Shown here: piece by piece, positions 1 to 64,000 of the stretch
Position numbering within the stretch: the stretch's first letter is position 1
How the letters are laid out: each line of letters opens with the position of its first letter
Assembly (NCBI GenBank): GCA_949130485.1
Contig: OX422196.1
Span: forward strand, 2,710,889 to 2,774,888
Direction: 5' to 3'
Source: Agelas oroides
Lineage: Eukaryota; Porifera; Demospongiae; Agelasida; Agelasidae
DNA length: 64,000 nt
The notes under the pieces: generated by a model
The model's input: the letters and a program-made list of their open reading frames with translations, nothing else
Told to the model about the DNA's origin: nothing
Databases searched by the model: none
Made by a program: the position numbers and the translations under genes

Positions 1-73
1 CCTATCTAATGTATATCATCCACTCAATGGAGGGTGGAAGTTTGTGAAGACAAAAGCGTTTTTGAAAGTAGTG
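1..73. other. Left edge, no feature seen
   Basis: These bases precede the first MITE copy. No splice-site pair, open frame or repeat could be supported here. They may lie in a PRKDC intron, because the PRKDC exons further right continue a gene whose earlier exons are not visible in the window. Confidence 0.3.
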
Positions 74-463
74 TATAGAGGTTCTGCATGTGATGTCATC
101 AAAAGGGTTAAATTTATTAATTTTAATTTAATAGTCTTGCCAATTTTTCTAGGCAATAAGGAAGGTCTAAATAGCTTCAATCTCAAGTGAAAATTTTAAA
201 TTAATGATAGTTGATTTTATATAAATTGTCAAAGTTTGATCTTTTAGCATTAACTTGTATGGCGAGTGGCAAAATTTGCCACTCGCTGTACAAATCCTAT
301 GCAAAATGTTTGACTTTAAGAATTTATATAAAATCAATGGAAAGGAGTTAGGCCTTCATATTTTAGAATTGAGTTAGCTGGACCATCAGTATTACCTGCA
401 AATGTTTGGAATGGCTAATTATGAATTTTAAATTGGTGATGACGTCACTGCAGAACCTCTATA
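74..463. mobile_element. MITE copy 1, TA target duplication (Tc1/mariner type)
   Basis: The ends are TAGAGGTTCTGCA... and ...TGCAGAACCTCTA, with a TA on each side (74-75 and 462-463), so the element proper is 76-461. The terminal inverted repeat continues for about 25 bp, with GTGATGTCATCA on the left and the complement of GTGACGTCATCA on the right. A nearly identical copy lies at 9894-10284 with unrelated flanking sequence, so these are two separate insertions. The interior has no coding capacity and is itself a long imperfect hairpin: the tract TTGATTTTATATAAATT at about 209 pairs with ATTTATATAAAATCAA at about 321, and the centre is a 12-bp-arm palindrome at 262-286 (GCGAGTGGCAAA). The TA duplication and absence of a transposase suggest a non-autonomous element moved by a Tc1/mariner-type enzyme. 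The superfamily is inferred from the TA only. Confidence 0.88.
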
Positions 464-1341
464 GAGTAACGGTGGATTGTCACCTTTCTCGTCTCCCTCC
501 TTCTCGCTTAGTACACAGAAATTAGTACTAAATACCCATTTCTGTTCTGCGCATCACAGGAAACATGTAATCCCAATTTTCTGCGTGGGTGAGCATTTTC
601 GCAAAATATTGCACGCGCGTTTACCGCGAAGTAAAGAAGACTCGGAAAAAGTTACGGTGCGATTTGAAATCAGTGCCTGGCGGGTATAGTGCTGGCAGTT
701 ACTTTTGGAATATTACATGATGAAATTTTTTTTTGGATTGTGAACCCTACATTAGATGTGAGTAATAACTGATACATGAACAGTGCCTGCGAAATAAATA
801 CAATATGCTGATTTAGGCATAAAAAGTAAAAACGCATTCAAGTTCAGGAAAGAGTGCCTGCTGCAACAGAACTCCAGGAACCAGTATTCTTGCTGCATGT
901 ATAGCCATGCACCTACAAGGTTAAATAGATAGTAAGTCTTATAAATTACATAGTACCGGTACTTATTCATTTTGTACTACATGCATGCATACATACAGTC
1001 TAACCAGATGCATGACCAACCATATACAGTCAGTTAATGAGGCACAAGTTCTACTGAATCCCCCAGTCCATGCACTGTACAATTAAGCTATAGTCAAACA
1101 GGCTGGAACATCTAGTGACTGGACATCTTGTCCATCCATGTACTCAAAGCACTTGAGCAATATCCATCGTAATACAAACATCAAAAGTACATCATTTATG
1201 CTACGTAAAAGTACTTTTTTTTACCGTTGAGCATCACAGGAGTGCTTATCATACAAAACATCCCTTCACTGACTTCAGTGAAGGGCATACACATTCAGGT
1301 ATGTAAATTTAGGTGACTTTTGTAATAGTAGAGGCATCAAA
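464..1341. other. Non-coding stretch, no gene supported
   Basis: An open frame at 477-689 (+) has no recognisable similarity and no supporting splice context, and a minus-strand frame at 752-970 is equally unsupported. AT-rich sequence and short direct repeats such as ATGCATGCATACATAC near 981 are present. I treat this as intron or intergenic sequence. Confidence 0.45.
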
Positions 1342-1683
1342 CTACCCTTGTTGTAAAGGTCCCCATAGACTGAAACTGCTGATACCCCGCGCAAGTGAAT
1401 CTATGCAGAACTCGTGTACAGGCGGCGTCCCCACCCCTTTTCCAGTGCAGTAAGTATAGAAAATATAGGGCATCCCGTTCAGGTGACTTTTCAAGTGACA
1501 CACAAAATCAACTACGCTCAAAAGTAAGCTTAGGCTGGCTACAGTGTATATCAAAGTAGCGCAAGATCAAACTCACTTGGGCTTGGAATCCCGTAGGAAC
1601 CACCACAGCTCCGGAAATTGACGAAGTAGGTCGGCAGTCACTTTCACTCCTGAAATAACATTGCGAATGTTCTCTAAAGGTGA
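1342..1683 (-). CDS. Putative two-exon gene 3' end, unrecognised
   Basis: Two minus-strand segments look like joined exons. The first, 1683 down to 1577, follows an acceptor (GCCGTTGTTTAG) and ends before GTGAGT. It encodes a tryptophan-rich peptide including LLRQFPELWWFLRDSKP. The second, 1534 down to 1342, follows an acceptor ending CCAG and runs to a TAG stop, encoding a segment including HLNGMPYIFYTYCTGKGVG. Joining across the 42-bp intron (1535-1576) keeps the frame open, whereas reading through the intron meets TGA at once. The start exon was not found. An ATTTCAG inside the first segment at about 1650-1656 could be an alternative acceptor in the same frame. I do not recognise the family. 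The gene would lie antisense to, and probably within an intron of, PRKDC. This is a prediction from splice signals only and could be spurious. Confidence 0.35.
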
Positions 1684-2297
1684 CTAAACAACGGCAACTT
1701 CGTACGCTTTGGCTAGCTACAGCTTAGAGAAACACGTGAGCCTTGAAAAGTTTCGCGAGCAAAATTTGACCGGAAACGAAAATTATGCACAGATCACAAA
1801 ACTACTTCAGAAACAACCAGCATAAAACCTCTAAAACCACTAAAACCACTAAAACCGGTTGTAGACTACAGTTATGTGATCCCTATTTCAAGCCACATAT
1901 ATATATCTCTGTTCTACAACAGAATCGCTGATAATTAGAGGTAAGGATAGCTGCAGCTGAAAACCAAGTTTGGTGGACAGTGCTGCCTCCCTCGCTTTAT
2001 AGGACTTCGTCGCCCGTGGATCGGTAGCTTCGGTCCGATGGTCGCAGCCATTGACATCACCCTTTATTGTGGCATAGCATCCTCATCCACTGATTTACAT
2101 CAACCTACCCACTGGATCAAAAACATTGTTACTCCCATTGGTGCTATGCAGCCGTCTGATAGTGCATGGGGTGTCCGATAATTGATTGGTTATTTACTCT
2201 ATAGCTAGTTCACCAACCTCACTAGTGGTGAGCTTCATGTTGTATAGGGGTTATTCATTAATGCAGATGCCTACCATGTTTACTTTTTACACCCTAG
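1684..2297. other. Intron or intergenic sequence left of the PRKDC exons
   Basis: A plus-strand frame from about 1976 to 2181 is open for some 68 codons, but matches nothing I know and does not resemble a PIKK kinase domain. A possible 18-bp micro-exon (after TTCTACAACAG at about 1921, before GTAAGG at about 1941) was noted but not supported. A triplicated ACTAAAACC-type tract lies near 1830-1860. The stretch ends in a good acceptor, TACTTTTTACACCCTAG, at 2281-2297. Confidence 0.4.
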
Positions 2298-3110
2298 TCA
2301 TTGGCAAGAAAACAGGCCAAGATACAGAAACTGAGTGAGGAAACCTGTGAGTTAATACTCCTACATCTCCGAGTGTGTGTCTATAGTTCCATGAAACTCA
2401 AGTATACTTGTGAAAGACAGCAGTAATGGGTGAAGGTAATAAAGGATACACTGTAGATGTCAACTTTCCAACGTTTTATTTACTACCTAGTCACCTGGGG
2501 ATGTATACACTTCCTCAGTCCAGTTTAACTTTTTCTTCACACACCATGCATATTTTCCCCTTTCCAGACTCTCAAGATGGTGCATGGTACCTGAGGGAGA
2601 AACTCAAGCAAGCTGAGAAAAAGCTGTTAGGCTATAATCCAGCTTATGTCATGAGGTACTAGTCCAAAACTATACAATCCTTCTGTGGCTAGTAATAGCA
2701 TGAATAGCCCAATCCACGGCCTCTAAATTGAAGGATACAGTAATGAAAATGGAAGGACTCGGAAACAAGTGGGCATGGAATATTTGTCCATTTGCTATTT
2801 GTTGCAGATGAATTTAGCATTTGGCTATTACATACCTATTTCAGGTTGGTTACTTTGGGTAGCAAACACTTCAGTGAGTGAGTTATAATTCTACTCTCTT
2901 TACAGAACTGACCTGAAGGCAGGCCACCATAAGACACAGGAATATCCAGCCTTGGAGGCCATTTTGATGGGAGACAAGCAATACAACAAGCGGGCACGTG
3001 TCAAAGAGAAGTGCAACTCTGTTGAGGAGCAGGTGGAGTGCCTCATGGACCATGCCACCGACCCCAACATCCTGGGAAGGGTGTGGGGAGGTTGGAAGCC
3101 CTGGGTTTGA
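2298..3110 (+). CDS. PRKDC: DNA-dependent protein kinase catalytic subunit, C-terminal exons with FATC domain
   Basis: Three exons join in frame: 2298-2346 (acceptor ...CCCTAG, donor GTGAGT), 2568-2655 (acceptor ...CCCCTTTCCAG, donor GTACTAG) and 2906-3110 (acceptor ...CTCTTTACAG, stop TGA at 3108-3110). They give 113 residues, the last part of the protein. Exon 1 is basic (LARKQAKIQKLSEE). Exon 2 includes GYNPAYVMR. Exon 3 ends with VEEQVECLMDHATDPNILGR and then a GW..W terminus, the hallmark of the FATC domain of PI3K-related kinases. The ATDPNILGR string followed by W.GW.PW is what I know from DNA-PKcs rather than mTOR, ATM or ATR. DNA-PKcs binds Ku at DNA ends and drives non-homologous end joining in the nucleus. 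The kinase-domain exons were not found in 1-2297, so the upstream intron is long, or the remainder lies beyond the left edge, or this is a detached fragment. Introns are 221 and 250 bp. Confidence 0.85.
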
Positions 3111-3757
3111 ACAAGCTGGTAGAGAACTCTCATATCAACTCTTCTTTCTTATGTACTTCACAAAAGATTGTCATAGATGATTGATCAAGACATGCATGGC
3201 ATTAAGAAATCAGTTTTGCATAACTGTCTTCCTTTGATCCTACTACTCTTGCAATTGAATGGACAATGCAGAACACATGCACACACCTATACAGGGCAGT
3301 TGGGTATGTACAGCGCAATCCATTAGAGGCCTTCTAATACAGATTTGCAAAATATGCTTTTAAGACTTATTTCAAGAAATGATGCCCCATACGAGGTGAG
3401 AGCAGTGTTTTTCTAAGCCCATGTATGCTGCCAAAGGTAAGAACTGGTCCACCCATTACCAACCTACATCCACACGTTGCAGTAAATATCATGTCAAACC
3501 ACCAGTTTACTGCATCAGGGTGAGAAATCAGAGTACGCTGCTGCTTTGTCAAAGATCACACACAGAGACTATCCATTCAGTAGAGACTACAGTGCTGTAT
3601 AACTCACTGAAGTAGTCGCTCAAAGTTTAAATTTACTGTTACCTACCATCATGACTCAAGTATATACAAAACCTAGGAATTTGGAGGTAACAATCTGATT
3701 GGTTCATTGGCCATGCAATATCTTGTATGTACTGGGCTTCCTGACCATATGTTGTAT
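3111..3757. other. PRKDC 3' UTR and downstream intergenic sequence
   Basis: This should contain the PRKDC 3' untranslated region, but no canonical AATAAA signal was noted directly downstream of the stop. Overlapping small frames at 3367-3552 (-) and 3421-3615 (+) have no recognisable product. No other feature was seen. Confidence 0.4.
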
Positions 3758-4204
3758 CAGAGGAGGTTGGAACGTATTAAAGCGACTGTCACATGACTGC
3801 TGTCACAGCTGGAATTTTGTAGTCTCATTCCCAAACCAAATTTGTTGTGGGTTGGCCTTGGAAACCGGTCAAGTTTGGTCAGGGAATGAGACTAGGAATG
3901 TTAGTGTTCGTAGCTTGTACATCAGGGCAGGCTAGGTTGTGGACGTACTAGACAAGATAAGAATTTTGTGGCACTCTTAGATTGTGGGGAGCTCTGTCAT
4001 GCTCTGTGTGTACACTTGCGCTGTCTTTCCAAAATTGAAGGATGGACTGTCAGGTACGGGTCTTGAATAGCTTGTAATTGTTGAGAAATCTTTAGGTGAG
4101 AACTTTCTCTGGCCAGATTTGCCCAGTTTTGACAATCGATACGACTATAGTATTTTTTAACTTGACCATGTGGAAGATCACATGATACGTTCCAACCTCC
4201 TCTG
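3758..4204. mobile_element. Decayed inverted-repeat element, 447 bp
   Basis: The 20 bp at 3758-3777 (CAGAGGAGGTTGGAACGTAT) are the exact reverse complement of 4185-4204. The flanks ATGTTGTAT (3749-3757) and GCTTTGTAT (4205-4213) agree at 6 of 9 positions, as expected for an old 9-bp target duplication. No transposase frame is present. A smaller element (3820-3894) sits inside. Classification as a Mutator-like non-autonomous element is inferred only from the likely 9-bp duplication. Confidence 0.6.
3820..3894. mobile_element. Nested 75-bp miniature element with TAGTCTCATTCCC ends
   Basis: The ends TAGTCTCATTCCC and GGGAATGAGACTA are perfect inverted repeats for 13 bp and continue imperfectly to about 25 bp, leaving a loop of about 25 bp. 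The flanks GGAATTTTG (3811-3819) and GGAATGTTA (3895-3903) match at 7 of 9 positions, like a decayed 9-bp target duplication. The ends resemble those of the 625-bp element at 4863-5487 (TAGCCTCGTTTCC), so it may be a minimal derivative of the same family. It interrupts the 3758-4204 element. Confidence 0.55.
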
Positions 4205-4782
4205 GCTTTGTATAATAGCCTCATATGTTCAACCTCAATTGTCAACCTTACACACACACGCTGGTGTCCATGGCTACAACATTGTCCTGTTACCTAGGCA
4301 ACACACTGTACATGGCTATGGTGATAAAGTATGCAATCAGCTGTCAAGAGCGCATGATGACATGATGACATCATGACATCATCATGTGCTCTTGCAGCTG
4401 TCTAATCTGGTTTGTGGATCTTGTCAGACTCCATCCTATAGGTTGCACTTGATGGCATGTTCTGAGCAAATCTCATTACACAAATCTCCAGTGTGAAGGT
4501 TCAAGGTAGTTCGGTAGGCTTGAACCACCCTGGACTCATGTCAACCTCCCACACAAGCCTTGTTACGAACTACAGCACAACAAAGAGTGTAAGGTCTATC
4601 GGTTCGAGGTAATTCTGTACATGTACATTATACACAACCATGAAATTTTACAATTACAACTTTATTGGCGTTGAGAGATAACCTCCAGAACTGAAAGACG
4701 ATGTGAAGAAAGTGTAGGAGACTGCAAAAGGTTACTTTCCTCATATTTCCCTATAAGGAGAAAACAGACTAGTTCATGACAG
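4205..4782. other. Intergenic sequence, no gene seen
   Basis: Apart from the palindrome at 4338-4400 no structure is supported. Two pieces resembling tRNA T-loops (GGTTCAAGG near 4499 and GGTTCGAGG near 4600) are not accompanied by foldable cloverleafs. Confidence 0.4.
4338..4400. repeat. 63-bp imperfect palindrome with ATGAC/GTCAT words
   Basis: The left part CAGCTGTCAAGAGCGCATGA and right part TCATGTGCTCTTGCAGCTG pair with one extra base and few mismatches. The centre consists of ATGATGACATG / CATGACATCAT words that continue the pairing. It could form a cruciform or an RNA hairpin. It may be a tiny foldback element, but no target duplication was identified. Confidence 0.65.
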
Positions 4783-4863
4783 CAACAGGGAAGGTCATAC
4801 TTCTCTCTATATACCTTCATTGATCAACTTTGAAATGAATTGATCTCCAACAGGGAAGGTCAT
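4783..4863. repeat. 16-bp direct repeat bracketing a copy of the kinase gene 3' end
   Basis: CAACAGGGAAGGTCAT occurs at 4783-4798 and again at 4848-4863. Between them, 4803-4849 (47 bp) is identical to 5853-5899, which on the minus strand encodes the last 13 residues and the stop of the kinase-like gene. The arrangement looks like a templated or duplicated insertion of that gene's end. The second 16-bp copy was then the insertion site of the 625-bp element. Confidence 0.7.
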
Positions 4864-5496
4864 AGCCTCGTTTCCAGGCCCCGTCCGAAAAATCGGAAAG
4901 GGGGCCTGGTAGCACTTCCGTGTATTTTCTGTCGCTAATGTAAACGTCATCAAATGCATGCTACGGTAGGACACGCCTTACTGCAACCGTTATGTCAGCT
5001 GACTATCATGCAAATGCGTGCAAGATTAAGCAAGAGCGAGTTGAACAAGCGATGCTGTAGTATGCTATCTTCCGTGTTTATCTATCCAGCTCGGATGCAC
5101 ACTGTCTATACACAAATTCCGACAGATTGTCTCAGTTGATCGGGACCCCAGCCAGTGCCAACAGACGATCGGGGAGTTTGTCTCGATAACCCGTGTGGGT
5201 AAACAGTGCTCTCCGATTTCGATCGTCCACCGATCTCCCGTAAACGCAACACTGCTGCCGCACGTATGTAGGAGACACAGACGACGCCATCACGAGCTAC
5301 CCTACCGTATTGCATAGTCGGCACTTTTGGCCTCGTGTGCATGTGACAGGATCACGTTCCGCGTGGTTTCATTCTGTAATCTGATTGGCTCCTCAAAATT
5401 TTGAGAGGTAATGATCGACAGAAAATACACGGAAACGCTACCAGGCCCCTTTCCCGATTTTTCAGGCGGGGCCTGCAGACGAGGCTAGGAAGGTCA
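4854..5496. mobile_element. Non-autonomous Mutator-like element, 625 bp, 72-bp TIRs, 9-bp TSD
   Basis: The element proper is 4863-5487, from TAGCCTCG to CGAGGCTA. The first 72 bp (4863-4934) and last 72 bp (5416-5487) are inverted repeats with roughly nine differences. Flanks GGAAGGTCA at 4854-4862 and 5488-5496 are a perfect 9-bp target duplication. Each TIR can also fold on itself (CCAGGCCCC with GGGGGCCTGG). Internal frames at 4954-5139 (+) and 5106-5342 (-) do not resemble a transposase, so it must be moved in trans. A 9-bp duplication with long TIRs is typical of Mutator-like elements. That assignment is inference from structure. Confidence 0.82.
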
Positions 5497-5852
5497 TGCT
5501 TGTTAAGTTGTACCATGGGTTCTAGGGGTATGAGATTTGTACCCTGAGTATAGTTGTATGTATTCCTGAGGGCAAAGAATACATATAACTATGCCCAAGA
5601 CCCTACAGTACAGCTGACTTGTACCATGATTCAATTAGCCAATGTTTCCCAGACAGTTGGGGGTCAATTTTAGCAACAACTGAAGCATTAGCTGTCCCAG
5701 CAACCATACAGCTGCAAGACAAAATCTGGGAGTGGCCTGGTGATGAGGCTAATACACCCTAGGGTATATGGAAAGATGAAAGGCTGTGCTAGGGTGTAGG
5801 GTGAATAGATACTGTGGCAGTACCTTTTATCCGCCCACGCATCATGCTACAA
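5497..5852. other. Intergenic sequence with a short hairpin
   Basis: ATAGTTGTATGTATTC at 5550-5565 pairs with GAATACATATAACTAT at 5577-5592 with one mismatch, leaving an 11-base loop. It could be a small foldback or a transcript hairpin downstream of the minus-strand kinase gene. No gene was seen in the rest. Confidence 0.5.
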
Positions 5853-5899
5853 CTCTCTATATACCTTCATTGATCAACTTTGAAATGAATTGATCTCCA
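5853..5899. repeat. 47-bp direct repeat, second copy at 4803-4849
   Basis: These 47 bp are identical to 4803-4849, 1050 bp to the left. Here they span the TAG stop (5857-5859) and the last codons (GDQFISKLINEGI) of the kinase-like gene, so this copy is the likely source. Confidence 0.8.
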
Positions 5900-7067
5900 T
5901 GGATGCCTGCAGGGAGCTCTTGAAATTTTCTCTCATGGTATTCACCTTCACAATGGAGAACCCAGGCAGCCAACCATCCTACTTGTATCCAGTCTATCTG
6001 ATCTGGAGTCATTTCGCTCACGTACATACACGATTTACCGTAGCTTATGGGGGACCTTGTGATTGCTATGGACCGATCTAAATCTATCAAAACAGGTTCA
6101 TACTGCTCGTTAAAACACACATTCTCTAGTCTAATGTCCTGGTGCGCAAAACCATGTTGGTGAAATTCTTGAATTGCTTGTGCCAATCCCTTCAGGAGAT
6201 CGTGTAAGCACAAACTTGCTTCCTCAACTGTCAGTGGGTCGTGGGGCACTGCCTTGTACCTCAAAAATTTCAAGTTTTCTATTCGAACAAATTCAAAGTT
6301 GACAATGTAGCTCAGTAGATTTCGATCTGGTATCAATTGCATGATCTCGTCATAAATGGTGTTACCTCCATACGAATACTTGTACCAAAGCGCCTGTCTG
6401 GGTACGTAAACAAGGGTGGATGATCGAGAATGCTTTTGAATGGCACCATCTCCAAATATTCTACCTAATTCACTATTTGAGAGTACAACTGCATAGTTAG
6501 TTTCCTGCTCATCAGTGCCATAGGAATCGAGGCAAGCTTTCCTGCACGCATCCACCACAGTTTCTCTTACTTTACGGATATCAACAATGCTGGTCAATTT
6601 ATACTGGAATTTTACTCCATTCCAGGTCACTTCAACACTGACTACACACTGGTGAAACCCTTCTTTGTCAGTTGGTAGTTTGGGGAAAGCAAAACCTGTG
6701 CACACAGTGGTGGTTTTGTTGTATGATCGTTTTACACGAGGTGCTCGACAACGCTCATGACACACTTCTCAATTGTGGCTTCATATGACCTTGATGAGTG
6801 CACTTTTATGACCAACAAAATCTGGTCGCCTTGTAAAACCTGTACATCAGGTCTTTGGATGGTAGAGCAATACAGGGGGGGAAGACTACCCAAACCGGCA
6901 ATTCCGTTATCAACCTTGTACTCGTATGATGTTCCTAATATTTCCTTCAAGTAGGCTGAACATGCTGCTTCATTTTTATCTTCACACAAACGTATCGTCT
7001 CTTTCTCACATATCCAGAGGTCCTTAAGGTGGCACGGTCGTCCCTCAGCGGAGGTTAACGAAAACAT
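5857..7067 (-). pseudogene. Kinase-like protein, frame-disrupted
   Basis: Two overlapping minus-strand frames make one product. The N-terminal part (7067 down to 6732, 111 residues) begins at a candidate ATG and ends in ...ATIEKCVMSVVEHLV then TAA. The C-terminal part (open from 6765 down to 5857) continues with KRSYNKTTT and runs to TAG. The switch is a single-base frame change near 6732-6740, with no usable intron there. In the 302-residue downstream frame I see the protein-kinase catalytic loop HQDIRLEN (residues 208-215, with the expected D and N) and DLD (228-230) in place of DFG. A lysine in ALWYKY (about 129) may be the ATP lysine. The upstream half has a VEVTW strand-rich segment. The overall look matches large uncharacterised kinase-like families that I associate with sponges and cnidarians. 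Substrate and pathway are unknown. A sequencing error, rather than true decay, could explain the frame break. Confidence 0.6.
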
Positions 7068-7753
7068 AAACTTGGGTTACAGTCAGGACCAGGGTTACTC
7101 CTAGTTTCAGGGTTAGGGTTTGGTTTAGGGCAATCTTGCTTTGCCTAATTTTAAAAAGGGTTTTAGTAGCTCATTAATATATTCATGAACCCCAAATTGC
7201 CACTCGATGGACGCATCTACACGCTCACTGTAGGTAGCGTCCCAACCACCAATGTATCTCAAATCAATCTATGCCAGCTTTTGTTCAAAGCTACTCTCAA
7301 AGTCAGGCTAGACTCATGTTTGTCACTACTCTTGGAATGGACAACTTTGACTGCACCAAAATGAATGCACATTTCGAAAAATTCACAGCTTGTCTACGGG
7401 AGGGGCTCATTCACGAGTGGAAGCAAGCATTACTAGCCCCACCTCTCCCCCTTATGTCGCTAAACAACTCACGGCTCTGTTCCACACACAGCCACCGTTC
7501 AGCTCCCTTGTCTGTCAGACTGTAGCACAAACGATAAATTGCGTATTCTAGTTAAAGCCCAGCCCAGCACTCGAAGCACCTGGCCACGGTCACCAACTAG
7601 ACTAGGCATACGGCCGCGAGACCTGGGCCTACTCAACAAATACAGTCTTGGCCACTGTGGCCTTTCTGCTGCTTCTAGACACAAGTTTGCTTTCACAAGC
7701 AGGCATCACGCACTACTCACAGCTACTGACACTACAGCACTCTACTAAACTCC

Positions 7754-7758
<5 letters not shown>
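7068..7758. other. Intergenic sequence with degenerate TTAGGG words
   Basis: CAGGGTTAGGG and TTTAGGG at about 7108-7130 look like two or three telomere-type words but do not make an array. A plus-strand frame at 7271-7525 (84 codons) and another at 7539-7748 show no recognisable family. They could be exons of an unknown gene or decayed transposon sequence. Confidence 0.4.
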
Positions 7759-7791
<33 letters not shown>

Positions 7792-7798
7792 TCGATCT
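7759..7798 (-). repeat. Poly(A) tract of 40 on the minus strand
   Basis: Forty consecutive T on the plus strand, that is A40 on the minus strand. On the minus strand it directly follows the decamer array at 7813-7930 plus a 14-bp spacer, so the pair reads like a polyadenylated retrocopy. No target duplication was found around it. Confidence 0.85.
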
Positions 7799-7812
7799 AA
7801 GCTTATCTTCAA

Positions 7813-7930
7813 GGCAGAGCGTGGTAGAGCGAGGTAGAGTCGGGTCGAGCCAGGGAGAGTGTGGTAGAGTGAGGTAGAGTGGGTGTAGAGTGGGGTAGAG
7901 TGAGGTAGAGTCGGATCGAGAGAGGGTAGA
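7813..7930 (+). repeat. Short TAGAG decamer array, relative of the big satellite
   Basis: About twelve 10-bp words (one of 11) are visible, for example GGTAGAGCGA, GGTAGAGTCG, GGTCGAGCCA, GGTAGAGTGA, GGTAGAGTGG. The spacing and core (GGTAGAGNNN) are the same as the modules of the satellite that starts at 11485. The minus-strand translation (for example STSLYHTLPGSTRLYL) is close to peptides read from the satellite. It is more GC-rich and lacks the CCATGG word, so it is a divergent or ancestral form rather than a displaced piece. Confidence 0.8.
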
Positions 7931-8418
7931 CAAAGTTCCGAGCACCACATGAAGGGTGCCGCCAGGCCACATCTTAACTAACTTAATTATAAACTGATTA
8001 TTGGATGGCAATGCCGACAGGAAATGGGGAAAATCCCCAATTTTACGGACCGTGAACGGTTTGAGACTCCCAAAACGGACTGTGCGCTAAAATTTTAACA
8101 AGACAAAGAAGACTATCAACTTGGATTCCAGGTTTGTTGACCTTGAAAATACAGGGTACCGTGCCACCTTAAGGTTGTAACGTTTCTCACTAGCACAAAC
8201 GTCTGCAAAAGCAGAACCCAAATGTCGTTCTATCAGGGAACAATTGACGAGGTCGTACCCCTGAGAGAATATACTTGAACTACGTAGAGGACGGGTGATT
8301 GCATGTGATGCCATATGTTGTTCTCACAGGCAACAAACAGGAGAGGCTGGTAGGGTAAGAGTCCTAGAGAGGGAAGGCAACATGGGAGGGAGGTTACAAG
8401 GGCAAAGACCCTAGTGGT
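7931..8418. other. Intergenic sequence, no gene supported
   Basis: A minus-strand frame at 8087-8314 (75 codons) includes SQGYDLVNCSLIERHLGSAF, which looks protein-like but is not recognised and has no clear splice partners. No transposon ends were found other than the outer inverted repeat starting near 8419. Confidence 0.35.
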
Positions 8419-8622
8419 TAAGGTAAGGGGCCCTAATTCAGGACAGTTTTTGAGCTTTGCTTACCAACTAATGGCACGTCGCTAGGTAAGTAACACAATA
8501 AGTCTGTACATATACCTCAGGCATCGTACTATATGCATTCCAAGTTTGAAGTCTCAACTCCAAAGGATACCTGAGAATGGAGCGACTTTGTTCACATAGC
8601 AAAATTTTTGGGGGTGGTGTCT

Positions 8623-9460
8623 AATAGACCATTCCCATTAAGACGCAATGGAATGCAGTATACGTGACGTCACACCTGGGGTGCCTCAGAAGGCCTGCTG
8701 GGGCGAATTCTCCATTGTTTATATGAGAACATGGCCTAAGTTCAGACGGCTGCTGGTTTGTGTACAGGGGAAATACCGAGTTGCCTTGACACCGATCCAG
8801 AGTTCCAGCATCGACCTTTTCAACAGTGGTAGATCGAACTCCGTCCGACTTTGACACTGAACAGAGCGGTCGGCTACCACCAGGTACACCAGAGATTACT
8901 ATCGGTGAGCAGAGCTGTAAAGCTAGTTAAAACGTCTAAAATGTACATTTATACGTACTACTTACTAGTCACTACCTAGCTTAGCTTCAAGTATCTACAT
9001 GTAGTCACTAGATAGCTTTTTCTTGTGTACATAGCTGACTCGCATGTCTAGCAAAGCAAAGCTATGCTACGTAGGCCAAAACTGGATGACAGACACTTTG
9101 GGTGGGTGTACACTGCTGCAAGTTATACTCGGCCAGAACTTACGACATTAGTGGACATTCAGTAGCCACCACAAACCGTTGGGTGCACACAAGACACGTT
9201 CATCTAACAGCACCACGGCGGTGTCAAAAAAAGTCGCACGAAGTTCGAACTACCACTGTTGAAAAGGCCGATGCTGGAACTCTAGGTCAGCGTCTAGGCA
9301 GCTTGGGATTCTCCTGTACGCAAAGGCAGCAGCCATCTGAACGTAGGCTATGTTCCCATATATATCAATGGAAAATTCGCCCCAGCAAGCCTTCTGAGGC
9401 ACCCCAGACGTGACGTCACGAATTCCGTACATATTTTGATGTTAGTGGGAAAGGTCTATT
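8623..9460. mobile_element. Foldback element with about 240-bp inverted arms
   Basis: The left arm 8623-8856 and right arm 9221-9460 are inverted copies, roughly three-quarters identical, beginning AATAGACC(A/T)TTCCCA(T/C)TAA. Shared landmarks are CGTGACGTCAC, GGGGTGCCTCAGAAGGC, GAGTTCCAGCATCG and AACAGTGGTAG. The spacer is about 365 bp and not coding. The minus frame at 8621-8857 and part of the plus frame at 9102-9413 are the two arms read in the same sense, so they are not genes. No target duplication could be identified, so the superfamily is open. Confidence 0.75.
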
Positions 9461-9513
9461 GACCAGACTATTTTTCCCCTCCGCGTGTGAAAAATAGGCT
9501 GGGCACGAGACTA
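9461..9513 (-). mobile_element. Isolated transposon end, TAGTCTCGTGCCCAGCC
   Basis: Read on the minus strand from 9513, the sequence begins TAGTCTCGTGCCCAGCC and then has CTATTTTTC ... GAAAAATAG, a sub-terminal hairpin. It resembles the ends at 3820 (TAGTCTCATTCCC) and 4863 (TAGCCTCGTTTCC). No matching opposite end was found, so it may be a truncated relative. Confidence 0.4.
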
Positions 9514-9893
9514 CTGTAGGAGATACTCTGTACCTGTACTAACTATTGTTCAACTACAGGTGAGTGCTGCCTGAGAAAACCTGGAAGTGTCCCGAATTAG
9601 GACCCGTCCCGAATAATTTAGGGCCCCTTATCTTACTCCGTATATAGTAAAATTCCTCACACACACACACAGTACGTACGTAACACCATCAACTGGTAGA
9701 CAAACTTGAGATTCTTGTGTTGATGTTGTCAGGAAACAGTGTACGAAGACGTACGTGGGCGCAAAGGGAGAGTGTCGACCGAGAGCCAGTTATACGAGAG
9801 GCAGAGCAGGATGAGTAGTGAGGCGAGGCGGAAGGGCAGGAGGATGAGGCAGCAAGGCAACGGCAGAGGGATTGGGGAGACGAGGTACCACGG
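9514..9893. other. Intergenic sequence with a charged open frame
   Basis: A short (CA)n tract lies at 9658-9671. From about 9730 the plus strand is open and rich in Arg, Glu, Gln and Gly (9739-9893, continuing into the MITE). It is low in complexity and I cannot name it. Confidence 0.35.
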
Positions 9894-10284
9894 TATAGAG
9901 GTTCTGCATGTGATGTCATCAAAAGGGTTAAATTTATTAATTTTAATTTAATAGTCTTGCCAATTTTTCTAGGCAATAAGGAAGGTCTAAATAGCTTAAA
10001 TCTCAAGTGAAAATTCTAAAATTAATGATAGTTGATTTTATATAAATTGTCAAAGTTTGATCTTTTAGCATTAACTTGTATGGCGAGTGGCAAATTTTGC
10101 CACTCGCTGTACAAATCCTATGCAAAATGTTTGACTTTAAGAATTTATATAAAATCAATGGAAAGGAGTTAGGCCTTCATATTTTAGATTTGAGTTAGCT
10201 GGACCATCAGTATTACCTGCAAATGTTTGGAATGGCTAATTATGAATTTTAAATTGGTGATGACGTCACTGCAGAACCTCTATA
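9894..10284. mobile_element. MITE copy 2, TA target duplication
   Basis: Nearly identical to 74-463 over the full length (391 against 390 bp), in the same orientation, with a TA at both ends. The flanks differ from those of copy 1. The central palindrome (10083-10107) has the middle AAATTTT where copy 1 has AAAATTT, that is, the centre is inverted. The near identity indicates recent movement. Confidence 0.88.
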
Positions 10285-10318
10285 CAGTAGTAAAGTCACA
10301 AGTATTGACAAGAGCATG

Positions 10319-11099
10319 CATGCAAGTGGGTTGGTGTAAAACCTGGACTCTGGACTCTGGACTGGACTATGGACTGGACTATGGACTGATTTTTGGACTG
10401 AGTTTTGGACCCTTGCGGAGCTCCACAACGACTATTTCCCACTCCAAATCGGTTATCTAAGCTATAGAAGAGGTTCTGTTGCTCTCTGTGTGCTTTGTAA
10501 TTGACAACAGGTTACCTGAGACTTGGGTTCTGTCCGCCAAGAACGGTTCAAAAGGGCAGAGTGAGCATAGACATGCATGAGTATCTCTTGGTATTTCACA
10601 AGAGCGGAAGTAGTGCATTTATCAAGATCTCTGAGGACCTGGGTCGATTTCTATGGGCTGATGGTCCGAAAGGCTGAACTATACCACTCATGGAGAAGGT
10701 TGTTGTCTGTTTACAGCCACATACCATAACCTACAATGCTTTTAAGCAAATATCTTGCAACCTGAGCCACACCAACAGCCACACTGTTGTTGCATGAATA
10801 TAGATCACTAATTGTCAAATGTGCCTTGGCTACAGTAGGCATACCAACATGGGTCTTGGACCTTCCAATGCTGATATCAATCCACATGCACAGCCACTCT
10901 CTTGCTGCATGCATATGATGTCACATGGTCTAAGATGCCTTTGCCAAGGCCCAGGGCCCTTTAAACAACGGTTTAGCCACTTACATCAGATAATATCAAG
11001 CGTCTCAGTCCAAAACTCAGTCCAAAAATCAGTCCATAGTCCAGTCCATAGTCCAGTCCAGAGTCCAGAGTCCAGGTTTTACACCAACCCCATGCAAGT
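10319..11099. mobile_element. Non-autonomous Mutator-like element, 763 bp, perfect 83-bp TIRs, 9-bp TSD
   Basis: The element proper is 10328-11090. The left TIR 10328-10410 and right TIR 11008-11090 are exact reverse complements over 83 bp, starting GGGTTGGTGTAAAACC. Flanks CATGCAAGT at 10319-10327 and 11091-11099 form a perfect 9-bp target duplication. Inside each TIR the word TGGACT is repeated at short intervals (with CT, AT or no spacer, later TTTTTGGACT), so the TIR is itself a small tandem array. The 597-bp centre holds only weak frames (for example 10711-10914 on the minus strand) and no transposase. Perfect TIRs and duplication argue for a recent insertion. It lies only about 50 bp upstream of the start codon at 11148. 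The Mutator-like call is inferred from duplication length and TIR length. Confidence 0.88.
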
Positions 11100-11113
11100 T
11101 TCAACTTGTAATT

Positions 11114-11138
11114 TACTCACGTGATAACATCACGTGCA
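11114..11138. promoter_or_regulatory. Two CACGTG E-boxes upstream of the 11148 start
   Basis: CTCACGTGATAACATCACGTG places two CACGTG palindromes about 10-35 bp before the ATG at 11148. Paired E-boxes of this type are bound by bHLH-zip factors in animals. Function here is inferred only. TCACGTG also recurs within the satellite (TCACGTGGA). Confidence 0.4.
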
Positions 11139-11147
11139 CAATTGAAG

Positions 11148-11492
11148 ATGGCGAACAGAAAGTCTCGTCCTGTATCTCTCTCGCAACCATCACCGAGAAG
11201 TCTACCGGGCTCTCCTGTCCGAATTCTAACCATTAGCTGCTCCCAGAACAACTCACACGCTGCACCACCCCTTGAGGTCGAGCCCCTACCCGCCTCCTCA
11301 CTCCCCACAGCAGTCCAGCCCCTCCCTACACCGCTACACCCGCCTGCACCCTTGCAAGCCACAGCTCCCCTCGTCGCGAATAATGCTTTCGAAGAACACC
11401 CTACTATTGCTAACAATGAGTTGCCAAACACTCGCAAGACGAAGATTGTACCTCTGGTGACTACAGCTTTAATAATTCAAATGTTCAAGTAG
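11148..11492 (+). CDS. Putative first coding exon, unrecognised Pro/Ser-rich protein
   Basis: The ATG at 11148 has a good context (TTGAAGATGGCG, purine at -3 and G at +4) and is followed by 114 sense codons. The N-terminus MANRKSRPVSLSQPSPRSLP is basic and Ser/Pro-rich; a proline-rich middle (LPTPLHPPAPLQATAPL) and a more hydrophobic end (KIVPLVTTALIIQMFK) follow. The TAG stop at 11490-11492 is the first GTAGAG word of the satellite, so the natural C-terminus may be lost. Alternatively the exon ends at a donor such as CTCTG|GTGACT (about 11455-11460) and the satellite occupies the intron. In-frame ATG codons upstream (11121) exist but have poorer context. No family is recognised. A chance open frame cannot be excluded. 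Confidence 0.4.
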   Translation: MANRKSRPVSLSQPSPRSLPGSPVRILTISCSQNNSHAAPPLEVEPLPASSLPTAVQPLPTPLHPPAPLQATAPLVANNAFEEHPTIANNELPNTRKTKIVPLVTTALIIQMFK

Positions 11493-12691
11493 AGCCATGG
11501 TACAATGGAGTAGAGCCATGGTAGAGTGTAGTAGAGTCAAGTAGAGCCACGGTAGCATGTAGTATAGAGTCATGTAGAGCCAAGTAGAGCCATGGTAGAA
11601 TGTAGTAGAGTCTTGTAGAGTCAAGTAGATCCATGGTAGAATGTAGTAGAGTCATCTAGTGTCAAGTAGAGCCATGGTACAATGGAGTAGAGCCATCGTA
11701 GAGTGTAGTAGAGTCAAGTAGAGCCATGGTAGAGTGTAGTAGAGTCAAGTAGAGCCATGGTAGATTGTAGTAGAGTCATGTAGTGTGAAGTAGAGCCATG
11801 ATATACAATGGAGTAGAGCCATGGTAGAGTGTAGTAGAGTCAAGTAGAGCCAAGTAGAGCCTAGTAGAGCCAAGGTAGAGTGTAGTGGACTCAAGTAGAG
11901 CCAAGTAGAGCCATGGTAGAGTGTAGTAGAGTCAAGTAGAGACAAGTAGAGCCATGGTAGGATGTAGTAGAGTCAAGTAGAGCCATGCTAGAATGTAGTA
12001 GAGCAAGGTAGAGCCATGGTAGAGTGTAGGAGAGTCAAGTAGAGTCACGTGGATCCATGGTAGGATGTAGTAGAGCCAGGTCTAGCAATTATATAGTGTA
12101 GTAGAGTCAAGTAGAGACAAGTAGAGCCATCGTAGAGTGTAGTAGAGTCAAGTAGAGCCAAGTAGAGCCACAGTAGAGTGTGGTAGAGTCACGTAGAGCC
12201 AAGTAGAGTCATGGTAGAGTGTAGTAGAGTCAAGTAGAGTCACGTAGAGCCATGGTAGAATGTAGTAGAGTCAAGTAGAATCAAGTAGAGCCATGGTAGA
12301 GTGTAGTAGATTCAAGTAGAGCCAAGTAGAGGCAAGGTAGAGTGTAGAACAGTCAAGTAGAGTCAAGTAGAGCCATGGCTGAATGTAGTAGAGTCAAGTA
12401 GAGTCAAGTAGAGCCATGGTAGAATGTAGTAGAGGCATACAGAGTCAAGTAGAGCTATGGTAGAATGCAGTAGAGTCACGTAGAGTCACATGGAGCCAAG
12501 GTGGAATGTAGTAGAGACATGGTAGAGTGTAGTAGAGTCAAGTAGAGCCAAGTAGAGCCATGGTAGAGTGTAGTAGAGTCACGTAGAACCAAGTAGAGCC
12601 AAGGTAGGGTGTAGTGCACTCAAGTAGAGCCAAGTAGAGCCATGGTAGAGTGTAGTAGAGTCAAGTAGAGTCAAGGTAGAATGTAGTAGAG

Positions 12692-14694
12692 TCATGTAGT
12701 GTGAAGTAGAGCCATGATATACAATGGAGTAGAGCCAAGGTAGAGTGTAGTAGAGTCAAGTAGAGCCAAGGTAGAGTGTAGTGGACTCACGTAAAACCAA
12801 GTACAGCCATGGTAGAGTGTAGTAGAGTCAAGTAGAGTCAAGTAGAGCCATGGTAGAATGTAGTAGAGCAAGGTAGACCCATGGTAGAGTGTAGGAGAGT
12901 CAAGTAGAGTCACGTGGATCCATGGTAGGATGTAGTAGAGCCATAGAAGAGTTTAGTACAGACAAGTAGAGCCAGGTCTAGCAATGATATAGTGTAGTAG
13001 AGTCAAGTAGAGCCAAGTAGAGCCATCGTAGAGTGTAGTAGAGTCAAGTAGAGCCACGGTAGCATGTAGTAGAGTCATGTAGAGCCATGGTAGAGTGTAG
13101 TAGAGTCAAGTAGAGCCACGGTAGCATGTAGTAGAGTCAAGTACAGCCAAGTAGAGCCAAGGTAGAGTGTAGTGCACTCAAGTAGAGCCAAGTACAGCCA
13201 TGGTAGAGTGTAGTAGAGTCAAGTAGAGTCAAGTAGACCCATGGTAGAATGTAGTAGAGTCGTGTAGAGTCAAGTAGAGCCATGGTAGAATGTAGTAGAG
13301 TCATGTAGTGTCAAGTAGAGCCATGATACAATGGAGTAGAGCCATGGTAGAGTGTAGTAGAGTCAAGTAGAGCCACGGTAGCATGTAGTATAGAGTCATG
13401 TAGAGCCAAGTAGAGCCATGGTAGAATGTAGTAGAGTCTTGTAGAGTCAAGTAGATCCATGGTAGAATGTAGTAGAGTCATCTAGTGTCAAGTAGAGCCA
13501 TGGTACAATGGAGTAGAGCCATCGTAGAGTGTAGTAGAGTCAAGTAGAGCCATGGTAGAGTGTAGTAGAGTCAAGTAGAGCCATGGTAGATTGTAGTAGA
13601 GTCATGTAGTGTGAAGTAGAGCCATGATATACAATGGAGTAGAGCCATGGTAGAGTGTAGTAGAGTCAAGTAGAGCCAAGGTAGAGTGTAGTGGACTCAA
13701 GTAGAGCCAAGTAGAGCCATGGTAGAGTGTAGTAGAGTCAAGTAGAGTCAAGTAGAGCCATGGTAGAATGTAGTAGAGCAAGGTAGACCCATGGTAGAGT
13801 GTAGGAGAGTCAAGTAGAGTCACGTGGATCCATGGTAGGATGTAGTAGAGCCATAGAAGAGTTTAGTACAGACAAGTAGAGCCAGGTCTAGCAATGATAT
13901 AGTGTAGTAGAGTCAAGTAGAGCCAAGTAGAGCCATCGTAGAGTGTAGTAGAGTCAAGTAGAGCCACGGTAGCATGTAGTAGAGTCATGTAGAGCCATGG
14001 TAGAGTGTAGTAGAGTCAAGTAGAGCCACGGTAGCATGTAGTAGAGTCAAGTACAGCCAAGTAGAGCCAAGGTAGAGTGTAGTGCACTCAAGTAGAGCCA
14101 AGTACAGCCATGGTAGAGTGTAGTAGAGTCAAGTAGAGTCAAGTAGACCCATGGTAGAATGTAGTAGAGTCGTGTAGAGTCAAGTAGAGCCATGGTAGAA
14201 TGTAGTAGAGTCATGTAGTGTCAAGTAGAGCCATGATACAATGGAGTAGAGCCATGGTAGAGTGTAGTAGAGTCAAGTAGAGCCACGGTAGCATGTAGTA
14301 TAGAGTCATGTAGAGCCAAGTAGAGCCATGGTAGAATGTAGTAGAGTCTTGTAGAGTCAAGTAGATCCATGGTAGAATGTAGTAGAGTCATCTAGTGTCA
14401 AGTAGAGCCATGGTACAATGGAGTAGAGCCATCGTAGAGTGTAGTAGAGTCAAGTAGAGCCATGGTAGAGTGTAGTAGAGTCAAGTAGAGCCATGGTAGA
14501 TTGTAGTAGAGTCATGTAGTGTGAAGTAGAGCCATGATATACAATGGAGTAGAGCCATGGTAGAGTGTAGTAGAGTCAAGTAGAACCAAGGTAGAGTGTA
14601 GTGGACTCAAGTAGAGCCAAGTAGAGCCATGGTAGAGTGTAGTAGAGTCAAGTAGAGACAAGTAGAACCATGGTAGGATGTATAGTAGAGTCAT
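12692..14694 (+). repeat. 910-bp higher-order repeat, tandem copies
   Basis: Matching landmarks recur exactly 910 bp apart: 12692, 13602 and 14512 for the block carrying CATGATATACAATGGAG, and 13021 and 13931 for AGCCATCGTAGAGTGTAG. Two complete copies and the start of a third are visible, with few differences. Outside this stretch the period is lost. Confidence 0.85.
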
Positions 14695-17600
14695 GTAGAG
14701 TCAAGTAGAGCCATGCTAGAATGTAGTAGAGCAAGGTAGAGCCATGGTAGAGTGTAGGAGAGTCAAGTAGAGTCACGTGGATCCATGGTAGGATGTAGTA
14801 GAGCCAAGGTAGAGTGTAGTAGAGACAAGTAGAGCCAGGTCCAGCAATGATATAGTGTAGTAGAGTCAAGTAGAGCAAAGTAGAGCCATCGTAGAGTGTA
14901 GTAGAGTCAAGTAGAGCCAAGTAGAGCCACAGTAGAGTGTGGTAGAGTCACGTAGAGCCAAGTAGAGTCATGGTAGAGTGTAGTAGAGTCAAGTAGAGTC
15001 ACGTAGACCCATGGTAGAATATAGTAGAGTCATGTAGTGTCAAGTAGAGACATGGTACTATAGAGTAGAGTCAGGTAGAGCCACGTAGACCCACGGTAGC
15101 ATGTAGTAGAGTCATGTAGAGCCAGCTAGAGCCATGGTAGAATGTAGTAGAGCCAGGTAGAGCCATGGTAGAATGCAGTAGAGCCAAGTAGAGTCAAGTG
15201 GAGACATGGTAGAATGTAGTAGAGCCAACGTATAGTGTAGTATAGTGAAGTAGAGTCAAGTAGAGCCATGGTAGAATGTAGTAGAGGTATACAGAGTCAA
15301 GTAGAGCTATCATAGAATGTAGTAGAGTGAAGTAGAGTCACGTGGAGCCATGGTAGAATGTAGTAGAGACAGGGTAGAGTGTAGTACAGTTAAGTAGAGA
15401 CAAGTAGAGGCATAGTAGTGTGTAGTAAAGTCAAGTAGAGCCAAGTAGAGCTATGGTAGAGTGTAGTAGAGCCAAGTAGAACAACGGTAGAGTGTAGGAG
15501 AGTGAAGTAGAGTCAAGAAGAGCCATGGTCACATCTAGTAGAATCATGTAGTGTCAAGTAGAGCCATGGTAGAATGTAGTAGAGCAAGGTAGAGCCATGA
15601 TAGTGTGCAGTAGAGTCAAGTAGAGTCACGTGGAGCCACGTTAGAATGTAGTAGAGCCAAGGTAGAGTGTAGTACAGTCAAGTAGAGCCATGGCAGAATG
15701 TAGTAGAGTCAAGTAGAGTCAAGTAGAGCCATGGTAGAATGTAGTAGAGGCATACAGAGTCAAGTAGAGCTATGGTAGAATGCAGTAGAGTCACGTAGAG
15801 TCACATGGAGCCATGGTAGAATGTAGTAGAGTCAAGTAGAGCCAATTTGAGCCATGGTAGAGTGTAGTAGAGTGAAGTAGAGCCATGGTAGAATGTAGTA
15901 TAGTCATATAGTGTGAAGTAGAGCCATGGTAGAGTGTAGTAAAGTGAAGTAGAGCCAAGTAGAGCCAAGGTAGAATGTAGTGGACTCAAGTAGAGCAAGG
16001 GTAGAGTGTAGTAGAGTCAAGTAGAGTCAAGTAGAGCCATGGTAGAATGTAGTAGAGTCATGTAGAGTCAAGTAGAGCCATGGTAGAATGTAGTAGAGCA
16101 AGGTAGAGCCATGGTAGAGTGTAGGAGAGTCAAGTAGAGTTACGTGGATCCATGGTAGGATGGAGTTGAGCAACGGTAGAGTGTAGTAGAGACAAGTAGA
16201 GCCAGGTCTAGCAATGATATAGTGTATAGTAGAGTCAAGTAGAGCCAAGTAGAGCCATCGTAGAGTGTAGTAGAGCAAAGTAGAGCCATGGTAGAATCTA
16301 GTAGAGTCATGTAGGTCAAGTAGAGCCATGGTACAATGGAGTAGAGTCATGGTAGAGTGTAGTAGAGTCAAGTAGAGCCAAGTAGAGCCACGGTAGAGTG
16401 TGGTAGAGACACGTAGAGCCAAGTAGAGTCATGGTAGAGTGTAGTAGAGTCAAGTAGAGCCAAGTATAGAGCCATGGTAGAATGTAGAAGAGTCATGTAG
16501 TGTCAAGTAGAGACATGGTACTATGGAGTAGAGCCATGGTAGAGTGTAGTAGAGTCAGGTAGAGCCATCTAGAGCCACGGGAGTATGTAGTAGAGTCATG
16601 TAGAACGAAGTAGAGCCATGGTAGAATGTAGTAGAGCCAGGTAGAGCCATGGTAGAATGCAGTACAGTCAAGTAGAGTCACGTGGAGTCACGTTAGAATG
16701 TAGTAGAGCCAAGGTAGAGTGTAGTAGACTCAAGTAGAGTCAAGTAGAGCCATGGCAGAATGTAGTAGAGTCAAGTAGAGCCATGGTAGAATGTAGTAGA
16801 GGCATACAGAGTCAAGTAGAGCTATGGTAGAATGCAGTAGAGTCACGTAGAGTCACATGGAGCCATGGTGGAATGTAGTAGAGACATGGTAGAGTGTAGT
16901 AGAGTCAAGTAGAGCCAAGTAGAGCCATGGTAGAGTGTAGTAGAGTCACGTAGAACCAAGTAGAGCCAAGGTAGGGTGTAGTGCACTCAAGTATAGAGTC
17001 AAGTAGAGTCAAGGTAGAATGTAGTAGAGTCATGTAGTGTGAAGTAGAGCCATGATATACAATGGAGTAGAGCCAAGGTAGAGTGTAGTAGAGTCAAGTA
17101 GAGCCAAGTAGAGCCAAGGTAGAGTGTAGTGGACTCACGTAAAACCAAGTAGAGCCATGGTAGAGTGTAGTAGAGTCAAGTAGAGTAAAGTAGAGCCATG
17201 GTAGAATGTAGTAGAGTCTTGTAGAGTCAAGTAGATCCATGGTAGAATGTAGTAGAGTCATCTAGTGTCAAGTAGAGCCATGGTACAATGGAGTAGAGCC
17301 ATCGTAGAGTGTAGTAGAGTCAAGTAGAGCCATGGTAGATTGTAGTAGAGTCATGTAGTGTGAAGTAGAGCCATGATATACAATGGAGTAGAGCCATGGT
17401 AGAGTGTAGTAGAGTTAAGTAGAGCCAAGTAGAGCCAAGGTAGAGTGTAGTGGACTCAAGTAGAGCCAAGTAGAGCCATGGTAGAGTGTAGTAGAGTCAA
17501 GTAGAGACAAGTAGAGCCATGGTAGGATGTATAGTAGAGTCATGTAGAGTCAAGTAGAGCCATGCTAGAATGTAGTAGAGCAAGGTAGAGCCATGGTAGA

Positions 17601-20400
17601 GTGTAGGAGAGTCAAGTAGAGTCACGTGGATCCATGGTAGGATCTAGTAGAGCCAAGGTAGAGTGTAGTAGAGACAAGTAGAGCCAGGCCCAGCAATGAT
17701 ATAGTGTAGTAGAGTCAAGTAGAGCAAAGTAGAGCCATCGTAGAGTGTAGTAGAGTCAAGTAGAGCCAAGTAGAGCCACAGTAGAGTGTGGTAGAGTCAC
17801 GTAGAGCCAAGTAGAGTCATGGTAGAGTGTAGTAGAGTCAAGTAGAGTCACGTAGACCCATGGTAGAATGTAGTAGAGTCATGTAGTGTCAAGTAGAGAC
17901 ATGGTACTATAGAGTAGAGTCAGGTAGAGCCACGTAGACCCACGGTAGCATGTAGTAGAGTCATGTAGAGCCAGCTAGAGCCATGGTAGAATGTAGTAGA
18001 GCCAGGTAGAGCCATGGTAGAATGCAGTAGAGTCAAGTAGAGTCAAGTGGAGACATGGTAGAATGTAGTAGAGCCAACGTAGAGTTTAGTATAGTGAAGT
18101 AGAGTCAAGTAGAGCCATGGTAGAATGTAGTAGAGGTATACAGAGTCAAGTAGAGCTATCGTAGAATGTAGTAGAGTGAAGTAGAGTCACGTAGAGCCAT
18201 GGTAGAATGTAGTAGAGACAGGGTAGAGTGTAGTACTGTCAATTAGAGACAAGTAGAGCCATAGTAGTGTGTGGTAAAGTCAAGTAGAGCCAAGTAGAGC
18301 TATGGTAGAGTGTAGTAGAGCCAAGTAGAGCAACGGTAGAGTGTAGGAGAGTGAAGTAGAGTCAAGAAGAGCCATGGTCGCATCTAGTAGAATCATGTAG
18401 TGTCAAGTAGAGCCATGGTAGAATGTAGTAGAGCAAGGTAGAGCCATGGTAGTGTGCAGTAGAGTCAAGTAGAGTCACGTGGAGCCACGTTAGAATGTAG
18501 TAGAGCCAAGGTAGAGTGTAGTACAGTCAAGTAGAGCCATGGCAGAATGTAGTAGAGTCAAGTAGAGTCAAGTAGAGCCATGGTAGAATGTAGTAGAGGC
18601 ATACAGAGTCAAGTAGAGCTATGGTAGAATGCAGTAGAGTCACGTAGAGTCACATGGAGCCATGGTAGAATGTAGTAGAGCCATGGTAGAGTGTAGTAGA
18701 GTCAAGTAGAGCCAATTTGAGCCATGGTAGAGTGTAGTAGAGTGAAGTAGAGCCATGGTAGAATGTAGTATAGTCATATAGTGTGAAGTAGAGCCATGGT
18801 AGAGTGTAGTAAAGTGAAGTAGAGCCAAGGTAGAATGTAGTGGACTCAAGTAGAGCAAGGGTAGAGTGTAGTAGAGTCAAGTAGAGTCAAGTAGAGCCAT
18901 GGTAGAATGTAGTAGAGTCATGTAGAGTCAAGTAGAGCCATGGTAGAATGTAGTAGAGCAAGGTAGAGCCATGGTAGAGTGTAGGAGAGTCAAGTAGAGT
19001 TACGTGGATCCATGGTAGGATGGAGTTGAGCAACGGTAGAGTGTAGTAGAGACAAGTAGAGCCAGGTCTAGCAATGATATAGTGTATAGTAGAGTCAAGT
19101 AGAGCCAAGTAGAGCCATCGTAGAGTGTAGTAGAGCAAAGTAGAGCCATGGTAGAATCTAGTAGAGTCATGTAGTGTCAAGTAGAGCCATGGTACAATGG
19201 AGTAGAGTCATGGTAGAGTGTAGTAGAGTCAAGTAGAGCCAAGTAGAGCCACGGTAGAGTGTGGTAGAGACACGTAGAGCCAAGTAGAGTCATGGTAGAG
19301 TGTAGTAGAGTCAAGTAGAGCCAAGTATATAGAGCCATGGTAGAATGTAGAAGAGTCATGTAGTGTCAAGTAGAGACATGGTACTATGGAGTAGAGCCAT
19401 GGTAGAGTGTAGTAGAGTCAGGTAGAGCCATCTAGAGCCACGGGAGTATGTAGTAGAGTCATGTAGAGCGAAGTAGAGCCATGGTAGAATGTAGTAGAGC
19501 CAGGTAGAGCCATGGTAGAATGCAGTAGAGTCAAGTAGAGTCACGTGGAGTCACGTTAGAATGTAGTAGAGCCAAGGTAGAGTGTAGTAGACTCAAGTAG
19601 AGTCAAGTAGAGCCATGGCAGAATGTAGTAGAGTCAAGTAGAGTCAAGTAGTGCCATGGTAGAATGTAGTAGAGGCATACAGAGTCAAGTAGAGCTATGG
19701 TAGAATGCAGTAGAGTCACGTAGAGTCACATGGAGCCATGGTGGAATGTAGTAGAGACATGGTAGAGTGTAGTAGAGTCAAGTAGAGCCAAGTAGAGCCA
19801 TGGTAGAGTGTAGTAGAGTCACGTAGAACCAAGTAGAGCCAAGGTAGGGTGTAGTGCACTCAAGTATAGAGTCAAGTAGAGTCAAGGTAGAATGTAGTAG
19901 AGTCATGTAGTGTGAAGTAGAGCCATGATATACAATGGAGTAGAGCCAAGGTAGAGTGTAGTAGAGTCAAGTAGAGCCAAGTAGAGCCAAGGTAGAGTGT
20001 AGTGGACTCACGTAAAACCAAGTAGAGCCATGGTAGAGTGTAGTAGAGTCAAGTAGAGTCAAGTAGAGCCATGGTAGAATGTAGTAGAGCAAGGTAGAGC
20101 CATGGTAGAGTGTAGGAGAGTCAAGTAGAGTCACGTGGATCCATGGTAGGATGTAGTAGAGCCATAGAAGTGTTTAGTACAGACAAGTAGAGCCAGGTCC
20201 AGCAATGATATAGTGTAGTAGAGTCAAGTAGAGCCAAGTAGAGCCATCGTAGAGTGTAGTAGAGTCAAGTAGAGCCACGGTAGCATATAGTAGAGTCATG
20301 TAGAGCCAAGTAGAGCCACAGTAGAGTGTGGTAGAGTCACGTAGAGCCAAGTAGAGTCATGGTAGAGTATAGTAGAGTCAAGTAGAGTCACGTAGAGCCA
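14650..20400 (+). repeat. About 2.85-kb tandem duplication within the satellite
   Basis: Equivalent points are offset by 2849 bp (14654 and 17503; 15241 and 18090) and then by 2860 bp (16021 and 18881; 16081 and 18941), so a small indel lies between. The two copies cover roughly 14.65-17.5 kb and 17.5-20.4 kb. Limits are approximate. Confidence 0.75.
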
Positions 20401-21393
20401 TGGTAGAATGTAGTAGAGTCAAGTAGAATCAAGTAGAGCCATGGTAGAGTGTAGTAGATTCAAGTAGAGCCAAGTAGAGCCAAGGTAGAGTGTAGTACAG
20501 TCAAGTAGAGCCATGGCTGAATGTAGTAGAGTCAAGTAGAGTCAAGTAGAGCCATGGTAGAATGTAGTAGAGGCATACAGAGTCAAGTAGAGCTATGGTA
20601 GAATGCAGTAGAGTCACGTAGAGTCACATGGAGCCATGGTGGAATGTAGTAGAGACATGGTAGAGCGTAGTAGAGTCAAGTAGACCCAAGTAGAGCCATG
20701 GTAGAGTGTAGTAGAGTCACGTAGAACCAAGTAGAGCCAAGGTAGGGTGTAGTGCACTCAAGTAGAGCCAAGTAGAGCCATGGTAGAGTGTAGTAGAGTC
20801 AAGTAGAGTCAAGGTAGAATGTAGTAGAGTCATGCATGTAGTGTGAAGTAGAGCCATGATATACAATGGAGTAGAGCCAAGGTAGAGTGTAGTAGAGTCA
20901 AGTAGAGCCAAGTAGAGCCAAGGTAGAGTGTAGTGGACTCACGTAAAACCAAGTAGAGCCATGGTAGAGTGTACTAGAGTCAAGTAGAGTCAAGTAGAGC
21001 CATGGTAGAATGTAGTAGAGCAAGGTAGAGCCATGGTAGAGTGTAGGAGAGTCAAGTAGAGTCACGTGGATCCATGGTAGGATGTAGTAGAGCCATAGAA
21101 GAGTTTAGTACAGACAAGTAGAGCCAGGTCTAGCAATGATATAGTGTAGTAGAGTCAAGTAGAGCCAAGTAGAACCATCGTAGAGTGTAGTAGAGTCAAG
21201 TAGAGCCACGGTAGCATGTAGTAGAGTCATGTAGAGCCAAGTAGAGCCACAATAGAGTGTGGTAGAGTCACGTAGAGCCAAGTAGAGTCATGGTAGAGTA
21301 TAGTAGAGTCAAGTAGAGTCACGTAGAGCCATGGTAGAATGTAGTAGAGTCAAGTAGAATCAAGTAGAGCCAAGTAGAGCCATGGTAGAATGT

Positions 21394-21453
21394 TTTTTTG
21401 TTTTCATGTTTTATACTTTTGTTCTTTTCAACCTGAAAAGGTCATTCATTGTG

Positions 21454-21494
<41 letters not shown>
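21394..21494 (+). mobile_element. Poly(A)-ended insertion inside the satellite
   Basis: About 60 bp of non-satellite sequence (starting TTTTTTGTTTTCATG and ending GGTCATTCATTGTG) is followed by 41 consecutive A (21454-21494), after which the satellite resumes at GTAGATCC. Comparison with the parallel copy near 23611-23660 shows that about 20 bp of satellite (AGTAGAGTCTTGTAGAGTCA) is missing at the insertion point, and no target duplication is seen. It looks like the 3' end of a polyadenylated transcript inserted at a break. It is too short to assign to a gene or a retroelement. Confidence 0.8.
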
Positions 21495-21497
<3 letters not shown>

Positions 21498-24400
21498 GAT
21501 CCATGGTAGAATGTAGTAGAGTCATCTAGTGTCAAGTAGAGCCATGGTACAATGGAGTAGAGCCATCGTAGAGTGTAGTAGAGTCAAGTAGAGCCATGGT
21601 AGAGTGTAGTAGAGTCAAGTAGTGCCATGGTAGATTGTAGTAGAGTCATGTAGTGTGAAGTAGAGCCATGATATACAATGGAGTAGAGCCATGGTAGAGT
21701 GTAGTAGAGTCAAGTAGAGCCAAGTAGAGCCAAGGTAGAGTGTAGTGGACTCAAGTAGAGCCAAGTAGAGCCATGGTAGAGTGTAGTAGAGTCAGGTAGA
21801 GACAAGTAGAGCCATGGTAGGATGTATAGTAGAGTCATGTAGAGTCAAGTAGAGCCATGCTAGAATGAAGTAGAGCAAGGTAGAGCCATGGTAGAGTGTA
21901 GGAGAGTCAAGTAGAGTCACGTGGATCCATGGTAGGATGTAGTAGAGCCAAGGTAGAGTGTAGTACAGACAAGTAGAGCCAGGTCCAGCAATGATATAGT
22001 GTAGTAGAGTCAAGTAGAGCAAAGTAGAGCCATCGTAGAGTGTAGTAGAGTCAAGTAGAGCCAAGTAGAGCCACAGTAGAGTGTGGTAGAGTCACGTAGA
22101 GCCAGGTAGAGTCATGGTAGAGTGTAGTAGAGTCAAGTAGAGTCACGTAGAGCCATGGTAGAATGTAGTAGAGTCATGTAGTGTCAAGTAGAGACATGGT
22201 ACTATAGAGTAGAGCCATGGTAGAGTGTAGTAGAGTCAGGTAGAGCCACGTAGACCCACGGTAGCATGTAGTAGAGTCATGTAGAGCCAAGTAGAGCCAT
22301 GGTAGAATGTAGTAGAGCCAGGTAGAGCCATGGTAGAATGGAGTAGAGTCAAGTAGAGTCAAGTGGAGACATGGTAGAATGTAGTAGAGCCAACGTAGAG
22401 TGTAGTATAGTGAAGTAGAGTCAAGTAGAGCCATGGTAGAATGTAGTAGAGGTATACAGAGTCAAGTAGAGCTATCGTAGAATGTAGTAGAGTGAAGTAG
22501 AGTCACGTGGAGCCATGGTAGAATGTAGTAGAGACAGGGTAGAGTGTAGTACAGTCAAGTAGAGACAAGTAGAGCCATGGTAGTGTGTAGTAAAGTCAAG
22601 TAGAGCAAAGTAGAGCTATGGTAGAGTGTAGTAGAGCCAAGTAGAGCAACGGTAGAGTGTAGGAGAGTGAAGTAGAGTCAAGAAGAGCCATGGTAGCATC
22701 TAGTAGAATCATGTAGTGTCAAGTAGAGCCATGGTAGAATGTAGTAGAGCAAGGTAGAGCCATGGTAGTGTGTAGTAGAGTCAAGTAGAGTCACGTGGAG
22801 CCACGTTAGAATGTAGTAGAGCCAAGGTAGAGTGTAGTACAGTCAAGTAGAGTCAAGTAGAGCCATGGCAGAATGTAGTAGAGTCAAGTAGAGTCAAGTA
22901 GAGCCATGGTAGAATGTAGTAGAGGCATACAGAGTCAAGTAGAGCTATGGTAGAATGCAGTAGAGTCACGTAGAGTCACGTGGAGCCATCGTAGAATGTA
23001 GTAGAGCCATGGTGGAGTGTAGTAGAGTCAAGTAGAGCCAATTTGAGCCATGGTAGAGTGTAGTAGAGTGAAGTTGAGCGATGGTAGAATGTAGTGGACT
23101 CAAGTAGAGCCAAGTAGAGCCAGGGTAGAGTGTAGTAGAGTCAAGTAGAGCCAAGTAGAGCCAAGGTAGAATGTAGTGGACTCAAGTAGAGCCAAGTAGA
23201 GCCATGGTAGAATGTAGTAGAATCATGTAGAGTCAAGTAGAGCCATGGTAGAATGTAGTAGAGCAAGGTAGAGCCATGGTAGAGTGTAGGAGAGTCAAGT
23301 AGAGTCACGTGGATCCATGGTAGGATGTAGTAGAGCCATAGAAGAGTTTAGTACAGACAAGTAGAGCCAGGTCTAGCAATGATATAGTGTAGTAGAGTCA
23401 AGTAGAGCCAAGTAGAGCCATCGTAGAGTGTAGTAGAGTCAAGTAGAGCCACGGTAGCATGTAGTAGAGTCATGTAGAGCCAAGTAGATCCACAGTAGAG
23501 TGTGGTAGAGTCACGTAGAGCCAAGTAGAGTCATGGTAGAGTATAGTAGAGTCAAGTAGAGTCACGTAGAGCCATGGTAGAATGTAGTAGAGTCAAGTAG
23601 AATCAAGTAGAGCCAAGTAGAGCCATGGTAGAATGTAGTAGAGTCTTGTAGAGTCAAGTAGATCCATGGTAGAATGTAGTAGAGTCATCTAGTGTCAAGT
23701 AGAGCCATGGTACAATGGAGTAGAGCCATCGTAGAGTGTAGTAGAGTCAAGTAGAGCCATGGTAGATTGTAGTAGAGTCATGTAGTGTGAAGTAGAGCCA
23801 TGATATACAATGGAGTATAGCCATGGTAGAGTGTAGTAGAGTCAAGTAGAGCCAAGTAGAGCCAAGGTGGAGTGTAGTGGACTCAAGTAGAGCCAAGTAG
23901 AGCCATGGAAGAGTGTAGTAGAGTCAGGTAGAGACAAGTAGACCCATGGTAGGATGTATAGTAGAGTCATGTAGAGTCAAGTAGAGCCATGCTAGAATGA
24001 AGTAGAGCAAGGTAGAGCCATGGTAGAGTGTAGGAGAGTCAACTAGAGTCACGTGGATCCATGGTAGGATGTAGTAGAGCCAAGGTAGAGTGTAGTAGAG
24101 ACAAGTAGAGCCAGGTCCAGCAATGATATAGTGTAGTAGAGTCAAGTAGAGCAAAGTAGAGCCATCGTAGAGTGTAGTAGAGTCAAGTAGAGCCAAGTAG
24201 AGCCACAGTAGAGTGTGGTAGAGTCACGTAGAGCCAGGTAGAGTCATGGTAGAGTGTAGTAGAGTCAAGTAGAGTCACGTAGAGCCATGGTAGAATGTAG
24301 TAGAGTCATGTAGTGTCAAGTAGAGACATGGTACTATAGAGTAGATCCATGGTAGAGTGTAGTAGAGTCAGGTAGAGCCACGTAGACCCACGGTAGCATG

Positions 24401-25800
24401 TAGTAGAGTCATGTAGAGCCAAGTAGAGCCATGGTAGAATGTAGAAGAGCCAGGTTGAGCCATGGTAGAATGCAGTAGAGTCAAGTAGAGTCAAGTGGAG
24501 ACATGGTAGAATGTAGTAGAGCCAACGTAGAGTGTAGTATAGTGAAGTAGAGTCAAGTAGAGCCATGGTAGAATGTAGTAGAGGTATACAGAGTCAAGTA
24601 GAGCTATCGTAGAATGTAGTAGAGTGAAGTAGAGTCACGTGGAGCCATGGTAGAATGTAGTAGAGACAGGGTAGAGTGTAGTACAGTCAAGTAGAGACAA
24701 GTAGAGCCATGGTAGTGTGTAGTAAAGTCAAGTAGAGCAAAGTAGAGCTATGGTAGAGTGTAGTAGAGCCAAGTAGAGCAACGGTAGAGTGTAGGAGAGT
24801 GAAGTAGAGTCAAGAAGAGCCATGGTAGCATCTAGTAGAATCATGTAGTGTCAAGTAGAGCCATGGTAGAATGTAGTAGAGCAAGGTAGAGCCATGGTAG
24901 TGTGTAGTAGAGTCAAGTAGAGTCACGTGGAGCCACGTTAGAATGTAGTAGAGCCAAGGTAGAGTGTAGTACAGTCAAGTAGAGTCAAGTAGAGCCATGG
25001 CAGAATGTAGTAGAGTCAAGTAGAGTCAAGTAGAGCCATGGTAGAATGTAGTAGAGGCATACAGAGTCAAGTAGAGCTATGGTAGAATGCAGTAGAGTCA
25101 CCTCGAGCCATGGTAGAATGTAGTAGAGCCATGGTAGAGTGTAGTAGAGTCAAGTAGAGCCAATTTTAGCCATGATAGAGTGTAGTAGAGTGAAGTAGAG
25201 CCATGGTAGAATGTAGTATAGTCATATAGTGTGAAGTAGAGCCATGGTAGAGTGTAGTAAAGTGAAGTAGAGCCAAGTAGAGCCAAGGTAGAATGTAGTG
25301 AACTCAAGTAGAGCAAGGGTAGAGTGTAGTAGAGTCAAGTAGAGTCAAGTAGAGCCATGGTAGAATATAGTAGAGTCATGTAGAGTCAAGTAGAGCCATG
25401 GTAGAATGTAGTAGAGCAAGGTAGAGCCATGGTAGAGTGTAGGAGAGTCAAGTAGAGTTACGTGGATCCATGGTAGGATGGAGTTGAGCAACGGTAGAGT
25501 GTAGTAGAGACAAGTAGAGCCAGGTCTAGCAATGATATAGTGTATAGTAGAGTCAAGTAGAGCCAAGTAGAGCCATCGTAGAGTGTAGTAGAGCAAAGTA
25601 GAGCCATGGTAGAATCTAGTACAGTCATGTAGTGTCAAGTAGAGCCATGGTACAATGGAGTAGAGTCATGGTAGAGTGTAGTAGAGTCAAGTAGAGCCAC
25701 GGTAGAGTGTGGTAGAGACACGTAGAGCCAAGTAGAGTCATGGTAGAGTGTAGTAGAGTCAAGTAGAGCCAAGTATAGAGCCATGGTAGAATGTAGAAGA
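21495..25800 (+). repeat. About 2.13-kb tandem duplication within the satellite
   Basis: Landmarks are offset by 2132 bp: 21792 and 23924, 22174 and 24306, and 22449 and 24581 (the GAGGTATACAGAG variant). At the left end the offset is 2163, and the 31-bp difference is one extra satellite unit near 21590. This shows directly that single 31-bp units are gained or lost. Confidence 0.8.
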
Positions 25801-27589
25801 GTCATGTAGTGTCAAGTAGAGACATGGTACTATGGAGTAGAGCCATGGTAGAGTGTAGTAGAGTCAGGTAGAGCCATGTAGAGCCACGGGAGTATGTAGT
25901 AGAGTCATGTAGAGCGAAGTAGAGCCATGGTAGAATGTAGTAGAGCCAGGTATAGCCATGGTAGAATGCAGTAGAGTCAAGTAGAGTCACGTGGAGTCAC
26001 GTTAGAATGTAGTAGAGCCAAGGTAGAGTGTAGTAGAGTCAAGTAGAGTCAAGTAGAGCCATGGCAGAATGTAGTAGAGTCAAGTAGAGTCAAGTAGAGC
26101 CATGGTAGAATGTAGTAGAGGCATACAGAGTCAAGTAGAGCTATGGTAGAATGCAGTAGAGTCACGTAGAGTCACGTGGAGCCATCGTAGAATGTAGTAG
26201 AGCCATGGTGGAGTGTAGTAGAGTCAAGTAGAGCCAATTTGAGCCATGGTAGAGTGTAGTAGAGGAAAGTAGAGCCATGGTAGAATGTAGTGGACTCAAG
26301 TAGAGCCAAGTAGAGCCAGGGTAGAGTGTAGTAGAGTCAAGTAGAGCCAAGTAGAGCCAAGGTAGAATGTAGTGGACTCAAGTATAGAGCCAGGGTAGAG
26401 TGTAGTAGAGTCAAGTAGAGTCCAGTAGAGCCATGGTAGAATGTAGTAGAATCATGTAGAGTCAAGTAGAGCAATGGTAGAATGTAGTAGAGCAAGGTAG
26501 AGCCATGGTAGAGTGTAGGAGAGTCAAGTAGAGCCAAGTAGAGCCACGGTAGAGTGTGGTAGAGACACGTAGAGCCAAGTAGAGTCATGGTAGAGTGTAG
26601 TAGAGTCAAGTAGAGCCAAGTATAGAGCCATGGTAGAATGTAGTAGAGTCATGTAGTGTCAAGTAGAGACATGGTACTATGGAGTAGAGCCATGGTAGAG
26701 TGTAGTAGAGTCATGTAGAGCCACGGTAGTATGTAGTAGAGTCATGTAGAGCCAAGTAGAGCCATGGTAGAATGTAGTAGAGCCAGGTAGAGCCATGGTA
26801 GAATGAACTAGAGTCAAGTACAGTCACGTGGAGCCACGTTAGAATGTAGTAGAGCCATGGCAGAATGTAGTAGAGTCAAGTAGAGTCAAGTAGATCCATG
26901 GTAGAATGTAGTAGAGACATACAGAGTCAAGTAGAGCTATGGTAGAATGCAGTAGAGTCACGTAGAGTCACGTGGAGCCATGGTAGAATGTAGTAGAGCC
27001 ATAGTAGAGTGTAGTACAGTCAAGTAGAGCCAATTTGAGCCATGGTAGAGTGTAGTAGAGTGAAGTAGAGCCATGGTAGAATGTAGTATAGTCATATAGT
27101 GTGAAGTAGAGCCATGATATACAATGGAGTAGAGTCATGGTAGAGTGTAGTAGAGTCAAGTAGAGCCAAGTAGAGCCACGGTAGAGTGTGGTAGAGACAC
27201 GTAGAGCCAAGTAGAGTCATGGTAGAGTGTAGTAGAGTCAAGTAGAGCCAAGTATAGAGCCATGGTAGAATGTAGTAGAGTCATGTAGTGTCAAGTAGAG
27301 ACATGGTACTATGGAGTAGAGCCATGGTAGAGTGTAGTAGAGTCAGGTAGAGCCACGGTAGTATGTAGTAGAGTCATGTAGAGCCAAGTAGAGCCATGGT
27401 AGAATGTAGTAGAGCTAGGTAGAGCCATGGTAGAATGAACTAGAGTCAAGTACAGTCACGTGGAGCCACGTTAGAATGTAGTAGAGCCATGGCAGAATGT
27501 AGTAGAGTCAAGTAGAGTCAAGTAGATCCATGGTAGAATGTAGTAGAGACATACAGAGTCAAGTAGAGCTATGGTAGAATGCAGTAGAG

Positions 27590-30500
27590 TCACGTACAGT
27601 CACGTGGAGCCATGGTAGAATGTAGTAGAGCCGTAGTAGAGTGTAGTACAGTCAAGTAGAGCCAATTTGAGCCATGGTAGAGTGTAGTAGAGTGAAGTAG
27701 AGCCATGGTAGAATGTAGTATAGTCATATAGTGTGAAGTAGAGCCATGGTAGAGTGTAGTAAAGTGAAGTAGAGCCAAGTAGAGCCAAGGTAGAATGTAT
27801 TGGAATCAAGTAGAGCCAGGGTAGAGTGTAGTAGAGTCAAGTAGAGTCAAGTAGAGCCATGGTAGAATGTAGTAGAGTCATGTAGAGTCAAGTAGAGCCA
27901 TGGTAGAATGTAGTAGAGTCATGTAGAGTCAAGTAGAGCCATGGTAGAATGTAGTAGAGCAAGGTAGAGCCATGGTAGAGTGTAGGAGAGTCAAGTAGAG
28001 TCACGTGGATCCATGGTAGGATGGAGTAGAGCAAAGGTAGAGTGTAGTAGAGACAAGTAGAGCCAGGTCTAGCAATGATATAGTGTAGTAGAGTCAAGTA
28101 GAGCCAAGTAGAGCCATCGTAGAGTGTAGTAGAGCAAAGTAGAGTCATGGTAGAATGTAGTAGAGTCATGTAGTGTCAAGTAGAGCCATGGTACAATGGA
28201 GTAGAGCCATGGTAGAGTGTAGTAGAGTCAAGTAGAGCCAAGTAGAACCACGGTAGAGTGTGGTAGAGACACGTAGAGCCAAGTAGAGTCATGGTAGAGT
28301 GTAGTAGAGTCAAGTAGAGCCAAGTATAGAGCCATGGTAGAATGTAGAAGAGTCATGTAGTGTCAAGTAGAGACATGGTACTATGGAGTAGAGCCATGGT
28401 AGAGTGTAGTAGAGTCAGGTAGAGCCATCTAGAGCCACGGGAGTATGTAGTAGAGTCATGTAGAGCGAAGTAGAGCCATGGTAGAATGTAGTAGAGCCAG
28501 GTAGAGCCATGGTAGAATGCAGTAGAGTCAAGTAGAGTCACGTGGAGTCACGTTAGAATGTAGTAGAGCCAAGGTAGAGTGTAGTAGACTCAAGTAGAGC
28601 CATGGCAGAATGTAGTAGAGTCAAGTAGAGTCAAGTAGTGCCATGGTAGAATGTAGTAGAGGCATACAGAGTCAAGTAGAGCTATGGTAGAATGCAGTAG
28701 AGTCACGTAGAGTCACATGGAGCCATGGTGGAATGTGGTAGAGACATGGTAGAGTGTAGTAGAGTCAAGTAGAGCAAAGTAGAGCCATGGTAGAGTGTAG
28801 TAGAGTCACGTAGAACCAAGTAGAGCCAAGGTAGGGTGTAGTGCACTCAAGTATAGAGTCAAGTAGAGTCAAGGTAGAATGTAGTAGAGTCATGTAGTGT
28901 GAAGTAGAGCCATGATATACAATGGAGTAGAGCCAAGGTAGAGTGTAGTAGAGTCAAGTAGAGCCAAGTAGAGCCGAGGTAGAGTGTAGTGGACTCACGT
29001 AAAACCAAGTAGAGCCATGGTAGAGTGTAGTAGAGTCAAGTAGAGTCAAGTAGAGCCATGGTAGAATGTAGTAGAGCAAGGTAGAGCCATGGTAGAGTGT
29101 AGGAGAGTCAAGTAGAGTCACGTGGATCCATGGTAGGATGTAGTAGAGCCATAGAAGAGTTTAGTACAGACAAGTAGAGCCAGGTCTAGCAATGATATAG
29201 TGTAGTAGAGTCAAGTAGAGCCAAGTAGAGCCATCGTAGAGTGTAGTAGAGTCAAGTAGAGCCACGGTAGCATGTAGTAGAGTCATGTAGAGCCAAGTAG
29301 AGCCACAGTACAGTGTGGTAGAGTCACGTAGAGCCAAGTAGAGTCATGGTAGAGTATAGTAGAGTCAAGTAGAGTCACGTAGAGCCATGGTAGAATGTAG
29401 TAAAGTCAAGTAGAATCAAGTAGAGCCATGGTAGAGTGTAGTAGATTCAAGTAGAGCCAAGTAGAGCCAAGGTAGAGTGTAGTACAGTCAAGTAGAGTCA
29501 AGTAGAGCCATGGCTGAATGTAGTAGAGTCAAGTAGAGTCAAGTAGAGCCATGGTAGAATGTAGTAGAGGCATACAGAGTCAAGTAGAGCTATGGTAGAA
29601 TGCAGTAGAGTCACGTAGAGTCACATGGAGCCATGGTAGGATGTAGTAGAGCCATAGAAGAGTTTAGTACAGACAAGTAGAGCCAGGTCTAGCAATGATA
29701 TAGTGTAGTAGAGTCAAGTAGAGCCAAGTAGAGCCAAGTAGAACCATCGTAGAGTGTAGTAGAGTCAAGTAGAGCCACGGTAGCATGTAGTAGAGTCATG
29801 TAGAGCCAAGTAGAGCCACAGTAGAGTGTGGTAGAGTCACGTAGAGCCAAGTAGAGTCATGGTAGAGTATAGTAGAGTCAAGTAGAGTCACGTAGAGCCA
29901 TGGTAGAATGTAGTAGAGTCAAGTAGAATCAAGTAGAGCCATGGTAGAATGTAGTAGAGTCTTGTAGAGTCAAGTAGATCCATGGTAGAATGTAGTAGAG
30001 TCATCTAGTGTCAAGTAGAGCCATGGTACAATGGAGTAGAGCCATCGTAGAGTGTAGTAGAGTCAAGTAGAGCCATGGTAGAGTGTAGTAGAGTCAAGTA
30101 GTGCCATGGTAGATTGTAGTAGAGTCATGTAGTGTGAAGTAGAGCCATGATATACAATGGAGTAGAGCCATGGTAGAGTGTAGTAGAGTCAAGTAGAGCC
30201 AAGTAGAGCCAAGGTAGAGTGTAGTGGACTCAAGTAGAGCCAAGTAGAGCCATGGAGTGTAGTAGAGTCAGGTAGAGACAAGTAGAGCCATGGTAGGATG
30301 TATAGTAGAGTCATGCAGAGTCAAGTAGAGCCATGCTAGAATGAAGTAGAGCAAGGTAGAGCCATGGTAGAGTGTAGGAGAGTCAAGTAGAGTCACGTGG
30401 ATCCATGGTAGGATGTAGTAGAGCCAAGGTATAGTGTAGTAGAGACAAGTAGAGCCAGGTCCAGCAATGATATAGTGTAGTAGAGTCAAGTAGAGCAAAG

Positions 30501-33500
30501 TAGAGCCATCGTAGAGTGTATGTAGTAGAGTCAAGTAGAGCCAAGTAGAGCCACAGTAGAGTGTGGTAGAGTCACGTAGAGCCAGGTAGAGTCATGGTAG
30601 AGTGTAGTAGAGTCAAGTAGAGTCACGTAGAGCCATGGTAGAATGTAGTAGAGTCATGTAGTGTCAAGTAGAGACATGGTACTATAGAGTAGAGCCATGG
30701 TAGAGTGTAGTAGAGTCAGGTAGAGCCACGTAGACCCACGGTAGCATGTAGTAGAGTCATGTAGAGCCAAGTAGAGCCATGGTAGAATGTAGTAGAGCCA
30801 GGTAGAGCCATGGTAGAATGGAGTAGAGTCAAGTAGAGTCAAGTGGAGACATGGTAGAATGTAGTAGAGCCAACGTAGAGTGTAGTATAGTGAAGTAGAG
30901 TCAAGTAGAGCCATGGTAGAATGTAGTAGAGGTATACAGAGTCAAGTAGAGCTATCGTAGAATGTAGTAGAGTGAAGTAGAGTCACGTGGAGCCATGGTA
31001 GAATGTAGTAGAGACAGGGTAGAGTGTAGTACAGTCAAGTAGAGACAAGTAGAGCCATGGTAGTGTGTAGGAGAGTCAAGTAGAGTCACGTGGATCCATG
31101 GTAGGATGTAGTAGATCCAAGGTAGAGTGTAGTAGAGACAAGTAGAGCCAGGTCCAGCAATGATATAGTGTAGTAGAGTCAAGTAGAGCAAAGTAGAGCC
31201 ATCGTAGAGTGTAGTAGAGTCAAGTAGAGCCAAGTAGAGCCACAGTAGAGTGTGGTAGAGTCACGTAGAGCCAGGTAGAATCATGGTAGAGTGTAGTAGA
31301 GTCAAGTAGAGTCACGTAGAGCCATGGTAGAATGTAGTAGAGTCATGTAGTGTCAAGTAGAGACATGGTACTATAGAGTAGAGCCATGGTAGAGTGTAGT
31401 AGAGTCAGGTAGAGCCACGTAGACCCATGGTAGCATGTAGTAGAGTCATGTAGAGCCAAGTAGAGCCATGGTAGAATGTAGTAGAGCCAGGTAGAGCCAT
31501 GGTAGAATGCAGTAGAGTCAAGTAGAGTCAAGTGGAGACATGGTAGAATGTAGTAGAGCCAACGTAGAGTGTAGTATAGTGAAGTAGAGTCAAGTAGAGC
31601 CATGGTAGAATGTAGTAGAGGTATACAGAGTCAAGTAGAGCTATCGTAGAATGTAGTAGAGTGAAGTAGAGTCACGTGGAGCCATGGTAGAATGTAGTAG
31701 AGACAGGGTAGAGTGTAGTACAGTCAAGTAGAGACAAGTAGAGCCATGGTAGTGTGTAGTAAAGTCAAGTAGAGCAAAGTAGAGCTATGGTAGAGTGTAG
31801 TAGAGCCAAGTAGAGCAACGGTAGAGTGTAGGAGAGTGAAGTAGAGTCAAGAAGAGCCATGGTAGCATCTAGTAGAATCATGTAGTGTCAAGTAGAGCCA
31901 TGGTAGAATGTAGTAGAGCAAGGTAGAGCCATGGTAGTGTGTAGTAGAGTCAAGTAGAGTCACGTGGAGCCACGTTAGAATGTAGTAGAGCCAAGGTAGA
32001 GTGTAGTACAGTCAAGTAGAGTCAAGTAGAGCCATGGCAGAATGTAGTAGAGTCAAGTAGAGTCAAGTAGAGCCATGGTAGAATGTAGTAGAGGCATACA
32101 GAGTCAAGTAGAGCTATGGTAGAATGCAGTAGAGTCACGTGGAGCCATGGTAGAATGTAGTAGAGCCATGGTAGAGTGTAGTAGAGTCAAGTAGAGCCAA
32201 TTTGAGCCATGGTAGAGTGTAGTAGAGTGAAGTAGAGCCATGGTAGAATGTAGTATAGTCATATAGTGTGAAGTAGAGCCATGGTAGAGTGTAGTAAAGT
32301 GAAGTAGAGCCAAGTAGAGCCAAGGTAGAATGTAGTGGACTCAAGTAGAGCAAGGGTAGAGTGTAGTAGAGTCAAGTAGAGTCAAGTAGAGCCATGGTAG
32401 AATGTAGTAGAGTCATGTAGAGTCAAGTAGAGCCATGGTAGAATGTAGTAGAGCAAGGTAGAGCCATGGTAGAGTGTAGGAGAATCAAGTAGAGTTACGT
32501 GGATCCATGGTAGGATGGAGTTGAGCAACGGTAGAGTGTAGTAGAGACAAGTAGAGCCAGGTCTAGCAATGATATAGTGTATAGTAGAGTCAAGTAGAGC
32601 CAAGTAGAGCCATCGTAGAGTGTAGTAGAGCAAAGTAGAGCCATGGTAGAATCTAGTAGAGTCATGTAGTGTCAAGTAGAGCCATGGTATAATGGAGTAG
32701 AGTCATGGTAGAGTGTAGTAGAGTCAAGTAGAGCCAAGTAGAGCCACGGTAGAGTGTGGTAGAGACACGTAGAGCCAACTAGAGTCATGGTAGAGTGTAG
32801 TAGAGTCAAGTAGAGCCAAGTATAGAGCCATGGTAGAATGTAGAAGAGTCATGTAGTGTCAAGTAGAGACATGGTACTATGGAGTAGAGCCATGGTAGAG
32901 TGTAGTAGAGTCAGGTAGAGCCATCTAGAGCCACGGGAGTATGTAGTAGAGTCATGTAGAACGAAGTAGAGCCATGGTAGAATGTAGTAGAGCCAGGTAG
33001 AGCCATGGTAGAATGCAGTAGAGTCAAGTAGAGTCACGTGGAGTCACGTTAGAATGTAGTAGAGCCAAGATAGAGTGTAGTAGACTCAAGTAGAGTCAAG
33101 TAGAGCCATGGCAGAATGTAGTAGAGTCAAGTAGAGTCAAGTAGAGCCATGGTAGAATGTAGTAGAGGCATACAGAGTCAAGTAGAGCTATGGTAGAATG
33201 CAGTAGAGTCACGTAGAGTCACATGGAGCCATGGTGGAATGTAGTAGAGACATGGTAGAGTGTAGTAGAGTCAAGTAGAGCCAAGTAGAGCCATGGTAGA
33301 GTGTAGTAGAGTCACGTAGAACCAAGTAGAGCCAAGGTAGGGTGTAGTGCACTCAAGTATAGAGTCAAGTAGAGTCAAGGTAGAATGTAGTAGAGTCATG
33401 TAGTGTGAAGTAGAGCCATGATATACAATGGAGTAGCCAAGTAGAGCCATGGTAGAGTGTAGTAGAGTCAAGTAGAGTAAAGTAGAGCCATGGTAGAATG

Positions 33501-36500
33501 TAGTAGAGTCTTGTAGAGTCAAGTAGATCCATGGTAGAATGTAGTAGAGTCATCTAGTGTCAAGTAGAGCCATGGTACAATGGAGTAGAGCCATCGTAGA
33601 GTGTAGTAGAGTCAAGTAGAGCCATGGTAGATTGTAGTAGAGTCATGTAGTGTGAAGTAGAGCCATGATATACAATGGAGTAGAGCCATGGTAGAGTGTA
33701 GTAGAGTTAAGTAGAGCCAAGTAGAGCCAAGGTAGAGTGTAGTGGACTCAAGTAGAGCCAAGTAGAGCCATGGTAGAGTGTAGTAGAGTCAAGTAGAGAC
33801 AAGTAGAGCCATGGTAGGATGTATAGTAGAGTCATGTAGAGTCAAGTAGAGCCATGCTAGAATGTAGTAGAGCAAGGTAGAGCCATGGTAGAGTGTAGGA
33901 GAGTCAAGTAGAGTCACGTAGATCCATGGTAGGATGTAGTAGAGCAAGGTAGAGTGTAGTAGAGACAAGTAGAGCCAGGCCCAGCAATGATATAGTGTAG
34001 TAGAGTCAAGTAGAGCAAAGTACAGCCATCGTAGAGTGTAGTAGAGTCAAGTAGAACCAAGTAGAGCCACAGTAGAGTGTGGTAGAGTCACGTAGAGCCA
34101 AGTAGAGTCATGGTAGAGTGTAGTAGAGTCAAGTAGAGTCACGTAGAGCCATGGTAGAATGTAGTAGAGTCATGTAGTGTCAAGTAGAGACATGGTACTA
34201 TAGAGTAGAGTCAGGTAGAGCCACGTAGACCCACAGTAGCATGTAGTAGAGTCATGTAGAGCCAGCTAGAGCCATGGTAGAATGTAGTAGAGCCAGGTAG
34301 AGCCATGGTAGAATGCAGTAGAGTCAAGTAGAGTCACATGGAGTCACGTTAGAATGTAGTAGAGCCAAGGTAGAGTGTAGTAGAGTCAAGTAGAGTCAAG
34401 TAGAGCCATGGCAGAATGTAGTAGAGTCAAGTAGAGTCAAGTAGAGCCATGGTAGAATGTAGTAGAGGCATACAGAGTCAAGTAGAGCTATGGTAGAATG
34501 CAGTAGAGTCACGTAGAGTCACGTGGAGCCATCGTAGAATATAGTAGAGCCATGGTGGAGTGTAGTAGAGTCAAGTAGAGCCAATTTGAGCCATGGTAGA
34601 GTGTAGTAGAGTGAAGTAGAGCGATGGTAGAATGTAGTGGACTCAAGTAGAGCCAAGTAGAGCCAGGGTAGAGTCTAGTAGAGTCAAGTAGAGCCAAGTA
34701 GAGCCAAGGTAGAATGTAGTGGACTCAAGTAGAGCCAAGTAGAGCCAGGGTAGAGTGTAGTAGAGTCAAGTAGAGTCCAGTTGAGCCATGGTAGAATGTA
34801 GTAGAATCATGTAGAGTCAAGTAGAGCCATGGTAGAATGTAGTAGAGCAAGGTAGAGCCATGGTAGAGTGTAGGAGAGTCAAGTAGAGTCACGTGGATCC
34901 ATGGTAGGATGTAGTAGAGCCATAGAGGAGTTTAGTACAGACAAGTAGAGCCAGGTCTAACAATGATATAGTGTATTAGAGTCAAGTAGAGCCAAGTAGA
35001 GCCATCGTAGAGTGTAGTAGAGTCAAGTAGAGCCACGGTAGCATGTAGTAGAGTCATGTAGAGCCAAGTAGAGCCACAGTAGAGTGTGGTAGAGTCACGT
35101 AGAGCCAAGTAGAGTCATGGTAGAGTATAGTAGAGTCAAGTAGAGTCACGTAGAGCCATGGTAGAATGTAGTAGAGTCAAGTAGAATCAAGTAGAGCCAA
35201 GTAGAGCCATGGTAGAATGTAGTAGAGTCTTGTAGATTCAAGTAGATCCATGGTAGAATGTAGTAGAGTCATCTAGTGTCAAGTAGAGCCATGGTAGAGT
35301 GTAGTAGAGTCAAGTAGAGCCATGGTAGAATCTAGTAGAGTCATGTAGTGTGAAGTAGAGCCATGATATACAATGGAGTAGAGCCATGGTAGAGTGTAGT
35401 AGAGTCAAGTAGAGCCAAGTAGAGCCAAGGTAGAGTGTAGTGGACTCAAGTAGAGCCAAGTAGAGCCATGGAAGAGTGTAGTAGAGTCAGGTAGAGACAA
35501 GTAGAGCCATGGTACGATGTATAGTAGAGTCATGTAGAGTCAAGTAGAGCCATGCTAGAATGAAGTAGAGCAAGGTAGAGCCATGGTAGAGTGTAGGAGA
35601 GTCAAGTAGAGTCACGTGGATCCATGGTAGGATGTAGTAGAGCCAAGGTAGAGTGTAGTAGAGACAAGTAGAGCCAGGTCCAGCAATGATATAGTGTAGT
35701 AGAGTCAAGTAGAGCAAAGTAGAGCCATCGTAGAGTGTAGTAGAGTCAAGTAGAGCCAAGTAGAGCCACAGTAGAGTGTGGTAGAGTCACGTAGAGCCAG
35801 GTAGAATCATGGTAGAGTGTAGTAGAGTCAAGTAGAGTCACGTAGAGCCATGGTAGAATGTAGTAGAGTCATGTAGTGTCAAGTAGAGACATGGTACTAT
35901 AGAGTAGAGCCATGGTAGAGTGTAGTAGAGTCAGGTAGAGCCACGTAGACCCACGGTAGCATGTAGTAGAGTCATGTAGAGCCAAGTAGAGCCATGGTAG
36001 AATGTAGAAGAACCAGGTAGAGCCATGGTAGAATGCAGTAGAGTCAAGTAGAGTCAAGTGGAGACATGGTAGAATGTAGTAGAGCCAACGTAGAGTGTAG
36101 TATAGTGAAGTAGAGTCAAGTAGAGCCATGGTAGAATGTAGTAGAGGTATACAGAGTCAAGTAGAGCTATCGTAGAATGTAGTAGAGTGAAGTAGAGTCA
36201 CGTGGAGCCATGGTAGAATGTAGTAGAGACAGGGTAGAGTGTAGTACAGTCAAGTAGAGACAAGTAGAGCCATGGTAGTGTGTAGTAAAGTCAAGTAGAG
36301 CAAAGTAGAGTTATGGTAGAGTGTAGTAGAGCCAAGTAGAGCAACGGTAGAGTGTAGGAGAGTGAAGTAGAGTCAAGAAGAGCCATGGTAGCATCTAGTA
36401 GAATCATGTAGTGTCAAGTAGAGCCATGGTAGAATGTAGTAGAGCAAGGTAGAGCCATGGTAGTGTGTAGTAGAGTCAAGTAGAGTCACGTGGAGCCACG

Positions 36501-39500
36501 TTAGAATGTAGTAGAGCCAAGGTAGAGTGTAGTACAGTCAAGTAGAGTCAAGTAGAGACATGGCAGAATGTAGTAGAGTCAAGTAGAGTCAAGTAGAGCC
36601 ATGGTAGAATGTAGTAGAGGCATACAGAGTCAAGTAGAGCTATGGTAGAATGCAGTAGAGTCACGTGGAGCCATGGTAGAATGTAGTAGAGTCAAGTAGA
36701 GCCAATTTGAGCCATGGTAGAGTGTAGTAGAGTGAAGTAGAGCCATGGTAGAATGTAGTATAGTCATATAGTGTGAAGTAGAGCCATGGTAGAGTGTAGT
36801 AAAGTGAAGTAGAGCCAAGTAGAGCCAAGGTAGAATGTAGTGGACTCAAGTAGAGCAAGGGTAGAGTGTAGTAGAGTCAAGTAGAGTCAAGTAGAGCCAT
36901 GGTAGAATGTAGTAGAGTCATGTAGAGTCAAGTAGAGCCATGGTAGAATGTAGTAGAGCAAGGTAGAGCCATGGTAGAGTGTAGGAGAGTCAAGTAGAGT
37001 TACGTGGATCCATGGTAGGATGGAGTTGAGCAACGGTAGAGTGTAGTAGAGACAAGTAGAGCCAGGTCTAGCAATGATATAGTGTATAGTAGAGTCAAGT
37101 AGAGCCAAGTAGAGCCATCGTAGAGTGTAGTAGAGCAAAGTAGAGCCATGGTAGAATCTAGTAGAGTCATGTAGTGTCAAGTAGAGCCATGGTACAATTG
37201 AGTAGAGTCATGGTAGAGTGTAGTAGAGTCAAGTAGAGCCACGGTAGAGTGTGGTAGAGACACGTAGAGCCAAGTAGAGTCATGGTAGAGTGTAGTAGAG
37301 TCAAGTAGAGCCAAGTATAGAGCCATGGTAGAATGTAGAAGAGTCATGTAGTGTCAAGTAGAGACATGGTACTATGGAGTAGAGCCATGGTAGAGTGTAG
37401 TAGAGTCAGGTAGAGCCATGTAGAGCCACGGGAGTATGTAGTAGAGTCATGTACAGCGAAGTAGAGCCATGGTAGAATGTAGTAGAGCCAGGTAGAGCCA
37501 TGGTACAATGCAGTAGAGTCAAGTAGAGTCACGTGGAGTCACGTTAGAATGTAGTAGAGCCAAGGTAGAGTGTAGTAGAGTCAAGTAGAGTCAAGTAGAG
37601 CCATGGCAGAATGTAGTAGAGTCAAGTAGAGTCAAGTAGAGCCATGGTAGAATGTAGTAGAGGCATACAGAGTCAAGTAGAGCTATGGTAGAATGCAGTA
37701 GAGTCACGTAGAGTCACGTGGAGCCATCGTAGAATGTAGTAGAGCCATGGTGGAGTGTAGTAGAGTCAAGTAGAGCCAATTTGAGCCATGGTAGAGTGTA
37801 GTAGAGTAAAGTAGAGCCATGGTAGAATGTAGTGGACTCAAGTAGAGCCAAGTAGAGCCAGGGTAGAGTGTAGTAGAGTCAAGTAGAGCCAAGTAGAGCC
37901 AAGGTAGAATGTAGTGGACTCAAGTAGAGCCAGGGTAGAGTGTAGTAGAGTCAAGTAGAGTCCAGTAGAGCCATGGTAGAATGTAGTAGAATCATGTAGA
38001 GTCAACTAGAGCCATGGTAGAATGTAGTAGAGCAAGGTAGAGCCATGGTAGAGTGTAGGAGAGTCAAGTAGAGTCACGTGGATCCATGGTAGGATGGAGT
38101 TGAGCAAAGATAGAGTGTAGTAGAGACAAGTAGAGCCAGGTCTAGCAATGATATAGTGTAGTAGAGTCAAGTAGAGCCAAGTATAGCCATCGTAGAGTGT
38201 AGTAGAGCAAAGTAGAGCCATGGTAGAATCTAGTAGAGTCATGTAGTGTCAAGTAGAGCCATGGTACAATGGAGTAGAGTTATGGTAGAGTGTAGTAGAG
38301 TCAAGTAGAGCCAAGTAGAGCCACGGTAGAGTGTGGTAGAGACACGTAGAGCCAAGTAGAGTCATGGTAGAGTGTAGTAGAGTCAAGTAGAGCCAAGTAT
38401 AGAGCCATGATAGAATGTAGTAGAGTCATGTAGTGTCTAGTAGAGACATGGTACTATGGAGTAGAGCCATGGTAGAGTGTAGTAGAGTCAGGTAGAGCCA
38501 CGGTAGTATGTAGTAGAGTCATGTAGAGCCAAGTAGAGCCATGGTAGAATGTAGTAGAGCCAGGTAGAGCTATGGTAGAATGAACTAGAGTCAAGTACAG
38601 TCACGTGGAGCCACGTTAGAATGTAGTAGAGCCATGGCAGAATGTAGTAGAGTCAAGTAGAGTCAAGTAGATCCATGGTAGAATGTACTAGAGACATACA
38701 GAGTCAAGTAGAGCTATGGTAGAATTCAGTAGAGTCACGTAGAGTCACGTGGAGCCATGGTAGAATGTAGTAGAGCCATAGTAGAGTGTAGTACAGTCAA
38801 GTAGAGCCAATTTGAGCCATGGTAGAGTGTAGTAGAGTGAAGTAGAGCCATGGTAGAATGTAGTATAGTCATATAGTGTGAAGTAGAGCCATGATATACA
38901 ATGGAGTAGAGCCATGGTAGAGTGTAGTAAAGTGAAGTAGAGCCAAGTAGAGCCAAGGTAGAATGTAGTGGAATCAAGTAGAGCCAGGGTAGAGTGTAGT
39001 AGAGTCAAGTAGAGTCAAGTAGAGCCATGGTAGAATGTAGTAGAGTCATGTAGAGTCAAGTAGAGCCATGGTAGAATGTAGTAGAGTCATGTAGAGTCAA
39101 GTAGAGCCATGGTAGAATGTAGTAGAGCAAGGTAGAGCCATGGTAGAGTGTAGGAGAGTCAAGTAGAGTCACGTGGATCCATGGTAGGATGGAGTAGAGC
39201 AAAGGTAGAGTGTAGTAGAGACAAGTAGAGCCAGGTCTAGCAATGATATAGTGTAGTAGAGTCAAGTAGAGCCAAGTAGAGCCATCGTAGAGTGTAGTAG
39301 AGCAAAGTAGAGTCATGGTAGAATGTAGTAGAGTCATGTAGTGTCAAGTAGAGCCATGGTACAATGGAGTAGAGCCATGGTAGAGTGTAGTAGAGTCAAG
39401 TAGAGCCAAGTAGAGCCACGGTAGAGTGTGGTAGAGACACGTAGAGCCAAGTAGAGTCATGGTAGAGTGTAGTAGAGTCAAGTAGAGCCAAGTATAGAGC

Positions 39501-42500
39501 CATGGTAGAATGTAGAAGAGTCATGTAGTGTCAAGTAGAGACATGGTACTATGGAGTAGAGCCATGGTAGAGTGTAGTAGAGTCAGGTAGAGCCATCTAG
39601 AGCCACGGGAGTATGTAGTAGACTCATGTAGAGCGAAGTAGAGCCATGGTAGAATGTAGTAGAGCCAGGTAGAGCCATGGTAGAATGCAGTAGAGTCAAG
39701 TAGAGTCACGTGGAGTCACGTTAGAATGTAGTAGAGCCAAGGTAGAGTGTAGTAGACTCAAGTAGAGCCATGGCAGAATGTAGTAGAGTCAAGTAGAGTC
39801 AAGTAGTGCCATGGTAGAATGTAGTAGAGGCATACAGAGTCAAGTAGAGCTATGGTAGAATGCAGTAGAGTCACGTAGAGTCACATGGAGCCATGGTGGA
39901 ATGTAGTAGAGACATGGTAGAGTGTAGTAGAGTCAAGTAGAGCCAAGTAGAGCCATGGTAGAGTGTAGTAGAGTCACGTAGAACCAAGTAGAGCCAAGGT
40001 AGGGTGTAGTGCACTCAAGTATAGAGTCAAGTAGAGTCAAGGTAGAATGTAGTAGAGTCATGTAGTGTGAAGTAAAGCCATGATATACAATGGAGTAGAG
40101 CCAAGGTAGAGTGTAGTAGAGTCAAGTAGAGCCAAGTAGAGCCGAGGTAGAGTGTAGTGGACTCACGTAAAACCAAGTAGAGCCATGGTAGAGTGTAGTA
40201 GAGTCAAGTAGAGTCAAGTAGAGCCATGGTAGAATGTAGTAGAGCAAGGTAGAGCCATGGTAGAGTGTAGGAGAGTCAAGTAGAGTCACGTGGATCCATG
40301 GTAGGATGTAGTAGAGCCATAGAAGAGTTTAGTACAGACAAGTAGAGCCAGGTCTAGCAATGATATAGTGTAGTAGAGTCAAGTAGAGCCAAGTAGAGCC
40401 ATCGTAGAGTGTAGTAGAGTCAAGTAGAGCCACGGTAGCATGTAGTAGAGTCATGTAGAGCCAAGTAGAGCCACCGTAGAGTGTGGTAGAGTCACGTAGA
40501 GCCAAGTAGAGTCATGGTAGAGTATAGTAGAGTCAAGTAGAGTCACGTAGAGCCATGGTAGAATGTAGTAGAGTCAAGTAGAATCAAGTAGAGCCATGGT
40601 AGAGTGTAGTAGATTCAAGTAGAGCCAAGTAGAGCCAAGGTAGAGTGTAGTACAGTCAAGTAGAGTCAAGTAGAGCCATGGCTGAATGTAGTAGAGTCAA
40701 GTAGAGTCAAGTAGAGCCATGGTAGAATGTAGTAGAGGCATACAGAGTCAAGTAGAGCTATGGTAGAATGCAGTAGAGTCACGTAGAGTCACATGGAGCC
40801 ATGGTAGGATGTAGTAGAGCCATAGAAGAGTTTAGTACAGACAAGTAGAGCCAGGTCTAGCAATGATATAGTGTAGTAGAGTCAAGTAGAACCATCGTAG
40901 AGTGTAGTAGAGTCAAGTAGAGCCACGGTAGCATGTAGTAGAGTCATGTAGAGCCAAGTAGAGCCACAGTAGAGTGTGGTAGAGTCACGTAGAGCCAAGT
41001 AGAGTCATGGTAGAGTATAGTAGAGTCAAGTAGAGTCACGTAGAGCCATGGTAGAATGTAGTAGAGTCAAGTAGAATCAAGTAGAGCCAAGTAGAGCCAT
41101 GGTAGAATGTAGTAGAGTCTTGTAGAGTCAAGTAGATCCATGGTAGAATGTAGTAGAGTCATCTAGTGTCAAGTAGAGCCATGGTACAATGGAGTAGAGC
41201 CATCGTAGAGTGTAGTAGAGTCAAGTAGAGCCATGGTAGAGTGTAGTAGAGTCAAGTAGTGCCATGGTAGATTGTAGTAGAGTCATGTAGTGTGAAGTAG
41301 AGCCATGATATACAATGGAGTAGAGCCATGGTAGAGTCTAGTAGAGTCAAGTAGAGCCAAGTAGAGCCAAGGTAGAGTGTAGTGGACTCAAGTAGAGCCA
41401 AGTAGAGCCATGGTAGAGTGTAGTAGAGTCAGGTAGAGACAAGTAGAGCCATGGTAGGATGTAGTAGAGTCAGGTAGAGCCACGTAGACCCACGGTAGCA
41501 TGTAGTAGAGTCATGTAGAGCCAAGTAGAGCCATGGTAGAATGTAGTAGAGCCAGGTAGAGCCATGGTAGAATGGAGTAGAGTCAAGTAGAGTCAAGTGG
41601 AGACATGGTAGAATGTAGTAGAGCCAACGTAGAGTGTAGTATAGTGAAGTAGAGTCAAGTAGAGCCATGGTAGAATGTAGTAGAGGTATACAGAGTCAAG
41701 TAGAGCTATCGTAGAATGTAGTAGAGTGAAGTAGAGTCACGTGGAGCCATGGTAGAATGTAGTAGAGACAGGGTAGAGTATAGTACAGTCAAGTAGAGAC
41801 AAGTAGAGCCATGGTAGTGTGTAGGAGAGTCAAGTAGAGTCACGTGGATCCATGGTAGGATGTAGTAGAGCCATGGTAGAGTGTAGTAGAGACAAGTAGA
41901 GCCAGGTCCAGCAATGATATAGTGTAGTAGAGTCAAGTAGAGCAAAGTAGAGCCATCGTAGAGTGTAGTAGAGTCAAGTAGAGCCAAGTAGAGCCACAGT
42001 AGAGTGTGGTAGAGTCACGTAGAGCCAGGTAGAGTCATGGTAGAGTGTAGTAGAGTCAAGTAGAGTCACGTAGAGCCATGGTAGAATGTAGTAGAGTCAT
42101 GTAGTGTCAAGTAGAGACATGGTACTATAGAGTAGAGCCATGGTAGAGTGTAGTAGAGTCAGGTATAGCCACGTAGACCCACGGTAGCATGTAGTAGAGT
42201 CATGTAGAGCCAAGTAGAGCCATGGTAGAATGTAGTAGAGCCAGGTAGGGCCATGGTAGAATGCAGTAGAGTCAAGTAGAGTCAAGTGGAGACATGGTAG
42301 AATGTAGTAGAGCCAACGTAGAGTGTAGTATAGTGAAGTAGAGTCAAGTAGAGCCATGGTAGAATGTAGTAGAGGTATACAGAGTCAAGTAGAGCTATCG
42401 TAGAATGTAGTAGAGTGAAGTAGAGTCACGTGGAGCCATGGTAGAATGTAGTAGAGACAGGGTAGAGTGTAGTACAGTCAAGTAGAGACAAATAGAGCCA

Positions 42501-43560
42501 TGGTAGTGTGTAGTAAAGTCAAGTAGAGCAAAGTAGAGCTATGGTAGAGTGTAGTAGAGCCAAGTAGAGCAACGGTAGAGTGTAGGAGAGTGAAGTAGAG
42601 TCAAGAAGAGCCATGGTAGCATCTAGTAGAATCATGTAGTGTCAAGTAGAGCCATGGTAGAATGTAGTAGAGCAAGGTAGAGCCATGGTAGTGTGTAGTA
42701 GAGTCAAGTAGAGTCACGTGGAGCCACGTTAGAATGTAGTAGAGCCAAGGTAGAGTGTAGTACAGTCAAGTAGAGTCAAGTAGAGCCATGGCAGAATGTA
42801 GTAGAGTCAAGTAGAGTCAAGTAGAGCCATGGTAGAATGTAGTAGAGGCATACAGAGTCAAGTAGAGCTATGGTAGAATGCAGTAGAGTCACGTGGAGCC
42901 ATGGTAGAATGTAGTAGAGCCATGGTAGAGTGTAGTAGAGTCAAGTAGAGCCAATTTGAGCCATGGTAGAGTGTAGTAGAGTGAAGTAGAGCCATGGTAG
43001 AATGTAGTATAGTCATATAGTGTGAAGTAGAGCCATGGTAGAGTGTAGTAAAGTGAAGTAGAGCCAAGTAGAGCCAAGGTAGAATGTAGTGGACTCAAGT
43101 AGAGCAAGGGTAGAGTGTAGTAGAGTCAAGTAGAGTCAAGTAGAGCCATGGTAGAATGTAGTAGAGTCATGTAGAGTCAAGTAGAGCCATGGTAGAATGT
43201 AGTAGAGCAAGGTAGAGCCATGGTAGAGTGTAGGAGAGTCAAGTAGAGTTACGTGGATCCATGGTAGGATGGAGTTGAGCAACGGTAGAGTGTAGTAGAG
43301 ACAAGTAGAGCCAGGTCTAGCAATGATATAGTGTATAGTAGAGTCAAGTAGAGCCAAGTAGAGCCATCGTAGAGTGTAGTAGAGCAAAGTAGAGCCATGG
43401 TAGAATCTAGTAGAGTCATGTAGTGTCAAGTAGAGCCATGGTACAATTGAGTAGAGTCATGGTAGAGTGTAGTAGAGTCAAGTAGAGCCACGGTAGAGTG
43501 TGGTAGAGACACGTAGAGCCAAGTAGAGTCATGGTAGAGTGTAGTAGAGTCAAGTAGAGC
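27590..43560 (+). repeat. About 11.2-kb super-repeat
   Basis: Blocks at 27888, 28353 and 29581 recur at 39056, 39521 and 40749 with a constant offset of 11,168 bp. Further right the offset becomes 10,754 bp (31343 and 42097; 32135 and 42889) because of internal gains and losses. Thus about 27.6-33 kb is copied at about 38.7-43.6 kb. Confidence 0.75.
30268..31603 (+). repeat. 689-bp tandem duplication within the satellite
   Basis: The block with GTGTCAAGTAGAGACATGG at 30661 recurs at 31350 (offset 689), and the frames 30654-30914 and 31343-31603 translate almost identically. The same doublet appears about 10.8 kb further right near 41.4-42.4 kb (offset 668). Confidence 0.7.
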
Positions 43561-45780
43561 CAAGTATAGAGCCATGGTAGAATGTAGTAGAGTCAAGTAG
43601 AGCCAAGTAGAGCCATCATAGAGTCAAGTAGAGCCAAGTAGAGCCATGGTAGAATCTAGTAGAGTCATGTAGTGTCAAGTAGAGCCATGGTACAATGGAG
43701 TAGAGTCATGGTAGAGTGTAGTAGAGTCAAGTAGAGCCAAGTAGAGCCACGGTAGAGTGTGGTAGAGACACGTAGAGCCAAGTAGAGTCATGGTAGAGTG
43801 TAGTAGAGTCAAGTTGAGCCAAGTATAGAGCCATGGTAGAATGTAGTAGAGTCATGTAGTGTCAAGTAGAGACATGGTACTATGGTGTAGAGCCATGGTA
43901 GAGTGTAGTAGAGTCAAGTAGAGCCACGGTAGTATGTAGTAGAGTCATGTAGAGCCAAGTAGAGCCATTGTAGAATGTAGTAGAGCCAGGTAGAGCCATG
44001 GTAGAATGAACTAGAGTCAAGTAGAGTCACGTGGAGCCATGACAGAATGTAGTAGAGTGAAGTAGAGTCAAGTAGAGCCATGGTAGAATGTAGTAGAGGT
44101 ATACAGAGTCAAGTAGAGCTATCGTAGAATGTAGTAGAGTGAAGTAGAGTCACGTGGAGCCATGGTAGAATGTAGTAGAGACAGGGTAGAGTGTAGTACA
44201 GTCAAGTAGAGACAAGTAGAGCCATGGTAGTGTGTAGTAAAGTCAAGTAGAGCAAAGTAGAGCTATGGTAGAGTGTAGTAGAGCCAAGTAGAGCAACGGT
44301 AGAGTGTAGGAGAGTGAAGTAGAGTCAAGAAGAGCCATGGTAGCATCTAGTAGAATCATGTAGTGTCAAGTAGAGCCATGGTAGAATGTAGTAGAGCAAG
44401 GTAGAGCCATGGTAGTGTGTAGTAGAGTCAAGTAGAGTCACGTGGAGCCACGTTAGAATGTAGTAGAGCCAAGGTAGAGTGTAGTACAGTCAAGTAGAGT
44501 CAAGTAGAGCCATGGCAGAATGTAGTAGAGTCAAGTAGAGTCAAGTAGAGCCATGGTAGAATGTAGTAGAGGCATACAGAGTCAAGTAGAGCTATGGTAG
44601 AATGCAGTAGAGTCACGTGGAGCCATGGTAGAATGTAGTAGAGCCATGGTAGAGTGTAGTAGAGTCAAGTAGAGCCAATTTGAGCCATGGTAGAGTGTAG
44701 TAGAGTGAAGTAGAGCCATGGTAGAATGTAGTATAGTCATATAGTGTGAAGTAGAGCCATGGTAGAGTGTAGTAAAGTGAAGTAGAGCCAAGTAGAGCCA
44801 AGGTAGAATGTAGTGGACTCAAGTAGAGCAAGGGTAGAGTGTAGTAGAGTCAAGTAGAGTCAAGTAGAGCCATGGTAGAATGTAGTAGAGTCATGTAGAG
44901 TCAAGTAGAGCCATGGTAGAATGTAGTAGAGCAAGGTAGAGCCATGGTAGAGTGTAGGAGAGTCAAGTAGAGTTACGTGGATCCATGGTAGGATGGAGTT
45001 GAGCAACGGTAGAGTGTAGTAGAGACAAGTAGAGCCAGGTCTAGCAATGATATAGTGTATAGTAGAGTCAAGTAGAGCCAAGTAGAGCCATCGTAGAGTG
45101 TAGTAGAGCAAAGTAGAGCCATGGTAGAATCTAGTAGAGTCATGTAGTGTCAAGTAGAGCCATGGTACAATTGAGTAGAGTCATGGTAGAGTGTAGTAGA
45201 GTCAAGTAGAGCCACGGTAGAGTGTGGTAGAGACACGTAGAGCCAAGTAGAGTCATGGTAGAGTGTAGTAGAGTCAAGTAGAGCCAAGTATAGAGCCATG
45301 GTAGAATGTAGTAGAGTCAAGTAGAGCCAAGTAGAGCCATCATAGAGTCAAGTAGAGCCAAGTAGAGCCATGGTAGAATCTAGTAGAGTCATGTAGTGTC
45401 AAGTAGAGCCATGGTACAATGGAGTAGAGTCATGGTAGAGTGTAGTAGAGTCAAGTAGAGCCAAGTAGAGCCACGGTAGAGTGTGGTAGAGACACGTAGA
45501 GCCAAGTAGAGTCATGGTAGAGTGTAGTAGAGTCAAGTTGAGCCAAGTATAGAGCCATGGTAGAATGTAGTAGAGTCATGTAGTGTCAAGTAGAGACATG
45601 GTACTATGGTGTAGAGCCATGGTAGAGTGTAGTAGAGTCAAGTAGAGCCACGGTAGTATGTAGTAGAGTCATGTAGAGCCAAGTAGAGCCATTGTAGAAT
45701 GTAGTAGAGCCAGGTAGAGCCATGGTAGAATGAACTAGAGTCAAGTAGAGTCACGTGGAGCCATGTTAGAATGTAGTAGA
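42333..45780 (+). repeat. 1724-bp near-identical tandem duplication
   Basis: 42858, 42889 and 43136 correspond to 44582, 44613 and 44860, each offset 1724 bp, and the encoded shadow peptides are identical. Rare variants such as GTACAATTGAG (43441 and 45165) and CATCATAGAGTCAAG (about 43615 and 45339) are shared. Only an occasional difference was seen (AAATAGAG at 42489 against AAGTAGAG in the second copy). This is the youngest duplication in the window. Boundaries are approximate. Confidence 0.85.
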
Positions 45781-48499
45781 GCCAAGGTAGAGTGTAGTAC
45801 AGTCAAGTATAGAGTCAAGTAGAGCCATGGCAGAATGTAGTAGAGTCAAGTAGAGTCAAGTAGAGCCATGGTAGAATGTAGTAGAGGCATACAGAGTCAA
45901 GTAGAGCTATGGTAGAATGCAGTAGAGTCACGTGGAGCCATCGTAGAATGTAGTAGAGCCATGGTAGAGTGTAGTAGAGTCAAGTAGAGCCAATTTGAGC
46001 CATGGTAGAGTGTAGTAGAGTGAAGTAGAGCCATGGTAGAATGTAGTGGACTCAAGTAGTGCCAAGTAGAGCCAGGGTAGAGTGTAGTAGAGTCAAGTAG
46101 AGTCAAGTAGAGCCATCGTAGAGTGTAGTAGAGCAAAGTAGAGCCATGGTAGAATCTAGTAGAGTCATGTAGTGTCAAGTAGAGCCATGGTACAATGGAG
46201 TAGAGTCATGGTAGAGTGTAGTAGAGTCAAGTAGAGCCACGGTAGAGTGTGGTAGAGACACGTAGAGCCAAGTAGAGTCATGGTAGAGTGTAGTAGAGTC
46301 AAGTAGAGCCAAGTATAGAGCCATGGTAGAATGTAGAAGAGTCATGTAGTGTCAAGTAGAGACATGGTACTATGGAGTAGAGCCATGGTAGAGTGTAGTA
46401 GAGTCAGGTAGAGCCATGTAGAGCCATGGGAGTATGTAGTAGAGTCATGTAGAGCCAAGTAGAGCCATGGTAGAATGTAGTAGAGCCAGGTAGAGCCATG
46501 GTAGAATGCAGTAGAGTCAAGTAGAGTCACGTGGAGTCACGTTAGAATGTAGTAGAGCCAAGGTAGAGTGTAGTAGAGTCAAGTAGAGTCAAGTAGAGCC
46601 ATGGCAGAATGTAGTAGAGTCAAGTAGAGTCAAGTAGAGCCATGGTAGAATGTAGTAGAGGCATACAGAGTCAAGTAGAGCTATGGTAGAATGCAGTAGA
46701 GTCACGTAGAGTCACGTGGAGCCATCGTAGAATGTAGTAGAGCCATGGTGGAGTGTAGTAGAGTCAAGTAGAGCCAATTTGAGCCATGGTAGAGTGTAGT
46801 AGAGTAAAGTAGAGCCATGGTAGAATGTAGTGGACTCAAGTAGAGCCAAGTAGAGCCAGGGTAGAGTGTAGTAGAGTCAAGTAGAGCCAAGTAGAGCCAA
46901 GGTAGAATGTAGTGGACTCAAGTAGAGCCAGGGTAGAGTGTAGTAGAGTCAAGTAGAGTCCAGTACAGCCATGGTAGAATGTAGTAGAGACATACAGAGT
47001 CAAGTAGAGCTATGGTAGAATGCAGTAGAGTCACGTAGAGTCACGTGGAGCCATGGTAGAATGTAGTAGAGCCATAGTAGAGTGTAGTACAGTCAAGTAG
47101 AGCCAATTTGAGCCATGGTAGAGTGTAGTAGAGTGAAGTAGAGCCATGGTAGAATGTAGTATAGTCATATAGTGTGAAGTAGAGCCATGATATACAATGG
47201 AGTAGAGTCATGGTAGAGTGTAGTAGAGTCAAGTAGAGCCAAGTAGAGCCACGGTAGAGTGTGGTAGAGACACGTAGAGCCAAGTAGAGTCATGGTAGAG
47301 TGTAGTAGAGTCAAGTAGAGCCAAGTATATAGAGCCATGGTAGAATGTAGTAGAGTCATGTAGTGTCAAGTAGAGACATGGTACTATGGAGTAGAGCCAT
47401 GGTAGAGTGTAGTAGAGTCAGGTAGAGCCACGGTAGTATGTAGTAGAGTCATGTAGAGCCAAGTAGAGCCATGGTAGAATGTAGTAGAGCCAGGTAGAGC
47501 CATGGTAGAATGAACTAGAGTCAAGTACAGTCACGTGGAGCCACGTTAGAATGTAGTAGAGCCATGGCAGAATGTAGTAGAGTCAAGTAGAGTCAAGTAG
47601 ATCCATGGTAGAATGTAGTAGAGACATACAGAGTCAAGTAGAGCTATGGTAGAATGCAGTAGAGTCACGTAGAGTCACGTGGAGCCATGGTAGAATGTAG
47701 TAGAGCCATAGTAGAGTGTAGTACAGTCAAGTAGAGCCAATTTGAGCCATGGTAGAGTGTAGTAGAGTGAAGTAGAGCCATGGTAGAATGTAGTATAGTG
47801 ATATAGTGTGAAGTAGAGCCATGATGTACAATGGAGTAGAGCCATGGTAGAGTGTAGTAAAGTGAAGTAGAGCCAAGTAGAGCCAAGGTAGAATGTAGTG
47901 GAATCAAGTAGAGCCAGGGTAGAGTGTAGTAGAGTCAAGTAGAGTCAAGTAGAGCCATGGTAGAATGTAGTAGAGTCATGTAGAGTCAAGTAGAGCCATG
48001 GTAGAATGTAGTAGAGTCATGTAGAGTCAAGTAGAGCCATGGTAGAATATAGTAGAGCAAGGTAGAGCCATGGTAGAGTGTAGGAGAGTCAAGTAGAGTC
48101 ACGTGGATCCATGGTAGGATGGAGTAGAGCAAAGGTAGAGTGTAGTAGAGACAAGTAGAGCCAGGTCTAGCAATGATATAGTGTAGTAGAGTCAAGTAGA
48201 GCCAAGTAGAGCCATCGTAGAGTGTAGTAGAGCAAAGTAGAGTCATGGTAGAATGTAGTAGAGTCATGTAGTATCAAGTAGAGCCATGGTACAATGGAGT
48301 AGAGCCATGGTAGAGTGTAGTAGAGTCAAGTAGAGCCAAGTAGAGCCACGGTAGAGTGTGGTAGAGACACGTAGAGCCAAGTAGAGTCATGGTAGAATGT
48401 AGTAGAGCCACGGTAGAGTGTGGTAGAGACACGTAGAGCCAAGTAGAGTCATGGTAGAATATAGTAGAGCCAGGTAGAGCCATGGTAGAATGCAGTAGA

Positions 48500-51400
48500 G
48501 TCAAGTAGAGTCACGTGGAGCCATGGTAGAATGTAGTAGAGCCAAGGATGGAGTAAAGCAAAGGTAGAGTGTAGTAGAGACAAGTAGAGCCAGGTCTAGC
48601 AATGATATAGTGTAGTAGAGTCAAGTAGAGCCAAGTAGAGCCATCGTAGAGTCAAGTAGAGCCAAGTAGAGCCGTGGTAGAATGTAGTAGAGTCATGTAG
48701 TGTCAAGTAGAGACATGGTACTATGGAGTAGAGCCATGGTAGAGTGTAGTAGAGTCAGGTAGAGCCACGTAGAGCCACGGTAGTATGTAGTAGAGTGATG
48801 TAGAGCCAAGTAGAGCCATGGTAGAATGTAGTAGAGCCAGGTAGAGCCATGGTAGAATGCAGTAGAGTCGAGTAGAGTCGAGTAGAGTCACGTGGAGCCA
48901 TGGTAGAATGTAGTAGAGCCAAGGTAGAGTGTAGTACAGTCAAGTAGAGTCAAGTAGAGCCACGGTAGAATGTATTAGAGGTATACAGAGTCAAGTAGAG
49001 CTATCGTAGAATGTAGTAGAGTCACGTGGAGGCATGGCAGAATGTAGTAGAGACATGGTAGAGTGGTGTACAGTCAGGTAGAGACAAGTAGAGCCATGGT
49101 AGAGTGTAGTAGAGTCAAATAGAGCCAAGTAGAGCCATGGTAGAGTGTAGTAGAGCCAAGTAGAGCAATGGTAGAGTGTAGGAGAGTCAAGTAGAGTCAA
49201 GAAGAGCATTGCTAGCATTTAGTAGAATCATATAGTGCCAAGTAGAGCCATGGTAGAAGGTAGTAGAGCAAGGTAGAGCCATGGTAGAGCCATGGTAGTA
49301 TGTAGTAGAGTCAAGTAGAGTCACGTGGAGCCATATTAGAATGTAGTAGAGCAAAGGTAGAGTGTAGTACAGTCAAGTAGAGTCAAGTAGAGCCATGGCA
49401 AAATGTAGTAGAGTCAAGAAGAAGCAAGTAGAGCCATGGTAGAATGTTGTGGAGGCATACAGAGTCAAGTAGATCTATGGTAGAATGCAGTAGAGAGTCA
49501 CGTAGAGTCATGTGGAGCCATAGTAGAATGTAGTAGAGACATGGTAGAGTGTAGTAGAATCAAGTAGAGCCAAGTAGAGCCATGGTAGAGTGTAGTAGAG
49601 TCACGTAGAACCAAGTAGAGCCAAGGTAGGGTGTAGTGGACTCAAGTAGAGTCAAGTAGAGCCATGGTAGAGTGTAGTACAGTCAAGTAGAGTCAAGTAG
49701 AGCCATGGTAGAATGTAGTAGAGTCATGTAGTGTGAACTAGAGCCATGATATACAATGAGTAGAACCATGGTAGAGTGAAGTAGAGTCAAATAGAGCCAA
49801 GTAGAGCCAAGGTAGAGTGTAGTGGACTCAAGTAGATCCAAGTGGAGCCATGGTAGAGTGTAGTAGATACAAGTAGAGTCAAGTAGAGCCATGGTAGAGT
49901 GTAGTAGACTCAAGTAGAGTCAAGTAGAGCCATGGTAGAATGTAGTACAGCAAGGTAGAGCCATGGTAGACTGTAGGAGAGTCAAGTAGTGTCACGTGGA
50001 TCCATGGTAGGATGTAGTAGAGCCATGGTAGAGTGTAGTAGAGTCAAGTAGAGTCAAGGTAGAATGTAGTAGAGTCATGTAGTGTGAAGTAGAGCCATGA
50101 TATACAATGGAGTAGAGCCAAGTTAGAGTGTAGTACAGGCAAGTAGAGCCAAGTAGAGCCAAGGTAGAGTGTAGTGGACTCACGTAAAGCCAAGTAGAGC
50201 CATGGTAGAGTGTAGTAGAGTCAAGTAGAGCCATGGTAGAATGTACTAGAGCCAGATAGAGCCATGGTAGAGTGCAGAAGAGTCAAGTAGAGTCACGTGG
50301 ATCCATGGTAGGATGTAGTAGCACCAAGATAGAGTGTAGTAGAGACAAGTAGAGCCAGGTCTAGCAATGATATAGTGTAGTAGAGTCAAGTAGAGCCAAG
50401 TAGAGCCATCGTAGAGTGTAGTAGAGTCAAGTAGAGCCATGGTAGAATGTAGTAGAGTCATGTAGTGTCAAGTAGGGCCTTGGTACAATGGAGTAGAGCC
50501 ATAGCAGAGTTTAGTAGAGTCAAATTGAGCCACGGTAGCACGTAGTAGAGTCATGTAGAGCCAAGTAGAGCCATGGTAGAGAGTAGTAGAGTCAAGTAGA
50601 GCCAAGTAGAGCCAAGGTAGAGTGTAGTGCACACAAGTAGAGCCAAGTACAGCCATGGTAGAGTGTAGTAGAGTCTAGTACAGTCAAGTATAGCCATGGT
50701 AGAATGTAGTAGAGTCATGTAGGGTCAAGTAGAGCCATGGTAGAATGTAGTAGACTCATGTAGTGTCAAGTAGAGCCATGGTACAATGGAGTAGAGCCAT
50801 GGTAGAGTGTAGTAGAGTCAAGTAGAGCCACGGTAGCATGTAGTATAGAGTCATGTAGAGCCAAGTAGAGTCATGGTAGAATGTAGTAGAGTCATGTAGA
50901 GTCAAGTAGAGCCATGGTAGAATGTAGTAGAGTCATCTAGTGTCAAGTAGAGCCATGGTACAATGGAGTAGAGCCATCGTAGAGTGTAGTAGAGTCAAGT
51001 AGAGCCATGGTAGAATGTAGTAGAATCATGTAGTATCAAGTAGAGCCATGGTACAATGGAGTGGAGCCATCGTAGAGTGTAGTAGAGTCAAGTAGAGCCG
51101 CGATAGAATGTAGTAGAGGCATACAGAGTCAAGTAGAGCTATGGTAGAATGTAGTAGAGTCACATAGAGTCACGTGGAGCCATGGTAGAATGTAGTAGAG
51201 ACATGGTAGAGTGTAGTACAGTCAAGTAGAGTCAAGTAGAGCCATGGCAGAATGTAGTAGAGTCAAGTAGAGTCATGGTAGAATGTAGTAGAGGCATACA
51301 GAGTCAAGTAGAACTATGGTAGAATGCAGTAGAGTCACGTAGAGTCCCGTGGAGCCATGGTAGAATGTATTAGAGACATGGTAGAGTGTAGAAGAGTCAA

Positions 51401-52200
51401 GTAGAGCCAAGTACAGCCATGGTAGAGTGTAGTACAGTCACGTAGAGCCAAGTACAGCCAAGGTAGGGTTTAGTGGACTCAAGTAGAGTCAATTAGACCC
51501 ATGGTAGAATGTAGTAGAGTCATGTAGAGTCAAGTAGAGCCATGGTAGAATGTAGTAGAACCAGATAGAGCCATGGTAGTGTGTAGTAGAGTCAAGTATA
51601 GAGTCACGTGCATCCATGGTAGAATGTAGTAGAGCCAAGGTAGAGTGTCGTAGAGACAAGTAGAGCCAGGTCTAGCAATGATAGAGCCAAGTAGAGCCTT
51701 AGTAGAGTGTAGTAGAGTCAAATAGAACCATGGTAGAATGTAGTAGAGTCATGTAGTGTCAAGTAGACCCATGGTACAATGGAGTAGAGCCAAGGTAGAG
51801 TGCAGTACAGTCAAGTAGAGCCATGACAGAATGTAGTAGAGTCAAGTAGAATCAAATAGAGCCATGGTAGAGTGTAGTAGATTCAAGTAGAGCCAAGTAT
51901 TGCTAAGGTAGAGTGTAGTACAGTCAAGTAGAGTCAAGTAGAGCCATGACTGAATGTAGTAGAGTCAACTAGAGTCAAGTAGAGCCATGGTAGAATGTAG
52001 TAGAGGCATACAGAGTCAAGTAGAGCTATGGTAGAATGCAGTAGAGTCACGTAGAGTCACATGGAGCCATGGTAGAATGTAGTACAGACATGGTAGAGTG
52101 TAGTAGAGTCAAGTAGAGCCAAGTAGAGCCATGGTAGAATGTAGTAGAGTCACGTAGAACCAAGTAGAGCCATGGTAGGGTGTAGTGCACTCAAGTAGAG
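48500..52200 (+). repeat. Most heterogeneous stretch of the satellite
   Basis: Units here carry many private variants (for example AAGAGCATTGCTAGCATTTAG near 49201, AGTAGGGCCTTGG near 50473, GTGCATCCATGG near 51610) and I could not pair them with other parts at a constant offset. It may be an older, less homogenised part of the array. Confidence 0.5.
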
Positions 52201-55200
52201 CCAAGTAGAGCCATGGTAGAGTGTAGTAGAGTCAAGTAGAGTCAAGGTAGAATGTAGTAGAGTCATGTAGTGTGAAGTAGAGCCATGATATACAATGGAG
52301 TAGAGCCAAGGTAGAGTGTAGTAGAGTCAAGTAGAGCCAAGTAGAGCCAAGGTAGAGTGTAGTGGGCTCACGTAAAACCAAGTAGAGCCAAGGTAGGGTG
52401 TAGTGGACTCAAGTAGAGTCAAGTAGAGCCATGGTAGAATGTAGTAGAGCAAGGTAGAGCCATGGTAGAGTGTAGGAGAGTCAAGTAGAGTCACATGGAT
52501 CCATGGTAGGATGTAGTAGAGCCAAGGAAGAGTGTAGTACCGACAAGTAGAGCCAGATCTAGCAATGATATAGTGTAGTAGAGTCAAGTAGAGCCAAGTA
52601 GAGCCATCGTAGAGTGTAGTAGAGTCATGTAGAGCCATGGTAGAATGTAGTAGAGTCATGTAGTGTCAAGTAGGACCTTGGTACAATGGAGTAGAACCAT
52701 GGTAGAGTGTAGTAGAGTCAAGTAGAGCCACGGTAGCATGTAGTAGAGTCATGTAGAGCCAAGTAGAGCAATGGTAGAGAGTAGCAGAGTCAAGTACAGC
52801 CAAGTAGAGCCAAGGTAGAGTGTAGTGAACTCAAGTAGAGCCAAGTACAACCATGGTAGAGTGTAGTAGAGTCAAGTAGAGTCAAGTAGAGCCATGGTAG
52901 AATGTAGTAGAGTCGTGTAGAGTCAAGTAGAGCCATGGTAGAATGTAGTAGAGTCATCTAGTGTGAAGTAGAGCCATGGTACAATTAAGTAGAGCCATCG
53001 TAGAGTGTAGTAGAGTCAAGCAGAGCCATGGTAGAGTGTAGTAGAGTCAAGTAGAGCCATGGTAGATTGTAGTAGAGTCATGTAGTGTGAAGTAGAGCCA
53101 TGATATACAATGGAGTAGAGCCATGGTAGAGTGTAGTAGAGTCAAGTAGAGCCAAGTAGAGCCAAGGTAGAGTGTAGTGGACTCAAGTAGAGCCAAGTAG
53201 AGCCATGGTAGAGTGTAGTAGAGTCAAGTAGAGACAAGTAGAGCCATGGTAGGATGTAGTAGAGTCATGTAGAGTCAAGTAGAGCCATGCTAGAATGTAG
53301 TAGAGCAAGGTAGAGCCATGGTAGAGTGTAGGATAGTGAAGTAGAGTCACGTGGATCCATGGTAGGATGTAGTAGAGCCAAGTTAGAGTGTAGTAGAGAC
53401 AAGTAGAGCCAGGTCTAGCAATGATATAGTGTAGTAGAGTCAAGTAAAGCCAAGTAGAGCCATCGTAGAGTGTAGTAGAGTCAAGTAGAGCCAAGTAGAG
53501 CCACAGTAGAGTGTGGTAGAGTCACGTAGAGCCAAGTAGAGTCATGGTAGAGTGTAGTAGAGTCAAGTAGAGTCACGTAGAGCCATGGTAGAATGTAGTA
53601 GAGTCATGTAGTGTGAAGTAGAGCCATGATATACAATGGAGTAGAGCCATGATAGAGTGTAGTAGAGTCAGGTAGAGCCACGTAGACCCACGGTAGCATG
53701 TAGTAGAGTCATGTAGAGCCAAGTAGAGCCATGGTAGAATGTAGTAGAGCCAGGTAGAGCCATGGTAGAATGCAGTAGAGTCACGTGGAGACATGGTAGA
53801 ATCTAGTAGAGCCAACGTAGAGTGTAGTATAGTGAAGTAGAGTCAAGTAGAGCCATGGTAGAATGTAGTAGAGGTATACAGAGTCAAGTAGAGCTATCGT
53901 AGAATGTAGTAGAGTGAAGTAGAGTCAAGTGGAGCCATGGTAGAATGTAGTAGAGACAGGGTAGAGTGTAGTACAGTCAAGTAGAGACAAGTAGAGCCAT
54001 GGTAGTGTGTAGTAAAGTCAAGTAGAGCCAAGTAGAGCTATGGTAGAGTGTAGTAGAGCCAAGTAGAGCAACGGTAGAGTGTAGGAGAGTAAAGTAGAGT
54101 CAAGAAGAGCCACGGTAGCATCTAGTAGAATCATGTAGAGTCAAGTAGAGCCATGGCAGAATGTAGTAGAGTCAAGTAGAGTCAAGTAGAGACATGGTAG
54201 AATGTAGTAGAGGCATACAGAGTCACGTAGAGCTATGGTAGAATGCAGTAGAGTCACGTAGAGTCACGTGGAGCCATGGTAGAATGTAGAAGAACCATGG
54301 TAGAGTGTAGTAGAGTCAAGTACAGCCAATTTTAGCCATGGTAGAGTGTAGTAGAGTCAAGTAGAGCCAATTTGAGCCATGGTAGAGTGTAGTAGAGTGA
54401 AGTAGAGCCATGGTAGAATGTAGTATAGTCATATAGTGTGAAGTAGAGCCATGATATACAATGGAGTAGAGCCATGGTAGAGTGTAGTAAAGTGAAGTAG
54501 AGCCAAGTAGAGCCAAGGTAGAATGTAGTGGACTCAAGTAGAGCCAAGAAGAGCCAGGGTAGAGTGTAGTAGAGTCAAGTAGAGTCAAGTAGAGCCATGG
54601 TAGAATGTAGTAGAGTCATGTAGAGTCAAGTAGAGCCATGGTAGAGTGTAGTAGAGTCACATAGAACCAAGTAGAGCCAAGGTAGGGTGTAGTGGACTCA
54701 AGTAGAGCCAAGTAGAGCCATGGTAGAGTGTAGTAGAGTCAAGTAGAGTCAAGGTAGAATGTAGTAGAGTCATGTAGTGTGAAGTAGAGCCATGATATAC
54801 AATGGAGTAGAGCCAAGGTAGAGTGTAGTAGAGTCAAGTAGAGCCAAGTAGAGCCAAGGTAGAGTGTAGTGGACTCACGTAAAACCAAGTAGAGCCATGG
54901 TAGAGTGTAGTAGAGTCAAGTAGAGTCAAGTAGAGCCATGGTAGAATGTAGTAGAGCAAGGTAAAGCCATGGTAGAGTGTAGGAGAGTCAAGTAGAGTCA
55001 CGTGGATCCATGGTAGGATGTAGTAGAGCCATAGAAGAGTTTAGTACAGACAAGTAGAGCCAGGTCTAGCAATGATATAGTGTAGTAGAGTCAAGTAGAG
55101 CCAAGTACAGCCAAGTAGAGCCATCGTAGAGTGTAGTAGAGTCAAGTAGAGCCACGGTAGCATGTAGTAGAGTCATGTAGAGCCAAGTAGAGCCACAGTA

Positions 55201-58200
55201 GAGTGTGGTAGAGTCACGTAGAGCCAAGTAGAGTCATGGTAGAGTATAGTAGAGTCAAGTAGAGTAACGTAGAGCCATGGTAGAATGTAGTAGAGTCAAG
55301 TAGAATCAAGTAGAGCCATGGTAGAGTGTAGTAGATTCAAGTAGAGCCAAGTAGAGCCAAGGTAGAGTGTAGTACAGTCAAGTAGAGTCAAGTAGAGCCA
55401 TGGCTGAATGTAGTAGAGTCAAGTAGAGTCAAGTAGAGCCATGGTGGAATGTAGTAGAGGCATACAGAGTCAAGTAGAGCTATGGTAGAATGCAGTAGAG
55501 TCACGTAGAGTCACATGGAGCCATAGTGGAATGTTGTAGAGACATGGTAGAGTGTAGTAGAGTCAAGTAGAGCCAAGTAGAGCCATGGTAGAGTGTAGTA
55601 GAGTCACGTAGAACCAAGTAGAGCCAAGGTAGGGTGTAGTGCACTCAAGTAGAGCCAAGTAGAGCCATGGTAGAGTGTAGTCGAGTCAAGTAGAGTCAAG
55701 GTAGAATGTAGTAGAGTCATGTAGTGTGAAGTAGAGCCATGATATACAATGGAGTAGAGCCAAGGTAGAGTGTAGTAGAGTCAAGTAGAGCCAAGTAGAG
55801 CCAAGGTAGAGTGTAGTGGACTCACGTAAAACCAAGTAGAGCCATGGTAGAGTGTAGTAGAGTCAAGTAGAGTCAAGTAGAGCCATGGTAGAATGTAGTA
55901 GAGCAAGGTAGAGCCATGGTAGAGTGTAGGAGAGTCAAGTAGAGTCATGTGGATCCATGGTAGGATGTAGTAGAGCCATAGAAGAGTTTAGTACAGACAA
56001 GTAGAGCCAGGTCTAACAATGATATAGTGTAGTAGAGTCAAGTAGAGCCAAGTAGAGCCATCGTAGACTGTAGTAGAGTCAAGTAGTGCCACGGTAGCAT
56101 GTAGTAGAGTCATGTAGAGCCAAGTAGAGCCACAGTAGAGTGTGGTAGAGTCACGTAGAGCCAAGTAGAGTCATGGTAGAGTATAGTAGAGTCAAGTAGA
56201 GTCACGTAGAGCCATGGTAGAATGTAGTAGAGTCAAGTAGAATCAAGTAGAGCCAAGTAGAGCCATGGTAGAATGTAGTAGAGTCTTGTAGAGTCAAGTA
56301 GATCCATGGTAGAATGTAGTAGAGTCATCTAGTGTCAAGTAGAGCCATGGTACAATGGAGTAGAGCCATCGTAGAGTGTAGTAGAGTCAAGTAGAGCCAT
56401 GGTAGAGCGTAGTAGAGTCAAGTAGAGCCATGGTAGATTGTAGTAGAGTCATGTAGTGTGAAGTAGACCCATGATATATAATGGAGTAGAGCCATGGTTG
56501 AGTGTAGTAGAGTCAAGTAGAGCCAAGTAGAGCCAAGGTAGAGTGTAGTGGACTCAAGTAGAGCCAAGTAGAGCCATGGTAGAGTGTAGTAGAGTCAAGT
56601 AGAGACAAGTAGAGCCATGGTAGGATGTATAGTAGAGTCATGTAGAGTCAAGTAGAGCCATGCTAGAATGAAGTAGAGCAAGGTAGAGCCATGGTAGAGT
56701 GTAGGAGAGTCAAGTAGAGTCACGTGAATCCATGGTAGGATCTGTAGTAGAGCCAAGGTAGAGTGTAGTAGAGACAAGTAGAGCCAGGTCCAGCAATGAT
56801 ATAGTGTAGTAGAGTCAAGTAGAGCAAAGTAGAGCCATCGTAGAGTGTAGTAGAGTCAAGTAGAACCATGGTAGAATGTAGTAGAGTCATGTAGTGTCAA
56901 GTAGACCCATGGTACAATGGAGTAGAGCCAAGGTAGAGTGCAGTACAGTCAAGTAGAGTCAAGTAGAGCCATGACAGAATGTAGTAGAGTCAAGTAGAAT
57001 CAAGTAGAGCCATGGTAGAGTGTAGTAGATTCAAGTAGAGCCAAGTATTGCTAAGGTAGAGTGTAGTACAGTCAAGTAGAGTCAAGTAGAGCCATGGCTG
57101 AATGTAGTACAGTCAAGTAGAGTCAAGTAGAGCGATGGTAGAATGTAGTAGAGGCATACAGAGTAAAGTAGAGCTATGGTAGAATGCAGTAGAGTCACGT
57201 AGAGTCACATGGAGCCATGGTAGAATGTAGTAGAGACATGGTAGAGTGTAGTAGAGTCAACTACAGCCAAGTAGAGCCATGGTAGAGTGTAGTAGAGTCA
57301 CGTATAACCATGTAGAGCCAAGGTAGGGTGTAGTGGACTCAAGTAGAGCCAAGTAGAGCCATGGTAGAGTATAGTAGAGTCAAGTAGAGTCAAGGTAGAA
57401 TGTAGTAGAGTCATGTAGTGTGAAGTAGAGCCATGATATACAATGGAGTAGAGCCAAGGTAGAGTGTAGTAGAGTCAAGTAGTGCCAAGTAGAGCCAAGG
57501 TAGAGTGTAGTGGGCTCACGTAAAACCAAGTAGAGCCAAGGTAGGGTGTAGTGGACTCAAGTAGAGTCAAGTAGAGCCATGGTAGAATGTAGTAGAGCAA
57601 GGTAGAGCCATGGTAGAGTGTAGGAGAGTCAAGTAGAGTCACGTGGATCCATGGTAGGATGTAGTAGAGCCAAGGAAGAGTGTAGTACCGACAAGTAGAG
57701 CCAGGTCTAACAATGATATAGTGTAGTAGAGTCAAGTAGAGCCAAGTAGAGCCATCGTAGAGTGTAGTAGAGTCAAGTAGAGCCATGGTAGAATGTAGTA
57801 GAGTCATGTAGTGTCAAGTAGGACCTTGGTACAATGGAGTAGAGCCATGGTAGAGTGTAGTAGAGTCAAGTGGAGCCACGGTAGCATGTAGTAGAGTCAT
57901 GTAGAGCCAAGTAGAGCCATGGTAGAGTGTAGTAGAGTCAAGTAGAGCCACGGTAGCATGTAGTAGAGTCATGTAGAGCCAAGTAGAGCCATGGTAGAGA
58001 GTAGCAGAATCAAGTACAGCCAAGTAGAGCCAAGGTAGAGTGTAGTGAACTCAAGTAGAGCCAAGTACAACCATGGTAGAGTGTAGTAGAGTCAAGTAGA
58101 GTCAAGTAGAGCCATGGTAGAATGTAGTAGAGTCGTGTAGAGTCAAGTAGAGCCATGGTAGAATGTAGTAGAGTCATGTAGTGTCAAGTAGAGCCATGGT

Positions 58201-61200
58201 ACAATGGAGTAGAGCCATGGTAGAGTGTAGTAGAGTCAAGTAGAGCCACGGTAGCATGTAGTATAGAATCATGTAGAGCCAAGTAGAGCCATGTTAGAAT
58301 GTAGTAGAGTCTTGTAGAGTCAAGTAGATCCATGGTGGAATGTAGTAGAGTCATCTAGTGTCAAGTAGAGCCATGGTACAATGGAGTAGAGCCATCGTAG
58401 AGTGTAGTAGAGTCAAGTAGAGCCAAGTAGAGCCAAGGTAGAGTGTAGTGGACTCAACTAGAGCCAAGTAGAGCCATGGTAGAGTGTAATAGAGTCAAGT
58501 AGAGACAAGTAGAGCCATGGTAGGATGTAGTAGAGTCATGTAGAGTCAAGTAGAGCCATGCTAGAATGTAGTAGAGCAAGGTAGAGCCATGGTAGAGTGT
58601 AGGAGAGTCAAGTAGAGTCACATGGATCCATGGTAGGATGTAGTAGAGCCAAGGTAGAGTGTAGTAGAGACAAGTAGAGCCAGGTCTAGCAATGATATAG
58701 TGTAGTAGAGTCAAGTAAAGCCAAGTAGAGTCATCGTAGAGTGTAGTAGAGTCAAGTAGAGCCAAGTAGAGCCACAGTAGAGTGTGGTAGAGTCACGTAG
58801 AGCCAAGTAGAGTCATGGTAGAGTGTAGTAGAGTCAAGTAGAGTCACGTAGAGCCATGGTAGAATGTAGTAGAGTCATGTAGTGTGAAGTAGAGCCATGA
58901 TATACAATGGAGTAGAGCCATGGTAGAGTGTAGTAGAGTCAGGTAGAGCCACGTAGACCCACGGTAGCATGTAGTAGAGTCATGTAGAGCCAAGTAGAGC
59001 CATGGTAGAATGTAGTAGAGCCAGGTAGAGCCATGGTAGAATGCAGTAGAGTCACGTGGAGACATGGTAGAATCTAGTAGAGCCAACGTAGAGTGTAGTA
59101 TAGTGAAGTAGAGTCAAGTAGAGCCATGGTAGAATGTAGTAGAGGTATACAGAGTCAAGTAGAGCTATCGTAGAATGTAGTAGAGTGAAGTTGAGTCACG
59201 TGGAGCCATGGTAGAATGTAGTAGAGACAGGGTAGAGTGTAGTACAGTCAAGTAGAGACAAGTAGAGCCATGGTAGTGTGTAGTAAAGTCAAGTAGAGCC
59301 AAGTAGAGCTATGGTAGAGTGTAGTAGAGCCAAGTAGAGCAACGGTAGAGTGTAGGAGAGTGAAGTAGAGTCAAGAAGAGCCACGGTAGCATCTAGTAGA
59401 ATCATGTAGAGTCATGTAGAGCCATGGCAGAATGTTGTAGAGTCAAGTAGAGTCAAGTAGTGCCATGGTAGAATGTAGTAGAGGCATACAGAGTCACGTA
59501 CAGCTATGGTAGAATGCAGTAGAGTCACGTAGAGTCACGTGGAGCCAAGGTAGAATGTAGAAGAGCCATGGTAGAGTGTAGTAGAGTCAAGTAGAGCCAA
59601 TTTGAGTCATGGTAGAGTGTAGTAGAGTGAAGTAGAGCCATGGTAGAATGTAGTATAGTCATATAGTGTGAAGTAGAGCCATGATATGCAATGGAGTAGA
59701 GCCATGGTAGAGTGTAGTAAAGTGAAGTAGAGCCAAGTAGAGCCAAGGTAGAATGTAGTGGACTCAAGTAGAGCCAAGAAGAGCCAGGGTAGAGTGTATT
59801 AGAGTCAAGTAGAGTCAAGTAGAGCCATGGTAGAATGTAGTAGAGTCACGTAGAGTCAAGTAGAGCCATGGTAGAGTGTAGTAGAGCCACGTAGAACCAA
59901 GTAGAGCCAAGGTAGGGTGTAGTGCACTCAAGTAGAGCCAAGTAGAGCCATGGTAGAGTGTAGTAGAGTCAAGTAGAGTCAAGGTAGAGTGTAGTAGAGT
60001 CATGTAGTGTGAAGTAGATCCATGATGTACAATGGAGTAGAGCCAAGGTAGAGTGTAGTAGAGTCAAGTAGAGCCAAGTAGAGCCAAGGTAGAGTGTAGT
60101 AGACTCACGTAAAACCAAGTAGAGCCATGGTAGAGTGTAGTAGAGTCAAGTAGAGTCAAGTAGAGCCATGGTAGAATGTAGTAGAGCAAGGTAAAGCCAT
60201 GGTAGAGTATAGGAGAGTCAAGTAGAGTCACGTGGATCCATGGTAGGATGTAGTAAAGCCATAGAAGAGTTTAGTACAGACAAGTAGAGCCAGGTCTAGC
60301 AATGATATAGTGTAGTAGAGTCAAGTAGAGCCAAGTAGAGCCATCGTCGAGAGTAGTAGAGTCAAGTAGAGCCACGGTAGCATGTAGTAGAGTCATGTAG
60401 AGCCAAGTAGAGCCACAGTAGAGTGTGGTAGAGTCACGTAGAGCCAAGTAGAGTCATGGTAGAGTATAGTAGAGTCAAGTAGAGTCACGTAGAGCCATGG
60501 AAGAATGTAGTAGAGTCAAGTGGAATCAAGTAGAGCCATGGTAGAGTGTAGTAGATTCAAGTAGAGCCAAGTAGAGCCAAGGTAGAGTGTAGTACAGTCA
60601 AGTAGAGTCAAGTAGAGCCATGGCAGAATGTAGTAGAGTCAAGCAGAGTCAAGTAGAGCCATGGTAGAATGTAGTAGAGGCATACAGAGTCAAGTAGAGC
60701 TATGGTAGAATGCAGTAGAGTCACGTAGAGTCACATGGAGCCATGGTGGAATGTAGTAGAGACATGGTAGAGTGTAGTAGAGTCAAGTAGAGCCAAGTAG
60801 AGCCATGGTAGAGTGTAGTAGAGTCACGTAGAACCAAGTAGAGCCAAGGTAGGGTGTAGTGCACTCAAGTAGAGCCAAGTAGAGCCATGGTAGAGTGTAG
60901 TAGAGTCAAGTAGAGTCAAGGTAGAATGTAGTAGAGTCATGTAGTGTGAAGTAGAGCCATGATATACAATGGAGTAGAGCCAAGGTAGAGTGTAGTAGAG
61001 TCAAGTAGAGCCAAGTAGAGCAAAGGTAGAGTGTAGTGGACTCACGTAAAACCAAGTAGAGCCATGGTAGAGTGTACTAGAGTCAAGTAGAGTCAAGTAG
61101 AGCCATGGTAGAATGTAGTAGAGCAAGGTAGAGCCATGGTAGAGTGTAGGAGAGTCAAGTAGAGTCACGTGGATCCATGGTAGGATGTAGTAGAGCCATA

Positions 61201-62600
61201 GAAGAGTTTAGTACAGACAAGTAGAGCCAGGTCTAGCAATGATATAGTGTAGTAGAGTCAAGTAGAGCCAAGTAGAGCCATCGTAGACTGTAGTAGAGTC
61301 AAGTAGAACCACGGTAGCATGTAGTAGAGTCATGTAGAGCCAAGTAGAGCCACAGTAGAGTGTGGTAGAGTGACGTAGAGCCAAGTAGAGTCATGGTAGA
61401 GTATAGTAGACTCAAGTAGAGTCACGTAGAGCCATGGTAGAATGTAGTAGAGTCAAGTAGAATCAAGTAGAGCCAACTAGAGCCATGGTAGAATGTAGTA
61501 GAGTCTTGTAGAGTCAAGTAGATCCATGGTAGAATGTAGTAGAGTCATCTAGTGTCAAGTAGAGCCATGGTACAATGGAGTAGAGCCATCGTAGAGTGTA
61601 GTAGAGTCAATTAGAGCAATGGTAGAGTGTAGTAGAGTCAAGTAGAGCCATGGTAGATTGTAGTAGAGTCATGTAGTGTGAAGTAGAGCCATGATATACA
61701 ATGGAGTAGAGCCATGGTAGAGTGTAGTAGACTCAAGTAGAGCCAAGTAGAGCCAAGGTAGAGTGTAGTGGACTCAAGTAGAGCCAAGTAGAGCCATGGT
61801 AGAGTGTAGTAGAGTCAAGTAGAGAGAAGTAGAGCCATGGTAGGATGTATAGTAGAGTCATGTAGAGTCAAGTAGAGCCATGCTAGAATGAAGTAGAGCA
61901 AAGTAGAGCCATGGTAGAGTGTAGGAGAGTCAAGTAGAGTCACGTGGATCCATGGTAGGATCTGTAGTAGAGCCAAGGTAGAGTGTACTAGAGACAAGTA
62001 GACCCAGGTCCAGCAATGATATAGTGTAGTAGAGTCAAGTAGAGCAAAGTAGAGCCATTGTAGAGTGTAGTAGAGTCAAGTAGAGCCAAGTAGAGCCACA
62101 GTAGAGCGTGGTAGAGTCACGTAGAGCCAAGTAGAGTCATGGTAGAGTGTAGTAGAGTCAAGTAGAGTCACGTAGAGCCATGGTAGAATGTAGTAGAGTC
62201 ATGTAGTGTCAAGTAGAGACATGGTACTATAGAGTAGAGCCAAGATAGAGTGTAGTAGAGTGAGGTAGAGCCACGTAGACCCACGGTAGCATGTAGTAGA
62301 GTCATGTAGAACCAAGTAGAGCCATGGTAGAATGTAGTAGAGCCGGGTAGAGCCATGGTAGAATGCAGTAGAGTCAAGTAGAGTCAAGTGGAGACATGGT
62401 AGAATGTAGTAGAGCCAACGTAGAGTGTAGTATAGTGAAGTAGAGTCAAGTAGAGCCATGGTAGAATGTAGTAGAGGTATACAGAGTCAAGTAGAGCTAT
62501 CGTAGAATGTAGTAGAGTGAAGTAGAGTCACGTGGAGCATTGGTAGAATGTAGTAGAGACAGGGTAGAGTGTAGTACAGTCAAGTAGAGGCAAGTAGAGC
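52200..62600 (+). repeat. About 5.2-kb tandem duplication within the satellite
   Basis: The rare variant GTGTAGTACCGACAAG occurs near 52530 and 57680. The points 52503 and 57651 are offset 5148 bp, and 53183 and 58454 are offset 5271 bp, as are 53573 and 58844. 56595 and 61815 are offset 5220 bp. The two copies cover about 52.2-57.4 kb and 57.4-62.6 kb and differ by unit-sized indels. Confidence 0.75.
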
Positions 62601-64000
62601 CATGGTAGTGTGTAGTAAAGTCAAGTAGAGCCAAGTAGAGCTATTGTAGAGTGTAGTAGAGCCAAGTAGTGCAACAGTAGAGTGTAGGAGAGTGAAGTAG
62701 AGTCAAGAAGAGCCATGGTAGCATCTAGTAGAATCATGTAGTGTCAAGTAGAGCCATGGTAGAATGTAGTAGAGCAAGGTAGAGCCATGGTAGTGTGTAG
62801 TAGAGTTAAGTAGAGTCACATGGAGCCACGTTAGAATGTAGTAGAGCCAAGGTAGAGTGTAGTACAGTCAAGTAGAGTCAAGTAGAGCCATGGCAGAATG
62901 TAGTCGAGTCAAGTAGAGCCATGGTAAAATGTAGTAGAGGCATACAGAGTCAAGTAGAGCTATGGTAGAATGCAGTAGAGTCACGTAGAGTCACGTGGAG
63001 CCATGGTAGAATGTAGTAGAGCCATGGTAGAGTGTAGTAGAGTCAAGTAGAGCCAATTTGAGCCATGGTAGAGTGTAGTAGAGTGAAGTAGAGCCATGGT
63101 AGAATGTAGTATAGTCATATAGTGTGAAGTAGAGCCATGGTAGAGTGTAGTAAAGTGAAGTAGAGCCAAGTAGAGCCAAGGTAGAATGTAGTGGACTCAC
63201 GTAGAGCAAGGGTAGAGTGTAGTAGAGTCAAGTAGAGTCCAGTAGAGCCATGGTAGAATGTAGTAGAATCATGTAGAGTCAAGTAGAGCCATGGTAGAAT
63301 GTAGTAGAGCAAGGTAGAGCCATGGTAGAGTGTAGGAGAGTCAAGTAGAGTCACGTGGATCCATGGTAGGATGGAGTTGAGCAAAGGTAGAGTGTAGTAG
63401 AGACAAGTAGAGTCAGGTCTAGCAATGATATAGTGTAGTAGAGTCAAGTAGAGCCAAGTAGAGCCATCGTAGAGTGTAGTAGAGCAAAGTAGAGCCATGG
63501 TAGAATCTAGTAGAGTCATGTAGTGTCAAGTAGAGCCATGGTACAATGGAGTAGAGTCATGGTAGAGTGTAGTAGAGTCAAGTAGAGCCAAGTAGAGCCA
63601 CGGTAGAGTGTGGTAGAGACACGTAGAGCCAAGTAGAGTCATGGTAGAGTGTAGTAGAGTCAAGTAGAGCCAAGTATAGAGCCATGGTAGAATGTAGTAG
63701 AGTCATGTAGTGTCAAGTAGAGACATGGTACTATGGTGTAGAGCCATGGTAGAGTGTAGTAGAGTCAAGTAGAGCCACGGTAGTATGTAGTAGAGTCATG
63801 TAGAGCCAAGTAGAGCCATTGTAGAATGTAGTAGAGCCAGGTAGAGCCATGGTAGAATGAACTAGAGTCAAGTAGAGTCACGTGGAGCCACGTTAGAATG
63901 TAGTAGAGCCAAGGTAGAGTGTAGTACAGTCAAGTATAGAGTCAAGTAGAGCCATGGCAGAATGTAGTAGAGTCAAGTAGAGTCAAGTAGAGCCATGGTA

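What the first reader, a model, noticed from the sequence alone, without database searches (positions are those of the whole stretch)
11485..64000. A 52-kb satellite whose modules keep near-perfect DNA helical phase
The sequence shows TA steps in GTAGAG spaced 11, 10, 10 bp in the 31-bp unit (mean 10.33) and 11, 10, 10, 10 in the 41-bp unit (mean 10.25). This stays close to the helical repeat over tens of kilobases. Flexible TA steps at about 10-bp spacing are known to favour wrapping on nucleosomes, so the array could be an exceptionally strong nucleosome-positioning or curved-DNA domain, perhaps a centromeric or heterochromatic platform. The 11-mer that appears once per unit looks like a phase correction. 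The functional part is inference.
Basis: partly seen in the sequence, partly recalled or inferred. Interest (0 to 1): 0.8.

Follow-up and report, generated by a model that had tools for sequence, protein, structure and literature searches.

The report
Satellite DNA with helix-length modules
A half-megabase block of satellite DNA is built from 10- and 11-base modules, so it repeats in step with the turn of the double helix; this looks like a by-product of how the array grows rather than a specially tuned chromosome platform.

Summary
TA steps repeat every 10.30 bp. Phase holds within a nucleosome (TA resultant 0.68 at 147 bp) but fades to 0.41 at 2.4 kb and 0.02 over 52.5 kb. The window holds the start of a ~499-kb array. 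Clusters of the family lie on at least ten of 23 chromosomes, three to five of these with two clusters. In the eight arrays sampled outside C1, 10- and 11-mers average 10.27-10.30 bp. The even 11-mers reflect the unit: one 11-mer plus one to three 10-mers. Shuffling whole units leaves phase coherence nearly unchanged. Large length changes between recent duplicates are mostly whole modules, TA is at most weakly protected, A-tracts are scarce. Most likely the helical step follows from amplification in a ten-base register. Nucleosome-scale rotational phasing is plausible but untested; a one-per-chromosome centromere is disfavoured. Short satellites with ~10-bp periodicity, such as Drosophila Prodsat, are in print. 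A new satellite of a known kind, perhaps from a freshwater sponge (inference).

The parts
11485..64000 (+). First 52.5 kb of a ~499-kb satellite array; head to tail on one strand; units of 41, 31 and 21 bp, each one 11-mer plus 1-3 10-mers with core GTAGAG
   Evidence: (no reverse-complement 16-mer)
21394..21494 (+). Insert of about 100 bp ending in a run of 41 A (retroposon-like, inference) inside the array
42493..45765 (+). Recent duplication inside the array: 1549-bp exact repeat, copies beginning at 42493 and 44217 (distance 1724 bp)
12805..14584 (+). Recent duplication: 870-bp exact repeat, copies beginning at 12805 and 13715 (distance 910 bp)
11090..11484 (+). Left junction: fragment of a dispersed element with 7 further matches in the genome, one of them only 34 bp. 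Of 5 copies read, 4 continue past the junction point with one shared sequence instead of the array, the fifth breaks off into other DNA; none of the five 500-bp stretches has GTAGAG
7812..7930 (+). Short degenerate GTAGAG decamer array outside the main array

Best explanation
It is a non-coding satellite family made of 10-bp modules (GTAGAG plus a 4-base tail) and, once per unit, an 11-bp module (GTAGAG plus 5 bases). Shown: an array of about half a megabase and sister arrays at many sites with differing module orders; unit lengths of 10n+1; length differences of 10 bp or more between recent duplicates that are mostly whole modules. Inferred: unequal exchange and replication slippage in a ten-base register spread and re-shuffle the modules, so the roughly 10.3-bp step is kept without selection for DNA phase. 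Inferred: the DNA is packed as heterochromatin in which nucleosomes may share a rotational setting locally, while no long-range phase is encoded.
For: Module lengths: in the window 70.4% 10, 27.6% 11, 2.0% other of 5084; in ten sample sets from eight arrays outside C1 (C14 first, C2, C3 two, C9, C12, C14 second, C15) the mean of 10- and 11-mers is 10.27-10.30, and 10.26-10.39 with all modules. Even spacing of 11-mers beats random module order (variance of 14-module length 0.29 against 2.83), but shuffling whole units gives nearly the same 60-module coherence: window 0.924 against 0.915; observed higher in 4 of 9 sets, lower in 5. Of 54 gaps of 10 bp or more between recent duplicates in the window, 44 are 10, 11, 20, 21, 31 or 41 bp. 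Phase fades over 2-5 kb. In 377 blocks from 14 samples TA positions are not uniquely protected: mismatch at consensus bases 0.8-1.2% at T1 and A2, 0.4-1.1% at A4, 0.7-1.2% at A8. Longest stop-free runs 46 codons (+) and 136 (-).
Against: Small gaps (1-9 bp) per mismatch between recent duplicates are low: 0.013-0.092 in 14 array samples (11 of 14 within 0.02-0.05), against 0.06, 0.13 and 0.47 in three other satellites of the genome and 0.29 and 0.06 in two C1 arrays of the family; two further controls, 0.03 and 1.88, rest on 750 and 192 aligned bases. That could mean mild constraint on spacing, though the controls are few and differ in sequence. In 3 of 9 sets (window, further C14 samples, one C3 array) observed coherence exceeds the unit shuffle by more than two standard deviations. 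In 10-mers A2 and T1 are the two least mismatched positions, and T1 (1.1%) is lower than the other consensus T positions (1.7 and 2.2%). Three other satellites of the genome also use 10-bp steps, which a pure by-product reading does not predict.
Confidence: 0.72

Rival explanations
1. Selected nucleosome-phasing satellite: module length and the 11-mer are kept by selection because rotationally phased DNA makes stable nucleosomes or heterochromatin.
For: TA period 10.30 bp with SS and GC about half a turn away; the same mean step in arrays on C2, C3, C9, C12, C14 and C15 although the C14 and C2 samples share no 65-mer; 0.7-3.3% phase-breaking modules beside 9-11% core mismatches in the ten sets outside C1; low small-gap rate in most samples.
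Against: Unit order carries little or no phase information; phase fades in 2-5 kb; TA at most weakly conserved over other positions; AA/TT out of phase with TA.
Confidence: 0.15
2. Centromeric satellite: the arrays are the sites of CENP-A chromatin.
For: Hundreds of kilobases, chromosome-internal, array-specific variants; clusters on at least ten chromosomes.
Against: Two multi-hit clusters megabases apart on C3, C12 and C14; only 10 exact hits of the 31-mer on C1; no listed hit on C4-C7, C11, C17, C18 or C20, though three of the six lists were cut at 100 rows; a CHAT-domain reading frame lies about 2 kb from the last module of the C14 array.
Confidence: 0.1
3. Intrinsically curved DNA domain.
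For: Helically phased steps.
Against: Runs of 4 or more A or T: 16+7 in 52.5 kb against 75+67 in the 11.5-kb flank; AA/TT is rare and only weakly periodic (power 2.4).
Confidence: 0.03

Closest known systems
Drosophila Prodsat (AATAACATAG, 10-mer) and dodecasatellite (11/12-mer)
   Same: Satellites of 10-12-bp modules; a 10-bp periodicity is proposed to favour nucleosome wrapping (PMC5844345, passages seen).
   Different: Different sequence; that paper stresses AA/WW periodicity and finds pure five-copy Prodsat runs in 68 of 86 reference sequences, here TA periodicity in heterogeneous units of 21/31/41 bp; no CENP-A or Prod-like binding data here.
Maize CentC and rice CentO
   Same: Satellites with ~10-bp dinucleotide periodicity that sets nucleosome position or rotation (maize: PMC3053214, passages seen; rice: cited in PMC8997354, passages seen).
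   Different: CentC has a ~156-bp monomer and AA/TT periodicity; here the unit is 21-41 bp and the periodic step is TA.
Human alpha satellite with higher-order repeats (recalled, from no call)
   Same: Array-specific variants and recent local duplications.
   Different: No single higher-order period here: next-copy distances vary (1724, 910, 2132, 11168 bp and others).

Membership tests
Satellite DNA | Long head-to-tail tandem array | tested here: met
Satellite DNA | Same family at many genomic sites | tested here: met
Satellite DNA | Non-coding | tested here: met
   stop-free runs at most 46 (+) and 136 (-) codons in 52.5 kb
Satellite DNA | Heterochromatic packing | not testable with these tools
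   no chromatin data
Centromeric satellite | One main array on every chromosome | tested here: not met
   two multi-hit clusters on C3, C12 and C14; C1 only 10 exact 31-mer hits; (lists cut at 100 rows, so absence on other chromosomes is not shown)
Centromeric satellite | CENP-A occupancy | not testable with these tools
   25 histone-family matches in the genome; CENP-A not singled out
Rotational nucleosome-phasing satellite | Strong ~10.2-10.4-bp periodicity of flexible steps over nucleosome length | tested here: met
   TA power 9.1 at 10.3 bp in 147-bp blocks (flank 0.96), resultant 0.68 at 147 bp
Rotational nucleosome-phasing satellite | AA/TT in phase with TA, GC/SS half a turn away | tested here: inconclusive
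   SS 5.4 and GC 4.2 bp from TA (fits); AA/TT 6.8 bp from TA (does not fit)
Rotational nucleosome-phasing satellite | Nucleosomes mapped in rotational register | not testable with these tools
   no MNase data
A-tract curved DNA | A-tracts phased with the helix | tested here: not met
   23 runs of 4 or more A or T in 52.5 kb, against 142 in the 11.5-kb flank

The most novel reading that the evidence does not exclude
This genome favours satellites whose module is one helical turn: the GTAGAG family (10.3 bp), the GTAGAGTATG decamer near the start of C2, and the GAGAC and GGGAAT families (10-bp steps mixed with others). Selection at the level of nucleosome wrapping chooses which minisatellites may grow into chromosome-scale heterochromatin, and the 11-mer tunes a 10.0-bp repeat to the 10.2-10.3 bp of nucleosomal DNA.
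Probability: 0.12. Interest if true: 0.65.

Novelty: new member of a known kind. Interest (0 to 1): 0.33.

Why it matters
It offers a well-resolved, chromosome-scale natural test of an idea already in print, that satellites with helix-length periodicity are favoured because they wrap nucleosomes well. Many arrays share a 10.3-bp step but differ in module order, and another decamer satellite of the same genome (L027) has only 4% 11-mers, so two causes, selection on wrapping or growth in a ten-base register, can be separated by nucleosome mapping and indel spectra. My searches of the held papers listed no description of this family: GTAGAG with 'satellite DNA' (20 of 118 papers listed), sponge with centromere (0 papers), satellite DNA in sponges (10 of 62 listed). 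That is the reach of those searches, not proof.

Tried and rejected
Coding minisatellite: rejected, no stop-free run above 136 codons. RNA family: cmscan of the whole window at gathering thresholds, 0 matches. Array as part of the mobile element at its left edge: 5 copies of that element were read past the junction point and none carries GTAGAG. Higher-order repeat of one fixed length: not seen, duplication distances vary. Active phase correction by unit order: not supported by unit shuffling. Self-BLAST for the indel spectrum timed out with no output and was replaced by block alignment. My nine hand-built consensus strings of 62-82 bases matched nothing in the window. The sponge reading rests on 23 chromosome-sized contigs of which the first is the largest (contig lengths), TTAGGG ends on C2 and C14 and flank GC of 36-47%, compared with passages of PMC7385117; inference only. 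Family searches failed as busy eight times: PF00115 (not asked again), PF00125, answered.

Limits: the hit lists show 100 of 5360, 139 and 147 places in contig order, so the later contigs are less surveyed; searches list all of 24, 94 and 10. Extents of arrays other than the first on C14 are spans of hits, with sparse or no reading between them; the second clusters on C15 and C19 rest on few hits. In one search modules of other lengths stay in, which raises the variances there. In one search blocks without a partner, with under 80% aligned or outside 82-99.5% identity were dropped (window: 101 of 131 kept); the band was 90-99.5%. The phase figures use a fixed clock and include the insert at 21394-21494. 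The output was cut in the middle by the tool and the missing part was not read. Structures, solved-structure searches and prokaryote, phage and plasmid collections were not used.

Papers: PMC8997354, PMC8122249, PMC5844345, PMC3053214, PMC12141999, PMC12616128 and PMC7385117 were seen as passages; all others only as search listings with the starts of abstracts.

Full report
What was checked. The window is C14:2,710,889-2,774,888 of a 259.3-Mb assembly with 141 contigs. The array begins at window 11485 and runs to the window's end on one strand (no reverse-complement 16-mer). GTAGAG intervals are overwhelmingly 10, 11 and sums of them. The TA spectrum peaks at 10.30 bp at every block size from 147 to 10,000 bp; in 1000-bp blocks the best power is 43.3 in the array and 1.8 in the 11.5-kb flank.

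How far the phase reaches. With TA positions and a fixed 10.3-bp clock, the resultant is 0.71 at 50 bp, 0.68 at 147 bp, 0.60 at 600 bp, 0.41 at 2.4 kb, 0.25 at 5 kb, 0.18 at 10 kb and 0.02 over the whole stretch. So the helical period holds locally everywhere, but phase is not carried over tens of kilobases.

Anatomy. A dynamic-programming parse gives 5084 modules in the window: 70.4% of 10 bp, 27.6% of 11 bp, 2.0% other; mean 10.28 for 10- and 11-mers, 10.33 for all. Among 1956 modules with exact cores on both sides the commonest tails are TCAA, TGTA and CCAA (10-mers) and CCATG and CCAAG (11-mers). Counting a unit from one 11-mer to the next, 61% of 1404 units are 41 bp, 18% are 31 bp and 14% are 21 bp.

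Why the 11-mers are so even. Against random module order the arrangement is strikingly even: the variance of the length of 14 modules, counting 10- and 11-mers only, is 0.29 against 2.83 in the window, and 0.19-0.61 against 2.73-2.98 in the other ten sets. Yet even random order keeps most of the phase over 14 modules (coherence 0.946 against 0.967 in the window). If whole units are shuffled, 60-module coherence is 0.915 against 0.924 in the window; over nine sets the observed value is higher in four and lower in five. In the window, in the further C14 samples (0.942 against 0.933) and in one C3 array (0.883 against 0.826) it exceeds the shuffle by more than two standard deviations, a small effect that recent local duplication could explain (inference). 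The order of units therefore holds little or no extra phase information; one 11-mer per unit of 10n+1 is enough.

Growth and mutation. The array is full of recent duplications: 38% of 150-mers recur, and the longest exact pair is 1549 bp at a distance of 1724 bp. Aligning 400-bp blocks with their nearest relatives (window: 101 of 131 blocks kept, mean identity 0.977) gives 922 mismatches, 41 gaps of 1-9 bp and 54 gaps of 10 bp or more, 44 of these being 10, 11, 20, 21, 31 or 41 bp. So the larger length changes are mostly whole modules. Small gaps per mismatch are 0.013-0.092 over 14 array samples, against 0.06 (GGGAAT satellite), 0.13 (GAGAC satellite), 0.47 (GTAGAGTATG decamer), 0.29 and 0.06 (two C1 arrays of the family), 0.03 (181-bp repeat, 750 bases only) and 1.88 (54-bp repeat, 192 bases only). 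This may hint at weak constraint, but the controls are few. Over 377 blocks from 14 samples, mismatch at consensus bases is 0.8-1.2% at T1 and A2, 0.4-1.1% at A4, 0.7-1.2% at A8, 2.0% at A9, 1.7 and 2.2% at the other T positions and 1.3-2.5% at G and C positions. In 10-mers A2 and T1 are the least mismatched positions, in 11-mers A4 and A8 are. So TA is at most weakly protected.

Nucleosome and curvature features. At 10.3 bp in 147-bp blocks, power is 9.1 for TA, 10.6 for CA/TG, 4.2 for GC, 2.0 for SS and 2.4 for AA/TT (1 = random; flank TA 0.96). GC and SS lie 4.2 and 5.4 bp from TA, the half-turn rule; AA/TT lies 6.8 bp and CA/TG 6.4 bp away, which does not fit the rule. Runs of 4 or more A or T are 23 in 52.5 kb against 142 in the 11.5-kb flank. 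Hence local rotational preference is plausible, A-tract curvature is not.

Genome context. The C14 array runs from 2,722,373 to about 3,221,620 (last dense core); all 15 loci sampled wholly between (L009-L017, L029-L034) are array, one of them with a ~3-kb interruption. Hit clusters of the family lie on C1 (26.35-26.37 Mb), C2 (6.33-6.57), C3 (8.36-8.81 and 11.63-12.32), C8 (7.49-7.58), C9 (7.02-7.13), C12 (2.00-2.03 and 4.45-4.47), C14 (2.72-3.22 and 5.82-6.04), C15 (2.26-2.42, and four hits near 4.99), C19 (4.53-4.82, and hits at 1.65 and 1.68) and C21 (5.34-5.41). Isolated hits are listed on C10, C13, C16, C22 and C23. The exact 31-mer occurs 5360 times in the genome, 89 of them in the window, which by simple scaling suggests about 3 Mb of satellite (inference). 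Samples from C2, C3 (two), C9, C12, C14 (both arrays) and C15 have the same mix, 26-29% 11-mers and 0.7-3.3% other lengths. Variants are array-specific: the C14 and C2 samples share 9 different 60-mers and no 65-mer. Small dispersed arrays also occur, some with more phase-breaking modules (15% in L001 on C1).

Edges. On the left the array abuts a fragment of a dispersed element. Of five copies read, four continue past this point with one shared sequence and the fifth breaks off into other DNA; none has GTAGAG in the stretch read. On the right, a reading frame with a CHAT domain lies about 2 kb from the last module, followed by a frame with AIG1 and TPR domains. Upstream (L019) lies a reverse-transcriptase frame.

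Organism. C1-C23 are 6.8-32.7 Mb and C24 is 89 kb; C2 and C14 end in TTAGGG repeats. The number 23 with a much larger first chromosome resembles the freshwater sponge karyotype described in PMC7385117 (passages), although here C2 (26.2 Mb) and C3 (19.4 Mb) are large too. This is inference; the Spongilla lacustris (248.7 Mb) and Eunapius fragilis (218.9 Mb) assemblies in print differ in span.

Comparison with what is known. The idea that ~10-bp periodicity in satellites favours nucleosome wrapping is in print (PMC8997354, PMC5844345, PMC3053214; passages), and 10-mer and 11/12-mer satellites are known in Drosophila. The present family works, at most, like those; membership in 'centromeric satellite' fails on distribution as far as surveyed, and membership in 'rotational phasing satellite' is open for lack of chromatin data.

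Verdict. A real and well-formed satellite, not found described in the searches made, but a new member of a known kind. The helical phase is most simply a by-product of a unit with one 11-mer and a ten-base register of growth.

Noticed in passing
window 10328-11090: Foldback or MITE-like element: 83-bp arms, 100% complementary, 597 bp apart; the arms are made of 12-bp sub-repeats.
   Followed up: partly
window 21394-21494: Insert ending in 41 A inside the satellite, retroposon-like.
   Followed up: no
L027 4955-7205 (near the start of C2): A different decamer array, GTAGAGTATG, with the same GTAGAG core but 89% 10-bp and 4% 11-bp modules, about 225 copies.
   Followed up: partly
L021 3400-10000 and L035 1-690 (C2 6.328-6.346 Mb): Satellite AGACACCATG with 10-bp steps mixed with steps such as 17, 23, 33 and 37 bp, directly beside the left end of the C2 GTAGAG array.
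   Followed up: partly
L020 (C14 1-10000): GGGAAT satellite with 10-bp steps inside longer spacings of 43, 53 and 63 bp.
   Followed up: no
L055 5696-6889 and L018 1-5859: CHAT-domain frame and an adjoining 1953-codon frame with AIG1 GTPase and TPR domains beside the right edge of the array.
   Followed up: partly
window 5857-6765 (-): 302-codon frame with weak kinase-like matches (Kdo kinase E 2e-4, Pkinase E 5e-4).
   Followed up: partly
L003 600-1800 (C1 25.26 Mb): Small GTAGAG array in both orientations back to back.
   Followed up: no
L044, L045 (ends of C14 and C2): 54/55-bp subtelomeric repeat directly before TTAGGG telomere repeats.
   Followed up: no
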